DNA of 54,201 bases from the NCBI GenBank assembly GCA_030037705.1, contig JASHQE010000071.1:1-54201 (forward strand). Direction: 5' to 3'. Each line of letters starts with the position of its first letter. Positions within the stretch are counted from its first letter, which is position 1. Positions 1 through 54,201 of this stretch are shown here, piece after piece. The stretch comes from Acidobacteriaceae bacterium. Its GTDB lineage: Bacteria > Acidobacteriota > Terriglobia > Terriglobales > Acidobacteriaceae. Under the pieces are notes generated by a model, which saw only the letters and a list, made by a program, of their open reading frames with translations, was not told the DNA's origin and made no database searches. A program made the position numbers and the translations under genes.

Positions 1-1283
1 ATTCCTTCGAAAACTTTGCCCGTTGGCCAGTCTCCAACGGAGTACACGCGGCGATCACGCAGGCCGTTTACGCCCTCTTGCCATGCCAGTAGCATCCGTT
101 TCCCTGTATCCCTGAACTCCGGAAGTTCGGACACTTTGTCTCGTACAACCGGAACCACATCCGCAGTCGAATCGCTCATGCGCTCGATCATCTCGGATTG
201 TTCCCGAAGAGGTATGCCGAAGGTTGCGGCGAGGAACTTCGACAGATTCTTCCCCGGCGTCCAAGTCTTCTTGCCGCCGAAGGAGATTCCCGGAGGGTTG
301 TTTTGGTAGCCAGCGTACACGCTCGTGGTGAGGAAGTCGAAGGCAGGCGAGAGGTGCACATCCGCTCTCGATGTGCACAGCAGAGCGATATTCTTCGCGT
401 GACAATCTGCGTTGCGCAGAGCATATGTCAGCAGCAAGATTGCCGCCAGGCGCTGGAAGGTTTCGTACTGGCGATTGCCGGGGACGTGATCGCGAACAGC
501 GCGCGCAATTCGCTCCCATGTGGTCTCGTACTTCTGCGCAGGACGCAGGCCTAGCAGGGCACAGAAATCTTCCATCCCCCACAGCGGCTGTCCTTCACCA
601 TTCACATCAAAGCGATAGACAACGAGAGCATTACCATCCCGCGATACTTCTGTTTTTGCGCTGGGGAGCACGTTGGCCAGTACCTGCATACACAGATACT
701 CATTCAATGCCGCGAATGGCAGCCTGCCGGAAGAACCTTTGATGATGTGCCGGCGAGTCAGCAGTGTGGCTTTCTGATGCGGGCCGAGCCGCCGGCCAGT
801 GGCAGTGGGTTCTTGCTTCGTCTCTTCCTGGGCATCCAGAAACTTTGGCAGCACACCTGAAACACCGCTGGCCGCGTGCTGTCGCACCAATTCCGCAAAC
901 GCTTCTTCCGAGTTGTCGCCCTGCAGCAGGTCCGCCACTTCAATGGGCTTCGCAGGCTCGTCCAACTGCGCTCCGTGGGCGGCCACCTGGATGCGGCCCA
1001 CCATATTTCTGCCCACGACCGATAAGAGCGCCAGTGGACTCGCGCCGACATGGGGACCGAACTGCTCCTGCAGCACCTGCAGCAGGTAGCCTTCCGGCAG
1101 GTTCATCTGGAATACGGGGGGAAGCTGGTCATCCCAGACCCAGGACTCCGTGCGCACTGGCATGGTCAGCGAAACGAAGTCGTCAGCGGCTGTATCCGGC
1201 AAATAAGTAAGCACGCTTTTGAAGTCGCCGGCCGATTCCAGAACGGCAACTTCACGGCCGAGCACGTAGACCGAGAGTTTCAT
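1..1283 (-). CDS. hipA: HipA-family serine/threonine kinase toxin (partial, runs off the window start)
   Basis: I translated the complement from the ATG at 1283; the frame stays open to base 1, giving about 427 residues, so only the last few codons are likely missing. Seen: SGVSGVLPK at residues 139-147 (glycine-rich ATP-loop region), HIIKG with Lys182, the catalytic loop NADCHAKN at 291-298 (Asp293) and SPAFD at 312-316 (metal-binding Asp). These match the HipA kinase family, whose characterised E. coli member phosphorylates glutamyl-tRNA synthetase and causes persistence; the target here is unknown. The start codon overlaps the hipB stop (ATGA, 1280-1283), so the two are translationally coupled. 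No key kinase residue is missing, so I infer an active toxin. Confidence 0.9.
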   Translation of the reverse strand, partial: MKLSVYVLGREVAVLESAGDFKSVLTYLPDTAADDFVSLTMPVRTESWVWDDQLPPVFQMNLPEGYLLQVLQEQFGPHVGASPLALLSVVGRNMVGRIQVAAHGAQLDEPAKPIEVADLLQGDNSEEAFAELVRQHAASGVSGVLPKFLDAQEETKQEPTATGRRLGPHQKATLLTRRHIIKGSSGRLPFAALNEYLCMQVLANVLPSAKTEVSRDGNALVVYRFDVNGEGQPLWGMEDFCALLGLRPAQKYETTWERIARAVRDHVPGNRQYETFQRLAAILLLTYALRNADCHAKNIALLCTSRADVHLSPAFDFLTTSVYAGYQNNPPGISFGGKKTWTPGKNLSKFLAATFGIPLREQSEMIERMSDSTADVVPVVRDKVSELPEFRDTGKRMLLAWQEGVNGLRDRRVYSVGDWPTGKVFEG

Positions 1284-1534
1284 GCTCCGCCGCGCTCCCG
1301 CCTGAGTTCATCGAGTGACCCAGACATTCCGGTCTTCACAAGGGCGATCTCCATGCCGAGAATAGCGAGCACAGCAAGCAGTTTCCGGGAGCCGAATTCT
1401 GAGACTTGCCCGCGCTCAAACCGCAGTAGCGATTCCGGCGTGATCCCAGCCTGCGCGGCCACGTCTTTCTGTTTCAACCTGAGTTCCCGCCTTACGGATG
1501 CCACCGCTTCCCCGAGCTCCTGGAGCGTCTTCAT
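1280..1534 (-). CDS. hipB: HipB-like XRE-family antitoxin
   Basis: This 84-residue protein is a single helix-turn-helix domain of the XRE/Cro type: LRLKQKDVAAQAGITPESLLRFERG is the HTH at about residues 19-43. HipB antitoxins bind HipA and repress their own operon. It lies directly upstream of hipA with a 4-base overlap, the standard hipBA order. No convincing Shine-Dalgarno sequence precedes the ATG at 1534, and a possible -10 (TATATT on the minus strand) sits only about 10 bases upstream, so the transcript may be nearly leaderless. Identification rests on domain type plus context. Confidence 0.9.
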   Translation of the reverse strand: MKTLQELGEAVASVRRELRLKQKDVAAQAGITPESLLRFERGQVSEFGSRKLLAVLAILGMEIALVKTGMSGSLDELRRERGGA

Positions 1535-1535
1535 A

Positions 1536-1593
1536 AATTGAAATATACATCAATAATATGTGTTTACAAGTGAAAAATTGATATATAAATCAT
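1536..1593. promoter_or_regulatory. Two operator-like repeats upstream of hipBA
   Basis: AATTGAAATATACATCAA (1536-1553) and AATTGATATATAAATCAT (1576-1593) are direct repeats with starts exactly 40 bp apart, in an A+T-rich stretch that contrasts with the GC-rich surroundings. Each contains a short inverted repeat (TTGA...TCAA in the first, TGAT...ATCA in the second). On the minus strand TTGTAA and TATATT (16-base spacer) lie between and within them. HipB proteins are known to bind several operators ahead of their operon, so these are candidate HipB sites; that is inference. Confidence 0.5.
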
Positions 1594-1652
1594 TTACTGT
1601 CGATCTTTGGGACTTGCATTTCTATCGCTCGCGCGAGGGCTCGAATTTGCCT

Positions 1653-1946
1653 TTAGGTGGCTACGGGTTTGCTGATTCGGATTCTCAGCTCCCGCACGTC
1701 GTCTGGCTTTGGAGAAGAAGCCGGGACCGTTGGAGCTGCAGATTGTGTCGGCGTTGTCCTAGCCGGCGGAGCGGAGTTTCGGCGCCTCTGAATCTCGATG
1801 CCGCCAAACAAGCCGATCAGCATCGAGGCCGCGGCGACCATGGGAATCCCTATGCGCAGCAAATCGCTCTTCCACTCGTGCAGCAGAGCATCCAGAACTT
1901 TCACCAAAATTGACTCCGGAGCCCTTCTGGAGTCAACCGCAATCAA
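1653..1946 (-). CDS. Small single-pass membrane protein, unknown
   Basis: This 97-residue reading frame starts at a TTG (1946). It shows an amphipathic N-terminal part (residues 10-28), one hydrophobic segment (LRIGIPMVAAASMLIGLFGG, about 30-49), a basic IQRRR stop-transfer, then a Pro/Ala/Thr-rich tail. I recognise no family. The start is uncertain: there is no ATG and only a weak ribosome site. It lies 26 bp beyond the stop of the DoxX-like gene on the same strand, so it could be the last gene of that unit. It may be real because the membrane topology is sensible, but chance cannot be excluded. Confidence 0.4.
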   Translation of the reverse strand: MIAVDSRRAPESILVKVLDALLHEWKSDLLRIGIPMVAAASMLIGLFGGIEIQRRRNSAPPARTTPTQSAAPTVPASSPKPDDVRELRIRISKPVAT

Positions 1947-1949
1947 TGA

Positions 1950-2011
1950 GAGAATTGGTTGCCCTACAACTCTTAATCGACAGATTGCAGGTTCGATTCT
2001 GTGTGGGCGCG
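1950..2011 (+). other. Degenerate 3' half of a tRNA-Lys(CUU)-like gene
   Basis: CTCTTAA (1970-1976) reads as a Lys-CUU anticodon loop, and the T-loop TTCGATT begins at 1992, exactly 22 bases after C32 as in a normal tRNA. The T stem fits if one base has been lost (GCAGG / CTGTG instead of CCTG-). The 5' anticodon stem, D arm and 5' acceptor strand are not intact and there is no CCA end. The minus-strand DoxX-like gene ends inside it (stop 1973-1975). I read it as a remnant, possibly from integration at a tRNA gene. Confidence 0.4.
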
Positions 2012-2773
2012 CGCTTGTTTGGCGGCTTGGCAGATGGAGTCGGAGACGGCCCAGCTGGCGCCGGCCAAAGCGATGCTGATCGCATTCCCGGCCCAGTTAA
2101 AGTGATTGCCCGGCCCTGCGGAGAGCCTCGGAATCCAGTAGAGCAACTCGAAGATCACGATCTCCGCAGTGAGCAGGCGCGAGGCGAGCGGCGCCATGAT
2201 GCCGGTGAGGATGGCTACTGCGGCTCCGAAAAAGCCCATGGTGGTAGCGTAGGCCCAGAACATCTTATTTGGCGGCAGCCAGCCCGGAATCGGGTTCAAC
2301 AGACCCGGCATGTCAACAATGTGGACAATGCCGAAGGAAATGGGGCAAATGCCGAAGAGGAGCACAAAGAAGGCCCGGCGGCGCGCAATCGGCGAACCGG
2401 CAGGGGAGAAGCTTGCGAATAGGACCAGACCGGCGGCGACCAGGGAGAGCTCCTCAAAGACATTGCCGATGGGATCGTAATTGCCGAGATTTCCAAGGGC
2501 CTTGGGCACCCAGACGAGCGTGAAAATGGAATAGAGGATGGTCAGGGTCAAGGCGCCGGCGCGGGCCGTTCGGGACCATAGGAGGGCAATCCCCGCGACG
2601 AACTCGATCACAGCCGTGAGATAGGCGAGCGGCTCGCGGAAAGGTACATTCGGGCCCACGTGTTGCCATGTGGTGGCGAAGTCACCCGAGGTCAGGCCGA
2701 GTACGCCCAGAATGATGGCGCCGGCTGCATAGACGTAAATGCCGAGATTGGATGCAACGTTGGGGCGCTCCAT
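1973..2773 (-). CDS. DoxX-like polytopic membrane protein
   Basis: The 266-residue protein has about seven or eight hydrophobic segments. An N-terminal half (YAAGAIILGVLGL, then FREPLAYLTAVIEFVAGIALLW) and a central part (FGICPISFGIVHIV) look like two four-helix DoxX-type units, with the typical proline/aromatic loop between helices. DoxX-family proteins are inner-membrane proteins of poorly defined, often redox-related function; I assign no reaction. The last dozen residues are encoded across the tRNA-like remnant, so the natural C-terminus may have been replaced or extended. The ATG at 2773 is the first plausible start; no strong ribosome site is visible. Confidence 0.7.
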   Translation of the reverse strand: MERPNVASNLGIYVYAAGAIILGVLGLTSGDFATTWQHVGPNVPFREPLAYLTAVIEFVAGIALLWSRTARAGALTLTILYSIFTLVWVPKALGNLGNYDPIGNVFEELSLVAAGLVLFASFSPAGSPIARRRAFFVLLFGICPISFGIVHIVDMPGLLNPIPGWLPPNKMFWAYATTMGFFGAAVAILTGIMAPLASRLLTAEIVIFELLYWIPRLSAGPGNHFNWAGNAISIALAGASWAVSDSICQAAKQARAHTESNLQSVD

Positions 2774-2891
2774 GGCTTACCGAGTCCCATCCCCGCGAAG
2801 AATTGCGGACACGGCAAGAGTAGCATGGCTCCGGCAAACCAGATGGGATCACCACGCCACTTAGAAAAGCTCCCAACAAGAGGAGCAAGGC

Positions 2892-3088
2892 CTAGGGCGA
2901 ATCGACATATAGCCTGATAACCTATGGGCAAAATGAGCAAGTTTTCCATTGAATGCGTGAAGCACGAAACGAACCGCAGATGTTTCGACTCTCCGCCGCG
3001 GCGGACCGCGGCGGACTTCGCTCAACATGACAGTGCTTAACTTACTTTTCAGCAACTTAGAGTTGGTTTATATGTCGATACGGCCTAG
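2892..3088. mobile_element. Non-autonomous element A1 (197 bp, CTAG ends)
   Basis: Bounded by CTAG at both ends, with terminal inverted repeats of about 20 bp: CTAGGGCGAATCGACATATA on the left and, read on the complement, CTAGGCCGTATCGACATATA on the right (18/20). It has no coding capacity. Inside is a type III hairpin core (2972-3032): AACCGCAGAT, then a palindromic centre with TCCGCCGCGGCGGA, then CTCAACATGACAG. A second copy about 96% identical lies at 5447-5758. CTAG may be a 4-bp target duplication, as made by some IS5-group elements; the transposase family is inference. Confidence 0.8.
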
Positions 3089-3470
3089 CTTATGGGGTAA
3101 CTTTAGGGGCAACTATCGGAACGAGACAATCTTTGGACCTATATCGTCTTGCTTACGGGGCTTATTCGATAGTGTCCTCCGCCGCCAAGATCAAAGGCAA
3201 TACTTTCATTTTTTGTATGCCGCTCCGCGCGTTTATCCAAAATCCCATATCATCCTTTTAGGGGATGAGCAATAAGCCCTTTCTTATCAACACGCTATTA
3301 GTCTTACTACTTTGGTGTGCGAGTTGCAGCCTGCAATGGTAAGAGAGCTATACCTGCATAACTTATTCGTTTTCCATAGATTAGAGTACGCACAACCCGA
3401 CATCTGTTTCCGAAAAACAGCTTTATGTTCCATGCGATGAGCGCGCCCGTCCGCTCAACTGGAGGTTGCC
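3089..3470. other. A+T-rich intergenic stretch
   Basis: About 380 bases with clearly lower GC than the rest of the window and no convincing reading frame or RNA fold. Short open frames lack ribosome sites and family features. It separates element A1 from the small membrane-protein gene at 3471 and may be older insertion debris. Confidence 0.4.
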
Positions 3471-3791
3471 ATGTGGCGATTGCATTCATCTCTGATCGAA
3501 ATTGCTTCGTTAATTTCGCTGTTCCTGTTCTTGACAGCCTTCGTCGTAGCGATGGCATGCGAAGCATATCGCTCGATCAGGAGGAGCCTACGGGAACTTC
3601 ACAATGACATCGAGGCAGATCGCTATGGGGCGCTTCCGGGGACTCACTCTGTTGCCCCGCAAATATTCGAGCGAATGATCCTTAAGGTTTCTGTCCAAGA
3701 TCCATCCCTGGGACCTGCTCTGCCTGATTCTTCAGAGCAATCAAAGAGCCCCTATTCTCGTCCTCGATCCTCCGGTATCCGGCCGGGATGA
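3471..3791 (+). CDS. Small membrane-anchored protein, unknown
   Basis: This 106-residue frame begins with an ATG preceded by a strong ribosome site (GGAGG at 3461-3465, 5 bases upstream). Residues 7-27 form one hydrophobic helix, followed by basic residues (YRSIRRSLREL), giving an N-out, C-in anchor with a short cytoplasmic tail. I recognise no family. The strong Shine-Dalgarno and sensible topology argue that it is translated. The Ser/Pro-rich C-terminus could be non-native. It stands alone upstream of the S41 gene. Confidence 0.5.
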   Translation: MWRLHSSLIEIASLISLFLFLTAFVVAMACEAYRSIRRSLRELHNDIEADRYGALPGTHSVAPQIFERMILKVSVQDPSLGPALPDSSEQSKSPYSRPRSSGIRPG

Positions 3792-3989
3792 GATAGGGCG
3801 AAGCTTCTTGCGGGGGAAGCACAGAGACCGCTGCCGAAGTTTTGAAGCTAAACGGGAGGAGCTTCCTATCGTGTTTAGAATCAGCAGCCGCACTGAAGGC
3901 GATGGCTGGTGCTACGCCTTTCAACACCGCTTGCGCTATCATTGCGTCTATTAAGATGTGAGGGGCCTGTTACCTCCGGAGGCCTGCTC

Positions 3990-5195
3990 GTGGTGGTGTG
4001 TGTGTCTCGATTCTTCCAGCGCTTTGTCTTTGTGCTTTCCGTAGCGATCTTTGTCGCCCTTGGCTCGGGATTCGCTCTCAGCGAATTCGGATGGTTTGGC
4101 GTTCACGCCGGCGATGATCACGATGGCGCGTACCGCCAGATGCGGGTCTACGCCGAAGTGCTGCAGAAGATTCAGAGCGATTACGTCACCGATCCCGATA
4201 TCAGTGACGTCACCACAGGCGCGCTGCACGGCCTGCTGGAATCTCTGGATGCCGATTCCAGCTATCTCACCCCGGCCGAGTACAAAATCTACAAGGAGCG
4301 CCCGACGGGCGGCAACGCGCAAGAGGGCATGACGATCTCGAAGCGCTTCGGCTATGCGACCGTCGTGAATGTCGCGCCGAATTCGCCCGCTGACCAAAAC
4401 CACCTCGCCGACGGCGATGTGATCGAGTCGATCGGCGGCAAGTCGACACACGATCTCTCTCTGGCTGTGATCCGGATGATGCTGGAAGGCAAGCCGGGAA
4501 CCACGATAGACGTTACGGTGATCCGGCCGCTTAAGCCCGATCCGGAGAAGGTGACGCTCACGCGAGCCATCGTTTCCATGCCTGCATTGAATGAGCAGGA
4601 GTACGAAAATTCAACGATCCTTTACCTCAAGCCGGGCGTGCTTACTGCTGCACGCGTGGATGAGATTGCCGCCAAGATCAAGGCGGCTGGCAAGGGCCGC
4701 AAGGTTCTTCTCGACCTGCGCGATTGCACCGGCGATGACCCGCAGCAAGGTCTGCGGCTGGCCAACTTCTTCGTCAAGCAAGGTACCCTGGCCACGCTCG
4801 CGGGCCAGCAATATCCTGAGCAAACCTTCAGCGCGGACCCTGCCAAATTCCTTACCGACGCTCCGGTCGCAGTGATTGTGAATCGCGGAACTTATGGAGG
4901 CGCGGAGCTGGCTGCGGCCGCTATTGAAGACCTGAAACGCGGAGACGTTGTGGGCGAGCGCACCTTTGGCGAGGGCTCGGTGCAGAAGACGATTGATCTG
5001 CCGGACGGCGCAGCGCTAATGCTGACCGTAGCGAAGTATGAGAGCCCTGACGGCAAAAAGATTCAGGATGAAGCTGTAACTCCCACCGTAGCCGTAGCCT
5101 CGCCGCAGGACGACGAAGATGAAGGCATTGCGCCGTCCAACGGTGACGAGATGCTGAACAAGGCGCTTGATCTGCTCAAGGCCAAGGGTGCGTAA
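3990..5195 (+). CDS. S41 (CtpA-like) peptidase homologue lacking both catalytic residues
   Basis: I chose the GTG at 3990 because GGAGG lies 7 bases upstream (3978-3982); the frame is also open further upstream. The protein (401 residues) has an N-terminal membrane anchor or signal (about 8-26), a PDZ domain (about 115-180) and an S41 fold. In active family members the nucleophile lies in TASAAE and the general base in TFGKG. Here these read TYGGAE (Ser replaced by Gly303) and TFGEG (Lys replaced by Glu328). The 25-residue spacing is the same as in the intact paralogue at 45445 (S302/K327). The fold appears whole, so I infer a non-proteolytic envelope binding protein rather than a decayed gene. 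Confidence 0.85.
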   Translation: MVVCVSRFFQRFVFVLSVAIFVALGSGFALSEFGWFGVHAGDDHDGAYRQMRVYAEVLQKIQSDYVTDPDISDVTTGALHGLLESLDADSSYLTPAEYKIYKERPTGGNAQEGMTISKRFGYATVVNVAPNSPADQNHLADGDVIESIGGKSTHDLSLAVIRMMLEGKPGTTIDVTVIRPLKPDPEKVTLTRAIVSMPALNEQEYENSTILYLKPGVLTAARVDEIAAKIKAAGKGRKVLLDLRDCTGDDPQQGLRLANFFVKQGTLATLAGQQYPEQTFSADPAKFLTDAPVAVIVNRGTYGGAELAAAAIEDLKRGDVVGERTFGEGSVQKTIDLPDGAALMLTVAKYESPDGKKIQDEAVTPTVAVASPQDDEDEGIAPSNGDEMLNKALDLLKAKGA

Positions 5196-5318
5196 CCTGC
5201 GCATCGTGGTGAAAAAGCCACTTAGCCATTCCGCGTCGATTCGATAAAAGTCTTCGTCGCCTCATCCTTCCCGTCCGTCCCGGCGGATTTTTGCGGAAAG
5301 GGTGAGAGTCACTGCTAG

Positions 5319-5446
5319 AACTGGTTGCATAAATGGTCTGGTTAGGTAAAGAAACTTCCCTCAGGGGCTAAAGCCCCAGTGTTCATGAGGCTTTTGCGGC
5401 ACGACTCAAGTCGTGCCCTGTTACGAAACCATTTATGCAACCAGTT
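5319..5446. mobile_element. Element D: type I two-hairpin core with 18-bp perfect inverted ends, flanked by CTAG
   Basis: CTAG at 5315-5318 and 5447-5450 flank AACTGGTTGCATAAATGG and its exact complement (5429-5446). The core holds two hairpins: GGGGCT-aa-AGCCCC near 5356-5369 and GGCACGACT-ca-AGTCGTGCC near 5398-5417. The same core with different outer arms recurs at 28595 and 44868. The right-hand CTAG is also the left end of element A2, so the two elements abut. It carries no gene and follows the S41-homologue gene. Confidence 0.7.
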
Positions 5447-5758
5447 CTAGGGCGTATCGACATATAGCCTGATAACCTAGAGCAGTTCCCGAATGAATAT
5501 TGACTTTTTGAAAGTCGTGTAGGGTGGCGTCCGCCGCGGCGGACGCCACTTGGCGGGCGCGCTTTCGGATTACACCAATTCGGGAACTGCTATATGGGCA
5601 AAATGAGCAAGTTTTCCATTGAATGCGTGGAGCACGAAGCGAACCGCAGATGTTTCGACTCTCCGCCGCGGCGGACCGCGGCGGACTTCGCTCAACATGA
5701 CAGTGCTTGATTTACTTTTCAGCAGCTTAGAGTTGGTCTATATGTCGATACGGCCTAG
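5447..5758. mobile_element. Element A2: second copy of A1, interrupted by element B
   Basis: The ends are CTAGGGCGTATCGACATATA and, on the complement, CTAGGCCGTATCGACATATA. Outside the insertion, only about seven substitutions separate it from A1 (2892-3088). After GATAACC it contains a 115-bp block (5478-5592) absent from A1. The type III core lies at 5641-5704. The right end passes directly into the region upstream of the penicillin-binding protein gene. Confidence 0.8.
5480..5592. mobile_element. Element B: TA-flanked type II hairpin element nested in A2
   Basis: Inverted ends AGCAGTTCCCGAAT (5481-5494) and its complement near 5577-5590 enclose the perfect palindrome GTGGCGTCCGCCG / CGGCGGACGCCAC (5525-5550). 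TA is present once in the empty site (A1, after GATAACC) and on both sides here (5478-5479 and 5593-5594), as expected for a 2-bp TA target duplication. The element is 113 bp with no coding capacity. A related element is at 45075-45186. Confidence 0.75.
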
Positions 5759-5877
5759 AGCCTGTTATTAACTTTCCCGTGGGTGGCTTTGCCCCATAGC
5801 AACCGGAAAACTGCTCTAACTCTCTCTTGCGGAATTGCTTGGCGAGAGCAGTTCGTGAGTGGCCGCGCAACAGGCTC
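5758..5877. repeat. Inverted-repeat unit F upstream of the PBP gene
   Basis: GAGCCTGTT (5758-5766) and AACAGGCTC (5869-5877) form 9-bp inverted ends. Inside, AACTGCTCT and AGAGCAGTT (about 5810-5853) form a second hairpin. There is no clear target duplication. An open frame begins inside this unit and continues into the PBP gene, which would wrongly extend the protein. Confidence 0.45.
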
Positions 5878-5976
5878 AATTCGGATAGCCCGCACACCTC
5901 GTCCCACTCTTGCCTAAGCGAGTACAACTTTAGTTTCAATCGCATACCGGCGCATCATGAAAATGCTAACCTTGAG

Positions 5977-8421
5977 GTGAAGCATCTTCTCCAAAACCAA
6001 CCGAGAGATGCCGAAGAGGCACACGTGGCTGCTACCCCCCAACGGCCTGTGGAACCCCGCGGCCCGATTTTGCGCGGCCCGAAGGCGCTCGAACCGGACA
6101 GGAGCCGCCGTCCCACCGCTCTGCGTGTACCGGCAAAACACAGTCACAAGCTGGCCCAACGGTCCGTACTGGCGGTGCTGCTTCTGCTTGCCGCCGTCAC
6201 CGGCTCTCTGGCCGGGCTTACGCTGGTTTATTCCTCCGACCTGCCGCAGATCAACGATCTCGAGAGCTATCACCCCTCGACCTCGACCGACCTCTACGAT
6301 CGAAAGGGCCGGTTGATCGGCTCCTTTGCTTTGCAGCGCCGGATCATCGTGGGCTACGACGGCTTTCCGCCCGTTCTGCGCGAGGCGGTGATTTCCATCG
6401 AAGATAAAAATTTCGAATCGCACTGGGGCATCAACGTCTTCCGCGTTGCCGGCGCGGTCTGGCACGACATCCGCAGCCATGGCCGGGCACAGGGCGCCTC
6501 CACGCTGACCATGCAGCTGGCGCGCAATCTCTTCCTCTCAGATGAACGCACCGCCATGCGCAAGGTTCAGGAGGCATACCTCGCCATCCAGATCGAACGC
6601 GCCTTCACGAAAGAGCAGATCTTCACGCTCTACGGCAACCAGATTTACCTGGGCAGCGGGATGTATGGGTTCGAAGCCGCCTCAGAGTTTTATTTCTCGA
6701 AGCACGCCAAGGATCTGAGTCTGACGGAAGCCGCGCTGCTGGCTGGGCTGCCGAAAGGCCCTGTCTCCTTTTCGCCGATTCTGAATCCGGAGCGGGCTTT
6801 GCGCCGGCGCAATCTGGTTTTGAGTGAGATGGAGTCCGACGGCGTGATTACGCACGCGCAGGCTGAACAAGCGCGCAATGCGCCGCTCGGTCTGCATATC
6901 ACGCAGCCGGAAGGCTCGGTGGCGCCATGGTTCCAGGAAGAAGTGCGCCGCGAGCTGGACAAGCGCTTTGGCAGCGAAGAGGTGCATGAAGCCGGCCTGC
7001 GCGTGGATACCACGCTTGACCTCGACCTGCAGGAAGCGGCGAACCGCGCCGTCGCCGATGGCCTTGCAGCCGATGAACGCCGGCGCGGCTGGAAGGGGCA
7101 TCTCGAAAATGTTCTGACGGACGGCGGTTCTCTCGATGCATATAAGCATCCGGATTGGGCGCTTGCCACCGGCCCTGGCGATTACGTCCACGCTCTGGTC
7201 ACGCGGGTGCTGCCGCTGGAAATTCATGCCCGCATCGGACCGCCAGGTCAAGAGGGTGACGAGATTCTGCTTCTGCCGCCCGACTGGCAGTGGACCGGCC
7301 AGCGTTTGGCCGGCCCGCTGGTCAAACCCGGCGACGTCATTTACGTGCATCTCGCAACCACGACTGATGGCGACGAGCGCCGCGCCACGCTTGAGCAGGA
7401 TTCCGGTACGCAAGGCTCGCTCATGGCTATCGACAACACCAGCGGCGACGTACTGGCCATGGTGGGCGGGCGCGATTACCAGCTTTCGGTCTTCAATCGG
7501 GCCACGCAGGCGCAGCGTCAGGTGGGTTCAAGCTTCAAGCCGTATGTCTACACCGCAGCCGTCGAGGACGGCGTGAGACCGACGGACATCATCGTCGACG
7601 CGCCGGTGAGCTTCGGCAGCTACCATCCGCACAATTACGAGAACAACTTCAAGGGCGCGATGACCGTGGCCAACGCCTTTGCCGAGTCGCGTAACATTCC
7701 CGCGCTCAAGCTGGCCGCCCGCGTGGGCATCCGCAAGGTCATCGACGTAGCGCACAAGTTCGGCATCACGTCCGACATTCCTGCCTATCTTCCCATCGCG
7801 CTGGGCGCGGTGGAGATTACGCTCGAAGAGCAGGTCGCTTCGTATTCCGTATTTCCCAACGACGGCGTGCGCGTTTCCCCGCGGCTGATCCGCAAAGTAT
7901 CGAACGCGGATGGCATCACGCTCTGGGAAGACACGCCCACGGTCACGCAAGTGATCGACCAGCAGACAGCGCGCACCATGATGACGATGCTCAAAGACGT
8001 CACCGACCACGGCACGGGCGCGGCCGCAGCGCAGTTGAACCATCCGCTCGGCGGCAAGACCGGCACAACCAGCGATTTTACCGACGCGTGGTTCCTCGGT
8101 TTCTCGCCTTCGGTGACCTGTGGCGTGTGGGTGGGCTATGACAGCCGTGAATCGCTGGGCAACAAGGAAACCGGCGCCGTGGCTGCGTTGCCCATCTGGA
8201 TCAACTTCATGAAAGCCGCCGTCGTGGGCAAGGACGACGAGCAGTTCCCCGGCGACGAGGACGCGCCGCCGATGGATCGCGCGGCTGCGCAGCCGGCGAC
8301 GCACTCCGCGCCGTATATGAGCCGCGCCCCGCATCCGGTCCCGCTCCCGGCCACTCCACAAGCCGTGGTGAAGCGTGCTTCGAACACAAGCCCCTATCCA
8401 AGGAAACCGATGGAACAGTAA
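5977..8421 (+). CDS. ponA: Class A penicillin-binding protein (PBP1A-like glycosyltransferase/transpeptidase)
   Basis: A bifunctional peptidoglycan synthase anchored in the inner membrane. I prefer the GTG at 5977, because the frame upstream (from 5827) lies in repeat DNA; this gives 814 residues. A basic Pro-rich N-terminus precedes one transmembrane helix (about 59-82). The GT51 glycosyltransferase domain shows SIEDKNF with catalytic Glu142, then GASTLTMQLARNL and the lipid II-binding region. The transpeptidase domain shows SSFK (Ser518, Lys521), SRN (Ser571) and KTGT (Lys694). All catalytic motifs are present. A disordered Pro/Ala tail follows about residue 755. It forms no obvious operon. 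Confidence 0.93.
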   Translation: MKHLLQNQPRDAEEAHVAATPQRPVEPRGPILRGPKALEPDRSRRPTALRVPAKHSHKLAQRSVLAVLLLLAAVTGSLAGLTLVYSSDLPQINDLESYHPSTSTDLYDRKGRLIGSFALQRRIIVGYDGFPPVLREAVISIEDKNFESHWGINVFRVAGAVWHDIRSHGRAQGASTLTMQLARNLFLSDERTAMRKVQEAYLAIQIERAFTKEQIFTLYGNQIYLGSGMYGFEAASEFYFSKHAKDLSLTEAALLAGLPKGPVSFSPILNPERALRRRNLVLSEMESDGVITHAQAEQARNAPLGLHITQPEGSVAPWFQEEVRRELDKRFGSEEVHEAGLRVDTTLDLDLQEAANRAVADGLAADERRRGWKGHLENVLTDGGSLDAYKHPDWALATGPGDYVHALVTRVLPLEIHARIGPPGQEGDEILLLPPDWQWTGQRLAGPLVKPGDVIYVHLATTTDGDERRATLEQDSGTQGSLMAIDNTSGDVLAMVGGRDYQLSVFNRATQAQRQVGSSFKPYVYTAAVEDGVRPTDIIVDAPVSFGSYHPHNYENNFKGAMTVANAFAESRNIPALKLAARVGIRKVIDVAHKFGITSDIPAYLPIALGAVEITLEEQVASYSVFPNDGVRVSPRLIRKVSNADGITLWEDTPTVTQVIDQQTARTMMTMLKDVTDHGTGAAAAQLNHPLGGKTGTTSDFTDAWFLGFSPSVTCGVWVGYDSRESLGNKETGAVAALPIWINFMKAAVVGKDDEQFPGDEDAPPMDRAAAQPATHSAPYMSRAPHPVPLPATPQAVVKRASNTSPYPRKPMEQ

Positions 8422-8565
8422 GCCCGTGCTGAAATTCTCGATCCGTGCCCGATCCGTGATCGCCCCGTGCCCCACCCTTGCGCTTTTTCCGGCGCAAGAG
8501 CGGGATTCGGGTGAACCAGTGAACAGGTTAGGATGGGGCACCTGATGCTGTAATCGTTCTTAATT

Positions 8566-8630
8566 TGTCATCCTGAGTGAAGGCCGTCCGCCGCGGCGGA
8601 CGGCCGGAGTCGAAGGATCTGCGGTTGCTT
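8566..8630 (+). repeat. Type III hairpin core, forward copy
   Basis: TGTCATCCTGAGTGAAGG, then the perfect 24-bp palindrome centred at 8593/8594 (containing TCCGCCGCGGCGGA at 8587-8600), then GAGTCGAAGGATCTGCGGTT. ATCCT and AGGAT can pair outside the central stem. It is the reverse orientation of the copies at 2972, 5641 and 8725. Confidence 0.75.
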
Positions 8631-8724
8631 CTAAACATCCATGCGATCCGCAGCACGCTTCCAATCGGTGGGCTCCACGTCGTACCAATCTCGACTCAGG
8701 TCATCCTACGCCGCCTTTACAAAA

Positions 8725-8796
8725 ACAACCGCAGATCCTTCGACTTCGTTTGCCGCAAAAACGCGGCAAACTGCGCTCAGGATGACAGTGTTTGGG
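8725..8796 (-). repeat. Type III hairpin core, reverse copy
   Basis: AACAACCGCAGATCCTTCGACT is followed by a central stem GTTTGCCGC / GCGGCAAAC (8749-8772) and CTCAGGATGACAGTG. The central stem sequence differs completely from the other copies yet remains self-complementary. With the copy at 8566 it forms an inverted pair about 95 bp apart. Confidence 0.75.
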
Positions 8797-8810
8797 GGGA
8801 TTTGTGCTTT

Positions 8811-9083
8811 CCCAGGTCTCCCGCCACGGCGGGCGAGACCTGGGGCACCCGGCACCCGGCCAGATTAGGTATCCATCACGTCCCTACGGGACGTGGGAAG
8901 AATCGTTGTCCTCGCGTCCCGGGGTTGCGTTCGCTGCGGCGAACTCCACCCCGGGCTATTTTCGTGTTCTCCCTCCGGGAGAATGCCTGGACCGGGTTGT
9001 TGTGTTCCGTCCAAGCGGAGCTTGGACGGGATCAATACGATCTACTGTGTGCATGTCCCCCACAGCCGTGACGGCTGCGGGGG
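8811..9083. repeat. Run of six successive hairpins
   Basis: Six strong inverted repeats follow one another: CCCAGGTCTC/GAGACCTGGG (8811-8844), CACGTCCC/GGGACGTG (8877-8895), CCCGGGG/CCCCGGG (8918-8955), TTCTCCC/GGGAGAA (8967-8983), CCGTCCAAG/CTTGGACGG (9007-9029) and CCCCCACAGCCG/CGGCTGCGGGGG (9056-9083). The last begins 4 bases after the porin stop codon on the minus strand and may end porin transcription, although no T-run follows. The rest of 8422-9087 holds no convincing gene. Confidence 0.6.
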
Positions 9084-9087
9084 AATA

Positions 9088-11058
9088 CTACCACTTCACA
9101 AGAATCGCGAAGATGATCTTCTGTTCGTCGTGGCGCATGTCCGGCCGCCAGAGGGTTAAAGGTCCCGCGCCGTAGCTCGCCACCGCCAGGGGTGAACCGG
9201 GCGCGGGATTGGCACAGACGGCGCTTGCGGCAGCGATGTTTGCCGCATATTCCTTGGTGTAACCGAGTCCGGGCATCGGTGTGTAGCCCGTGCCCGAGTC
9301 AAAGGATGCACTTCCGTTGGTGCAGGTAAAGTCGCCGGGGTTGCCGACAGGCGAATTCGTAGCGCCTCCCGGAGGCGTCGATCCGCCACGGCCGGCCCAG
9401 TACGGCACATCGGAGTGGCGATAGCCATATTCAATACGGTAGGTAATGAACTGGCGCGGCATGAAGTCGTAGGTGAAGGTGCCGTCCTCGCCGTGGTACG
9501 GCATGCCGGGATCCTCAGGAAAGTAGGCGCTGCCGGTGACCGCTGTTGCGCCATTGATGGGCGGGAGCAGCACCAGATAGCGGCCGGGGTTGTTCACGTA
9601 ACCGCCGCCTGCGGTGATGGCGTAGCGGTCCTTGCCAAACCACCAGCGGTTATAGGTCATCCATCCCAGGAAGCTCTGCTTGTAGTACGGAGTGGCGGGC
9701 GTGGAGCCGCTGGCGGGAATGAAGATCTTGTGACCTGCAGATCCCATACAGGCCACGCCATAGCCCTCTTCGCAACCCGCGTCCGCCGTGATGGAGAAAG
9801 CCATGCGATCGAGCGTGCTGTCAGGCTTTTCGTAATACTTGTACTCGACGCTGTTGTCGGTGTGGAAACGCGTGCGGCCTTCGATGCCGTAGTCATCTTC
9901 TCCCATGCCATAGTTGTTCGAGATGATGTTGACCTTGCCCGTAGGCGTGTACTTGATCTGGCCGCCAAGACCCGGCTTGCCGCCGAAGCGCGCATACGAT
10001 TGCCAGCCGTTGATGAACCACGGCTCGATCTTCAAATGCTGCGTGAGGAAGAACTGTCCGCGCACGCCATTGAAGAACCAGGGCGTGTTGGACGAGACGA
10101 ACGAAGGCTGGTAGGCCCAGTTATCGAAGTTGTAGTAACTGAAAAGACCGATATAGGACATGAAGATGCCGGCGTCGAGATTGATGCCGTGCATCTTATC
10201 CCAGTGATAACCACCGTAGGCCTCGGCGAGATAGCGGTAGGCATCGTCAAGATTCCACTGGCCGCGGGTGACGCTGGCGTCGTTGCGCGGCGTGGTCACG
10301 GAATACTCGCCGAACTGCGTCATCAGGCGGGCGTGCACGTGGTCAATCAGCAGATCGCCGCCGATACCGAGCTGCTCCAGTTGGACTTCCTGCGAGCGGA
10401 AGACCTCGCTCGATCCGCTGATCGTGTCGTCCTTGGGATGGTTGAAGTCCAGGTTGTAGTTTGCGTCCACGCGGATCTCAGGCGTGAAGTACTTGGTGCA
10501 TAGCGGGCAATCAATCGTGCGCGGGTTGCCGTTGAGCCAGCCCCAGTAATAATCGGCAAACGGCGTTACATGATCCACGGCCGGCGCCGCGGGTGCTGCC
10601 GGAGCGGCCGGGGTTGCTTCCTGGCTCGAAGTCGTGCTCGTCGCCGCTGTTGCCGCCGCAGGAGTGACCGCAGCTTTTAGAGCCGCAACGTCGTTTTCAT
10701 AGGCCTTGATGGCATCGGCTGAAGCGGCGTCTGCGTCGCCGCGCGCTTTCAGCGCTGCCTTCAGCTCCGCGATTTCAGCCTTCATCTCCATCATATTCTT
10801 CATTAATTCAGCATTCGTAATCTGGCTGGCCGCATCAGGTTGAGCGCCCGCCGCTGCAGCAGCCGAAGTATTCGTATTGGCTGCCGCGGAGGTCGAGCCG
10901 GCTGCGGGCGCTGCGCCGGATGGTGGTTCCAAGTGGGAGGTTAGCGTTAAAGTCCCGCTTCCAGTTGGCTGACTCTGCTGTGCGGTTACGGAAAGAGACA
11001 GTAGAGCGAAGCATGCGCCTGCCGCGGCAGGCGCGATTCTCCAGCAGGTTCTTTTCAT
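9088..11058 (-). CDS. BBP2-type outer-membrane beta-barrel porin with N-terminal coiled coil
   Basis: The 656-residue protein has a signal peptide (cleavage near VTAQQ, residue 27), an Ala/Thr-rich linker, a short coiled coil (about 82-130: NAELMKNMMEMKAEIAELKAAL), a Pro/Ala linker and a large barrel domain from about residue 165. The barrel is rich in alternating aromatic strands (FADYYWGWLNGNP, YRIEYGYRHSDVPYW) and ends IIFAILVKW, a typical outer-membrane C-terminal strand. This layout resembles the OmpL-like putative beta-barrel porin-2 family. The coiled coil probably trimerises or reaches the peptidoglycan (inference). The substrate is unknown. A Shine-Dalgarno-like GAGAGG precedes the ATG by 4 bases. 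Confidence 0.8.
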   Translation of the reverse strand: MKRTCWRIAPAAAGACFALLSLSVTAQQSQPTGSGTLTLTSHLEPPSGAAPAAGSTSAAANTNTSAAAAAGAQPDAASQITNAELMKNMMEMKAEIAELKAALKARGDADAASADAIKAYENDVAALKAAVTPAAATAATSTTSSQEATPAAPAAPAAPAVDHVTPFADYYWGWLNGNPRTIDCPLCTKYFTPEIRVDANYNLDFNHPKDDTISGSSEVFRSQEVQLEQLGIGGDLLIDHVHARLMTQFGEYSVTTPRNDASVTRGQWNLDDAYRYLAEAYGGYHWDKMHGINLDAGIFMSYIGLFSYYNFDNWAYQPSFVSSNTPWFFNGVRGQFFLTQHLKIEPWFINGWQSYARFGGKPGLGGQIKYTPTGKVNIISNNYGMGEDDYGIEGRTRFHTDNSVEYKYYEKPDSTLDRMAFSITADAGCEEGYGVACMGSAGHKIFIPASGSTPATPYYKQSFLGWMTYNRWWFGKDRYAITAGGGYVNNPGRYLVLLPPINGATAVTGSAYFPEDPGMPYHGEDGTFTYDFMPRQFITYRIEYGYRHSDVPYWAGRGGSTPPGGATNSPVGNPGDFTCTNGSASFDSGTGYTPMPGLGYTKEYAANIAAASAVCANPAPGSPLAVASYGAGPLTLWRPDMRHDEQKIIFAILVKW

Positions 11059-11470
11059 TTAGCCTCTCGCTTTCATATTCGAAGTTTTGTGGATCGGCGC
11101 CGTTTGGCGCATCAACTGTGTTTTGGGTACACCTCTGCCGTCTGCTTTTTCGCAGCTCTTTACGCGTCGATTGTTGACATGCCACGACCGGAAAATTTAC
11201 GCGAAGCGCTCTTGCAGGAAGAGTCAGTTCCTCTCACGTCCGGAACGGTGCGTTTTTGGGTGACACGAGTGCGTCCGCTCTGGCGTGAATCCGGTGTAAA
11301 TTCTTTTCAACCTAGGGTAGGGAGAATCAGGAAAGCATGAATATGGTCAAAATCTGCATAAAGATTTTGAATTTCAGCGTGAAGACCTTGCAGTTCCCTT
11401 TCAAAATTTTCATAACAGCGCCCCTTTCTCGATTTCTTTGCCCACACTGCCGGGAACCGATACACTTCTG
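11059..11470. other. Divergent intergenic region between porin and ruvB
   Basis: It must hold promoters for both genes. TTGACA occurs near 11174 on the plus strand but lacks a good -10 at 16-17 bases. A small hairpin CAAAATC/GATTTTG (11348-11369) lies in the ruvB leader. I see no gene or known riboswitch. Confidence 0.35.
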
Positions 11471-12514
11471 ATGAGCATGGTCATCGCCCGCGACAATACT
11501 CCCGAACGGCTGGTCAGCGCCGCGCGCGCCGATGAGGAACAGGGCTTTGAGCTCAAGTTGCGGCCGCGCTGGCTGCGCGAGTTCATCGGCCAATCGAAGG
11601 CCAAGGAGCAACTTGCCATAGCGCTCGAAGCCGCGAAGTCGCGCGGTGAAGCGCTCGATCATGTTCTGCTCTTCGGGCCACCGGGGCTGGGAAAGACTAC
11701 ATTGGCCACCATTATTGCCAACGAGCTCGATGTGGGCTTCCAACAAACCTCGGGCCCCGCACTGCAGATCCAGGGAGACCTGACCGCGATCCTCACCAAT
11801 CTGCGCGAGCGGCAGGTGCTGTTCCTTGACGAGATCCACCGTATGCAGCCGGTGCTTGAAGAAAAGCTCTATACGGCGCTCGAGGACTACAAACTCGATA
11901 TCATCATCGGGCAGGGCCCGGCGGCGCGTACGCATGTAATGGAGATTCGGCCCTTTACGTTTATCGGCGCCACCACGCGGCCGGGACTGCTCTCGTCTCC
12001 CCTGCGTTCCCGCTTCGGCATTCTATTGCGTCTCGAGTTCTACACCGAAGAGGAGTTGCGCGTGATCGTGGAACGCTCCGCTGAGGTGCTGCAGATTCCC
12101 ATCGACCCGGACGGAGCCGCCGAGATTGCGCTTCGCTCCCGGGGCACACCGCGCATCGCCAATCGGCTTCTGCGCCGGGTTCGCGATTACGCGCAGGTGC
12201 GCGGCACAGGCGTTATCGACCGCCCCACGGCCAACGCTGCGCTCACCCTGCTGGAAGTGGACGCGCATGGCTTCGACGAGATTGACCGCCGTTTGCTGCT
12301 GACCATCATCCAAAAATATGAGGGGGGGCCCGTCGGGCTTGGCACGCTGGCCGCCACCCTCGCCGAAGAAGAGGATGCGCTCGAGGAGGTCTACGAGCCA
12401 TTTCTGATTCAGATCGGATTTCTCGACCGCACGCCGCGCGGCCGCGTCGCGACTCGCCTAGCCTACGAGCACTTTGGCATCGCCGTTCCAGGAAGACAAC
12501 CCGGACTCTTTTGA
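11471..12514 (+). CDS. ruvB: Holliday junction branch migration ATPase RuvB
   Basis: RuvB is the hexameric AAA+ motor that, with RuvA, drives branch migration of Holliday junctions. From ATG 11471 the protein has 347 residues, the usual size; a TTG at 11438 would add 11. Seen: Walker [10 protein letters not shown], Walker B LFLDEIHR, sensor 1 GATTRPG, the arginine finger in LRSRFG, and the C-terminal winged helix ending in the [10 protein letters not shown] region. ruvA and ruvC are not adjacent, which is common outside the proteobacteria. Confidence 0.97.
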
Positions 12515-12538
12515 ATGCTCTCTGAAAACCGATGAGCG

Positions 12539-12572
12539 CTAACTCGCTGACCCGCTAACTTGCGAACCGCCC
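12539..12572 (+). repeat. CTNACYYG-like octamer tandem repeat before the thioredoxin-like gene
   Basis: CTAACTCG, CTGACCCG, CTAACTTG and CGAACCG follow in register. The same octamer, in both orientations, makes up the hairpin at 13147-13218 on the other side of the gene. Confidence 0.5.
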
Positions 12573-12583
12573 CAGGAGGGATC

Positions 12584-13141
12584 ATGGCACTGACTGAATC
12601 CACCATGCTCGAACTCGGCACCACTGCACCTGATTTCGCCCTCACCGAGGTTATCTCCGGCAAGACCGTCCGCCGGGATGATTTCCGCGGCAACGATGCA
12701 CTGCTCGTCCTGTTCATCTGCGCGCATTGCCCTTATGTCAAGCACATTGAAAAGACTCTGGGTGTGCTGGGCAAAGATTATGCGAGCAAACCGCTGGCCA
12801 TCGTGGCTATCAGCTCGAATGATGTGACCACTCATCCCGCCGACAGCCCGGACGGGCTGAGGGCGCAGGCGCAGGCAAATGGTTTTACATTCCCCTACCT
12901 GTACGACGAGTTACAGAGTATTGCACGCGCCTATGACGCGGCCTGCACACCGGACTTCTTTCTTTTCGATAAAGATTTTCGTCTCGTCTACCGCGGCCAG
13001 TATGACTCCAGCCGTCCCAACAGCGGCATTCCCGTCACCGGCAAAGATCTACGCGCCGCGATCGACCTCGTGCTCGCTGGAAAGCCCGCGCCTACGGATC
13101 AACGTCCATCGATTGGCTGCAATATCAAATGGAAGGCGTGA
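12584..13141 (+). CDS. Thioredoxin-fold redoxin (AhpC/TSA-like)
   Basis: The ATG at 12584 has a strong ribosome site (AGGAGGG, 12574-12580). The 185-residue protein has a thioredoxin fold with the redox-type sequence CAHCPYVKHIE (a CxxC-P motif at about residues 44-48), followed by the cis-Pro region ACTPDFFLFD. It lacks a signal peptide, so it is probably cytoplasmic. Members of this family are annotated as thioredoxin-like or redoxin proteins, and the physiological substrate is unknown. Repeats of the same octamer type lie on both sides. Confidence 0.85.
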   Translation: MALTESTMLELGTTAPDFALTEVISGKTVRRDDFRGNDALLVLFICAHCPYVKHIEKTLGVLGKDYASKPLAIVAISSNDVTTHPADSPDGLRAQAQANGFTFPYLYDELQSIARAYDAACTPDFFLFDKDFRLVYRGQYDSSRPNSGIPVTGKDLRAAIDLVLAGKPAPTDQRPSIGCNIKWKA

Positions 13142-13146
13142 AGAGC

Positions 13147-13218
13147 AGCGAGTCAGCGAGTTAGCAAGTCGGCTAACGTTTTGATAAACAGGCCGGCTTG
13201 CTGACTCGCCAACTTGCT
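13147..13218. terminator. Long imperfect hairpin between convergent genes (octamer-derived)
   Basis: The left arm (13147-13173) and right arm (13192-13218) match at about 22 of 27 positions around an 18-base loop. It lies between the redoxin gene (+) and galU (-), touching the galU stop codon, so it is well placed as a bidirectional terminator. It is built from tandem AGCGAGTN octamers. No clear T-run is present. Confidence 0.5.
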
Positions 13219-14092
13219 AAAGTGTCAGCCCCTTCAGATACGCCCGAAACTTCTCGCCGAACTCCGGCCGCTTCAGCGCAAACTCCACCGTCGCCTGCAG
13301 CATGCCGAACTTGTCGCCGGCGTCGAAGCGCTTGCCTTCAAAGGTATAACCGAAGACTTTTTCTTCTTGAAGCAGCGCTTTAATCCCGTCGGTAAGTTGA
13401 ATTTCGTCGACTGCGCCGGGTTGCGTATGCTCCAGGAGTTCGAAGATGCGCGGCGTTAAAATATAGCGGCCGATGATCGCCTGTGTCGATGGGGCTTTTT
13501 CGAACTTTGGCTTCTCCACCATACCCGTGCAGTTGTAAATGCGCGGATTGGTTTTGTCCTGTGCGCCCGCCAGCACGCCATAAAGGCTGATGGCCGGTCC
13601 CTCAATGGTCATGGTGGCCAGCACCGGGCCGCCTTTTTCCTCGAAGACGTCGATCATCTGCTTTAAACAAGGCGGATCGGCATCGATCACGTCATCGGGC
13701 AGAATCACAGCGAATGGCTCATCGCCTACGAGTTCTTTAGCGCAGAGTACGGCATGTCCCAGGCCGAGCGGCTCCTTTTGCCGCACGGAACTGATGCGCG
13801 CCATCGATGAAATCCTACGCGAGAGCGCGAGCAGCTCCTTTTTGCCTTTTTTCTTCAGCGTTGCATCCAGCTCATAGCTGATGTCGAAGTGGTCTTCCAT
13901 CGCGCCCTTGCCGCGCCCGGTCACGATGATGATGTGCTCGATCCCCGAGGCAAGCGCTTCTTCCACTCCATACTGAAGGATCGGCTTATCCACCAGCGCC
14001 AGCATCTCTTTGGGGATCACTTTGGTGGCCGGCAAAAAGCGTGTGCCCAACCCGGCAGCCGGGAAAACCGCTTTGCGTACGCGTTGAGTCAT
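13217..14092 (-). CDS. galU: UTP--glucose-1-phosphate uridylyltransferase
   Basis: GalU makes UDP-glucose from UTP and glucose-1-phosphate for glycan and exopolysaccharide synthesis. The start at 14092 is chosen because AAGGAGA lies 6 bases upstream; the frame remains open 13 codons further. The 291-residue protein shows the nucleotidyltransferase signature PAAGLGTRFLPATKVIPKEM near the N-terminus, LGHAVLCA, the metal-binding DDVID, and the sugar-binding VEKP. The length and all key motifs are normal. It is probably the last gene of a minus-strand unit with the DUF885 and mfd genes (20 bp from DUF885). Confidence 0.96.
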   Translation of the reverse strand: MTQRVRKAVFPAAGLGTRFLPATKVIPKEMLALVDKPILQYGVEEALASGIEHIIIVTGRGKGAMEDHFDISYELDATLKKKGKKELLALSRRISSMARISSVRQKEPLGLGHAVLCAKELVGDEPFAVILPDDVIDADPPCLKQMIDVFEEKGGPVLATMTIEGPAISLYGVLAGAQDKTNPRIYNCTGMVEKPKFEKAPSTQAIIGRYILTPRIFELLEHTQPGAVDEIQLTDGIKALLQEEKVFGYTFEGKRFDAGDKFGMLQATVEFALKRPEFGEKFRAYLKGLTL

Positions 14093-14111
14093 CCTGTCTC
14101 CTTGATCGTGA

Positions 14112-15863
14112 TTAGAGCGTCGGCGAATCATCGCCCAGCATCGCCTCGCGAATGATCTTGATGGGCGGGAATCCCTGTTTCAGAAAATCATCGTGAAATT
14201 TTTCGAGCGAGAAGGCCGCGCCTTCTTTCCGTTTCAGGTCCTCGCGCAGCTTCATGATCTGCAATTTGCCCAGAGTGTAATAAAGATAGGTCGGATCGCC
14301 CGCGCCCCGCTTGGTCTCGACCACAGCCGTCTCCTTTGACTGGTAGCCTTCCTTCTGGAAGAACTCCTCGGCCTGCTCGACGTTCATCTTGCCGGTATGC
14401 ATTTCGATGCCGACAATGAAGCGGGCGTTGCGCAGCAGCGCATCCTGCAGTTGCCCCAGCCGCAGCAACTTCGACTCACGTTCATCCTTCGCCCCCATGC
14501 CGGGCTGGCCGTAGCCCTCATCGAGCATCATCTGTTCGCAATAGTGCGCCCAACCTTCAACGTCGGTGTTCGCGCCCAGAATCCTGCGCACCTTGCTCGG
14601 CGCCTGCGGCAGCCAGAGGAACTGCACGTAATGCCCCGGATACGCCTCGTGCACCGCCGTCGAGATCACCGTGCCGATATTAAACGAGTGCATATAGCCC
14701 TCGACTTCGGCCGGCGTCATCTTGGGATCGGGCAGCGTCACGTTGAAATAAGCTTCGGTCGCGTGCGCCTCGTAGGGCCCCGGCGTATCCATGCTGGCAA
14801 AGGTGGTGGCTCGCATGAACGGCGGAGTCTCTTCCACAATCGGCTTGACGTCGGATGGAATGGTCACGATGTGATGCGCGCGGATGAAGGTGATCAGGCT
14901 ATTGAACGTGGCGCGAAATGAGTCCAGCAACTGATCCGGGGCAGGATGGTCTTTGCCCAGTTCTTCGAGAACAGTGCGCGGGTCCTTGTCGGGCTCAAGC
15001 TCATGCGCGACTTCTTTGAAGTGCTCCTGGTTCTTGCGCAGATCGGCCCAGCCGATTCCAAGCAGTTTATCGAGCGGCAGATCAACCATCTCGTCATATT
15101 CGAGTTTCTTCTGGAACGCATCTGCGCCAATGCGAAAATCGCCGTTCGACTTGGCCAGCAGGTCCGTCTTCAGCCAGCCAAGATACTGGTTCAGAGCCGC
15201 GATCACAGCAGCATTTGTCCGGGCAAATTCAGCTTTCAGCGCCGCATCCTGCGCATCGGCGAAGGCCTGCGGCACATCGTGCTCAAAGAAGCTGATGATA
15301 TCCGGCAGCTGTTCGATCGCGATCTCTGTGAAAATATGTGGAGGATTCTGAAGATTGATGCGCGCGGCGGCAAGCAGCGAGGGCATCTGTTTTTCGCGCG
15401 CAATGAGCGAACGCAGCCGGTCATCCGGCGGCGCGAACTTGCGTTCCATCAGCACAAACGCCGCATTCGCGCAGGCACTCGAATAATTGTCCGCATCTTT
15501 CTCCCAGGGGCGGATCGTTTCAAGCGTCAACAGCTGCGAACGAATGTTGCTCAGGACAATCTCCCGATCGCTGCGCGGCACAAAATCGGCGGCCGAGTCA
15601 TCGGGATGAATCGCCTCCATGCGCCGCTCGAAGTCTTTGAGCGCCGCGATCTCAGCATCGATCGCTTTGCGCGAAAAATCTTCGAGCTGCGAATCGTACT
15701 GGTGGAATCCGGTCTGCGTCGCAGCCGACGGAGCATAACGGAAGTACACCTGATCAAAATATTCATCGGAAACCCGCTGGAACCGTTGCTTCCAGGTTCC
15801 CTGCGCGGCAATGGCTGTGGACATACAAGCTCCGATCGTGAGCAGTGCGGCAATTTTTCTCAT
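14112..15863 (-). CDS. DUF885 secreted zinc peptidase-like protein
   Basis: The 583-residue protein has a signal peptide (cleavage near AIAAQG, residue 20) and a long helical DUF885 domain. The putative zinc site is visible: HEAYPGHYVQ (HExxxGH type) and, downstream, EGWAHYCEQMMLDEG. The arrangement recalls M32/M2-like gluzincins, and some DUF885 proteins are described as peptidases; the substrate is unknown. The residues look intact. It is 27 bp downstream of mfd on the same strand, so the two are probably co-transcribed, without an obvious functional link. Confidence 0.85.
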   Translation of the reverse strand: MRKIAALLTIGACMSTAIAAQGTWKQRFQRVSDEYFDQVYFRYAPSAATQTGFHQYDSQLEDFSRKAIDAEIAALKDFERRMEAIHPDDSAADFVPRSDREIVLSNIRSQLLTLETIRPWEKDADNYSSACANAAFVLMERKFAPPDDRLRSLIAREKQMPSLLAAARINLQNPPHIFTEIAIEQLPDIISFFEHDVPQAFADAQDAALKAEFARTNAAVIAALNQYLGWLKTDLLAKSNGDFRIGADAFQKKLEYDEMVDLPLDKLLGIGWADLRKNQEHFKEVAHELEPDKDPRTVLEELGKDHPAPDQLLDSFRATFNSLITFIRAHHIVTIPSDVKPIVEETPPFMRATTFASMDTPGPYEAHATEAYFNVTLPDPKMTPAEVEGYMHSFNIGTVISTAVHEAYPGHYVQFLWLPQAPSKVRRILGANTDVEGWAHYCEQMMLDEGYGQPGMGAKDERESKLLRLGQLQDALLRNARFIVGIEMHTGKMNVEQAEEFFQKEGYQSKETAVVETKRGAGDPTYLYYTLGKLQIMKLREDLKRKEGAAFSLEKFHDDFLKQGFPPIKIIREAMLGDDSPTL

Positions 15864-15890
15864 GCTGTCTTCCTCGACGAAACGCAGATC

Positions 15891-18800
15891 TCAGGCCCTC
15901 ACCGGCGTGGCGGCCAGGCCAGCGAGTAATTCATGAATTTCAAGTAGAACTTCGTCAGACCGCGAAGCGGTCAATGGATATTTGAGCAATCCTTGCGGCG
16001 TAAACTGCGCGCCACGCTTGGCATTTTTGGCCACCAGCCGCATGAGCTGCTGCGGCTCAACCGCCGCATTTTCGGTAAACCGGATCTGCAGCTCTCCGCG
16101 CTTGCGGTCAATCTGCGCGACCCCCATCCGTTCGCATTCAAGGCGTATCAAAGCGGCCTCGAGCAAATATACCGTCGCGTCGGGCAGCGAACCGTAGCGG
16201 TCTTCCATCTCTGCGCGAATTTCATTGACGGCATCTGCGGTCGCTGTACCGGCAATCTTTTTGTAGAGTCGCAGCCGCTGGTTCTCTTCCAGCACATAGC
16301 TCTCATCGATGCGCAACGGGATGCCGAGATTGAGCTGTGTCGATACGCGCTCTTCGCCGCTCTCGCCCTTCATCTCTTTTACCGCTTGTTCCAGCATGGA
16401 GGTGTAGAGCTCAAAACCCACCGCTTCGATGTGTCCGCTTTGCTCGCCGCCGAGCATATTGCCCGCGCCGCGCAGCTCGAGGTCGAGCGCAGCGATTTTG
16501 AAGCCTGCGCCCAGGTCGCTGAACTCCTTGAGCGCCGCCAGCCGCCGCCGCGCAATCGGCGTGAGCTCCTGTTCGGGAGGAATCAGAAGATACGCATACG
16601 CGCGCCGGTTCGAGCGGCCTACGCGGCCGCGCAGTTGATACAGTTCGCTCAGTCCGTGCCGGTCCGCGCGATTGATAAGGATGGTGTTGGCCAGCGGGAT
16701 ATCGAGGCCGTTCTCGATGATCGTTGTCGCCACGAAGACATCGAATTCGTGATGCATAAAAGCAAGCATCACTTTTTCGAGCTCGTTTTCGCTCATTTGC
16801 CCGTGACCGACAGCGACGCGCGCCGCAGGCACAAGCTCTTGTATCCGCGAAGCGATCTCATAGATCGACTCCACGCGGTTATGCACAAAATAGACCTGAC
16901 CGCCGCGCTCCAGCTCCACTTCAATGGCCGAGCGCACAATCTTCTCGTCGAATTTCGCGACCACAGTCTGAATCGCCATGCGGTCCTTGGGCGGCGTCTC
17001 GATCACGCTCATATCACGCAGCCCCACAAGCGACATATGCAGCGTGCGCGGTATGGGCGTGGCAGACATGGCAAGCACATCGATTTCCTTGCGCAGCTGT
17101 TTCAGCCGCTCCTTGTGGCGCACGCCGAAGCGCTGTTCCTCGTCCACGATCAATAGACCGAGGTCCTGAAACTTGATGTCTTTCGAGAGCAGCCGGTGCG
17201 TGCCGATAAGAATATCGACCTTGCCTGTTTCCACGCGCTCCACAATGTCTTTCTGTTCTTTCGCCGTGCGGAAGCGCGAAATCATTTCGATGTGAATGGG
17301 AAACTGCGCAAACCGCTTCTTGAAGGTCTCGAAGTGCTGAAAGCTCAAGACCGTTGTGGGCGTGAGCACCGCGACTTGCTTGCCGTCCTGCACGGCTTTG
17401 AAGGCCGCGCGCATGGCCACTTCCGTCTTGCCGTAACCCACATCGCCGCAGAGCAGCCGGTCCATCGGCGTCGAGGATTCCATGTCGTACTTGATAGCGC
17501 GGATGGCTGCCAATTGATCGTCGGTCTCGTTGTAATCGAAGGCGTCTTCAAACTCGCGCTGAAATTCATTGTCCTTCGAGAAGGCCGTGCCTTGCGCCGT
17601 ATGCCGTTCGGCATACAGCTTCAGCAGCTCGCCGGCCATGTCCTGCATAGCCTTGCGCACGCGCGCTTTCGTCTTGGTCCACTGCTGCGAGCCGAGCTTG
17701 TTGAGCACCGGCGCCGGACCTGTATCGGTAGAGCGATATTTCTGGATCAGGTCGAGCCGCGTGAGCGGCACGTAGAGTTTGGCCTGCTCGGCAAATTCGA
17801 GAATCATGAATTCGACGGAGAGACCGTCCTGCGCGATTTCTTTCAATCCCTGATACTGCGCGATACCGTGCTCGACATGCACCACATAGTCGCCCATCGC
17901 GAGATCGCGAAAATCGGAAACGAAAGCGGCGGTCTTTGAGCGTTTTGGCTCGGTCCGCGCCGCCACGTCTGCATCGTCAGAGAGATCGTTAGCGCCAAAG
18001 AGGATCAGATTCACATCGGCGAAGCTTACGCCCGCAGCCAGAGGCGTGCGCACGATGACCGGCACACGCAGGTCGCCAGCCATGTAGCTGGTTTCTTCGA
18101 GGATCGTCTCTCCGGCGTGCGCAAGACGGCTGCCCAACCGATAAGGAATCTGGTAGTCGCGCAGAACGGTCGCAAGCCGCTCCACATCGCCCTGATTGGG
18201 CGCCGCAAGCACGATGCGCGACTCGCTCTGCATGAGATTTTTCAACTGCTCGATGAGCGCGGGAATCGACCCATGAAATCGCAGCGTAGGGCGCGTGTTC
18301 AGCTCGATCTCGCCCAGTGTGGGGTCTTCATCGAGCAGATCAACGGCGCCGAGCTGATCGAGATCGAGTCCCGTGTGGGCTTCCAGCGAAGCCTGAAGCA
18401 CTTCGGGCCGCACATAAATATCTTCCGGCCGGATCAGCGATCCGATATCAGAACGTTCGTGCCGCTGCTCGATCTTGTTCCACCAGCGGTCAATCTGGTT
18501 GCGCACCATCGCCGGTTCGTCGACAAACAGCGCACAGCGCGGCACCAGCGACAGCAGAGATTTTTCCGCGCCAGCCACGACCGCGAAAAACTCCCAGCCG
18601 GGAAAGACGCTTACGCCTCCGGCTATGGCGGTTTCAGACGCCATCTCCTCGTCTTCAGTTTCCACGCGCTGCTTGCTCAGCCGCGCGTTCACCGCGGCCA
18701 GCAGGTGTTCAGTGACCGGCGTTTCCGTGAGCGGCAGCAACTCCGTTTCGTCAAGGCCGCTCTGCGAGCGCTGCGTCTCGGGATCAAACTTGCGGATCGT

Positions 18801-19439
18801 TTCGATCTCGTCGCCGAAAAACTCGATGCGCACCGGACGGTCGGATTCCGGCGAGTACACGTCCAGAATTCCGCCACGCCGCGTGAACTGCCCCGGCATC
18901 TCCACGAGATCCATCTGCGCGTAGCCCACGCTGGCCAGGTGCGCCGTGAGGACTTCGAGATCGACTTCTTCGCCACGCCGCAGTGTCACGGCCAGGCCGG
19001 AGTAGTACTCACGGTCGAAGAGCTTGAGGGCTGCGGATTCCACGGGAGCAATGAGAAGATCGACTGCGCCGGTCGAAAGTTTCCAGAGCGCCGAGGCACG
19101 TTGCTCCTGCACGTCAGGATGCGGAGAGAGGTTTTCGAAAGGGAGCACATCGTGAGCCGGCAGCCGCACCACGCGTCCCGGATCGATGGCGCCAGTGAGC
19201 TCGCATCCGGCCTTGAGCATCGGTTCGAGCGCTTCTGCAGCTTTGTTGTCGGCCACCACTACGATGACCGGCTGCTTGGCGGCTCGCGCCATCAGCGGAA
19301 TGTACAGCGCACGAGCCGTAGCGGTCAATCCAGACACACGCCGCCGTCCCGTACCCAGGCCCAGGTGCCTCCGTACACGTTCGAATCCCGGCGAGTGCTC
19401 CAGCTCCGCGAAGATTTCGCGGACAAACGGGAGAATCAT
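15891..19439 (-). CDS. mfd: Transcription-repair coupling factor Mfd
   Basis: Mfd removes RNA polymerase stalled at DNA damage and recruits UvrA. The 1182-residue protein has normal full length: UvrB-like N-terminal module (to about 350), the RNA-polymerase-interacting domain starting with [15 protein letters not shown] (about residue 510), and the superfamily 2 translocase with Walker [10 protein letters not shown] (about 665-672), DEEQ in the Walker B box (about 765), SATPIPRT and the RGRVGR motif VI. A TRCF domain completes the C-terminus. It sits between the M20 and DUF885 peptidase genes with gaps of about 30 bp. Confidence 0.97.
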
Positions 19440-19470
19440 TCAGATTCAGTTTAGCAGCGGAGGCGTGTGG

Positions 19471-20937
19471 TTACTCCCCGCCCAGCGCCTTCGTAAACGC
19501 GTAGAAAAAATCCAGCGATTTCCAATACGAATCCACCGGCAGCCGCTCATCCTGCCCATGTGCGCGCACGTCGTCGCGCTCGAGCGCAATAGCCGAGTAG
19601 CCGTAGCTGGGGATTCCAGCCTGCGCAAAGTAGATCGAGTCGCTGGCGCCGCTTTCCATCACCGGCGTCACCGGCGTTCCCGGCCAGATGGCATCGGTAA
19701 TGCGTGTGAGCGGCTCAAAGACCTCGGCAATCGGGGCGGGCGGAGCTATCGGCTTGCGCTCCGGCGCAATGTCCGAGACAACGCCTGCGTCCGAGACATA
19801 CTTCACGCTCAGATTCGGGTCATCGAAGAGCGCAATCAGTTGCTGCCGGATCTCTTCCGGCGAGTGACCGGGAAAGATACGGCAATTCACGATGGCCTGG
19901 GCAGTCTGCGGCAGTGCATTGTTCGCGTGACCGGCGTTCAGCCGCGTGGCCACGCAGGTGGTGCGGAAGTTCGCATTGAATGTCGGTTCCTGGCTCAATC
20001 GAGCAGCAGCGTCCATGTCCGGCGGGGTCGCCAGGATGGCTTTCATGTCGTCGGCCGTTTCCCCCTTTTCATGTTCGGCCAGGTTTTTAAAGTAGGTTCG
20101 CGTCACCTCGTTCAGCTCGAAGGGAAATATATGCGTAGCGAGCTTGTTGAGCGCCGCAGTCAACTCGTAGATCGCATTATCCGGTCGCGGCAGTGAGCTG
20201 TGTCCTCCGCGATTGGTCGCCGTGATCTGAAAATCCGAGTAGACTTTTTCGGTTGCTTCGACGGCAGCCACAGCGGCGCGGCCGTGATCAAGTTCCACAC
20301 CGCCCGAATCCGGGTTGATGACATACGCGGCATCAACCAGGTCGCGGTGATTCTGCACCAGCCACGATGCACCATTGAATTTGCCGCCCTCTTCGTCTGC
20401 AGTGAGCGCAAGAATCAGATCGCGTTTGGGCGTGTAGCCTTCGCGATGCAGGCGGAGAAACGTGTCTACCAGCGCCGCGTCTGACTCTTTCATATCCTGG
20501 GTGCCGCGGCCGTAGTAGTAGCCGTCTTTTTCAATAAATTGAAACGGATCGGTGGACCAGTCGGAGCGCAGCGCCTGCACCACGTCGATATGACAAAGGA
20601 ACAGCACCGGCTTCTCGCTCGGCGTTCCGGTTGCGCGGTAGCGGACGACAAGATTCTGCTTGCGCGGGTCGGGTCCCAGCAAAAGCACATCCTCCGCCGG
20701 AAATCCTGCATCGAGGAACCGCTTCTGCATCGCCGCCGTTGCAGTGGTTACGTTGCCTTGCGGTGTGTCCGTGGTATTGATCTCGATGAGTTGTTTGAAG
20801 ATCGCCAGCGCCTCGGCGCGGTCCTCCGCGGATGCGTGCGGCAGAGAACTCTGCGCGGTTGCAAATGAGCCTGCGACCACCGTCCAGGCGGCCAGCGATG
20901 CCAGGGTATACAAAGCAAAAATCCGATTGCTGCGCAT
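19471..20937 (-). CDS. M20 family secreted metallopeptidase
   Basis: This is a zinc exopeptidase of the ArgE/DapE/carboxypeptidase G2 group, 488 residues, with a signal peptide (cleavage near SFATAQ, residue 29). Metal and catalytic motifs are present: HIDVV (His and Asp), GRGTQDMKES (bridging Asp), ADEEGG (catalytic Glu and metal Glu), and a late HGQDE His. The dimerisation or lid domain occupies about 225-345 (NRGGHSS marks its start). The substrate cannot be told from sequence; peptide scavenging in the periplasm is likely. It lies 31 bp upstream of mfd and 43 bp downstream of tdk on the same strand. Confidence 0.9.
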   Translation of the reverse strand: MRSNRIFALYTLASLAAWTVVAGSFATAQSSLPHASAEDRAEALAIFKQLIEINTTDTPQGNVTTATAAMQKRFLDAGFPAEDVLLLGPDPRKQNLVVRYRATGTPSEKPVLFLCHIDVVQALRSDWSTDPFQFIEKDGYYYGRGTQDMKESDAALVDTFLRLHREGYTPKRDLILALTADEEGGKFNGASWLVQNHRDLVDAAYVINPDSGGVELDHGRAAVAAVEATEKVYSDFQITATNRGGHSSLPRPDNAIYELTAALNKLATHIFPFELNEVTRTYFKNLAEHEKGETADDMKAILATPPDMDAAARLSQEPTFNANFRTTCVATRLNAGHANNALPQTAQAIVNCRIFPGHSPEEIRQQLIALFDDPNLSVKYVSDAGVVSDIAPERKPIAPPAPIAEVFEPLTRITDAIWPGTPVTPVMESGASDSIYFAQAGIPSYGYSAIALERDDVRAHGQDERLPVDSYWKSLDFFYAFTKALGGE

Positions 20938-20980
20938 GAAGGCATTTTACGGCGCAGCCCTAGCGATTGCGGTGGTTCAT

Positions 20981-21589
20981 TCAATGCGGGCGGCCGGGCA
21001 GCACAAAATGCTCCGCGCAACGCGGCTCATAGGAATCGCCGGGGATCTTGATCGGGCTGTCATAGGGAGCCGGTTTCCCATCGATCAGTCGCTGCGAATA
21101 GAGCGCCCGCGCGCCGCAGGCGCAGTATGCCATGCATTCGGTGATGCTGCCGCCATAGGCGTTCACCAGCCAGGTGAGATTGAGCATCTCGCCGAACGGC
21201 ATCGCGCGAAAATCGAGATCGAGGCCAGCCACCAGCACATCGTGATTTTCATCGAGCAGATGCTTTGTAAAGAGGAAAAGATCGCTGACGAACTGGCCTT
21301 CGTCGATGGCGATGCATTCCACACGCTTGCCGATCTCTTGTTCCTTTTCGGCAATGACTGCGAGCACCTCCCACGGGTTTGCCGAGTTGAACTCATACGC
21401 GTGCATCTTGCCGTGGCCGTTCGGATTCCGGCTCTCGACCATTCCCGGTCCGCCTTTGGTGTCGTCGCTGGGCTTCAGCACCATCACATATTGTTTCGCG
21501 TACTGCCGGCGCATCTCGGCGCGCCGCAGCAGCTCCGCGGTCTTGTTGCTTCGCATCGGTCCCAGCAGCAGCTCCAGCTTCCCCGCCAC
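20981..21589 (-). CDS. tdk: Thymidine kinase, TK1-like (type II)
   Basis: The enzyme phosphorylates thymidine for nucleotide salvage. The 202-residue protein starts at a GTG. It has the P-loop region LLLGPMRSNKTAELLRR, the DEGQF motif, the GLDLDFRAMPF segment after the Walker B strand, and a C-terminal cysteine cluster (CACGA ... CAEH) that would bind structural zinc. The P-loop is unusual: the usual final Gly (SGKT) is Asn (SNKT). The other landmarks and length are normal. Confidence 0.9.
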   Translation of the reverse strand: MAGKLELLLGPMRSNKTAELLRRAEMRRQYAKQYVMVLKPSDDTKGGPGMVESRNPNGHGKMHAYEFNSANPWEVLAVIAEKEQEIGKRVECIAIDEGQFVSDLFLFTKHLLDENHDVLVAGLDLDFRAMPFGEMLNLTWLVNAYGGSITECMAYCACGARALYSQRLIDGKPAPYDSPIKIPGDSYEPRCAEHFVLPGRPH

Positions 21590-21695
21590 ACTCGCGTCTC
21601 CTCGGGCAAGAGGTTTTTTACTTCCGGATTTCCATCATAGCGCGGTCAAAAGAGGAGAACGGCACAGCCAATGCCTTTGGCGAAGCCGGCCTGGA

Positions 21696-23336
21696 TCATC
21701 TTGTGGCAGAGAGCGCTCCATCGACCACCGCCTTCAACGCGCCGCAGTTCTGGAAGAGATGCGTAAGATCGGCTGAGAGCGGCCGCGCTGCAGGCTCAGC
21801 GGAAGATGCGTCCGGCCGGGCCGCTTGGGCCATGCGCAATTCGCCCGTGCCTTGTGCGTCGAGAATCAGCGTGGTGAGCTTGCGCGCCAGATCGATCGGA
21901 AAGCTCTCGGCGACAAACACCAGCTTGCCGCGGGTCGTGATCACCACGGGACCTTCATTGGTCGAATACACTTCCTCTTCCGATGAGCCGCTGGATTGCG
22001 CATAGGTTTGCCCAACGTCCTGCTGTTTGACGCTCGAATATTTGCGGCCCAGGCTTGCGGAATACAGCTTGGCAAAATCCTGCGCAGAGGCGTCATTCTT
22101 CCATACCGAGAGATAAAAGAGCGCGAGCGATTGCGTCGTGCTCTGTTCGGCGGGCGTTGCAGCGCTGCGCAACTGGCCGGCCCAGTAAAGGCCGCCGTTC
22201 CATGCCGGCGTCAAGTCTCTTGCGGCGCTGTCGCCGCCAAAGAGTTCGGTGAGAATGTGCAGGTCCAGCTGGCCTACCTGACCGATGTCATAGGGCCGGT
22301 AAAGCGTGTCCACCAGCGGATGAATATCCGGTAATAGCGGCACGGCGGGAATGTGTTTCTTTTCATATTCGCGCGGATTGATGATTTCCCAGGTCGAGGT
22401 CGGCGGCCGGTCGAGCGCGTCGGCAAAGGCTGCCGTCTGTCCATCATCCATCCACACATCCTGTTCGAAACTCAGACCCTCGCGATACGGGAACAGCATG
22501 GACTCGGAGATGAGCAATGGGGCGCGGGCCATCACCGGCGAACTCTCGGAGCCAACCATCTGATTTTTCAACAAATCGAGCACCTCTGGATTCTTGACCA
22601 GGCTCATTCCATGCGGCTTGAGCATGTAGTCAAACATGACGGCTGTCGCCTGGCCCTCCGCAACCGCATCGCGCGCGGTATCCATCTCGTCTTTGGCCAG
22701 ATGCTCCTGGTCTCCTTTTGCATCTGTCGAAACATCGTCTGGAGTCTGGTCGTCCCATTTTTCCAGGTCGCTGTGCTGATCCTGCAAGGCGTGCGTCAGC
22801 TCATGAGCCAGCACCGGTTTCTGTTCATCGACATCGATCCAGTCCAGCATATTCACTGTCTTGGTCTTCGAATCGTAATAGGCTTCGATCTGTTCCTTCA
22901 GCAGGGCCAGCAAAAACGGCTTGAGGTCGAAATCGCGATCCAGAAGGCCAAATTTTTTCAGCACGATTTCATCACGCTGCAGGCGCTTTGCACCTTCATC
23001 CTCATCGAACTTTTCTTTGAGGTAACTTTCGACAGCGGCGCGCGTCGTCAACTGGCGTTTTACGGGGCTCTTAATCGGAAGCCCCGTGTCGTCGGAGGAG
23101 AACTTCATCAACTCGTCCACCAGAGCGAACAGCTGCTTGGCCTGTTCGGGGGTAATGTGAAAATCGCCTGAGTCGGCTTTCGCCGCGGGAGGTTGCGAAG
23201 GCTGCGCAGGCGGCGTTTGCGGATTGGCCGGTGCCTGGCGTGGCTCCGCAGCCGCCATTGCCGCGGCCACGCAAAGGATCGCTGCAGGCAGCCATATCGG
23301 CAATGCCCAGCGTGTTGTTCTGTGTGGTCCGGTCAT
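21696..23336 (-). CDS. Secreted HExxH protein of unknown function
   Basis: The start at 23336 is chosen for the GGGAGG ribosome site 7 bases upstream; 13 further in-frame codons lie before it. The 546-residue product has a signal sequence (hydrophobic WALPIWLPAAILCVAAAMAAA), a Pro/Gln-rich linker, then a helical domain with LAHELTHALQDQH, a zinc-metallopeptidase HExxH followed by a second His. A downstream EGQATAVMFDYML Glu is a plausible third ligand (inference). The C-terminal half is uncharacterised. I know no name for the family. It lies 106 bp upstream of tdk and may have its own promoter. Confidence 0.75.
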   Translation of the reverse strand: MTGPHRTTRWALPIWLPAAILCVAAAMAAAEPRQAPANPQTPPAQPSQPPAAKADSGDFHITPEQAKQLFALVDELMKFSSDDTGLPIKSPVKRQLTTRAAVESYLKEKFDEDEGAKRLQRDEIVLKKFGLLDRDFDLKPFLLALLKEQIEAYYDSKTKTVNMLDWIDVDEQKPVLAHELTHALQDQHSDLEKWDDQTPDDVSTDAKGDQEHLAKDEMDTARDAVAEGQATAVMFDYMLKPHGMSLVKNPEVLDLLKNQMVGSESSPVMARAPLLISESMLFPYREGLSFEQDVWMDDGQTAAFADALDRPPTSTWEIINPREYEKKHIPAVPLLPDIHPLVDTLYRPYDIGQVGQLDLHILTELFGGDSAARDLTPAWNGGLYWAGQLRSAATPAEQSTTQSLALFYLSVWKNDASAQDFAKLYSASLGRKYSSVKQQDVGQTYAQSSGSSEEEVYSTNEGPVVITTRGKLVFVAESFPIDLARKLTTLILDAQGTGELRMAQAARPDASSAEPAARPLSADLTHLFQNCGALKAVVDGALSATR

Positions 23337-23567
23337 CGATTCCTCCCTCGAATCGGTCTCATGCATTGGATTCATCCACTCGCCAGCCTATCGGATTCGC
23401 CTTGTTGCTCCACCCTTGGACGAAAACCTGTCCGTGGAGAGCCGCGTTGGGTCCCCTACTCACCCAACCAGCCGTATCGGCATGTATGAGACCGATTGTA
23501 GGCCTACCCCGAAATGGAAGTCTCCAAGCCAGGATCCCACTCTATGCTCTGCCTGCGCTTCCAAGGC

Positions 23568-23573
23568 TATAAT
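23568..23573 (+). promoter_or_regulatory. Candidate -10 box for the ygfZ operon
   Basis: TATAAT, a perfect -10 sequence, lies 65 bases upstream of the ygfZ start; no good -35 is seen at 16-18 bases, so the promoter may depend on an activator. The palindrome TCCGCCGCGGCGGA (23610-23623), shared with the hairpin elements, lies between it and the gene. The rest of 23337-23638 shows nothing else. Confidence 0.4.
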
Positions 23574-23638
23574 CAGGGTGCGGTCCCGCGCCAAGGTCGA
23601 CCGCGAAGGTCCGCCGCGGCGGATGGAACAAATTTCCC

Positions 23639-24865
23639 ATGACTGAAACCGATCTCACCTCTAGTCTGCAGGCTACCGCGTTGGCTGCGATGCTCGAAGC
23701 TGCCCATACGCCCCGCGAACTCGCCGTTTATCATGGAGCGCGTACTCCACAGGAATTGGACGCGCCGGACGTGGAAACAGCGGCGCTGGCCTTCGGGGCC
23801 GCCGTTCACGACCTGGGCTGGATCCGGCGCGTAGCCGTTCGCGGAGCAGACCGTTTCCGCTGGCTGAGCGGCATGGTGACGAACACCGTCAACGACCTGC
23901 TCCCGAATACCGGGGCATGGAACCTGATCCTGAATGCGCAGGGCCGGATTCAGGGCGAGCTGACGGTGTGGCGCGAAGGGGAAGAGCTTTCCCCGCAGCG
24001 GCGCAATCCCGCCCCGCCCGTCCGAAAAACAGGCGACAAGGCTTCCGGCACCCCGTTTGCCGGAGAATCGGGGCTGGAGCTCGAGATTACGGCAGACCAA
24101 TATGACAAATTGCTGGCCCACCTGAACCACTTCATCATTATGGATGATGTTGAGCTGATTCCGGTTGGCGAAGAGCAGGTGGGCGAGGCGGGTTCGGAGA
24201 CCACGATTGGGTTGACAGGCCCTCTGGCGCACGAGGTTCTGGAACGCCTGGGTCTGCCAACCTTTGCACATCCCATGACCAGCACCCGCGTGGAGTGGAA
24301 CGGGCTGGACATGAGAGTCTTGCGCGGTTACGGCGTGCTCGCCCAGCATTATGAGTTCTGGCTGCCCTCTGCCGGACTCGGAAAATTGTGGTCGTGCCTG
24401 CGCACCGCGGGAGCGACGCCCATAGGTTGCGCATCGCTGGAGGCTTTTCGCGTTGCGGAGGGAATACCGGCCTACGGGACCGACATCGTCGAGCGCGATC
24501 TGCCTCAGGAAACCTCGCAAATGCGCGCTCTGCATTTCGGCAAGGGCTGCTATCTGGGCCAGGAGATCGTTGAACGCATCCGCTCGCGCGGCAACGTGCA
24601 CCGGCATCTGCGTCCGCTGGAACTCGAAGGACCAGTACCGGCCGCAGGCACGGAACTCACAACGGAAGACGGAAAGACCGCCGGCCACATCACCAGCGCA
24701 ACAACTTTGCCGCTGCCCTCGGGAACCCGCACCTTTGCGCTGGGCATGGTTCGCGCGGAAGCTGAGGCTGCCGACCAGGCGTTCAGGTTTGTGGCCGGAT
24801 CCGCGCACGGAACAGCCCGCATTCTGGACTCGCCGCCTGTGCTGGGCCAGTCCCAAAGCAAATGA
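23639..24865 (+). CDS. ygfZ: YgfZ/GcvT-like folate-binding protein
   Basis: YgfZ proteins use tetrahydrofolate to support assembly or repair of certain iron-sulfur enzymes (such as MiaB). The 408-residue product shows the GcvT fold and the family signature KGCYLGQEIVER near residue 301 with its conserved Cys. The segment at about 108-140 (EELSPQRRNPAPPVRKTG) looks like a low-complexity insertion in the N-terminal domain. It heads a tight plus-strand operon with the DUF1844, MBL and ribF genes. Confidence 0.9.
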   Translation: MTETDLTSSLQATALAAMLEAAHTPRELAVYHGARTPQELDAPDVETAALAFGAAVHDLGWIRRVAVRGADRFRWLSGMVTNTVNDLLPNTGAWNLILNAQGRIQGELTVWREGEELSPQRRNPAPPVRKTGDKASGTPFAGESGLELEITADQYDKLLAHLNHFIIMDDVELIPVGEEQVGEAGSETTIGLTGPLAHEVLERLGLPTFAHPMTSTRVEWNGLDMRVLRGYGVLAQHYEFWLPSAGLGKLWSCLRTAGATPIGCASLEAFRVAEGIPAYGTDIVERDLPQETSQMRALHFGKGCYLGQEIVERIRSRGNVHRHLRPLELEGPVPAAGTELTTEDGKTAGHITSATTLPLPSGTRTFALGMVRAEAEAADQAFRFVAGSAHGTARILDSPPVLGQSQSK

Positions 24866-24886
24866 GCAGATGAGAAAATTGAGATC

Positions 24887-25549
24887 ATGAGCGATACGCC
24901 AAAGTTCGAAGTGCCAAAGTTCGAAGTGATTGACCGCCGCAAGATCAAGGCTGAGGAGGAACGGGAGGGCTATCCTGCGCCCGCGGCCGAAGCTCCGGCG
25001 CCGTCCGAAGCTCCGGCCGCGCCCGGCGCCGGACCGCGCCTGGTGGTAACTGAGAGCCGCGAAGCCGATGCAAAGAAACCGCCGGTGAGCGCGGCCGACG
25101 AGGAGCTGGCCCGGGGAACGGAATCGGATGGAACGGAACCTGATCTGCCTGCCGCGCCTACCGCCGAGGAGAGCCATCAGCAAAAAGCCGCTTATGATGC
25201 TTCGGCTGAGCGGATCGAAGACCTTATCCGCGCGCAGAACCCCGGCGTGGGCAAGCAGCCGCCGGTCAGCTTTGAGCATCTCGTCCAGCAGTTTTACGTC
25301 TCCACCATGATCCAGATGGGTGCAGGCGCGCAAGAGGGTCAGCGTGCCCGCGTCGATATCCTTGGTGCGCGCAATACCATTGATCTGCTCGGCATCCTGG
25401 CCGAAAAGACGCGCGGCAATCTCACTGCTTCCGAAGATCGTATGCTGCAATCGGTGCTGTTCGAAGTCCGCATGGCGTTTCTGGAGTTGAGCAGCATGAT
25501 CAATATGCAGAGCGTTCCGCCTCCGCCCACCAAACCAGGCAAGCGTTAG
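24887..25549 (+). CDS. DUF1844 domain protein
   Basis: The 220-residue protein has a disordered Glu/Pro/Ala-rich N-terminal half, beginning with a repeated FEVPKFEV segment, and a C-terminal helical DUF1844 domain (about 125-210) with the typical FEHLVQQFYVSTMIQMG and RVDILGARNTIDLLGILAEKT stretches. Its biochemical function is unknown. It follows ygfZ by 21 bp and precedes the MBL gene by 6 bp, so co-transcription is almost certain. Confidence 0.85.
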   Translation: MSDTPKFEVPKFEVIDRRKIKAEEEREGYPAPAAEAPAPSEAPAAPGAGPRLVVTESREADAKKPPVSAADEELARGTESDGTEPDLPAAPTAEESHQQKAAYDASAERIEDLIRAQNPGVGKQPPVSFEHLVQQFYVSTMIQMGAGAQEGQRARVDILGARNTIDLLGILAEKTRGNLTASEDRMLQSVLFEVRMAFLELSSMINMQSVPPPPTKPGKR

Positions 25550-25555
25550 CTGCGG

Positions 25556-26365
25556 ATGGAAGGCCAGCTCATCTTTCTGGGGACGGGGACTTCCATGGGA
25601 GTTCCCTCGCTCGGCTGCGCATGCACGGTCTGCACATCGGCAGACCCGCATGACAAGCGTCTGCGCCCTTCCGTGCTTGTGCGCTGGAGCGATCCGGCCT
25701 CCGGCGCGGAGCGCAACGTGGTCCGCAACGTGGTCATCGATACCGGCCCCGACTTCCGCGCGCAGGCGCTGCGCATCGGCCTGAAGCGCGTGGATGCGGT
25801 CTTCTACACGCACGGCCACGCCGATCATATCCTCGGCATGGACGATCTGCGTCCTTTAAGCTTCACGGCTGCCCGTGAAGGCGGCCCTATCCCGCTCCAC
25901 GCCTCGCCGGATACCATTGCGATTCTCGAAAAGGTCTTCGACTACACATTTTCTGCGGATGCCACGTACATCAACCGCGCCCGCGTGCGAATCAAGCCGC
26001 TCGCTGCGCACGAAATCATTCACGGGGTGGATTTTCTGCGTATTCCGGTTCGCCACGGCCAGCAGGAGATTGACGGATTTCGTTTTGGCAACGCCGCGTA
26101 CCTCACAGACGTAAGCATGATTCCCGACTCGAGTTTTGCGTTGCTTGAAGGCTTGGACGTGCTGGTGCTTTCGGCGCTGCGTCACACGCCGCACCCGAGC
26201 CACGCGACCGTCGAGCAGGCGCTCGGCTGGGCGCAGCGCATCGGCGCACGGCAAACCTGGTTTACGCACATCGCCCACGACCTGGGCCACGAAGAGACCA
26301 ACTGTATGCTGCCTGCGAATGTGAAGCTGGCGTACGACGGGCTGAGCGTGCCCATAGCGCTATGA
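25556..26365 (+). CDS. MBL-fold metallohydrolase (PhnP-like)
   Basis: A 269-residue metallo-beta-lactamase-fold hydrolase. The HxHxDH zinc motif is HGHADH (about 85-90), followed by GMDDLRPL, which resembles PhnP cyclic phosphodiesterases and other cyclic-nucleotide or phosphoester hydrolases. An early Cys cluster (LGCACTVCTSADP) is also typical of the PhnP group and may bind a structural zinc. Later ligands lie in VRHGQ, LTDVSM and HTPHPSH. No phn genes are nearby, so a C-P lyase role is unlikely. Its stop overlaps the ribF start by 4 bases. Confidence 0.88.
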   Translation: MEGQLIFLGTGTSMGVPSLGCACTVCTSADPHDKRLRPSVLVRWSDPASGAERNVVRNVVIDTGPDFRAQALRIGLKRVDAVFYTHGHADHILGMDDLRPLSFTAAREGGPIPLHASPDTIAILEKVFDYTFSADATYINRARVRIKPLAAHEIIHGVDFLRIPVRHGQQEIDGFRFGNAAYLTDVSMIPDSSFALLEGLDVLVLSALRHTPHPSHATVEQALGWAQRIGARQTWFTHIAHDLGHEETNCMLPANVKLAYDGLSVPIAL

Positions 26366-27339
26366 ACGAACCTGCCGGCATGACATCCGATGCGGCTTCC
26401 GTGCCCGTCTTCCGCTCGCTGGAGGAGATCCCCGCCGGGTTCGGTCCCTCTGTGGCCGCGATCGGCAACTTCGATGGCGTGCATCTGGGGCATCACGAGA
26501 TTCTTTCCGCCGTGACTCAGGAAGCGCGCGCACGGGGAGCGCGCGCCATCGCCATTACCTTTGATCCGCATCCGGAGCAGGTTCTGCGTCCGGCGCGGGC
26601 TCCGCAACTCATTACGCCGCTTGCGGAACGCGTGCGTCTGCTGGCTGAGACCGGGGTCGATGCCGTTCTGGTGCTTCCCTTCGATGCGGCGCTTGCGCAA
26701 CTGGAAGCGCGGGATTTTGTGCAGAAGATTCTCGTGGGCGCACTCGGCATCTGCGGCGTGCACGAGGGCGAAAACTTTCGCTTCGGTCACGGGGCCAAGG
26801 CGGACATTCGTGCATTGGAGGCATTCGGCGCCGAGTTCGGCTTCACGGTGCATGTCCATCCAGCAGTCCTCGTGCGCGGGCTCGAAGTTTCAAGCTCTGC
26901 GATTCGCGCGCTCGTCGCCGCAGGCGACATGCGCCGCGCCCGCTGGATGCTGGGCCGGCCTTTTGCCGTGCTCTCCGCGCCTGCGCGTGGGCGCGGTATC
27001 GGCAGCAAGCTGCTGGTGCCCACGGTGAATCTCGCCCCTTATGACGGTCTGCTGCCTGCCTTCGGCGTCTACGTGACCTGCTTCACGATCGCCGGCCGCC
27101 GGTTCGAATCTGTATCCAACGTCGGCAACCGGCCTACCTTCGGGGAAGCGTCTTTCGCGGTCGAGTCGCACATCCTCAACTTCGAGCCGGTGGATTTAAG
27201 CCAGGACACGCCGCTTGAGCTCAAGTTCCTGCTGCGCCTGCGCGGCGAGATTAAATTCTCCTCGCCCGAAGCGCTGAAGGCACAGATCATGAAGGACGTG
27301 GCGCGTGCGCAGCGGTATTTCCGGCTTTGCCGCAGTTGA
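26362..27339 (+). CDS. ribF: Bifunctional riboflavin kinase / FAD synthetase
   Basis: RibF converts riboflavin to FMN and FAD. The 325-residue protein begins at an ATGA overlap with the MBL gene. The N-terminal adenylyltransferase domain has GNFDGVHLGHH (the HxGH nucleotide-binding motif) and the later SSSAIRALV signature; the C-terminal kinase domain has RGIGSKLLVPTVNL, NVGNRPTFG and LKFLLRLRGEIKFSS. Length and motif order are normal. It closes the ygfZ operon. No FMN riboswitch precedes it. Confidence 0.96.
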   Translation: MNEPAGMTSDAASVPVFRSLEEIPAGFGPSVAAIGNFDGVHLGHHEILSAVTQEARARGARAIAITFDPHPEQVLRPARAPQLITPLAERVRLLAETGVDAVLVLPFDAALAQLEARDFVQKILVGALGICGVHEGENFRFGHGAKADIRALEAFGAEFGFTVHVHPAVLVRGLEVSSSAIRALVAAGDMRRARWMLGRPFAVLSAPARGRGIGSKLLVPTVNLAPYDGLLPAFGVYVTCFTIAGRRFESVSNVGNRPTFGEASFAVESHILNFEPVDLSQDTPLELKFLLRLRGEIKFSSPEALKAQIMKDVARAQRYFRLCRS

Positions 27340-27743
27340 CATTCCCGCCCTGTTGGCCGTCCTCCAGGCATCTCACAGATTTTTTGCCGCTTTGGGACGG
27401 CGGCTCCCGATGCCCCGCCCATGCTGACAACCCAGGCACTTAACGCGAAATGGTCATTGACGCGCCAATTTGGCTTCCAGTAGCATGGCGCTAACTCAGA
27501 TACTGCAGTCTTTAGGTAACGCGACTCGACAGACTTCAAACGCAGAACCGCTCCCCCGCTCTGAAGTTCACCCTCGCCGAGGATGACGCATCACGCACAG
27601 ATGGGGTATGGCCGTTCGCGATGTCGCATGTACGGATTCGGCGGAGCAGCCATTTTTATTGCTGCAAATAGCTGATCCCTTTGTACCAGCGCTGGTTCAT
27701 GCATTGAAATGACCCAGCCAGGCGGATTCGCCAGGAGACCTCT
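27340..27743. other. Intergenic region without recognisable content
   Basis: About 400 bases between ribF and the lipoprotein gene. I see no reading frame with a ribosome site, no tRNA and no strong hairpin. It presumably carries the lipoprotein promoter. Confidence 0.35.
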
Positions 27744-28418
27744 ATGCGTTATCGTTCTCTGTTGGGTATATCGCTGCTTGCATGCGCTCTGGTGCCGTTC
27801 ACAAGCTGCACCAGTTCCCCTTCCCTGACTTCGATTGTGATCACTCCCAGTACGTATACGATCACGCTGGCGACAAGTGAATCCGGGTGTGGTTACTACG
27901 GAGGCTATTGGAGCTATGAGGCTACGGGGTACTATACGCACCCCGGCCATACTGCAAAGACGGAGGACATCACCGACCAGGTCACCTGGACCTCCCTGGC
28001 TCCGATCATGGTCACCATAAGCAGTACCGGAGTTGCCACGCCTACAGGATGCGCGACGGGAACCTCGCAGATCACAGCAAGTGCGCCCGGGTTTAACGGC
28101 ACGATTATCGGCGCTTCGACATTCACTGTTCAATTGCCGGCGTCAAGTGACGTAGGCCGTGTGACGCAGCTCTCAATCGTTCCTTCTCAGAACCAGGCAG
28201 TTCCATTTGCGGTGACGGGAAAGACCGCAGACGGGGGCACGGTGGATGTAACGGATCACGTGACCTGGTCCTCAAGCAACCCGCAGGCAGCTACGATTGA
28301 CGAAAATACCGGAGCCGTCACGATGATCAGCGCCGGCAAGACAACGATAACGGCCATTTATACCAATGCCGACGGTGGCATGGCGATGGGCACCAAGGCA
28401 CTGACGGTAGCTCCATAG
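27744..28418 (+). CDS. Lipoprotein with two bacterial Ig-like (BIG2) domains
   Basis: The 224-residue product has a lipoprotein signal peptide with lipobox FTSC (Cys22). Two Ig-like repeats follow, each with the BIG2 pattern (LTSIVITPSTYTIT ... DQVTWTS ... GVATPTGCATGTSQITA; then TQLSIVP ... DHVTWSSSNPQAATID ... GKTTITAIY). The first domain carries a Gly/Tyr-rich insertion (CGYYGGYWSYEATGYYTH). Such domains bind or build surface structures; no ligand can be named. GGAGAC lies upstream of the ATG. Confidence 0.8.
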   Translation: MRYRSLLGISLLACALVPFTSCTSSPSLTSIVITPSTYTITLATSESGCGYYGGYWSYEATGYYTHPGHTAKTEDITDQVTWTSLAPIMVTISSTGVATPTGCATGTSQITASAPGFNGTIIGASTFTVQLPASSDVGRVTQLSIVPSQNQAVPFAVTGKTADGGTVDVTDHVTWSSSNPQAATIDENTGAVTMISAGKTTITAIYTNADGGMAMGTKALTVAP

Positions 28419-28474
28419 CACCAGACGCGTAAAACGGGACAGAACACTTCTTGACTCCAGTGTGAGATAGCAGG

Positions 28475-28498
28475 AAAGCCGCTCTTCGGGCGGCTTTT
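28475..28498 (+). terminator. Rho-independent terminator after the lipoprotein gene
   Basis: AAGCCGC, loop TCTTCGG, GCGGCTT, then TT (28476-28498). A compact GC-rich stem with a TTCG-type loop and a short T-run, 58 bases after the stop codon. Confidence 0.75.
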
Positions 28499-28594
28499 CC
28501 GCGTTTGAGGATGAAGTTTGAGATGCGGTCACGGGGTTCCGGCGGAGCGCGGCCCGCCTTGAAGGCGAGCCGGTTTTTGCGGGCCGCTTTGGCA

Positions 28595-28714
28595 GGTAGT
28601 GGCTCAGTTTGAACGCACATTCTTCAGGGGCTAAAGCCCGCCGTTCATTTGCGTGATTTCGGCACGACTAAAGTCATGCCCCGTTACAAAGCAAATTGAA
28701 ACTGAGCCACTACT
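28595..28714. mobile_element. Element E: type I two-hairpin core with 8-bp target duplication
   Basis: CTTTGGCA occurs directly on both sides (28587-28594 and 28715-28722). The ends are GGTAGTGGCTCAGTTT and, on the complement, AGTAGTGGCTCAGTTT. The core has GGGCT-aa-AGCCC and GGCACGACT-aa-AGTCATGCC. No gene is inside. An 8-bp duplication suggests an ISL3-, IS66- or IS1595-like transposase acting in trans (inference). Confidence 0.75.
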
Positions 28715-28770
28715 CTTTGGCAGGGACATGAGTCGGCGGCATTTAGACTGGTAAGGTCCGCCTGAACGTG

Positions 28771-29982
28771 ATGACCCACCGGTTTGGAGCCCTTCGCCGC
28801 TTTCGTTTCAATCGGCCGCAGCGCATTGCGGCGGCGATGCTGGCAATCTTCCTCCTACAGGGACTTTGGATCACGGCGCACCAGACGCTCACCGATCGCG
28901 ATTACCAATATGCGCGGTGCGGCCGCGAGACGTGGGAGCGGCCCTCGGCGCTCGCGGGTTATTACACCAGTTGCGGCAATATCCATGATGGGATTCTGGC
29001 GTACCGGTTGGCCGGGCTGCCGCTCACATTGAACCTGCTGGCTGAGCGCGGCCTGGATTGGTTTCGCAAGCCCGAAAACAAAGTTGTGCAAACGGGTGGA
29101 GAACTGAATATATGGGAGCTGCGCCACCAGATGACGCATATCCTGCTGCTGCTGCGGCTGCCGTTTCTCTTCGCCGGGTGCGTACTGGGCGGGTGTATCT
29201 GGTGGGTGACGCGGCGGCTTTACGGCAATCTTGGCGGTTACACAGCATTGGCGCTCTATTGCTTTTGTCCCGCGATGCTGAAAGCGTGTGTTTCGCCTAA
29301 TACGGAAGGCCTCGCGGCGCTGGGCGTCTACGGCGGCATCTACACCTGCATCGGCGTGGCCCACGCCATGCAGGGGCCGCGCCGCAAATGGCGGCCGAGA
29401 CTCATCCTGCTCACGGTGCTTTTTGGGCTGGCTGCCGCCTCGCACATTGCAGCTTTGCCGGTGACAGCGGTGCTGGGTCTACTCCTGATGCTCTGGGTGG
29501 CGGAAGGCCACAGGAGCCAGGCGCTGCCGGTAATTTTGGCGGCGTGTTGCGGCGCGCTTGCGTTGCTTTTTGCGGGCTACGGATTTTCACCCGACGCCTT
29601 CAGTTATGTCTTTCGCTCTGCCGCGGGATTTCTCTGGTTCTCCGCCGATCCCGCCCGGCGTTTTTTCTCGACGTTCGCGGAAGCCGGAGTCACAGTGGCC
29701 GCAGGCGCGGCTTGCGCGCTCTATCTCGCATTGCGCAGATCCCGTTACTTCGGCAACACGGCTCCATTGCTTTGCGCTGGGGTCTGCATGGCGCTGATCA
29801 TGACGGGCACGCCGGGAAGCCCTTGGATGTGGTCGCTGCCGTTTGTCTTCACGTTCACGGGCGGCGTCTTTGCTGACGCATACGAGAGCCCGCGAAGCCG
29901 GCTTGCCGTGGCCGCAGCAGGAGCCATTGTCGCGTTACAGGCCGTGCTTTGCGTGCTGAATTTGCCCGCGCTGATCGGCTGA
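28771..29982 (+). CDS. Polytopic membrane protein, possible GT-C glycosyltransferase
   Basis: About 403 residues with roughly nine to ten hydrophobic segments. A GTG directly precedes the ATG chosen here. The first helix (RIAAAMLAIFLLQGLWI) is followed by an extracytoplasmic loop containing DRDYQYARCGRETWERP and the SCGNIHDGILAYR stretch. An acidic first loop followed by many helices is how GT-C enzymes (dolichyl-phosphate-mannose or ArnT type) are built, but no decisive motif is seen, so this stays tentative. It stands alone between element E and gyrA. Confidence 0.6.
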   Translation: MTHRFGALRRFRFNRPQRIAAAMLAIFLLQGLWITAHQTLTDRDYQYARCGRETWERPSALAGYYTSCGNIHDGILAYRLAGLPLTLNLLAERGLDWFRKPENKVVQTGGELNIWELRHQMTHILLLLRLPFLFAGCVLGGCIWWVTRRLYGNLGGYTALALYCFCPAMLKACVSPNTEGLAALGVYGGIYTCIGVAHAMQGPRRKWRPRLILLTVLFGLAAASHIAALPVTAVLGLLLMLWVAEGHRSQALPVILAACCGALALLFAGYGFSPDAFSYVFRSAAGFLWFSADPARRFFSTFAEAGVTVAAGAACALYLALRRSRYFGNTAPLLCAGVCMALIMTGTPGSPWMWSLPFVFTFTGGVFADAYESPRSRLAVAAAGAIVALQAVLCVLNLPALIG

Positions 29983-30116
29983 GACAGGCAGCCATTTCCG
30001 CATTCAATCGAAGGCCGGCCGAGAGCATTTCCGGCACCGGTTTCAACCTCGTTTTCCACTTCGATTCATTCTTCATAAACCCATGCAAAACAATAAGTTA
30101 TTTAAGCCAATCCGCC

Positions 30117-30146
30117 TTGCTAAAAGGTCTTCCTAACGCATAAAAT
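30117..30146 (+). promoter_or_regulatory. Candidate sigma70-type promoter for gyrA
   Basis: TTGCTA (30117-30122) and TAAAAT (30141-30146), with an 18-base spacer, in a locally A+T-rich stretch 80 bases upstream of the gyrA start. Confidence 0.45.
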
Positions 30147-30226
30147 AGTCCTATAAGCTTGCGGACCCGGCCCTTCCTTTTCCGGACATTTTTTGCCGCC
30201 TTCCAACTGGCTTAGAAAACCTTCTT

Positions 30227-33055
30227 ATGGCAGACGATCAGAACCCTCAGCTTCCTCTTGATGGCGGCGTGCCGCCTAACAGCGGGTCGAGCCTTGTCCC
30301 GATCAACATCGAAGAGGAGATGCGCCGCTCCTATCTCGACTACTCGATGAGCGTCATCATCGGGCGAGCGCTACCCGACGCGCGCGACGGCCTCAAGCCG
30401 GTACACCGGCGCGTGCTCTACACCATGAGCGAGATGGGCCTCGAGCACAACAAAAAGTACACCAAGTGCGCCAAGGTGGTGGGCCAGGCCATGGGCGTCT
30501 ACCACCCGCACGGCGATTCGGCCATCTACGACACGCTGGTCCGCATGGCGCAGCCCTTCTCGCTGCGCTACCCGCTGGTCGACGGGCAGGGCAACTTCGG
30601 CTCGGTGGATGGCGATCCGCCCGCGGCCATGCGCTACACCGAGTGCCGCATGGAACGCATTGCCGGCGAGCTGCTGGCCGACATCGAGATGGAGACCGTG
30701 GATTTGGTGCCGAACTACGACGAGTCCACGCTCGAGCCTACCGTGCTGCCCACGCGCCTTCCCAACCTGATCGTGAATGGATCGAGCGGCATTGCGGTGG
30801 GCATGGCGACCAACATTCCGCCGCACAACCTGACTGAAATTGTGAATGCGGCCATCGATCTGGTCAAGAATCCGAAGGCGGGCCTGATCGAAGTGCTCAA
30901 GCATGTGCAGGGCCCGGACTTCCCCACTGGCGGCTTTCTCTATGGCAGGGCCGGCATCGCGCAGGCCTACAAAACCGGCCGCGGCCGCTTCATGATGCGC
31001 GCCCGCGTGGCCATGGAGAACCTGACCAAGGAAAAGCAGGCGATCATCGTTACCGAGATCCCGTACCAGGTAAACAAGGCCAAGCTCATCGAGCGCATCG
31101 CCGAGCTGGTGAACGAGAAGATCGTCGATGATATCGCCGACGTGCGCGATGAGAGCGATCGCGACGGCATGCGTGTGGTTATCGAGCTCAAGCGCAGCGC
31201 GCAGCCGGAGATTGTGCTTAACCAGCTCTACAAGCACACGCAGATGCAGGAGAGCTTCTCGATGATCTTCCTGGCCGTGGTCAACGGCCAGCCGCGGGAG
31301 CTGGGTCTCGATGCGGCGATTCGCGTCTTCATCGATCACCGCATCGACGTGGTGCAGCGCCGCACCGTCTATCTGCTGCGTAAGGCGCGCGAACGCGAGC
31401 ACATTCTCGAAGGCCTCAAGATCGCGCTTGACAATCTCGATACGGTGATCCGCATCATTCGCAGTTCAAGTTCGCGCGCGAACGCACGCGAGAACCTTTA
31501 TGCGTGGGGCAAGGGCAACGAGATCGTGATCAACCTCGACCGCGAGCGGCTGCCGGGCGAAGAGCGCGGCCTCACGTTGCGGCAGATCGATGCCATCCTC
31601 GAGCTGCAGCTCTACCGGCTCACACAGCTCTCCATCGACGAGTTGCTGAACGAGTTGAAACAGGTGCGCGAGCGCATCGCCGAGTATGAAGAGATTCTCG
31701 CGAGCGATGCCAAGCTGCGCTCGGTGATCATCAAGGAGCTCGAAGAGGTCCGCGACAGGTACGGCGACAAGAGGCGCACGGAGATCATCGATGAAAGCGC
31801 CGAACTGCAGCTCGAAGACCTGATCGCCGACGAGCAGGTAGCCGTGACGGTCAGTCATCAGGGCTACCTGAAGCGCACGCCGATCTCTACTTATCGCCAG
31901 CAGCGGCGCGGCGGCGCGGGACGCACGGGCATGAAGACCCGCGAAGAGGACTTCGTCTCGCAGCTCATCGTGGACTCGACCCACGCCTATCTGCTCTGCT
32001 TTACCAACACCGGCCGCGTCTATTGGCTCAAGGTCTACGAGATTCCCGACGTGGGCGCAGCGGGCAAAGGCAAGTCCATCCAGAGCCTGCTCGACCTGCA
32101 GCCCGGCGAGAATGTGCGCGCCATTCTGCCGGTGCGCGATCTTGAGGAAGAGGGCAAGTACATCTTCTTCGCCACGCGCAACGGCATTGTCAAGAAGACT
32201 CCTCTCAAAGACTTCTCCAACGTGATGGCACGGGGCATTATCGCCATCGCCATCGACAAGGATGATGATCTGGTCACCGCCGGACTCACCAACGGCAAGC
32301 AGTACATCTTCCTGGCCACGCGTGAGGGCATGGCCATCCGTTTCCAGGAAGAGTACGATCCCGAGCGCAGCGGCATCGGCCTGCGTCCCATGGGCCGCAA
32401 CGCCGCCGGCAACAAAGGCATCTCGCTCAAGAAGGGTGATTATGTCATCGGCGCAGCCATCACTGATTCCGACGAGACGCGCGATACCGAACGCGACGAG
32501 TGCGCCAAAGCTCGCGGCCTCAGCGACAAGCTTGCCGCCCTGCGCAAGGCCTACGATTCCGCGCGGGATGCGCTGCAGAAGGCGCGCGAAGACCGCCGTA
32601 ACGGTTCACCCGACGACGAAAAGCTCAAGGCAAGGGAAAAGAACGCGGAGAAGGCCCTGGAAGACGCCGAAAAGGCGCTCAAGGAGCTCGACGAAAAGCT
32701 CTGCGTCACGCAGTCGCTTATTCTTACCGTCACGGAGAACGGCTTCGGCAAGCGTACCGATGTAGACGAGTATCGCCTCACGGCGCGTGGCGCGCAGGGC
32801 GTCAATAACCTGAAGGCAACGCCCAAGGTCGGCAAGACTTCGTCCATCCTGCTCGTCAACGAAAACTCGGAGCTCATGGTCATCAGCCAGTTCGGCAAGA
32901 TCATCCGCATCGACACCAAGCAGGTGCGTGCGGCCGGACGCGCCACGCAAGGCGTGCGTCTGTTGAATCTTGAGCCTGAGGACAAGGTCGCAGCCGCGGT
33001 GATCATTCCGCCGGAAGAGGTGAGCAAAGACGACGAGCCGACGCTGTTGCAGTGA
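30227..33055 (+). CDS. gyrA: DNA gyrase subunit A with an inserted charged helical segment
   Basis: GyrA cuts and rejoins DNA in the gyrase A2B2 complex. The protein has 942 residues, longer than the usual 820-880. The catalytic Tyr137 is in [10 protein letters not shown]. The quinolone-pocket residues Ser98 and Asp102 (GDSAIYDT) are the wild-type, drug-sensitive kind. Two departures: the GyrA box reads QRRGGAG (559-565) instead of QRRGG(K/R)G, and an 85-residue highly charged, Ala/Lys/Glu/Asp-rich segment (about 746-830) interrupts the C-terminal beta-pinwheel between GDYVIGAAI and [14 protein letters not shown]. The insertion keeps the frame and looks helical. menG follows at once. Confidence 0.96.
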
Positions 33056-33099
33056 AGCCGGGGTTGCTGACATCTTCTATGATGAGGATCGACTACACG

Positions 33100-33861
33100 A
33101 TGTCCGCAACCGGAGCCAAACCGATCGGAGCAGCCAATGAAGCCGGCGCTGCGCTGGCCGTGCGGCAGATGTTCGATGCGATTGCGCCGCGTTACGATCT
33201 TCTGAACCACGTGCTCTCGGCCAGTGTGGACCGCCTCTGGTGGCGCCGCGCCGCGCGGCGGTTCCGCGAGGTGCTCGCCCGGCCGGAAGCGGCCATCCTC
33301 GACATCTGTTGCGGCACGGGCGACATGACCATGGCGCTCATGAAGCATCGACCTCCGAACGCGCAGCCTGTTCTTGCCGCGGATTTTGCGCGCGGCATGT
33401 TAGAGCGTGGAGCACATAAGTTCTGCCGTCATGATGTGCGCGTGATCGAGGCTGACGCACTGCATCTGCCGCTCCGTAACGAGTCGCTCAATCTCATCGT
33501 GACGGCATTCGGGTTCCGGAACCTCGCCAATTACGAGGCCGGATTGCGCGAGTTCCATCGCGTGCTCAAACCCGGCGGCCAACTGGGCATTCTCGAATTC
33601 AGTGAACCCGGCGGAGTCTTTGGAAAGGCCTACGCGGTCTACTTCCGGCATGTGCTTCCGGCGATTGGCCGCATCTTCTGCGGCAAAGACGGACCGTATC
33701 GTTATCTGCCTGCGTCGGTGGGCAGCTTTCCTCCGCCGGCCGAGATGCTGGACCTGATGCAATCGGCAGGCTATATGGAATGCGCATGGCAGCCTTACAC
33801 GTTCGGCGTCGCCGGCTTGTACACGGCCACGCGAACATCCGTAATCGAGAGCCTGCTATGA
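33100..33861 (+). CDS. menG: Demethylmenaquinone methyltransferase (UbiE/MenG family)
   Basis: Catalyses the last C-methylation of menaquinone (or ubiquinone) using SAM. I chose ATG 33100 because the protein then starts just before the conserved VRQMFDAIAPRYDLLNHVLS; upstream in-frame starts at 33052-33082 are possible. The product has 253 residues. Motif I ILDICCGTGDM, the FGFRN family signature and the RVLKPGGQLGILEFS motif are present. No other men genes are in the window. It directly follows gyrA and its stop overlaps the next start (ATGA). Confidence 0.92.
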   Translation: MSATGAKPIGAANEAGAALAVRQMFDAIAPRYDLLNHVLSASVDRLWWRRAARRFREVLARPEAAILDICCGTGDMTMALMKHRPPNAQPVLAADFARGMLERGAHKFCRHDVRVIEADALHLPLRNESLNLIVTAFGFRNLANYEAGLREFHRVLKPGGQLGILEFSEPGGVFGKAYAVYFRHVLPAIGRIFCGKDGPYRYLPASVGSFPPPAEMLDLMQSAGYMECAWQPYTFGVAGLYTATRTSVIESLL

Positions 33862-35330
33862 AGCAAGCTGTCTCCAGCATGCCGGCGCCGGGCGAAAGCG
33901 CTTCCCGTCATCCAGTTTTCGATCCGGCGGGGATCTCCGCGCAAAAGCGGCGCGTGGCGCGAGACTCCATGTCCGCTGCCGCGGCCATGACGTTTCTAAA
34001 GCTTGGCGCTGGCCTTTTCTCAGGCTCGTTGGGTGTTCTCTCCGACGCAGCACACTCGGGGCTCGACCTCGCAGGCGCGGCGCTCACCTTCTTCTCTGTT
34101 CGCGTGAGCGATAAACCGGCCGATGAAGAACATGCGTACGGCCACGGCAAGGTGGAAAATCTCTCCGCATTTGCCGAAGCCGGTCTGATGGCTATCTCCT
34201 GCGCGTGGATTATCTGGGAGGCGATCCAGCGCATCTTTTTTCATCCCGCGGAACTGCGCCACGACCTGTGGCCGGTGCTGGTGCTGCTCGCGTCCATTGG
34301 CGTGGATGCCTGGCGGTCGGGACAGTTGCGCGCCGTGGCCCGTAAAACGGGATCGCCTGCGCTCGCGACCGATGCATCGCATTTTGCCTCCGATATCTGG
34401 GCTACTCTCGCAGTGCTGGCGGGTCTGTGCGCAACGTGGCTGGGCGCGCAGCTCGGCATTCCCTGGCTGCGCTATGCCGATCCGTTCGCAGCGGTTGTGG
34501 TCTCCGTGATGATTTTGCGCATGACGATTCGGCTGGGCCACGAGGCGGTCGAAGCACTCGTGGATGAAACACCGCCAGAGACCCGGCGCCTGATTGCGCG
34601 CGAGGTGCAAAAGGTACAGGGCGTGTTGGCCGTGGAGCAGGCGCGCGTGCGCAAAGCCGGCGCAGACTACTTCGCCGATCTCACGCTGGCGCTGCCGCGG
34701 CGCTCGACCTTCGAACACACCGGCGAGCTTGTGCAGGCGGCTACCGCGGCCGTACACCGCGTGCTGCCGGGTGCCGACGTGGTTGTGCGCACGGTGCCTC
34801 GCCAAACACGCGCAGAGAGCATCTTCGACCGCGTGCGTGCTGTGGCCGCGCGCAACAACGTGTCCGTGCATGAATTGAGCATTCAGTCGCACAATGGACG
34901 CCTGCATGTCGAGTTGCACATCGAAATTGAAGAAAACATGAGGCTGCGCGAGGCCCACGGCTTTGTCAGTTCGCTCGAAGCGGAGATTCTGCACGAGGTT
35001 CCCGAAGTCGACGCGGTGCTGACCCACATCGAAAGCGAACCGGCCACGATTGAGCAGCCCAAGGAGGTGGTTGTTGAAGACCGCAGGGTGGAACTTGCAC
35101 TGCGCGCCGCAGCCGCGGCCTTTCCCGACATTGTGGATGTACATGCAATTGCAGTCAGCCATACCGGCGAACATCTCTCCGTCACCTGCCACTGCACGCT
35201 GGCCGATGAGCTGCCCATGCACCGCGTTCATGAGATCATCACCGCGCTTGAGGACCGCTTCAAGCTGGAGTGCCCGGAGGTCTACCGGGTTACCATTCAT
35301 CCCGAGCCGGTGACGGATAATAGACGTTAA
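33858..35330 (+). CDS. CDF cation efflux transporter with three tandem C-terminal domains
   Basis: A cation diffusion facilitator (Zn/Fe/Mn/Co efflux by proton antiport). ATG 33858 overlaps the menG stop. The 490-residue protein has a six-helix domain with the two metal-site motifs, SDAAHSGLD in helix 2 and DASHFASD in helix 5. Most CDFs have one cytoplasmic dimerisation domain. Here three similar units follow at about 228-300, 310-385 and 395-480, each ending in a comparable strand (VLPGADVVVRTVP, EVPEVDAVLTHIE, ECPEVYRVTIHPE). The transported metal is not decidable from sequence. Confidence 0.9.
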   Translation: MKQAVSSMPAPGESASRHPVFDPAGISAQKRRVARDSMSAAAAMTFLKLGAGLFSGSLGVLSDAAHSGLDLAGAALTFFSVRVSDKPADEEHAYGHGKVENLSAFAEAGLMAISCAWIIWEAIQRIFFHPAELRHDLWPVLVLLASIGVDAWRSGQLRAVARKTGSPALATDASHFASDIWATLAVLAGLCATWLGAQLGIPWLRYADPFAAVVVSVMILRMTIRLGHEAVEALVDETPPETRRLIAREVQKVQGVLAVEQARVRKAGADYFADLTLALPRRSTFEHTGELVQAATAAVHRVLPGADVVVRTVPRQTRAESIFDRVRAVAARNNVSVHELSIQSHNGRLHVELHIEIEENMRLREAHGFVSSLEAEILHEVPEVDAVLTHIESEPATIEQPKEVVVEDRRVELALRAAAAAFPDIVDVHAIAVSHTGEHLSVTCHCTLADELPMHRVHEIITALEDRFKLECPEVYRVTIHPEPVTDNRR

Positions 35331-35360
35331 AGAACTGCGTCTTGCGAGGAATTTCGCAGC

Positions 35361-36131
35361 ATGAAAAGCCGATCGATCGTAGGTTTCTTCCGTGTGGCTT
35401 CACTGCTGATGTTACTCGTCGCGGTCGCCCTGCTCGCCGCCGTCACAACGATGCATTTTGCCATTCATGGCGCAGAGGTGCAGGTGCCGGCGCTCAAGGG
35501 AATGACGGTAGCCGATGCGCGCAGTGAGACGGACGGGCTGGGTCTGAACCTGGACGTGGACAATCGCTACTATTCAGGCGAGGTTGCGGCGGGACACATT
35601 CTTACGCAGTCGCCCGCGGCGGGAACCGTCGTGCGGCGTGAGTGGCGCGTGCGGGTCTCAGAAAGCCTGGGGCCGCAGCAGGTGGATGTGCCCGCCACTG
35701 CGGGCTTGGAGGAGCGGGTCGCCACGTTGGGCCTCCGCCGCGCCGGACTTGAAGTGGGCGCGACGGCGCGCCTGCCCAACGCCAACGTGCCGGAGGGAAC
35801 CGTGCTGGCGCAGGACCCGCCCGCCCATGCGCAGGATATTGAGCAGCCCACTGTAAACTTGCTCGTGGCCGTGCCGGACGACCAGGTGCCGGATGGATAT
35901 GTCATGCCCGACATGACGGGATTGCCCGTGGTCACTGCGCAGATGGAGCTGACCAAAATCGGCATCAAGACAGACCCGCCGACTTATGTCGACGTGATGA
36001 TACAACCGGTGGGAAGTGGAAACGAACCTCCCAAGATGCCCGTCAAACCCGGCTCCGTGTTATCGCAGTTTCCTGCGGCTGGAGCGCGCGTGGACCAGAG
36101 CACAATGGTAAAGCTGACGGTGGCGAAGTGA
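35361..36131 (+). CDS. Membrane-anchored PASTA-domain protein without kinase
   Basis: The 256-residue protein has an N-terminal helix (about 12-32) and three PASTA repeats: VQVPALKGMTVADARSE ..., then QQVDVPATAGLEERVATLG ..., then GYVMPDMTGLPVVTAQMEL .... PASTA domains bind muropeptides or beta-lactams and normally sit on Ser/Thr kinases or PBPs; here no kinase or PBP domain is attached, so it is probably a periplasmic peptidoglycan-binding partner. It begins 30 bp after the CDF gene and is followed 18 bp later by the UPF0303 gene. Confidence 0.85.
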   Translation: MKSRSIVGFFRVASLLMLLVAVALLAAVTTMHFAIHGAEVQVPALKGMTVADARSETDGLGLNLDVDNRYYSGEVAAGHILTQSPAAGTVVRREWRVRVSESLGPQQVDVPATAGLEERVATLGLRRAGLEVGATARLPNANVPEGTVLAQDPPAHAQDIEQPTVNLLVAVPDDQVPDGYVMPDMTGLPVVTAQMELTKIGIKTDPPTYVDVMIQPVGSGNEPPKMPVKPGSVLSQFPAAGARVDQSTMVKLTVAK

Positions 36132-36149
36132 GGCGAGGAGAATAACCGC

Positions 36150-36653
36150 ATGGGTTTGAGTGAAGACATCGACCGCATCGCGTTGCAGGAGCGCGAGCTG
36201 CGCCTGCCCCGGCTGGACGCACGCACCGCGTGGGAGCTCGGGGCGTTGCTCAAGGCCATGGCGGAAGAACGCAGTTTGAGCCTTGTCGCCGATGTGCGAC
36301 GCTTTGGCCAGCCCTTGTTTTACGCAGCGCTCGAAGGCACTACACCCGACAATGCGGAGTGGGTGCGCAGAAAAAGCAATGTCGTCGCGCGCTTCCACCG
36401 CAGTTCCTACGGCTTCGGCTTAAACCTGCGCATGAAGAACACAACCCTGCTGGAACGCTATGGCCTGCCCGTCGCTGATTATGCAGCCGACGGTGGAGCG
36501 TTCCCCTTGCATGTGGCGGGAGCAGGCATCGTGGGTAGCGTGACTGTCTCAGGACTGCCTCAGCGAAGCGATCATGAGCTTGTCGTCGAGGCGTTGTGCA
36601 CTCTGTTGGGCCGCGACTATGCTGACCTGAAGCTGGGACCTGAATCGGCTTAG
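36150..36653 (+). CDS. UPF0303/HbpS-like (GlcG family) protein
   Basis: The 167-residue cytoplasmic protein fits the UPF0303 group within the GlcG/HbpS (DUF336) fold: FGQPLFYAALEGTTPDNAEWVRRKSNVVARFHRSS and GAFPLHVAGAGIVGSVTVSGLPQRSDHELVVEAL are the typical blocks. Relatives bind haem or small ligands, and the function of this subgroup is unknown. GGCGAGGAG lies upstream as a ribosome site. It is last in the gyrA-led run of plus-strand genes. Confidence 0.85.
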   Translation: MGLSEDIDRIALQERELRLPRLDARTAWELGALLKAMAEERSLSLVADVRRFGQPLFYAALEGTTPDNAEWVRRKSNVVARFHRSSYGFGLNLRMKNTTLLERYGLPVADYAADGGAFPLHVAGAGIVGSVTVSGLPQRSDHELVVEALCTLLGRDYADLKLGPESA

Positions 36654-36654
36654 A

Positions 36655-36703
36655 GCGGCTTTCCGGTTCACATGCGACATTTCTGCCGCAACTGGAAAAC
36701 CGC
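36655..36703. terminator. Hairpin between convergent genes
   Basis: GCGGCTTTCCGGTT and AACTGGAAAACCGC pair at 12 of 14 positions around a 21-base loop, directly after the UPF0303 stop and before the rsmB stop on the other strand. It begins TAGAGC like the other inverted-repeat units, so it may be a small relative of those elements serving as a terminator. Confidence 0.45.
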
Positions 36704-36741
36704 CGCAAAAGCTACCCGGTCCATTGCGCGCAGAGGCAAGA

Positions 36742-38097
36742 TCACTGCGCGGGCTTCTCGATCAGCGCGATGAAAAAGCCGTCCGTGTGAAGCGAACCGG
36801 GTAACAGGCGCAAAAAGCCTTCGGGCGTGAGACGCGCGCGCAGTTGCTGAGCGCCATTCTGCGTGAGAAATCCTTTCTTGCGCAATAATTCGATTGCGTG
36901 TTCCAGCGAAATCCCACGAATACGGGAAGATCGTGACAGAACCTCAGCCACCACATGCTCATTCTCTTCTGGCTCCAGCGAACAGGTGGAATAGATCACG
37001 CGGCCGCCAGGACGCACTGCGCGCAACGCACCATGGAGAATCGCTTTCTGACGCTCGGCATGGAGCGCCAAGTCTTCAGGGCGCAGCCGATGGCGAATCT
37101 CGGGATTGCGGCCTAGCGTGCCGGTGCCGCTACACGGTACATCCGCTAACGCGAGATCGAAGACGTCCTCTGCATCGAATGCGCTCACATCGGCCAGCCG
37201 GCATTCAATTTGGCCGGCATAGCCTGCCAGCCGATCGCGCATCCGTGCGAGCCGCTGCGGGCTGGCCTCGCAGGCCACAATGCGCGCCTGCGGATGGCGT
37301 CCGGCGAGGACGAGCGTCTTGCCGCCCGGCGCAGCGCAGGCATCTAAGATGCCTTTTACTTTTTGGTTAAGATTTTCGATTGAGCAAGCAGCGATCTCAG
37401 CAATCAATTGCGAGCCTTCATCCTGGATGCGAACCCGTTCCTCGCGAAACGCCGCGGTCGCGGTAACGTCGCCGGAAAGCACAGTTCGCGCTGCCATAAG
37501 CAATTCGCCCGAAGCGAGTTCGATTCCCGCGTGAATCAGTTCGGCTTCGGCATCCGGCCCTTCGACGCGCAGCGACAACGCGGGTTGTGACTGCCCGTGA
37601 CGGCAGACGGCTCGTGCCGCATCTTCGCCGTAATGGGCGATCCATCGTTCGACCATCCACGCGGGATGAGACTGGGCAGAGGATTGCTCCGAAAATTCCG
37701 CGCACGGAGCGCCGGCGAGCTTGCGCAAAACCGCATTCACCATGCCGGAGGCGAATCGATGACCGGTTTGTTTCACGAGCTCGACGCTCTCACCGATCGC
37801 TGCATGAGCGGGAATGCGATTGAGACAGAACAGTTGGAACGCACCGAGCCGGAGAGCAATCAGCACCTCCGGATCGAGCTTCGCGCCTGGTTTATTGAGA
37901 AAGGCTTTGATCAGCTCGTCCAGCCGGAGCTGCCAGCGCAGCACGCCGAGCACAAGCGCGGTTGTCAGGTTCCGGTCAGCGGGCAAAAGAGCGCTGATCG
38001 CTTCACCGCGCAGCAGATCGTCAGCGTGGGATTGGTTGCGATCGACAGCCAGCAGGATGCGGAAGGCGGCGCGGCGGGCGGGTGAGATTTCGGGCAC
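36742..38097 (-). CDS. rsmB: 16S rRNA m5C967 methyltransferase RsmB
   Basis: RsmB methylates C967 of 16S rRNA. The 451-residue protein has an N-terminal NusB-like RNA-binding domain (about 1-140) and a C-terminal SAM methyltransferase domain with motif I DACAAPGGKT, the ADVPCSGTGTLGRNPEIRH motif IV (Pro-Cys) and the STCSLEPEENE motif VI catalytic Cys. It follows fmt by 4 bp in the aroC-def-fmt-rsmB order; the def-fmt-rsmB linkage is common in bacteria. Confidence 0.95.
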   Translation of the reverse strand: MPEISPARRAAFRILLAVDRNQSHADDLLRGEAISALLPADRNLTTALVLGVLRWQLRLDELIKAFLNKPGAKLDPEVLIALRLGAFQLFCLNRIPAHAAIGESVELVKQTGHRFASGMVNAVLRKLAGAPCAEFSEQSSAQSHPAWMVERWIAHYGEDAARAVCRHGQSQPALSLRVEGPDAEAELIHAGIELASGELLMAARTVLSGDVTATAAFREERVRIQDEGSQLIAEIAACSIENLNQKVKGILDACAAPGGKTLVLAGRHPQARIVACEASPQRLARMRDRLAGYAGQIECRLADVSAFDAEDVFDLALADVPCSGTGTLGRNPEIRHRLRPEDLALHAERQKAILHGALRAVRPGGRVIYSTCSLEPEENEHVVAEVLSRSSRIRGISLEHAIELLRKKGFLTQNGAQQLRARLTPEGFLRLLPGSLHTDGFFIALIEKPAQ

Positions 38098-38101
38098 GCG
38101 G

Positions 38102-39073
38102 TCAACCTAAATGCGCGTCGGCGTCAAGCGGGTTGCCGCGCAGAAACTCCGCTGCCGGCAGACGCTTCTTGCCTTCAAGCTGCACTTCGAGCAGTTCCAG
38201 CCACGTGTTTTCCGCGCAGGCGACAAAGAACCGGTGGTTCTCCACACAGATGCAGCCAGGCTGCGCAAGTTGCGCGTGCGCAGCATCAGGCTCGGCAACC
38301 ACGGCCATGCGATGCACAATCAGTTTCTTGCCGCCGAGCGTGGTAAATGCGCCGGGCCACGGCTGAAAGCCGCGCCAGCGATTGTAAATTTCGTGCGCCG
38401 TGCGGCCGGCGAAATCCATACAGCCATCTTCGCGATTGAGCAGCGGGGCGAATGTAGCAGATTCGTGATTCTGCGGCTGCGGCCGGATCGCTCCGCTGGC
38501 CAAGCCTGCCAGCGTTTCGACGATGAGCGGCGCGCCTGCGCGCGCAAGGATCTCGAAAAGTTCGATCGCCGTTTGATCCGGACCGATCTCATGCGTCTGC
38601 TGCAGCAGGATCGGGCCGGTATCGAGACCTTCTTCGAGCAGCATCGTCGTGTTGCCGGTGAAAGCGTCGCCCATCGCAATGGCCCATTGAATAGGCGCAG
38701 CGCCGCGATACTTGGGCAAGAGCGACGCGTGCAGATTGATGCAGCCGAGCCGTGGCAGCGCGAGCATCCACGGCGGAACGATGCGGCCGTAGGCGACCAC
38801 AATGATTCCATCGGGCGCTGCCGATTCAAGCTGCGCGCGAAACGCAGCGTTACTGCGAATCTTTTCAGGCTGCGTGACGGGAAGACTCGCGGCCAGCGCA
38901 GCCTGCTTCACCGGAGTCGGCTTGAGCAGTTGCTCGCGGCCAACAGGACGATCCGGCTGCGAAACGACCAACGCTATATCGTGGCCTGCAGCGAGCAGCG
39001 CTTCCAGCGTAGGGACGGCGAACTGCGGAGTCCCGCAGAAGACCAGCTTCAGGCGTCCTGCAGCAGCGGCCAT
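38102..39073 (-). CDS. fmt: Methionyl-tRNA formyltransferase
   Basis: Fmt formylates initiator Met-tRNA using 10-formyl-tetrahydrofolate. The 323-residue protein has the N-terminal formyltransferase domain with the FCGTPQFAVPTLEAL opening, the catalytic Asn/His region INLHASLLPKYRGAAPIQWAI, and Asp in DTGPIL, then a C-terminal OB-like domain. Def, which removes the formyl group, is 7 bp upstream and rsmB 4 bp downstream. Confidence 0.97.
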   Translation of the reverse strand: MAAAAGRLKLVFCGTPQFAVPTLEALLAAGHDIALVVSQPDRPVGREQLLKPTPVKQAALAASLPVTQPEKIRSNAAFRAQLESAAPDGIIVVAYGRIVPPWMLALPRLGCINLHASLLPKYRGAAPIQWAIAMGDAFTGNTTMLLEEGLDTGPILLQQTHEIGPDQTAIELFEILARAGAPLIVETLAGLASGAIRPQPQNHESATFAPLLNREDGCMDFAGRTAHEIYNRWRGFQPWPGAFTTLGGKKLIVHRMAVVAEPDAAHAQLAQPGCICVENHRFFVACAENTWLELLEVQLEGKKRLPAAEFLRGNPLDADAHLG

Positions 39074-39080
39074 CGGCGCC

Positions 39081-39590
39081 TTACCATTTCCCTTCGCTCT
39101 GCAGCTTGCGAATCTTGCGCAGGTTCAGGTTGCGCTTGAGCGGGCTCATGCGGAAGATGAATAAAATGCCGTTGAGGTGATCGATTTCATGCTGGAAGGC
39201 GCGAGAGAGCAGCTCTTCGCCATCCATTTCGAACCACTTGCCGTGCTCATCCTGGGCGCGGATGCGCACCTTGGCCGCGCGGGCCACTCTCTCACGAATG
39301 TCAGGAAAGCTCAGGCAGCCCTCTTCTTCATAGAGCTTGCCTTCGCTCGAAATGATCTCCGGATTGATGAGCACCAGTTTGTCTTTGGGTTCTTTGCCTA
39401 CGCTCAGGTCGATCACGGTAAGCCGCTTGGAGATGCCGACCTGTGGCGCCGCCAGGCCGATGCCCTGCGCGGAGTACATTGTCTCGAACATGTCGGCTAC
39501 CAGTTGGCGCAGTTCGTCGTCGAATTCGGTTACCGGCTCGCCGGGCTGCGAGAGCACCGGCTCGGGATATTTGACAATCTTTCGGACCAT
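39081..39590 (-). CDS. def: Peptide deformylase
   Basis: Removes the N-formyl group from nascent proteins. The 169-residue protein contains the three metal-site motifs intact: GIGLAAPQVG (motif 1), EEGCLSFP (motif 2, metal Cys) and QHEIDHLNG (motif 3, HExxH). Length is normal. It lies between aroC (8 bp upstream) and fmt (7 bp downstream). Confidence 0.97.
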   Translation of the reverse strand: MVRKIVKYPEPVLSQPGEPVTEFDDELRQLVADMFETMYSAQGIGLAAPQVGISKRLTVIDLSVGKEPKDKLVLINPEIISSEGKLYEEEGCLSFPDIRERVARAAKVRIRAQDEHGKWFEMDGEELLSRAFQHEIDHLNGILFIFRMSPLKRNLNLRKIRKLQSEGKW

Positions 39591-39598
39591 GCCGCCTG

Positions 39599-40777
39599 CT
39601 AGTAGCTCCGTATCTGTTCGAGGTAACTGTCGAAGTTCCGCTTCAATTCAAGAAGAGAGTCCCCGCCGAACTTCTGCTGCGCCACGTTGGCGATGGTCAG
39701 TGCCACCATAGCTTCGGCCGCTACGCCCGCCGCGGGAACCACGCAGATATCGCTGCGCTCATAGCTGGCGCTGGTGGGCTCACGCGTATCGAAGCGCACC
39801 GATTCGAGCGGCCGGCGCAGCGTGGAGATGGGCTTCAAATAGCCGCGCACCACAATATCCTCGCCATTCGAAACCCCACCTTCAATGCCGCCGGCGTTGT
39901 TGTGCGGTCGGGTAAAACGGGTAGGTTTGCCGTTGTCCTCCACTGCATAGTGGATGGGATCATGCACCTGCGAACCGAAAGACTCGGCAGCGGTGACGCC
40001 GCGGCCGATCTCGACAGCCTTCACCGCCTGCAGGCTCATTACCGACCAGGCCAGCAGCCCATCGAGCCGCTCGTCCCAGTTCGCATAGGTGCCCAGTCCC
40101 GCGGGGACGTTGTGAACCACCACCTCAAAGACGCCGTTTACCGTGTCGCCGGTGCGCGCCGCCTCTTCCACTTCTTCTTTCATGCGCGCTTCGGCTGCGG
40201 GATCGACGCAGGCGAGCATCACTTCGTCTTTGCCGGCGGTAGCAACAATCTCGTCCCACGCAGCCGCGCGTTCGAGCTCGACATGACCCACGCGAACGAC
40301 GTGGCTCAACACATCCATTCCCAATGCGCGCAGAAAGAGCTTGGCGAAGGCTCCGGCGGCCACACGTGAAGTCGACTCGCGGGCCGAAGCGCGTTCCAGC
40401 ACGTAACGGGCATCAGGAAAGTTGTACTTGAGCGCCCCGGCGAGATCGGCGTGACCGGGCCGAGGTGAAGCAACCGCCTGATGCTTGGCAGGATCGCCAG
40501 CCTCAACGGGCAGTTTTTCTTCCCAGTTCTTCCAGTCACGATTCACAATCTCGATTGCAATCGGCGAGCCAATGGTCTTGCCGTGCCGGACTCCGGAAAG
40601 AATGTGCGCCTTGTCGGTCTCGATCTTCATGCGGCCGCCGCGGCCATAACCCTGCTGGCGCCGCCACAGTTCACGGTTGATGAATTCAAGATCGACATGC
40701 ACGCCAGCGGGCAGCCCGGAGATCAGCGCAATCAAGGCCTCGCCGTGGGATTCGCCGGCGGTGGAAAAACGGATCAT
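39599..40777 (-). CDS. aroC: Chorismate synthase
   Basis: The last shikimate-pathway enzyme, FMN-dependent. The 392-residue protein starts MIRFSTAGESHGEALIALI, has GYGRGGRMKIE, the RPGHADLAG block, RASARESTSRVAAGA, and HNNAGGIEGGVSNGEDI near the C-terminus, all family signatures. It appears to head the operon with def, fmt and rsmB. Heptamer repeats lie just upstream. Confidence 0.97.
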   Translation of the reverse strand: MIRFSTAGESHGEALIALISGLPAGVHVDLEFINRELWRRQQGYGRGGRMKIETDKAHILSGVRHGKTIGSPIAIEIVNRDWKNWEEKLPVEAGDPAKHQAVASPRPGHADLAGALKYNFPDARYVLERASARESTSRVAAGAFAKLFLRALGMDVLSHVVRVGHVELERAAAWDEIVATAGKDEVMLACVDPAAEARMKEEVEEAARTGDTVNGVFEVVVHNVPAGLGTYANWDERLDGLLAWSVMSLQAVKAVEIGRGVTAAESFGSQVHDPIHYAVEDNGKPTRFTRPHNNAGGIEGGVSNGEDIVVRGYLKPISTLRRPLESVRFDTREPTSASYERSDICVVPAAGVAAEAMVALTIANVAQQKFGGDSLLELKRNFDSYLEQIRSY

Positions 40778-40802
40778 ATTGATTTCATTGTAATGGAGAG
40801 GC

Positions 40803-40840
40803 AGAGAACAGGGATCAGAGGTCAGAGATCAGGGGATCAG
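40803..40840 (-). repeat. CTGNNNN heptamer array, minus-strand orientation
   Basis: Read on the minus strand, units such as CTGATCC, CTGATCT, CTGACCT, CTGATCC and CTGTTCT follow with a period of about 7. It faces the array at 40887 across a 46-base gap. Confidence 0.6.
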
Positions 40841-40886
40841 CAGTTTGTGCCAATGGAGCGGTCGCACCTCGACCCGCCAGGCACTT

Positions 40887-40935
40887 CTGTTCCCTGTTCC
40901 CTGTTCCCTGTTCCCTGTTCCCTGTTCCCTGTTCC
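40887..40935 (+). repeat. Seven perfect CTGTTCC heptamers
   Basis: CTGTTCC is repeated seven times without change over 49 bases, immediately upstream of the EVE-domain gene. The array lies in the position expected for its ribosome site and leader, and no Shine-Dalgarno sequence is present after it. Repeat-number change could alter expression (inference). Confidence 0.9.
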
Positions 40936-40945
40936 CTCGAATATT

Positions 40946-41335
40946 ATGGCTTGCATGTCCTATTTTCTTTTCAAGAGCGAGCCCGATGTTTATTCCTTCG
41001 ACGATCTGCTGCGCGATGGCGAAACCGTATGGGACGGCGTAACCAACCCCACCGCCGTCAAGCATCTGCGCGAGATGAAGGCCGGCACGAAGTGGATCTT
41101 CTATCACACGGGTGACGAAAAAATAGCCGTCGGCACCGGGACCGTGGTCAGCGTGGATCCGAGCAATCCCAAGGTGCCCATCGTGCGCGTGAAGGCGGGC
41201 AAGCGCTTGAAGCAGCCAAAGACGCTCGCGGCGATTAAGGCAGAGAAGCTGTTTGCCGATTCACCTCTGGTGCTGATCGGACGGCTCTCAGTTGTACCGC
41301 TTACGGAAGAACAGTGGGGCTGGCTCGTGAGTTAA
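40946..41335 (+). CDS. EVE-domain protein
   Basis: The 129-residue single-domain EVE protein opens with SYFLFKSEPDVYSFDDLL and contains WDGVTNPTAVKHLREMKAGTKWIFYHTG, both typical of the EVE/thymocyte nuclear protein 1 family. EVE domains are PUA-related and bind modified nucleic-acid bases or RNA. An alternative ATG lies at 40955. The usual bacterial length is near 140-150, so it is slightly short at the C-terminus. It is preceded by the heptamer array and faces the YhaM-like gene. Confidence 0.88.
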   Translation: MACMSYFLFKSEPDVYSFDDLLRDGETVWDGVTNPTAVKHLREMKAGTKWIFYHTGDEKIAVGTGTVVSVDPSNPKVPIVRVKAGKRLKQPKTLAAIKAEKLFADSPLVLIGRLSVVPLTEEQWGWLVS

Positions 41336-41347
41336 GCGGCAACTTTG

Positions 41348-42436
41348 TCATGAGCCAGACGGAGCGGTAGAGTCGGCTGAGTCGATATTTGCTTCTTGCT
41401 GTTCCCTGATATCTGCCCCCTGATCCCTGATCTCTGTTCCCTGTTCCCTGCCTTCGCCCAGCCAACGCCTGGTGTTCAGCAACTGCCGGTTATCGAGCGA
41501 CCAGACTTTTCCTGTCAGCTCATCGTGGGCTTTGCCTTCACGCAAAGATTTTTCAAACTCATTCGTAACCGCCTGCATCTTGGCATCGAAGTCGTCGATG
41601 AAGTTGAGGGCCAGCGCCTCGGGAATCATGGGCAACTTGGGCGAGCCGAACTCGAGCTTGCCGTGATGCGAAAGAATCATGTGCAGAACGAGCGTGCGCA
41701 GTTTGCCGGGAAAATCGGGCAGCGTGGCGATCGTTTTTTCGACGAGATCAACGCCCATCTGGATATGTCCCAGCAGAACGCCTTCGAGGGTGTATTCAAA
41801 GCCCGCGGTCCAACTTAATTCGCGAATCTTGCCGATATCGTGCAGGATCACACCGGTGATGAGCAGGTCGCGGTCGAGGATCGGGTAGTGCGCGGCCACG
41901 CGCTCGGCCAGGCCGAGCAGGCTGACAACGTGTTCCAGCAAGCCACCAAGCCAGGCGTGATGCAGACCGCGCGCGGCGGGCGCTTCGCGATAAGCATCGG
42001 CAATCACCGGGTCGGTAAGAATGGCCATAAGCAAGCCCTTGAGGTCAGGATTCGCGAGGCTCTCCACACTGGCCAGAAGCTGGCTCCAGAGAACGTCCAC
42101 ATCGAAGGCCGTTGCGGGCAGAAGATCGGATTTATCGACTTCGAGCGGCAGCGCGAGGCGGAGCTGATCGATCTTGATCTGGCAGCGGTCGTCAAAACGC
42201 GCAGTACAGCCGCGCACCTTCACCGTATCGCCGCGGTCGAAGTTCTTCGCAATGCGGGGGTCGCCCGGCTCCCAGGCGCGCGCCTCGACCTGGCCCGTCT
42301 TGTCGCCGAGCATCAGGTTCAGGTACGGCTTGTTGGTCCGCGTGGTCCGCAGTTGCTTCGCAAGCACAAGGAAAAAACCGTCGAAGGGTTTTCCCTCTTC
42401 AAACGAGGCCAGATCGGCGATATAGATATCCTTCAT
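41348..42436 (-). CDS. YhaM-like 3'-5' exoribonuclease (OB + HD domains)
   Basis: I start at ATG 42436 (MKDIYIADLASF); the frame runs open for 201 codons upstream but overlaps the GNAT gene and lacks family features. The 362-residue protein has an N-terminal OB-fold (about 15-95: LRTTRTNKPYLNLMLGDKTGQVEARAW) and an HD phosphohydrolase domain with HHAWLGGLLEHV and the metal pair HDIGKI. This pairing is that of YhaM/CBF1 exoribonucleases. The last about 25 residues (REQGTEI RDQGADI REQQEAN) are encoded by a CTGNNNN heptamer array and repeat every seven residues. Confidence 0.88.
   Translation of the reverse strand: MKDIYIADLASFEEGKPFDGFFLVLAKQLRTTRTNKPYLNLMLGDKTGQVEARAWEPGDPRIAKNFDRGDTVKVRGCTARFDDRCQIKIDQLRLALPLEVDKSDLLPATAFDVDVLWSQLLASVESLANPDLKGLLMAILTDPVIADAYREAPAARGLHHAWLGGLLEHVVSLLGLAERVAAHYPILDRDLLITGVILHDIGKIRELSWTAGFEYTLEGVLLGHIQMGVDLVEKTIATLPDFPGKLRTLVLHMILSHHGKLEFGSPKLPMIPEALALNFIDDFDAKMQAVTNEFEKSLREGKAHDELTGKVWSLDNRQLLNTRRWLGEGREQGTEIRDQGADIREQQEANIDSADSTAPSGS
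41399..41452 (+). repeat. Imperfect CTGNNNN heptamer array inside the 3' end of the nuclease gene
   Basis: CTGTTCC, CTGATAT, CTGCCCC, CTGATCC, CTGATCT, CTGTTCC, CTGTTCC, CTGCC in register. Seven bases times three gives a 21-base period on the coding strand, so the protein gets a seven-residue repeat. Confidence 0.85.
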
Positions 42437-42532
42437 TCTGCCCGCAAGCATACAGCAATTGACGCGCGCCAGAAAGTTGGTTTCATACTCCCGGGCCAGT
42501 CCATGTGAAAAGATGCCTATGGGCAAACCACC

Positions 42533-43006
42533 ATGGATTCCGAACTTGAAAACAACAGATTTGTCATCCGGCCTATGACTTCCAAAGACGCCGCTGCGGT
42601 GAGCGGACTCACGAGCGAACTCGGCTATGAACGACCTGCCGCAGAGACCGCGGAGTGGATCAGGATGCTGCCGTCCCGCGCGGAAACCCAGGCTGCCTTC
42701 GTGGCATGTGTGGCCAATGAAGTAGCGGGCTGGATCGAGGTTTCCATCACACATCACTTGCAGGTGCCGCCATTCGCCTTGATCGGTGGATTGGTCGTGA
42801 AAGACGGCTTCCGCGGCATGAAAATTGGCCAGCGCCTCTGCCAACGCGCCGAAGCCTGGGCCTGGGAGCGCGGCATGGAGATGATGCGCGTGACCTCGCG
42901 TAGTACACGCGCGGATGCGCACCGGTTCTACCTGCGCGACGGATACAGCATAGTCAAAACATCGCTCGTGTTCAAAAAGAGCCGCCCGCAACAGCCCCAC
43001 AAATGA
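42533..43006 (+). CDS. GNAT-family N-acetyltransferase
   Basis: The 157-residue protein is a single GNAT domain: RPMTSKDAAAVSGL at the start, then the acetyl-CoA-binding motif A LVVKDGFRGMKIGQRLCQRAEAWAWERG (R/Q-x-x-G-x-G/A variant) and the closing RFYLRDGYSIVKTSLVFKK. The acceptor is unknown. It is divergent from the YhaM-like gene and convergent with the SurA-like gene. Confidence 0.88.
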   Translation: MDSELENNRFVIRPMTSKDAAAVSGLTSELGYERPAAETAEWIRMLPSRAETQAAFVACVANEVAGWIEVSITHHLQVPPFALIGGLVVKDGFRGMKIGQRLCQRAEAWAWERGMEMMRVTSRSTRADAHRFYLRDGYSIVKTSLVFKKSRPQQPHK

Positions 43007-43024
43007 GTTGGCCCACAAATGAAT

Positions 43025-43052
43025 CGGGCCTGAAACCAAAGTCTCAGGCCCG
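43025..43052. terminator. Bidirectional hairpin between GNAT and SurA-like genes
   Basis: CGGGCCTGA and TCAGGCCCG form a perfect 9-bp stem with a 10-base loop between the two stop codons of convergent genes. T-runs are weak on both sides. Confidence 0.55.
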
Positions 43053-43078
43053 GCTCGTCCTGGCGGTTAGCTGAAAAG

Positions 43079-44779
43079 CTACTGCTTCGGCGCATCCGTC
43101 GGCGCAGGTGCTCCAGGAACAGGAGCAATCGGCGTAGGCTGCTGCGGGGGCGCCTGGGTTGCGTCGTCGGAAGGAGTCTTTTTCTTGTCGGCCAGGCGCG
43201 TCTTCTCACCGGCCGTTTCGGCCTTCTTTTTCTTTTTGCCGGAGGTATCGCTGCCCAGACCCAATGGAGCCGATTGTGTCTGCTGATCGGCTACCTCGGC
43301 CGCATCAGGGGGCGCGGGTGCCGATGCGTCAGCCTGAGGCGCAGCCGACTTGCTCTTCTTGGGCGCCCTGGCGCGTTCGCTGAAGCGGGTCTTCTGGTCC
43401 GATCTGGTTGGCTCCAGAGGATTTGCCGGCTGATCGGCGTTGTTAGCCGTTTCCGGCAAGGCCCCCGCATTTTCGGTAGAGGTGTTGGCGGTTGCTGCAG
43501 GCAGAGTCTCGCGCGGCGCCTGGCCGAAACGAATCTTTTCCTTCTTACCCGGCTTTTCAGTTGCCTGCTCAGAGTTCTTATCGCTCTTTTTCGATGTGTC
43601 TTGCGAAGCTGCGGCCTGTTCCGGCGCAGGCGCCATCTCAGACGATTTCTGACGGAAGGTGTGCGTGCTTTCGCGGAAGCGGGTGCGCTCCACCTTGGCC
43701 TTCTTCTTGGGCGAAGGCGGCACGTAGGCGCTGAACGAGATGCTTGGATGTAGCTCGGCATACGTCGCGCCGGTATCGACGTAACCAGGCTTGATAAAGA
43801 TCGCGGCCTCGTCGCGCATCTTGTTCAAGTACGCGCGAATCGCCGGTTCCATGCGGCTTTCATAGAGAGCCTCTTCCACCTGCTCCTCGACATTTTTGTA
43901 TGGAGCGGGGCCGCCGGCGTTATGCTGCACCACCTTGAGGATGATGTAACCCTGGCGCGTAAGGATCGGGTCGGTGTACTGGCCTGTGCCGAGCGAAAAT
44001 GTTTTGTCCTCCAGCACCTTGGGCAACTGGCCTTGTTTGTACTGGCCCAGGTCGCCGCCCTCGCCGGCGGTCGGTCCCTCGCTGAAGCTGCGCGCCAACT
44101 GCGCAAAGTCACCGCCCGCGTGCAGACGGGCTTCAATGTCGTCGGCCTTGGTTTTGGCCGCGGCCTGCTTCGCCGCGTCGTCAGGGCTGGCCGCGACGAG
44201 AATCTCACTCAACCGCTCGCTCTCAGGCTGCGTAAACTCTGCCTTGTGCTCTTCGTAGTAGCGCATCGCCTCGCCGGGCGTGAACTGGATGTGCTCGCCG
44301 ACTTCCTGGCGCATCACTTCCTGGGTGATGATCTGGTTGCGGATATTGGCTTTGAAGTCCTCGAACGAGACGCCTTGCTCCTTGGCGGCCTTTTCCAGGT
44401 CCTCGATGGAGTCAAGGTTGTATTGCTTGCGAATCTCGTCCAGCCGCTTCACCAGTTCGGTCTCGCCCGTGATGCCGAGTTCCTTGCCTTTGGAAAGCCA
44501 GAGCTGCTGGTCGACCAGGCTGCGCAGCAGATCCTTGCGCGCGGCGGCCATCTGCTGCATGGAATCGCCGCGCTGGCGCGCCTCCTGGTCCATCTCGTTC
44601 ATCGCGCGGTCGTAGTCAGACTGGGTGATGATCTGGTCGTTGACGCGGGCGATGATGTCCTCGACCACCGCGCCGCCATATGGGCTGGAGGGCGCGCCGT
44701 TCTGGGTGTGCGCCGGAAGAGCGGCAGCGAGCAGCAGCGTGCCGAACGCAGTGGAAGCGAAAAAGAGTTTGTGATTCAT
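43079..44779 (-). CDS. SurA-like periplasmic chaperone/parvulin with long repetitive tail
   Basis: A 566-residue exported protein. Signal peptide (cleavage near LPAHTQ, residue 25); SurA_N-type chaperone domain (about 38-170: VVEDIIARVNDQIITQSDYDRAM); one PpiC/parvulin domain (about 185-285: GGDFAQLARSFSEGPTAGEGGDLGQY). SurA helps outer-membrane proteins fold. From about residue 345 the protein is disordered and carries four spaced basic motifs: VERTRF (363), KEKIRF (413), DQKTRF (461) and GEKTRL (524), each within a Lys/Ala/Pro-rich linker. Typical SurA proteins end soon after the last domain, so this tail of about 220 residues is an addition. Confidence 0.85.
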   Translation of the reverse strand: MNHKLFFASTAFGTLLLAAALPAHTQNGAPSSPYGGAVVEDIIARVNDQIITQSDYDRAMNEMDQEARQRGDSMQQMAAARKDLLRSLVDQQLWLSKGKELGITGETELVKRLDEIRKQYNLDSIEDLEKAAKEQGVSFEDFKANIRNQIITQEVMRQEVGEHIQFTPGEAMRYYEEHKAEFTQPESERLSEILVAASPDDAAKQAAAKTKADDIEARLHAGGDFAQLARSFSEGPTAGEGGDLGQYKQGQLPKVLEDKTFSLGTGQYTDPILTRQGYIILKVVQHNAGGPAPYKNVEEQVEEALYESRMEPAIRAYLNKMRDEAAIFIKPGYVDTGATYAELHPSISFSAYVPPSPKKKAKVERTRFRESTHTFRQKSSEMAPAPEQAAASQDTSKKSDKNSEQATEKPGKKEKIRFGQAPRETLPAATANTSTENAGALPETANNADQPANPLEPTRSDQKTRFSERARAPKKSKSAAPQADASAPAPPDAAEVADQQTQSAPLGLGSDTSGKKKKKAETAGEKTRLADKKKTPSDDATQAPPQQPTPIAPVPGAPAPTDAPKQ

Positions 44780-44867
44780 AAATTCAGCACGCGCCGGCGG
44801 CAGAGTCGGTCACCGCCTCATCCATAGACGCCATTGTAAATCCCAGGAGAGCAACTGCGCGATTTCC

Positions 44868-44976
44868 GGTAGTGGGTCAGTTTGCGTAAACCCATCCCTC
44901 AGGGGTTAAAACCCCATCGAATTCTGCGCCTTTTCGGCATGGCTGAAGCCATGCCCCTTCAAACTGACCCACTACC
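44868..44976. mobile_element. Element G: type I two-hairpin core with 8-bp target duplication
   Basis: CGATTTCC flanks it directly (44860-44867 and 44977-44984). The 17-bp ends GGTAGTGGGTCAGTTTG are perfect inverted repeats. The core stems GGGGTT-aa-AACCCC and GGCATGGCT-ga-AGCCATGCC differ from those of element D by paired changes. It has no coding capacity. Confidence 0.8.
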
Positions 44977-45074
44977 CGATTTCCCGCGCGCAGGCGGATT
45001 TGATTGCGCCTCCAGATTGCGCTTTCAGGTACCGGTGCTTCCACATTCGTCTATTCTCCGGTTCCGGGAGATTA

Positions 45075-45186
45075 GAGCGTTTTCGATTCAAGTCTTGTCA
45101 TCTGGGCATCGTACAAGGTGGCGTTCGCCTACGGCGAACGCCACTCAGCTTCCTGCTTTCTGTAAAGAGCTGAATCGAAAACGCCG
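45075..45186. mobile_element. Element H: TA-flanked type II hairpin element
   Basis: The inverted ends share GCGTTTTCGATTCA (45077-45090 and complement 45171-45184), with TA on each side (45073-45074, 45187-45188). The centre is GTGGCGTTCGCC / GGCGAACGCCAC (about 45118-45144). Size and plan match element B, but the end sequences differ. Confidence 0.7.
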
Positions 45187-45250
45187 TAGGGCCCAACAAA
45201 CCGGTGGGACCGGCTACCGGAACCCTCGTTCCGCGCGTCTAATCTACCGG

Positions 45251-45259
45251 TGCTATACT
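45251..45259 (+). promoter_or_regulatory. Candidate extended -10 promoter for ctpA
   Basis: TGCTATACT matches an extended -10 (TGnTATAAT) with one mismatch and no clear -35. Transcription from here would give a leader of about 180 bases before the ctpA start. Confidence 0.35.
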
Positions 45260-45319
45260 TTAAATGAAGATGGCTCTGCTGGAATTCTGGATTTCGTAGA
45301 GCGGTTTTCCTGTTTCCAG

Positions 45320-45350
45320 GCCTTGCCGCAATTGGGCAAGGCGAATTTTT
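45320..45350 (+). terminator. Terminator-like hairpin in the ctpA leader
   Basis: GCCTTGCC and GGCAAGGC (45320-45327 and 45335-45342) form a perfect stem, followed by GAATTTTTA. It lies downstream of the possible promoter and about 95 bases before the ctpA start, so it could be an attenuator or simply the end of an upstream transcript. Confidence 0.5.
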
Positions 45351-45444
45351 ATCGAGCGGCAATTCGAATGTCCGCTGCCGCCTGGAGACTTGCTGATCTG
45401 CGGCGCATCCGATCGCCGCCGCCATCTGGAGGTTTAGTCTGCCT

Positions 45445-47067
45445 ATGACTCCTCGCGCGCGCCGCGCAATCTTTGCCGTCATCTTCTTTTTCGCTGTCTG
45501 CGCGGTTGCAGGCACCCTGCTGCAGCGTAGGGTTGGCGCTCAAACCTCTGAAGATGAAAGCCAGCTTCGCGACAGCCTGAAGACCTTCACCAACGTCTAC
45601 GCGCTGGTGGAACAGAACTACGCCGAGCCCCTCACCGGCGACCGGGCCGACGCGGCCATCTACGACGGCGCGATCCCCGGCATGTTGCAGGTGCTCGATC
45701 CGCACTCGCACTTCTACGATCCGAAAGCCTATGCCAAGCTGCGGGAAGACCAGCGCGGCCATTATTACGGCGTAGGCATGGTCATCCAGCAACAGAGCAA
45801 CAAGGTCTTCGTGGTGGAGCCGTATGAAGACACGCCTTCGTATCGCGCCGGCATCCATCCCGGCGACGTTATCGCTGCGGTTGACGGCAAGAGCACAGAT
45901 GGATGGTCGTCCGACCAGGTGGCCAAGGCTCTCAAGGGCCCCAAAGGCACGCACGTGCAGGTCACGACCGTTCGCTACGGCCAACCCAAACCGCTGGTCT
46001 TCGACCTCATTCGCGATGAGATCCCCCACCCTTCCATCGATCTCAAATATGAGATCCGCCCCGGCGTCGGCTACATCCATCTGACGCAGTTCCAAGAGAC
46101 GACCGGCGACGAGATGACGGAAGCGATCAACAGCTTCGGCGACCTGAAGGGTCTGGTCCTCGATCTCCGCGAGAATCCCGGCGGCTTGTTGAGCCAGGCG
46201 GTGGACGTCTGCGATCATCTGCTGGCCAAGGGACAGACCATCGTCTCGCAGCGAGGCCGCGCTTACCCCGATCAGAATTACACCGCGACCCATGGCAACA
46301 GCGGCAAGACTTTTCCGATTGTCGTTCTGGTGAATCGCGACACCGCTTCCGCGGCGGAGATTGTCTCCGGCGCATTGCAGGATCACGACCGCGCTCTGAT
46401 CGTAGGTGAAACGACCTTCGGCAAGGGGCTGGTTCAGACGGTCTATAACCTGAGCGAGAACAGCGGCCTCGCGCTGACCACGTATCACTACTACACGCCC
46501 TCCGGCCGCCTCATTCAGCGCAACTATGCCGGGATGTCGCTCTACGACTACTACAACCATGCCGGCGCTCTGCCCGCAGACTCAAGCAACCGCGAGGTAA
46601 AGCTCACGGACTCGGGCCGCACGGTCTATGGCGGAGGCGGCATCACGCCGGACGAGAAGATCGAGCCGCCCAAGAGCAATCACTTCCAGGACGAGCTGAT
46701 GTTCAAAGACGTCTTCTTCCACTTCGCTCCGGTTTACGTCTCCGATCATCCGGTGGATAAGAACTTCCAAGTGGATGACGCGGTACTCGCGGATTTCAAA
46801 AAGTTCCTCACCGGTGAGGGCATTGAATATACCGATGCCGATATCAACGGCGTGAAGGACTGGTTGGCCACGTGCATCAAGGAGAAGATCTTCACGATCC
46901 AGTTCGGGCAGTTACAGGGAGCGCGCGTACGTGCCGATTGGGACCCGATGGTCCAGAAGGCCTTGACCTTCCTGCCCGAAGCGCAGGCGCTTGAAGACAA
47001 TGCGCACAAGGTGGAACAGGAAAAGGCGATGGCCCGGAACAGCAACTCCGGCAGCAGCTCTCAATAA
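45445..47067 (+). CDS. ctpA: Carboxy-terminal processing peptidase (S41), catalytically complete
   Basis: An envelope serine protease of the CtpA/Prc group that trims or degrades periplasmic proteins. The 540-residue product has an N-terminal signal or anchor (about 7-24), a PDZ domain (about 95-180: GVGMVIQQQSNKVFVVEPYEDTP) and an S41 domain with nucleophile Ser302 in TASAAE and Lys327 in TFGKG. A C-terminal helical extension of about 120 residues is longer than in classical CtpA. GGAGG lies 14 bases upstream of ATG. It is the active counterpart of the dead homologue at 3990. Confidence 0.93.
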   Translation: MTPRARRAIFAVIFFFAVCAVAGTLLQRRVGAQTSEDESQLRDSLKTFTNVYALVEQNYAEPLTGDRADAAIYDGAIPGMLQVLDPHSHFYDPKAYAKLREDQRGHYYGVGMVIQQQSNKVFVVEPYEDTPSYRAGIHPGDVIAAVDGKSTDGWSSDQVAKALKGPKGTHVQVTTVRYGQPKPLVFDLIRDEIPHPSIDLKYEIRPGVGYIHLTQFQETTGDEMTEAINSFGDLKGLVLDLRENPGGLLSQAVDVCDHLLAKGQTIVSQRGRAYPDQNYTATHGNSGKTFPIVVLVNRDTASAAEIVSGALQDHDRALIVGETTFGKGLVQTVYNLSENSGLALTTYHYYTPSGRLIQRNYAGMSLYDYYNHAGALPADSSNREVKLTDSGRTVYGGGGITPDEKIEPPKSNHFQDELMFKDVFFHFAPVYVSDHPVDKNFQVDDAVLADFKKFLTGEGIEYTDADINGVKDWLATCIKEKIFTIQFGQLQGARVRADWDPMVQKALTFLPEAQALEDNAHKVEQEKAMARNSNSGSSSQ

Positions 47068-48132
47068 TCACGGCTCGTCGTTGTAAATTCCTACCTCAAC
47101 CTTGCCGCCTTCAGCCTGCCGCGCGCGATACATCCCTGGCGTGTTGAAGCTCCACGCCATCTGGCCATCGGGAGTGATCGCAATCACGCCGCCATCGCCG
47201 CGCAAAGCAGTGAGTTCCTTGTGAATCACCTGGTCGACCGCCTGCTGCAGCGGCATGTTCTTGTACTCGACCAGCGCGCAGACCTCGCGCGCGACCGTCA
47301 GGCGGATGAAATATTCTCCCGTTCCCGTCGCCGATACGGCGCACGACTGATTCGAGGCATAGGTGCCCGCGCCGATCACAGGCGAATCGCCCACGCGGCC
47401 CCATCGTTTGGCCTGTGTGCCTCCGGTCGAAGTTCCCGCGGCGATGTCACCATGGCGGTCGAGCGCAACCACGCCTACGGTACCGAATTTGTGCGCCTCT
47501 TCGGGCTCGATCTCGGCGATGGGCTCCTTGGGCTCAGGCGGAGCGCCTGCAGGACGGTTTGGAATCGGCAACCCCTCTTTTTTGAGCTCCTTGATCAGCG
47601 ACTGCCAGCGGCGCTCGGTGAAAAAGAAGCTCGGGTCCACCTGTTCGAGTCCGGCCTGCATGGAAAACGCGTCGGCGCCCGGGCCGACCAGAAAGACGTG
47701 CGGGGATTTCTCCATCACTGCGCGCGCCAGGCTGATGGGGTGGCGTGTGCGGGTGACGTCCGCAACCGCACCTGCCTTGAGCGTTGCCCCATCCATGATG
47801 GCTGCATCCAGCTCGATCCTGCCGTCTGCCGTGAACACCGAGCCACGGCCTGCGTTGAAGAGCGGATCGTCTTCCATGATCCGGACGGCGGCTTCCACGG
47901 CATCGAGCGAGGAACCTCCACGGTCGAGAATCTCAGCGCCAGCTTGCAGCGCCTGTTTGAGAGAAGCCCGATAGGCCGCCTCGGTCTCCGGCTTCATGGA
48001 GGCGCGTTGCAGAATGCCCGCACCGCCATGCAGCACGATGCCCCAGTGACTCGATGGCGGCTGCTGCGCCGAGATGCCGAGACTCGCCATTACGATGGCC
48101 GCTCCGACAAATCCTGTTTTCGTCCTTCCCAC
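47068..48132 (-). CDS. Secreted isoaspartyl peptidase / L-asparaginase (Ntn hydrolase)
   Basis: The GTG at 48132 is chosen for GGGAGG 7 bases upstream and because a signal peptide then follows (FVGAAIVMASLGISAQQ). The 354-residue precursor has the plant-type asparaginase fold: HGGAGI near the start, SLDAVEAAVRIMEDDPLFNAGRGSVF, and the self-cleavage site GTVGVVALD, whose Thr becomes the N-terminal nucleophile, followed by GDIAAGTSTGG. Known relatives hydrolyse isoaspartyl dipeptides and asparagine. Convergent with ctpA, with no gap between stop codons. Confidence 0.92.
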   Translation of the reverse strand: MGRTKTGFVGAAIVMASLGISAQQPPSSHWGIVLHGGAGILQRASMKPETEAAYRASLKQALQAGAEILDRGGSSLDAVEAAVRIMEDDPLFNAGRGSVFTADGRIELDAAIMDGATLKAGAVADVTRTRHPISLARAVMEKSPHVFLVGPGADAFSMQAGLEQVDPSFFFTERRWQSLIKELKKEGLPIPNRPAGAPPEPKEPIAEIEPEEAHKFGTVGVVALDRHGDIAAGTSTGGTQAKRWGRVGDSPVIGAGTYASNQSCAVSATGTGEYFIRLTVAREVCALVEYKNMPLQQAVDQVIHKELTALRGDGGVIAITPDGQMAWSFNTPGMYRARQAEGGKVEVGIYNDEP

Positions 48133-48375
48133 ACACGGACCTCCCGATCGTTTCCCATGGTAAGCCAACTCTTTGTACAACGCAGCTTTAGATCCACATC
48201 AAACAAACGCCTATTCCCATCTGCAGCAAATTGCTTTCGGCCGGCGGTTTATGCAGGTAAACTGCGGAGACGGCGTTTCTCCGGACGCCCGCCCATCTAA
48301 ATCCAGACGCATCGCCTGCAAGCTGAAGCCTCGGATTGCATCTTATTGCAGTAGAGGGATGGTACAAACAAACCT

Positions 48376-49236
48376 ATGGGACTGCAACCGCGAATCCCGT
48401 TAGCATGTTCTTTCGCCATCCTGCTCCTGGCCCGGTTGACGATGGCCGCGCCGCCCTCCAATACGCCATTGCCTGACATTCGCCAGCTCATGCGCGAAGT
48501 GATCGCGCATCAGAAGGAACTCGAGAAGGTGCGCGAGAATTACACGTACAACTCGTTCCAGACGATCCAGGAGATCGATTCCAGCGGAAAGGTTAAAAAG
48601 ACTGAAACCGAAGAACGCAATGACTTCTTCGTCCATGGTCATCTGATCGAGCGCATCGTGAAGAAAAACGGCCAGCCGCTCACCGGGCATGATGAGGAAA
48701 AAGAACGGGACCGGGTGACGAAACTCATCGAAAAGGCGCAGAAGACGCCGCCCGGCCAGCTTCTTGAAGACCAGAGCGTCAGCGTAAGCCAGTTGCTGGA
48801 TCTGATGGACGTGCGCAATCCGCGGCGCATTCTCTTTCGCGGCCGGCCCACCTTCGTCTTCGACTTCATTGGCCGCAAAGACGCCAAAACCCACGGCCTG
48901 GTCCAGGATGCCTCGAAGAAGCTTCAGGGAACGATATGGATCGATGAAGCCGACCGCCAGGTGGCGCATCTTGAAGTGCGCTTTAGCGACAACTTCCGCA
49001 TCGCCGGCGGCCTGTTCGTAACCGTCGAAAAGGGCTCGAACGTTGAATTCGATCAGGCTCCGGTGGAGGGAGGGCTTTGGCTTCCAACCGGCGGCGAAGC
49101 CAACATGCAGGCCCGGCTGTTGATGCTCAAAAATCTGCGCGAGCACGTGACCGAGCGGGATTTTGGCTTTGAGCAGTTCCAGGTGACGACACAGCAGTCG
49201 AATGAAGCGCAGGCAGCCTCTCCGGTGCAGCCCTGA
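48376..49236 (+). CDS. Secreted LolA-like-fold protein of unknown function
   Basis: The 286-residue product has a signal peptide (cleavage near LTMAAPP, residue 25). The rest alternates beta strands with a helix (MREVIAHQKELEKVRENYTYNSFQTIQEID...) in a manner like LolA or outer-membrane lipoprotein-sorting relatives common in Acidobacteria, including TIWIDEADRQVAHLEVRF and GLWLPTGGEANMQAR. I know no specific function. It is flanked by unrelated genes and divergent from the peptidase. Confidence 0.65.
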   Translation: MGLQPRIPLACSFAILLLARLTMAAPPSNTPLPDIRQLMREVIAHQKELEKVRENYTYNSFQTIQEIDSSGKVKKTETEERNDFFVHGHLIERIVKKNGQPLTGHDEEKERDRVTKLIEKAQKTPPGQLLEDQSVSVSQLLDLMDVRNPRRILFRGRPTFVFDFIGRKDAKTHGLVQDASKKLQGTIWIDEADRQVAHLEVRFSDNFRIAGGLFVTVEKGSNVEFDQAPVEGGLWLPTGGEANMQARLLMLKNLREHVTERDFGFEQFQVTTQQSNEAQAASPVQP

Positions 49237-49282
49237 GGTGTTGCGCTTTCCCTCAAAGTTATTTTTTTGAATCTCGCGCTTT

Positions 49283-49810
49283 TCACGGCGCCGCGGGCGC
49301 CGTTCCGCCCACGCTCTCGAAGTCGGTGACCGCCTCCTCGATTGCCTTGTCCAATGTATGATCGTGGTTCTTCTGCCCCACCGCCGCTTCCACTGACTCC
49401 GTGATCGCCCACAGAACATAATGTGTTGCCCGGTCGTAGACCACCAGGCGCAGCATCGGAAGCGGATCGGAGGCGCCGTTGACCTTGTTCGGATTCGAAG
49501 GCCCGTTCGGCGCAAACAGGCGCAGCTCCAGCACCAGGTCGGCCTGTGCTGGGTCGCTCACCAGCTGATACTGCCCGGATGCCTTCAGATCGTTATAGAA
49601 CTCCGTGTACGGCCGGTTGGGATCGCCGGTGAACGGTTGCGGAAACAGCCCGCTGTCTGAGCCCGCATTGGAGATGAAAATCTTCTTCGCCGCCTTGATC
49701 GCCGGCGGCACCGGGCCGGCGGGATTGGAAGATGGCGCCTGCGCGGCCGCCGCTGCGCCCGAAAAAACGGCACACACGCCAAGACAACACAATGCGAAAG
49801 CCCGCTTCAC
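49283..49810 (-). CDS. Small secreted protein, unknown
   Basis: The start is set at GTG 49810, with GGGGAGGG 8 bases upstream. The 175-residue precursor has a signal peptide (RAFALCCLGVCAVFSGAAAAAQ). The mature part has a pattern seen in small envelope proteins that act on a reporter of oxidative or assembly stress only by analogy: KKIFISNAGSDSGLF, YTEFYNDLKASGQYQLVSDPAQADLVLELRL, then LRLVVYDRATHYVLWAITE. The ADLVLEL strand followed by a second strand resembles the DUF4136-like fold, but I cannot name it with confidence. It lies 171 bp beyond the M1-like gene on the same strand. Confidence 0.65.
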   Translation of the reverse strand: MKRAFALCCLGVCAVFSGAAAAAQAPSSNPAGPVPPAIKAAKKIFISNAGSDSGLFPQPFTGDPNRPYTEFYNDLKASGQYQLVSDPAQADLVLELRLFAPNGPSNPNKVNGASDPLPMLRLVVYDRATHYVLWAITESVEAAVGQKNHDHTLDKAIEEAVTDFESVGGTAPAAP

Positions 49811-49981
49811 GGAAATACCCTCCCCACTGAGCGCCGGCATCGACAAGCGCAAACCGGCTGCCGGCGACGCGGCTGATTCATTGTGGTTCCCGATCATTAT
49901 GACGCCGCCGCAGAGAAAAGGACCGGTCCCGCCGTATACCGAAGTCACGGCGCACGGGCGGGAATCAAATCCGCCGCAGGC

Positions 49982-52012
49982 TCACTCGTTGTCAGGCCGC
50001 GTGTAGGGCTTTTGCAGGTAAAGACGGGCCTCATTCACCGCTCCCTGCGTGTTGTCGTTGGTCTGTACGGCCAGCCGGTACTCGTTTACCGCGCGGTCCC
50101 GCTGCCCGGTGATGTCGAAGATCTTGCCGATGGCGATGTGGCTCCAGACCTCGGTCCACGGCGGCTCGTCGTCACCGCGCAGCGCGTCACGGAAGGCGTT
50201 TACGCTGGCCTGGTAGTTGCGCTGCGTAAACAGAACCTCGCCGATGCGGTAGCTGGCCAGTGAACTCTGCGGGTTGGCATCGAGAGCCTTCTTATACTCG
50301 GCCAGCGCGCCGACCAGATCACCTTGCGCGACCAATTGCTGCCCCTTGAGTATCGAGATCCTCACCTGCAGGTCCGGGGTGCTCTTGAGCACCCAGTCCT
50401 GGGGATCGATGCTGATGCGTCGCGGCCGGCCAAAGGTGTCTACCACGTACTGTGTGTCGGTCCCTACCACGTCGATCTTCTGGTCTACTGTCTTTCCCTC
50501 GGTCTCGATGCGCAGATCGACGGGCATGCGGAACAGGTCAAGATCCTGGTTGATCTCGCCGATCGTGCGGAATCCTTTGTTATTCCCGAGCCGGTAGACG
50601 GCGTATTTATCTGTGAATCTTGGCGCGCCCGTGCCATCGATCCACTGGGCGAAGAAGGGCGTGAGCTGCTCCTGACTCTGCGCCTCGGCCACTTTCTCGA
50701 TGTCCGCAGTGCGGATCGGGCTGTCGCTGTACTGGCTCAGCGCGCCCTTCAAAATATCCAGGAAGACCTTGTCGCCCACCTCGCCGCGCAGCATATGGAA
50801 GATCATGGCGCCTTTTTCGAGCGTCATCGACTGGAACTGGGGCGAAAACGGATCCAGCCGCCCGACGCTTGAAAGCGGGGTCGTATCGTAGGCAAGCGCT
50901 CCAGCCGAAACGTCTTCAAGAGCCGCCTTCAAGGCGTTCCTGCCACTCTCGTCTTCCACGTACATCAACTCGCCGTAACGGGACATACCGTTGGTGATCC
51001 AGGCGTCATTCAACGTGCGCGGGCTCACCTCACATCCCCACCACTGGTGGGCAATGGTGTTGGCCAGCCAGCGCACCGCGGATTTATCCCCGGTGCGATT
51101 GCCGGGGATGCCGGTGAGTTCCGGCGCCCAGGCGGCGAAGAGCACATCATCCGGCATCTCCACCACATTCAAATGGCTGGTCTCCAGCTCTCCAAAACTG
51201 TCGGTGAAAAAGTCGTACTCCTTCGTTGCCATCTGCGCGAGTTGATTGCCCGATTGCTGATGGCTGACCGTCAGATACACCTTCACATTGCCGGCGCCCA
51301 CTGAAATCGGACTTACATACCGGCCGGCAATCACTGTTCCGGGAAATCCGGGCTTCTTCCAGTTGAAGTCGTACTCATCGCCGGGCTTGCCGTCGGCGAG
51401 CGTCACCGAGTGCGATGGGCCGGTGCTGCCGCTGGCAAATACCTGCATCCCCTGCGGAACCTTGATGTGCATCTCGGCTGTAAATCGATCTGTCATGTAG
51501 CCGGTCATTGGAAACCAGCGAGCCGGATAGAGCAAATAGCTGATCGGTTCCTGGATGGCAGCCAGCTTGAGCCCCTCAATGGGACCATCTTCATTCCCGG
51601 TGACGGTCCCGTCATAGACAAAGGTCCAGTGCACCGTCTGGCCTTCGGTAAACGGAGTCGACGCGGTAACCCGGATAGACCCGTCCGCTGTCCGCTCGCC
51701 GTCCAGCACTTTGCCATTCTCGTCGGTGATCTTGCTGATCTTGAGCGCCGGATGGAAGCCGAAATTCACGACATCGAGATTCGGTGGAGCGGTAAAACTC
51801 ACCGTCGCCGTGGCCGCGAGGTGGTGTGCGGCCGGGTCCAGTTCGGCGTCGATTACGTATCCGGTGATGTTCAGCGCAGGCCGTTCTCTTTGGGCAGCGG
51901 CCGGGACCGCCAGCGCAACTGCTGCAGCCAGAAATCCAGACAAGGCCAAAAGAAAGGCCCACAGCAACCCAATACGCGGATTCTTCGTTCGACTACGCAT
52001 AGAAGCCATCAT
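49982..52012 (-). CDS. M1 aminopeptidase homologue lacking zinc ligands, with TPR tail
   Basis: The 676-residue product has a signal peptide (ALAVPAAAQ, near residue 40), an N-terminal beta saddle and an M1 catalytic-fold domain. The family zinc site is HExxH-x18-E. Here the matching stretch is NTIAHQWWG with His322 retained, but the first His and the Glu are Asn318 and Thr319, and the third ligand is Asn341 (in WITNGMSRY, normally WxxEGxA). The spacing is exact, so this is a substitution and not misalignment. TPR-like repeats fill about 560-670. I infer a periplasmic binding or scaffold protein, not a peptidase. Confidence 0.85.
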   Translation of the reverse strand: MMASMRSRTKNPRIGLLWAFLLALSGFLAAAVALAVPAAAQRERPALNITGYVIDAELDPAAHHLAATATVSFTAPPNLDVVNFGFHPALKISKITDENGKVLDGERTADGSIRVTASTPFTEGQTVHWTFVYDGTVTGNEDGPIEGLKLAAIQEPISYLLYPARWFPMTGYMTDRFTAEMHIKVPQGMQVFASGSTGPSHSVTLADGKPGDEYDFNWKKPGFPGTVIAGRYVSPISVGAGNVKVYLTVSHQQSGNQLAQMATKEYDFFTDSFGELETSHLNVVEMPDDVLFAAWAPELTGIPGNRTGDKSAVRWLANTIAHQWWGCEVSPRTLNDAWITNGMSRYGELMYVEDESGRNALKAALEDVSAGALAYDTTPLSSVGRLDPFSPQFQSMTLEKGAMIFHMLRGEVGDKVFLDILKGALSQYSDSPIRTADIEKVAEAQSQEQLTPFFAQWIDGTGAPRFTDKYAVYRLGNNKGFRTIGEINQDLDLFRMPVDLRIETEGKTVDQKIDVVGTDTQYVVDTFGRPRRISIDPQDWVLKSTPDLQVRISILKGQQLVAQGDLVGALAEYKKALDANPQSSLASYRIGEVLFTQRNYQASVNAFRDALRGDDEPPWTEVWSHIAIGKIFDITGQRDRAVNEYRLAVQTNDNTQGAVNEARLYLQKPYTRPDNE

Positions 52013-52062
52013 CGCATCCCCGCCGTCCCCGCGGCCGTGGTCCGGTCTACTTTTCGTTGCAT

Positions 52063-53412
52063 TCAGAATGATGCGACCTTATCCGGAGCCGCGGCCCCCG
52101 GGGTCGCTGAGAAAGACGTGTTGCACTCTTCCAGAATCACCGCCGCCACCCGCTCGATGGCGCCAGGCAGGTCTTGCTCGCGCCCCGGCGGCTGTGCGCC
52201 CAATGCGTCACGAACGGCCCCCAACCCCTTTATCATGGACTGCCTCTCGGCTCCATCGGGTAGCAAAGGCCTAAGGTGTTGGACGATCTTGGCCGCCGTA
52301 AAGTCATGTTGAATCAGCTCCGGGACCACTCTTCTCCCCGCGATCAGATTGGCCATGGCCACATGCGGCACCTTCACCATGCGCTTGGCCATGGCGTAGG
52401 TCAGGGACGAGACCCGGTACACGACGACAAACGGATTGCCAATCAGCGCCGCCTCGACTGTCGCCGTGCCGCTGGCCACCACCGATGCCCGGGCGTGGAA
52501 AAGTGCTGCACGGGCGCCGCCTCCACCCCTCGCAGCAGAATTCGTCGCGTGGGAATCCCGGTCTCCACCCCTGTCTGCGATAGGGCTGACCGCGTCTTCA
52601 GCGCCCCTATCGCTGACCAGGCGGATGGTGAGATTTTCACGGAGCTGGTTCACCATGGCTTCAATCGAGCGCCGCTGTGGAATGGTAAGCGTTGGTGCAA
52701 GCGGAAGAATAAATTGCAGCTCAGGATTACCGGGTTCCAGAGAGTGCTCGTGGAACAATAAGAGCGCAGCCTGGATCATTTCAGGAAGATTTTTTTTGAT
52801 CTCCTGCATGCGGCTGCCCGGAAGCAGGCCGATCCAGGTCTTTGTGGCGTCAAGCCCATTTGACGCCGCAAATTGCGCACGACTGATCGAGGGTAAAGGC
52901 AACTCCGCCAGCGGATGGCCGACAAATTCGGCATGCACGCCCTGCTCCCGATAAAACGGCTCCTCGAATGGAAAGATCACCAACATGCGGCGCACGTATT
53001 TTTGCACCAGCTTGATGCGATGTTTCTTCCAGGCCCACAACTGCGGGCTGACGAAGTAAATCACCGGCACGCCCAACCGGTGAAACTCCCTGGCCAGCCG
53101 GAAGTGAATCTCGGGAAAATCGATCAGCACGGCTACATCCGGCCGGCGCGCGCGGATCGCCCGTTTCAGCTTCTGGAACTCGCGGTAGATGCGCGGCAGA
53201 TGCAGCACAACCTCCGTCAGTCCCATCACGGCCATGTCTTCTGCATGGACGACGCGTTCCAGCCCTGCCGCTTCCATACGCGGCCCGCCCATGCCGAAGG
53301 TCTGCGCTTGCCGCCCGTTTGCGGCGAACCGGGCTTTGAGAGCCTCGATCAGCAGCGCACCATAGTGCTCGCCGCTGGCCTCGCCTGCCGAGATGAAGAT
53401 CGTGGGGTGCAT
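52063..53412 (-). CDS. lpxB: Lipid-A-disaccharide synthase
   Basis: LpxB joins UDP-2,3-diacylglucosamine and lipid X in lipid A synthesis, so the organism makes an LPS-type outer membrane. I chose ATG 53412 (MHPTIFISAGEASGEHYG, the family start); the frame is open 67 codons further upstream without homology. The 449-residue protein has DFPEIHFRLAREFHRLGVPVIYFVSPQLWAWKKHRI, PFEEPFYREQGV, FVGHPL, LLPGSRMQEIKK and the ASGTATVEAALIGNPFVVVYR acceptor region. A short low-complexity stretch (about 300-335, rich in Asp/Arg/Gly) interrupts the C-terminal domain. Confidence 0.95.
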   Translation of the reverse strand: MHPTIFISAGEASGEHYGALLIEALKARFAANGRQAQTFGMGGPRMEAAGLERVVHAEDMAVMGLTEVVLHLPRIYREFQKLKRAIRARRPDVAVLIDFPEIHFRLAREFHRLGVPVIYFVSPQLWAWKKHRIKLVQKYVRRMLVIFPFEEPFYREQGVHAEFVGHPLAELPLPSISRAQFAASNGLDATKTWIGLLPGSRMQEIKKNLPEMIQAALLLFHEHSLEPGNPELQFILPLAPTLTIPQRRSIEAMVNQLRENLTIRLVSDRGAEDAVSPIADRGGDRDSHATNSAARGGGGARAALFHARASVVASGTATVEAALIGNPFVVVYRVSSLTYAMAKRMVKVPHVAMANLIAGRRVVPELIQHDFTAAKIVQHLRPLLPDGAERQSMIKGLGAVRDALGAQPPGREQDLPGAIERVAAVILEECNTSFSATPGAAAPDKVASF

Positions 53413-53600
53413 AAATCTGGTCTTGCGCTGCCTACGATCATAGCGGCTGGTCTGGCTCCCGTCGGCAAGGAAACCCCACCTGCCATTGCTCAATGCTCTG
53501 GGACACAGGGCGAAAATCGTGCGATCATCGTTGATATCGATTTCTGCTATCATACTGAATGATGACGTGAGAGCGTGCTTCGCATAGAATTCCGGTTGCG

Positions 53601-53855
53601 ATGAACAAGACACAGCAAGCCACTCTGAATGCAGTCTTTACGCGACCTACTCGAGCGGACATTCGCTGGGCATCGATCGAATCACTGGTACGCGCCCTAG
53701 GGGGAGAGATCCGTGAGCGCGCGGGCAGCCGCATCGCTGCGAGGCTCAATGGCGTGACGGCAGTCTTTCATCGTCCCCATCCACGTCCAGAGACAAAAAA
53801 GGGCGCCGTTGAAGCAGTGCGGCAGTTCCTCACGAATGCAGGAGTAAAGCCATGA
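53601..53855 (+). CDS. hicA: HicA-family mRNA interferase toxin
   Basis: The 84-residue protein has a double-stranded RNA-binding-like HicA fold: WASIESLVRALGGEIRERAGSRI, then TAVFHRPHPRPETKKGAVEAVRQFLTNAG. In the best-known HicA the catalytic His is in GSH; here that position is Arg (GSR), and the conserved FHRPHP His residues may serve instead, as in many relatives. The gene order toxin-antitoxin, with a 4-base overlap with hicB, is standard for hicAB. Confidence 0.85.
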   Translation: MNKTQQATLNAVFTRPTRADIRWASIESLVRALGGEIRERAGSRIAARLNGVTAVFHRPHPRPETKKGAVEAVRQFLTNAGVKP

Positions 53856-54175
53856 TGGAGTACAAGGGCTATACGGCCGGTCCGATTGATTTCGACGCGG
53901 AGGACGGCACTTTTTCTGGAACTGTGGCTGGGCTAAAGGATGTAATCCACTTTGAAGGCACGACAGCGAAAGAGCTCAAACGGGCTTTTCGGGACAGTAT
54001 CGATAGTTATCTGGAGTTTTGCACCGAAACCGGCCAACAGCCAGACCGGCCCTTCAACGGCAAGATTTTATTGCGCACAGAGCCCGAACTGCACCGCAAA
54101 GCGGCGCTGCGCGCAGCGGCCGAAGGCGTGAGCCTGAGCCGGTGGATTTCAAGGCAGATTGAGAGTGCGTCGTAA
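53852..54175 (+). CDS. hicB: HicB-family antitoxin with ribbon-helix-helix C-terminus
   Basis: The 107-residue product has the partly degraded RNase H-like HicB domain (YKGYTAGPIDFDAEDGTFSGTVAGLKDVIHFEGTTAKEL, about 4-45) and a C-terminal ribbon-helix-helix (ILLRTEPELHRKAALRAAAEGVSLSRWISRQI, about 70-103) that would bind DNA. HicB neutralises HicA and represses the operon. It starts 4 bases inside the hicA stop. Confidence 0.9.
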   Translation: MMEYKGYTAGPIDFDAEDGTFSGTVAGLKDVIHFEGTTAKELKRAFRDSIDSYLEFCTETGQQPDRPFNGKILLRTEPELHRKAALRAAAEGVSLSRWISRQIESAS

Positions 54176-54201
54176 GATGTGAACTCGACCTCCTGAAAAA
54201 T

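Follow-up and report, generated by a model that had tools for sequence, protein, structure and literature searches.

A RAYT-associated hairpin-pair repeat between the arms of several MITE families in an Acidobacteriaceae genome

MITEs (miniature transposons) do not code for protein; they are short, end in inverted repeats, lie between target duplications and are mobilised in trans. Their origin, together with the question of why many of their interiors differ from the parent transposon, is an old problem. For genes that resemble REP-associated tyrosine transposases (RAYTs) and lie between inverted repeats, Di Nocera et al. 2013 (PMC3733652, in the parts of the text available) describe an acidobacterial TIRtron group comprising T. 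saanensis, K. versatilis, A. capsulatum and G. mallensis with 'double palindromic TIRs', as well as hundreds of TIRs in Pseudomonas in which degenerate GTAG repeats adjoin stem-loops of unrelated sequence. Solibacter usitatus is listed with about 600 copies of one REP-like kind, class 3 (Quentin et al. 2018, PMC6006769, available sections). Here, a window of 54,201 nucleotides (positions 1 to 54,201 of contig JASHQE010000071.1, assembly GCA_030037705.1) from an Acidobacteriaceae bacterium, a soil bacterium, was analysed together with the remainder of its draft genome and with related genomes.

Three chimeric elements in the window

All three intergenic elements claimed in an earlier note on this DNA were present (Table 1), and each was a two-part chimera in which a core, a hairpin pair of approximately 73 nt, lies inside MITE arms. 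Copy 1 had been given as 5319-5446, a span that covers only the part of a real element between two CTAGs. The three had been taken as one family with varying complementary arms, which did not hold, as copy 1 has T2 arms, which show no relationship to the T1 arms of the other two copies and come from a different transposon family whose target duplication also differs. The 8-bp direct repeats around copies 2 and 3 were perfect, and copies 99% identical to copy 2 were found at other places (L002 and L003). From the proposed common stem plan copy 2 departed, having only GGGC/GCCC in hairpin 1 and one mismatch in hairpin 2 (GGCACGAC/GTCATGCC), while three paired stem changes were confirmed between copy 3 and copy 1, of which hairpin 1 has one (C-G to T-A) and hairpin 2 the other two.

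Table 1. Positions of the three elements, their hairpins, core model matches and target duplications in the window
Feature	Position	Strand	Description
Copy 1	5315..5450	+	T2-armed, 136 bp, CTAG at either end; arms CTAGAACTGGTTGCATAAATGG / reverse complement
Copy 1 hairpin 1	5364..5377	+	GGGGC-TAAA-GCCCC
Copy 1 hairpin 2	5398..5417	+	GGCACGAC-TCAA-GTCGTGCC
Copy 1 core model match	5356-5427		
Copy 2	28595..28714	+	T1-armed, 120 bp, begins GGTAGTGGCTCAGTTTG
Copy 2 left target duplication	28587..28594	.	8 bp, CTTTGGCA
Copy 2 right target duplication	28715..28722	.	8 bp, CTTTGGCA
Copy 2 hairpin 1	28628..28639	+	GGGC-TAAA-GCCC
Copy 2 hairpin 2	28661..28680	+	GGCACGAC-TAAA-GTCATGCC, 1 mismatch
Copy 2 core model match	28619-28690		
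Copy 3	44868..44976	+	T1-armed, 109 bp, core type as in T4-armed elements
Copy 3 left target duplication	44860..44867	.	8 bp, CGATTTCC
Copy 3 right target duplication	44977..44984	.	8 bp, CGATTTCC
Copy 3 hairpin 1	44902..44915	+	GGGGT-TAAA-ACCCC
Copy 3 hairpin 2	44936..44955	+	GGCATGGC-TGAA-GCCATGCC
Copy 3 core model match	44894-44963		

The core and its RAYT partner

The prospect, raised in the earlier note against its own reading, that only these few copies exist was not borne out: a model search returned at least 150 core copies in the same genome, which also held 229 T1-end and 93 T2-end sites (15 and 1, respectively, for reversed-pattern controls), and each of the 36 genomes searched within the genus contained the core, at 1 to at least 82 copies per genome. 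Among the 150 scored own-genome cores, hairpin 2 was perfect (8 pairs) in 124 and imperfect in 26, and hairpin 1 had 5 of 5 pairs in 76, 4 in 70 and 3 in 4 cores. Double changes were observed at 8 of 13 pairs in 19 own-genome cores, a set chosen with a hairpin-like pattern, and at 9 of 13 pairs in 116 cores of other species aligned to the model, whose 80 loci were obtained through an exact hairpin match that biases percentages from this set; for both sets, 0 of 500 shuffles were as high. Further pair types in the 19 own-genome cores were not above shuffles (431 of 500 as high). The paired changes held to maintain folding are thus genuine, but they mostly trace four core lineages: since four types accounted for 121 of the 124 perfect hairpin-2 stems in the own genome, much of the difference between copies reflects exchange of whole cores and not many independent compensations. 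A GTRG foot at either hairpin was present in 2 of the 116 cores of other species (unplaceable in 17 rows for hairpin 1 and 10 for hairpin 2), in which the usual feet were CCTCA and TGTAWCAG or TTTGAAAG; as GT[AG]G directly 5' of a hairpin was nearly absent, the core was not classed as a canonical GTAG REP.

A RAYT gene with matching ends, which the earlier note had proposed to look for, was found in the own genome (L370), where it sits between inverted core copies, core(-) and core(+), neither of which has T1, T2 or T4 arms. L370 scored 98.8 against a cut-off of 80 for NCBIfam REP_Tyr_transpos; the NF047646 cut-off was exceeded by L370, L379 and L299, and that of Y1_Tnp by four of the transposases. 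Eight RAYTs of this type (L370 and seven others; six from a gene-family search and two from core-holding loci) each adjoin a core, with cores on both sides in seven of the eight, and formed a single clade in a 42-row tree (98/97; 0 of 500 shuffles). The underlying Y1 survey gave 108 matches, with 30 loci and 20 chosen stretches examined, the own-genome stretch C1 having been picked after a neighbouring core was noticed. As inverted cores flank one RAYT clade, we assign the core, as its repeat, to a RAYT system of the REPtron/TIRtron type, in which binding and cutting of the core by the RAYT are putative.

Arm families, nesting and mosaic cores

An arm was located within 85 bp of the core in 134 of the 150 scored own-genome cores, a share biased upward because the model includes armed copies and the genome holds at least 150 cores, while 15 had neither recognised nor other complementary arms. 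Flanking inverted repeats scoring at least 10 were found at just 15 of 111 fully flanked cores of other species. The T1 duplication was identical at 6 or more of 8 bases in 56 of 69 elements and perfect in 38, compared with 6 of 1,365 in a mismatched-pair control, and near-identical T1 copies were bounded by different perfect 8-bp duplications. Five longer elements in relatives (five end pairs analysed from 20 stretches fetched) were bounded by T1 ends with exact 8-bp duplications, three of them (L150, L152 and L153) containing an IS1-type DDE domain with DDE_Tnp_IS1 scores of 30-34.5 (Pfam cut-off 24.1). With the NCBIfam IS1 model the T1 transposases scored 62.5, 61.7 and 55.8, all below the cut-off of 100, and they are therefore labelled IS1-like and not assigned to the IS1 family; an IS1-like gene was not found in the own draft genome (85% complete). 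IS1595 was a candidate T1 partner, since a T1 element lies 120 bp upstream of the only good IS1595 match in the draft. That element is complete in itself, the other side of the gene is without a T1 end, paired T1 ends occurred at 0 of 29 loci in relatives (L091-L119, with a single end beside a fragment in L115), and an open inverted-repeat search around 19 genes gave no T1-like pair; the candidate was rejected.

Paired T2 arms were present in 36 of the 150 scored own-genome cores, 27 of them with CTAG at both ends, a pattern in which a TA duplication inside CTAG looks the same as a duplication of CTAG itself. T2 ends also bound one element in a relative (L510, which is 898 bp long and lies where a contig ends), in which DUF4096 and DDE_Tnp_1 lie in two frames. 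CTAG alone would be compatible with an IS630/TA assignment of T2, which was rejected on account of the IS5-type domains of L510. A third arm, T4, is flanked by TA and likewise carries the core; at 11 of 21 T4 loci (tallied by eye, and with some host cores that may be copies of one another) another core held the T4 element in the loop of its hairpin 1, and the position occupied was, repeatedly, the TA of that loop. T4 pairs in relatives (L511-L513, L517, L523, L525, L526 and L529) were 148-395 bp long and contained hairpins. Mixed combinations of core and arms were found in copy 3, L066 and L075; as copy 3 combines T1 arms with the core type of T4 elements, cores seem to have passed between arm families.

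Interpretation and relation to known systems

Each element is very probably a non-autonomous DDE transposon whose interior is the repeat of a RAYT system, and the earlier wording 'REP- or MITE-like' was apt on both counts, the inner hairpins being of RAYT/REP type and the outer arms MITE ends. The core is part of a REPtron/TIRtron, in which two inverted cores enclose the gene of a Y1/HUH tyrosine transposase. Judging from the enzyme family, this RAYT or its ancestors probably distributed the bare core within the genus, excising and inserting it as a single strand. In the own genome, the core is carried by at least three transposon families, T1 (IS1-like, 8-bp), T2 (IS5-type, CTAG) and T4 (TA), between whose ends it would have been captured. 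Matching transposases, if active today as we infer, would multiply the armed units in trans; cores would be swapped among arm families, probably through recombination between cores; and hairpin loops may serve as landing sites, T4 elements having been observed at the TA of the hairpin-1 loop. A fuller scenario, which we put forward tentatively and as less likely than not, is that the RAYT inserts the core between transposon ends and the transposase gene is then lost, so that MITE families are founded repeatedly. The core would then also spread as double-stranded DNA, in addition to its first route, and further core-bearing transposons would be drawn into its loops, giving rise to nested, core-swapping populations.

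Covariation above controls could also be expected if the elements acted as signals in folded RNA or DNA, for instance as terminator-like structures, mRNA stabilisers or protein-binding sites, with selection keeping the paired changes, and the three copies do lie between the longest ORFs, though a mechanical 188-aa TTG ORF overlaps copy 3. Against this, hairpin 2 was imperfect in 26 and hairpin 1 in 74 of the 150 cores, the copies are mobile and nested, and the whole window was without an Rfam match at gathering scores; as the main explanation such signals are improbable, although a signal function is possible as a side function of the elements. Still less probable is that these are ordinary MITEs whose inner hairpins are each family's own interior, unconnected with REPs or RAYTs. 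The 134 cores between MITE arms, and the movement of armed units as wholes with target duplications, fit this description, but it leaves aside the 15 unarmed cores, the low frequency of flanking inverted repeats in other species and the RAYT clade flanked by inverted cores, and it needs unrelated arm families to share one interior by chance. That arms and core together form a single extended RAYT element, the RAYT accepting any arms able to pair, would account for outer arms that are mutually complementary with the core between them in the scored matches; it is highly improbable, given that the duplications differ (8-bp for T1, CTAG for T2, TA for T4), that longer elements with DDE genes have the same T1 and T2 ends, and that the cores flanking L370 are without such arms.

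A RAYT repeat carried inside DDE transposons invites comparison with several described systems. As in the RAYT/TnpA-REP classes of Quentin et al. 2018 (PMC6006769, available sections), Y1 transposases occur near REP-like structures, some of them atypical there, but the canonical REPs of that work have a GT[AG]G foot that the core lacks. Tobes and Pareja 2006 (PMC1525189, available sections) describe REPs as hot spots at which transposons insert, and the hairpin loops here resemble them in this; the difference is that an inserting T4 element brings its own core, which results in cores nested within cores. TIRtrons/TIRYTs and REPtrons (PMC3733652) likewise have a RAYT-like gene between inverted repeats, which are self-complementary and occur dispersed as a family too, a likeness at the level of description; unlike the present case, repeats packed in DDE MITE arms are not mentioned in the available text. 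In the accessible portions of the literature on REPs, RAYTs, TIRtrons, MITEs and acidobacterial IS, no description was found of several DDE MITEs that carry a RAYT repeat. Compared with other MITEs, unrelated families here have one interior in common, the cognate transposase of which is of another mechanism. As one identifiable interior recurs between unrelated transposon ends, capture, exchange and nesting can be traced copy by copy, and the arrangement suggests that a RAYT repeat can be multiplied by DDE transposases in addition to its own RAYT, which would alter how its copy number and persistence are read. REPs and MITEs are known, as is the insertion of IS elements into REPs; one RAYT repeat packaged in several DDE MITEs is new.

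The window copies and the spread of their parts

All three intergenic elements were confirmed in the window, sited between the longest ORFs of their respective regions (copy 3 is overlapped by a mechanical 188-aa TTG ORF). The earlier note had treated them as one family with varying outer arms; the three elements are indeed present, but only copies 2 and 3 carry variants of one arm sequence (T1, GGTAGTGGSTCAGTTTG), the arms of copy 1 (T2, CTAGARCTGGTTGCATAAATGG) being unrelated to it. A further CTAG-flanked inverted-repeat element (T3, ends CTAGGGCGWATCGACATATAG) was seen twice, one copy directly abutting copy 1. Heptamer repeats (GGGACTAG) similar to a tandem array in the window adjoin several T2 elements.

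Coordinates of the elements, genes and repeats discussed
Feature	Location	Strand	Remarks
Copy 1	window 5315-5450		CTAG at both ends
Copy 2	window 28595-28714		inside perfect 8-bp direct repeat CTTTGGCA
Copy 3	window 44868-44976		inside perfect 8-bp direct repeat CGATTTCC
T3 element	window 2892-3088		
T3 element	window 5447-5766		abuts copy 1
Inverted repeat in T3	window 5478-5594		TAGAGCAGTTCCCGAAT
Tandem array	window 40802-40937		CCCTGTT-type repeats and inverted counterpart
L370 RAYT gene	L370 1310-1822		own genome
L370 flanking core	L370 1240-1313	minus	slight overlap with gene
L370 flanking core	L370 1788-1861	plus	slight overlap with gene
IS1595-type gene (L069/L090)	C115:7111-8133		341 aa
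Nested T4 loci	C5, C146:4962, C151, C152, C321, C100, C268, C304, C196, C297, C291		

The own draft genome measures 5.13 Mb in 332 contigs and is 85% complete. T1 ends were found in it at 229 sites with at most 2 mismatches (15 for the reversed-pattern control), and T2 ends at 93 with at most 3 (1 for the control). The end of a third arm family, T4, occurred at 30 sites there and had matches in 14 of 60 genomes compared. The inner hairpin pair, or core, was searched with a covariance model (R1; 73 positions, 13 pairs), which gave at least 150 matches in the own genome (150 of 988 candidates scored). Under the stricter filters of the 60-genome search, covering the best matches (at most 82) per genome, a core was matched in 40 genomes: 36/36 of the genus (own genome included), 1/14 of the sister family (G028, three weak matches) and 3/10 others of the class. 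Among the matches listed in a pattern scan of public genomes, 80 loci were found, all labelled acidobacteria or lower acidobacterial groups.

The core and its RAYT

A 170-aa Y1 transposase of the own genome (L370), scoring above the NCBIfam cut-off for REP-associated tyrosine transposases (RAYTs), lies between two inverted cores. Eight RAYTs of this type were recovered by tblastn of fetched loci (L370, L299, L286, L359, L377, L378, L379 and L383), and all eight are adjoined by a core, seven of them on both sides in inverted orientation; L299 and L286 came from loci fetched for holding a core and thus give no independent support for the link, the other six coming from a gene-family search. The eight form one clade (98/97) in a 42-row Y1 tree, on which core adjacency requires a single change (0 of 500 shuffles). 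The 33 scanned rows outside the clade (the 34th, L155, was outside the scan) had no core within 100 bp that scored over 30 bits; a T1-armed core lies some 900 bp from one of them (L372), and two sister rows (L385, L389) have weak matches nearby (17-22 bits). These associations mark the core as a RAYT system's repeat. The canonical foot GTRG was present in just 2 of 116 cores of other species.

Double changes were observed at 8 of 13 pairs in 19 own cores and at 9 of 13 in the 116 cores of other species, in both cases more than in any of the 500 shuffles or any slid version; further pair types in the 19 own cores did not exceed shuffles (431/500 as high). The hairpin-2 stem is perfect in 124 of 150 own copies (121 belonging to four types) and imperfect in 26. 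Paired change of the stems, as previously proposed, stands, but hairpin 2 of copy 2 is among the imperfect ones. Together, the covariation and the imperfect copies show that the ability to fold has been maintained over long periods, as would be required of a RAYT substrate, and that recent copies are decaying. As an alternative to selection, template switching within a hairpin could restore pairing. Differences between the window copies mainly reflect the core lineage carried.

Arms, transposases and changing partners

Searching the 60 genomes for T1 ends gave long end pairs, of which five were analysed, each flanked by an exact 8-bp duplication. Three (L150, L152, L153) enclose a transposase with an IS1 DDE domain and other ORFs, and no gene with this domain was found between the ends of L151 and L154. 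As these transposases score below the cut-off of the NCBIfam IS1 model, the elements are named IS1-like. The three measure 2.6-3.6 kb, their extra ORFs including one Bro-N domain and one DUF4258. An IS1-like gene was looked for and not found in the 85% complete own draft. Among T1 elements with both flanks in the own genome, at least 6 of 8 duplication bases match in 56/69 (perfect in 38), against 6 of 1365 mismatched flank pairs. Three T1 elements (L001-L003) that are 99-100% identical lie between different perfect 8-bp duplications, so armed units have moved as wholes. The domains DUF4096 and DDE_Tnp_1 occur, in two frames, in an 898-bp element (L510) that is bounded by the T2 end and lies at the end of a G023 contig. 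Of the own T2 elements, 27/36 have CTAG at both ends. The T4 arm (TA, then GGCAGTGTCTGAYGAATC) is a candidate MITE arm.

The sole good IS1595-type match in the draft (L069/L090) has no recognisable T1 ends; its diverged relatives (L091-L119) are up to 65% identical, and the stretch just past the gene is similar in L090 and L117, forming part of a small convergent ORF in the former.

At least one arm (T1, T2, T4 or T7) lay within 85 bp of 134 of the 150 scored own cores, a share biased upward because R1 was built from own, mostly armed, copies. The other 16 include the right flank of L370 and one core whose complementary arms are of another kind (CTAGCAGGCTGCGGAAAAA). Paired arms, overlap with the core end allowed, numbered 70 (T1), 36 (T2) and 9 (T4). 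In other species, flanking inverted repeats scoring at least 10 (T1, T2 and others) were found at 15 of 111 cores with full flanks (5 of 116 left out for short flanks), versus 21 of 550 mismatched pairs. Cores are thus mostly bare in the other-species sample and mostly armed among scored own matches. T7-type ends (AGCTTGCTGAAAA) are located in an arm or the loop of hairpin 2. Those of L449 precede an apparent transposase ORF start interrupted by the end of contig C54, and those of L185 lie on either side of a core.

Particular cores are not tied to particular arms. Copy 3 has T1 arms around a core of the type carried by T4 elements, a T2 element (L066) has a T1-like hairpin-2 side, and in L075 the left arm and the core after it are of T4 type and the right arm is T1. 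In G021, a core inside T4 ends with different flanking sequence (L525) suggests a separate capture.

Nesting and the proposed origin

Eleven of 21 own T4 loci (tallied by eye; one T4 end only paired up by script in four of the eleven) are lodged in the hairpin-1 loop of a second core, in almost every case at the TA of that loop; the host cores have T1, T2 or other flanks. TA accounts for 2.5% of dinucleotides in fetched own loci, so that of insertions made into TA at random, well under 1% would be expected to fall in a few hundred core loops. The eleven do not count as eleven independent events, since duplication among the T1 hosts may have produced some of them. A second small REP-like palindrome (GATCACCCC...GGGGACCCCGAT) occupies the hairpin-2 loop of L015 and L049, one a T1 and one a T2 element. 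Its layout in these differently armed hosts is ACCCC-ACAAGC-loop-GCTTGT-GGGGACCCC, and a similar palindrome occurs in G014 (L512, L523). In L011, L019, L028, L072 and L074 the right side of hairpin 2 is tandemly repeated (AAGCCCGTACCCTTC units), making some T1 elements longer; slippage or template switching might be the source.

In the best reading, several DDE transposons would have captured an old RAYT repeat, which became their interior. Armed units would then be multiplied in trans by the transposases of these elements, presumably the enzymes acting today, and cores probably reshuffled through recombination and nesting.

The component parts, a RAYT repeat and DDE MITE arms, are already of known kinds; as far as the literature searched reaches, it is a new variation that a single RAYT repeat is packed into several DDE MITEs and that cores are exchanged between them. 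Closest in kind to the core and its RAYT is the 'TIRtron' of acidobacteria, which has 'double palindromic TIRs' (PMC3733652), a likeness by description, not by sequence.
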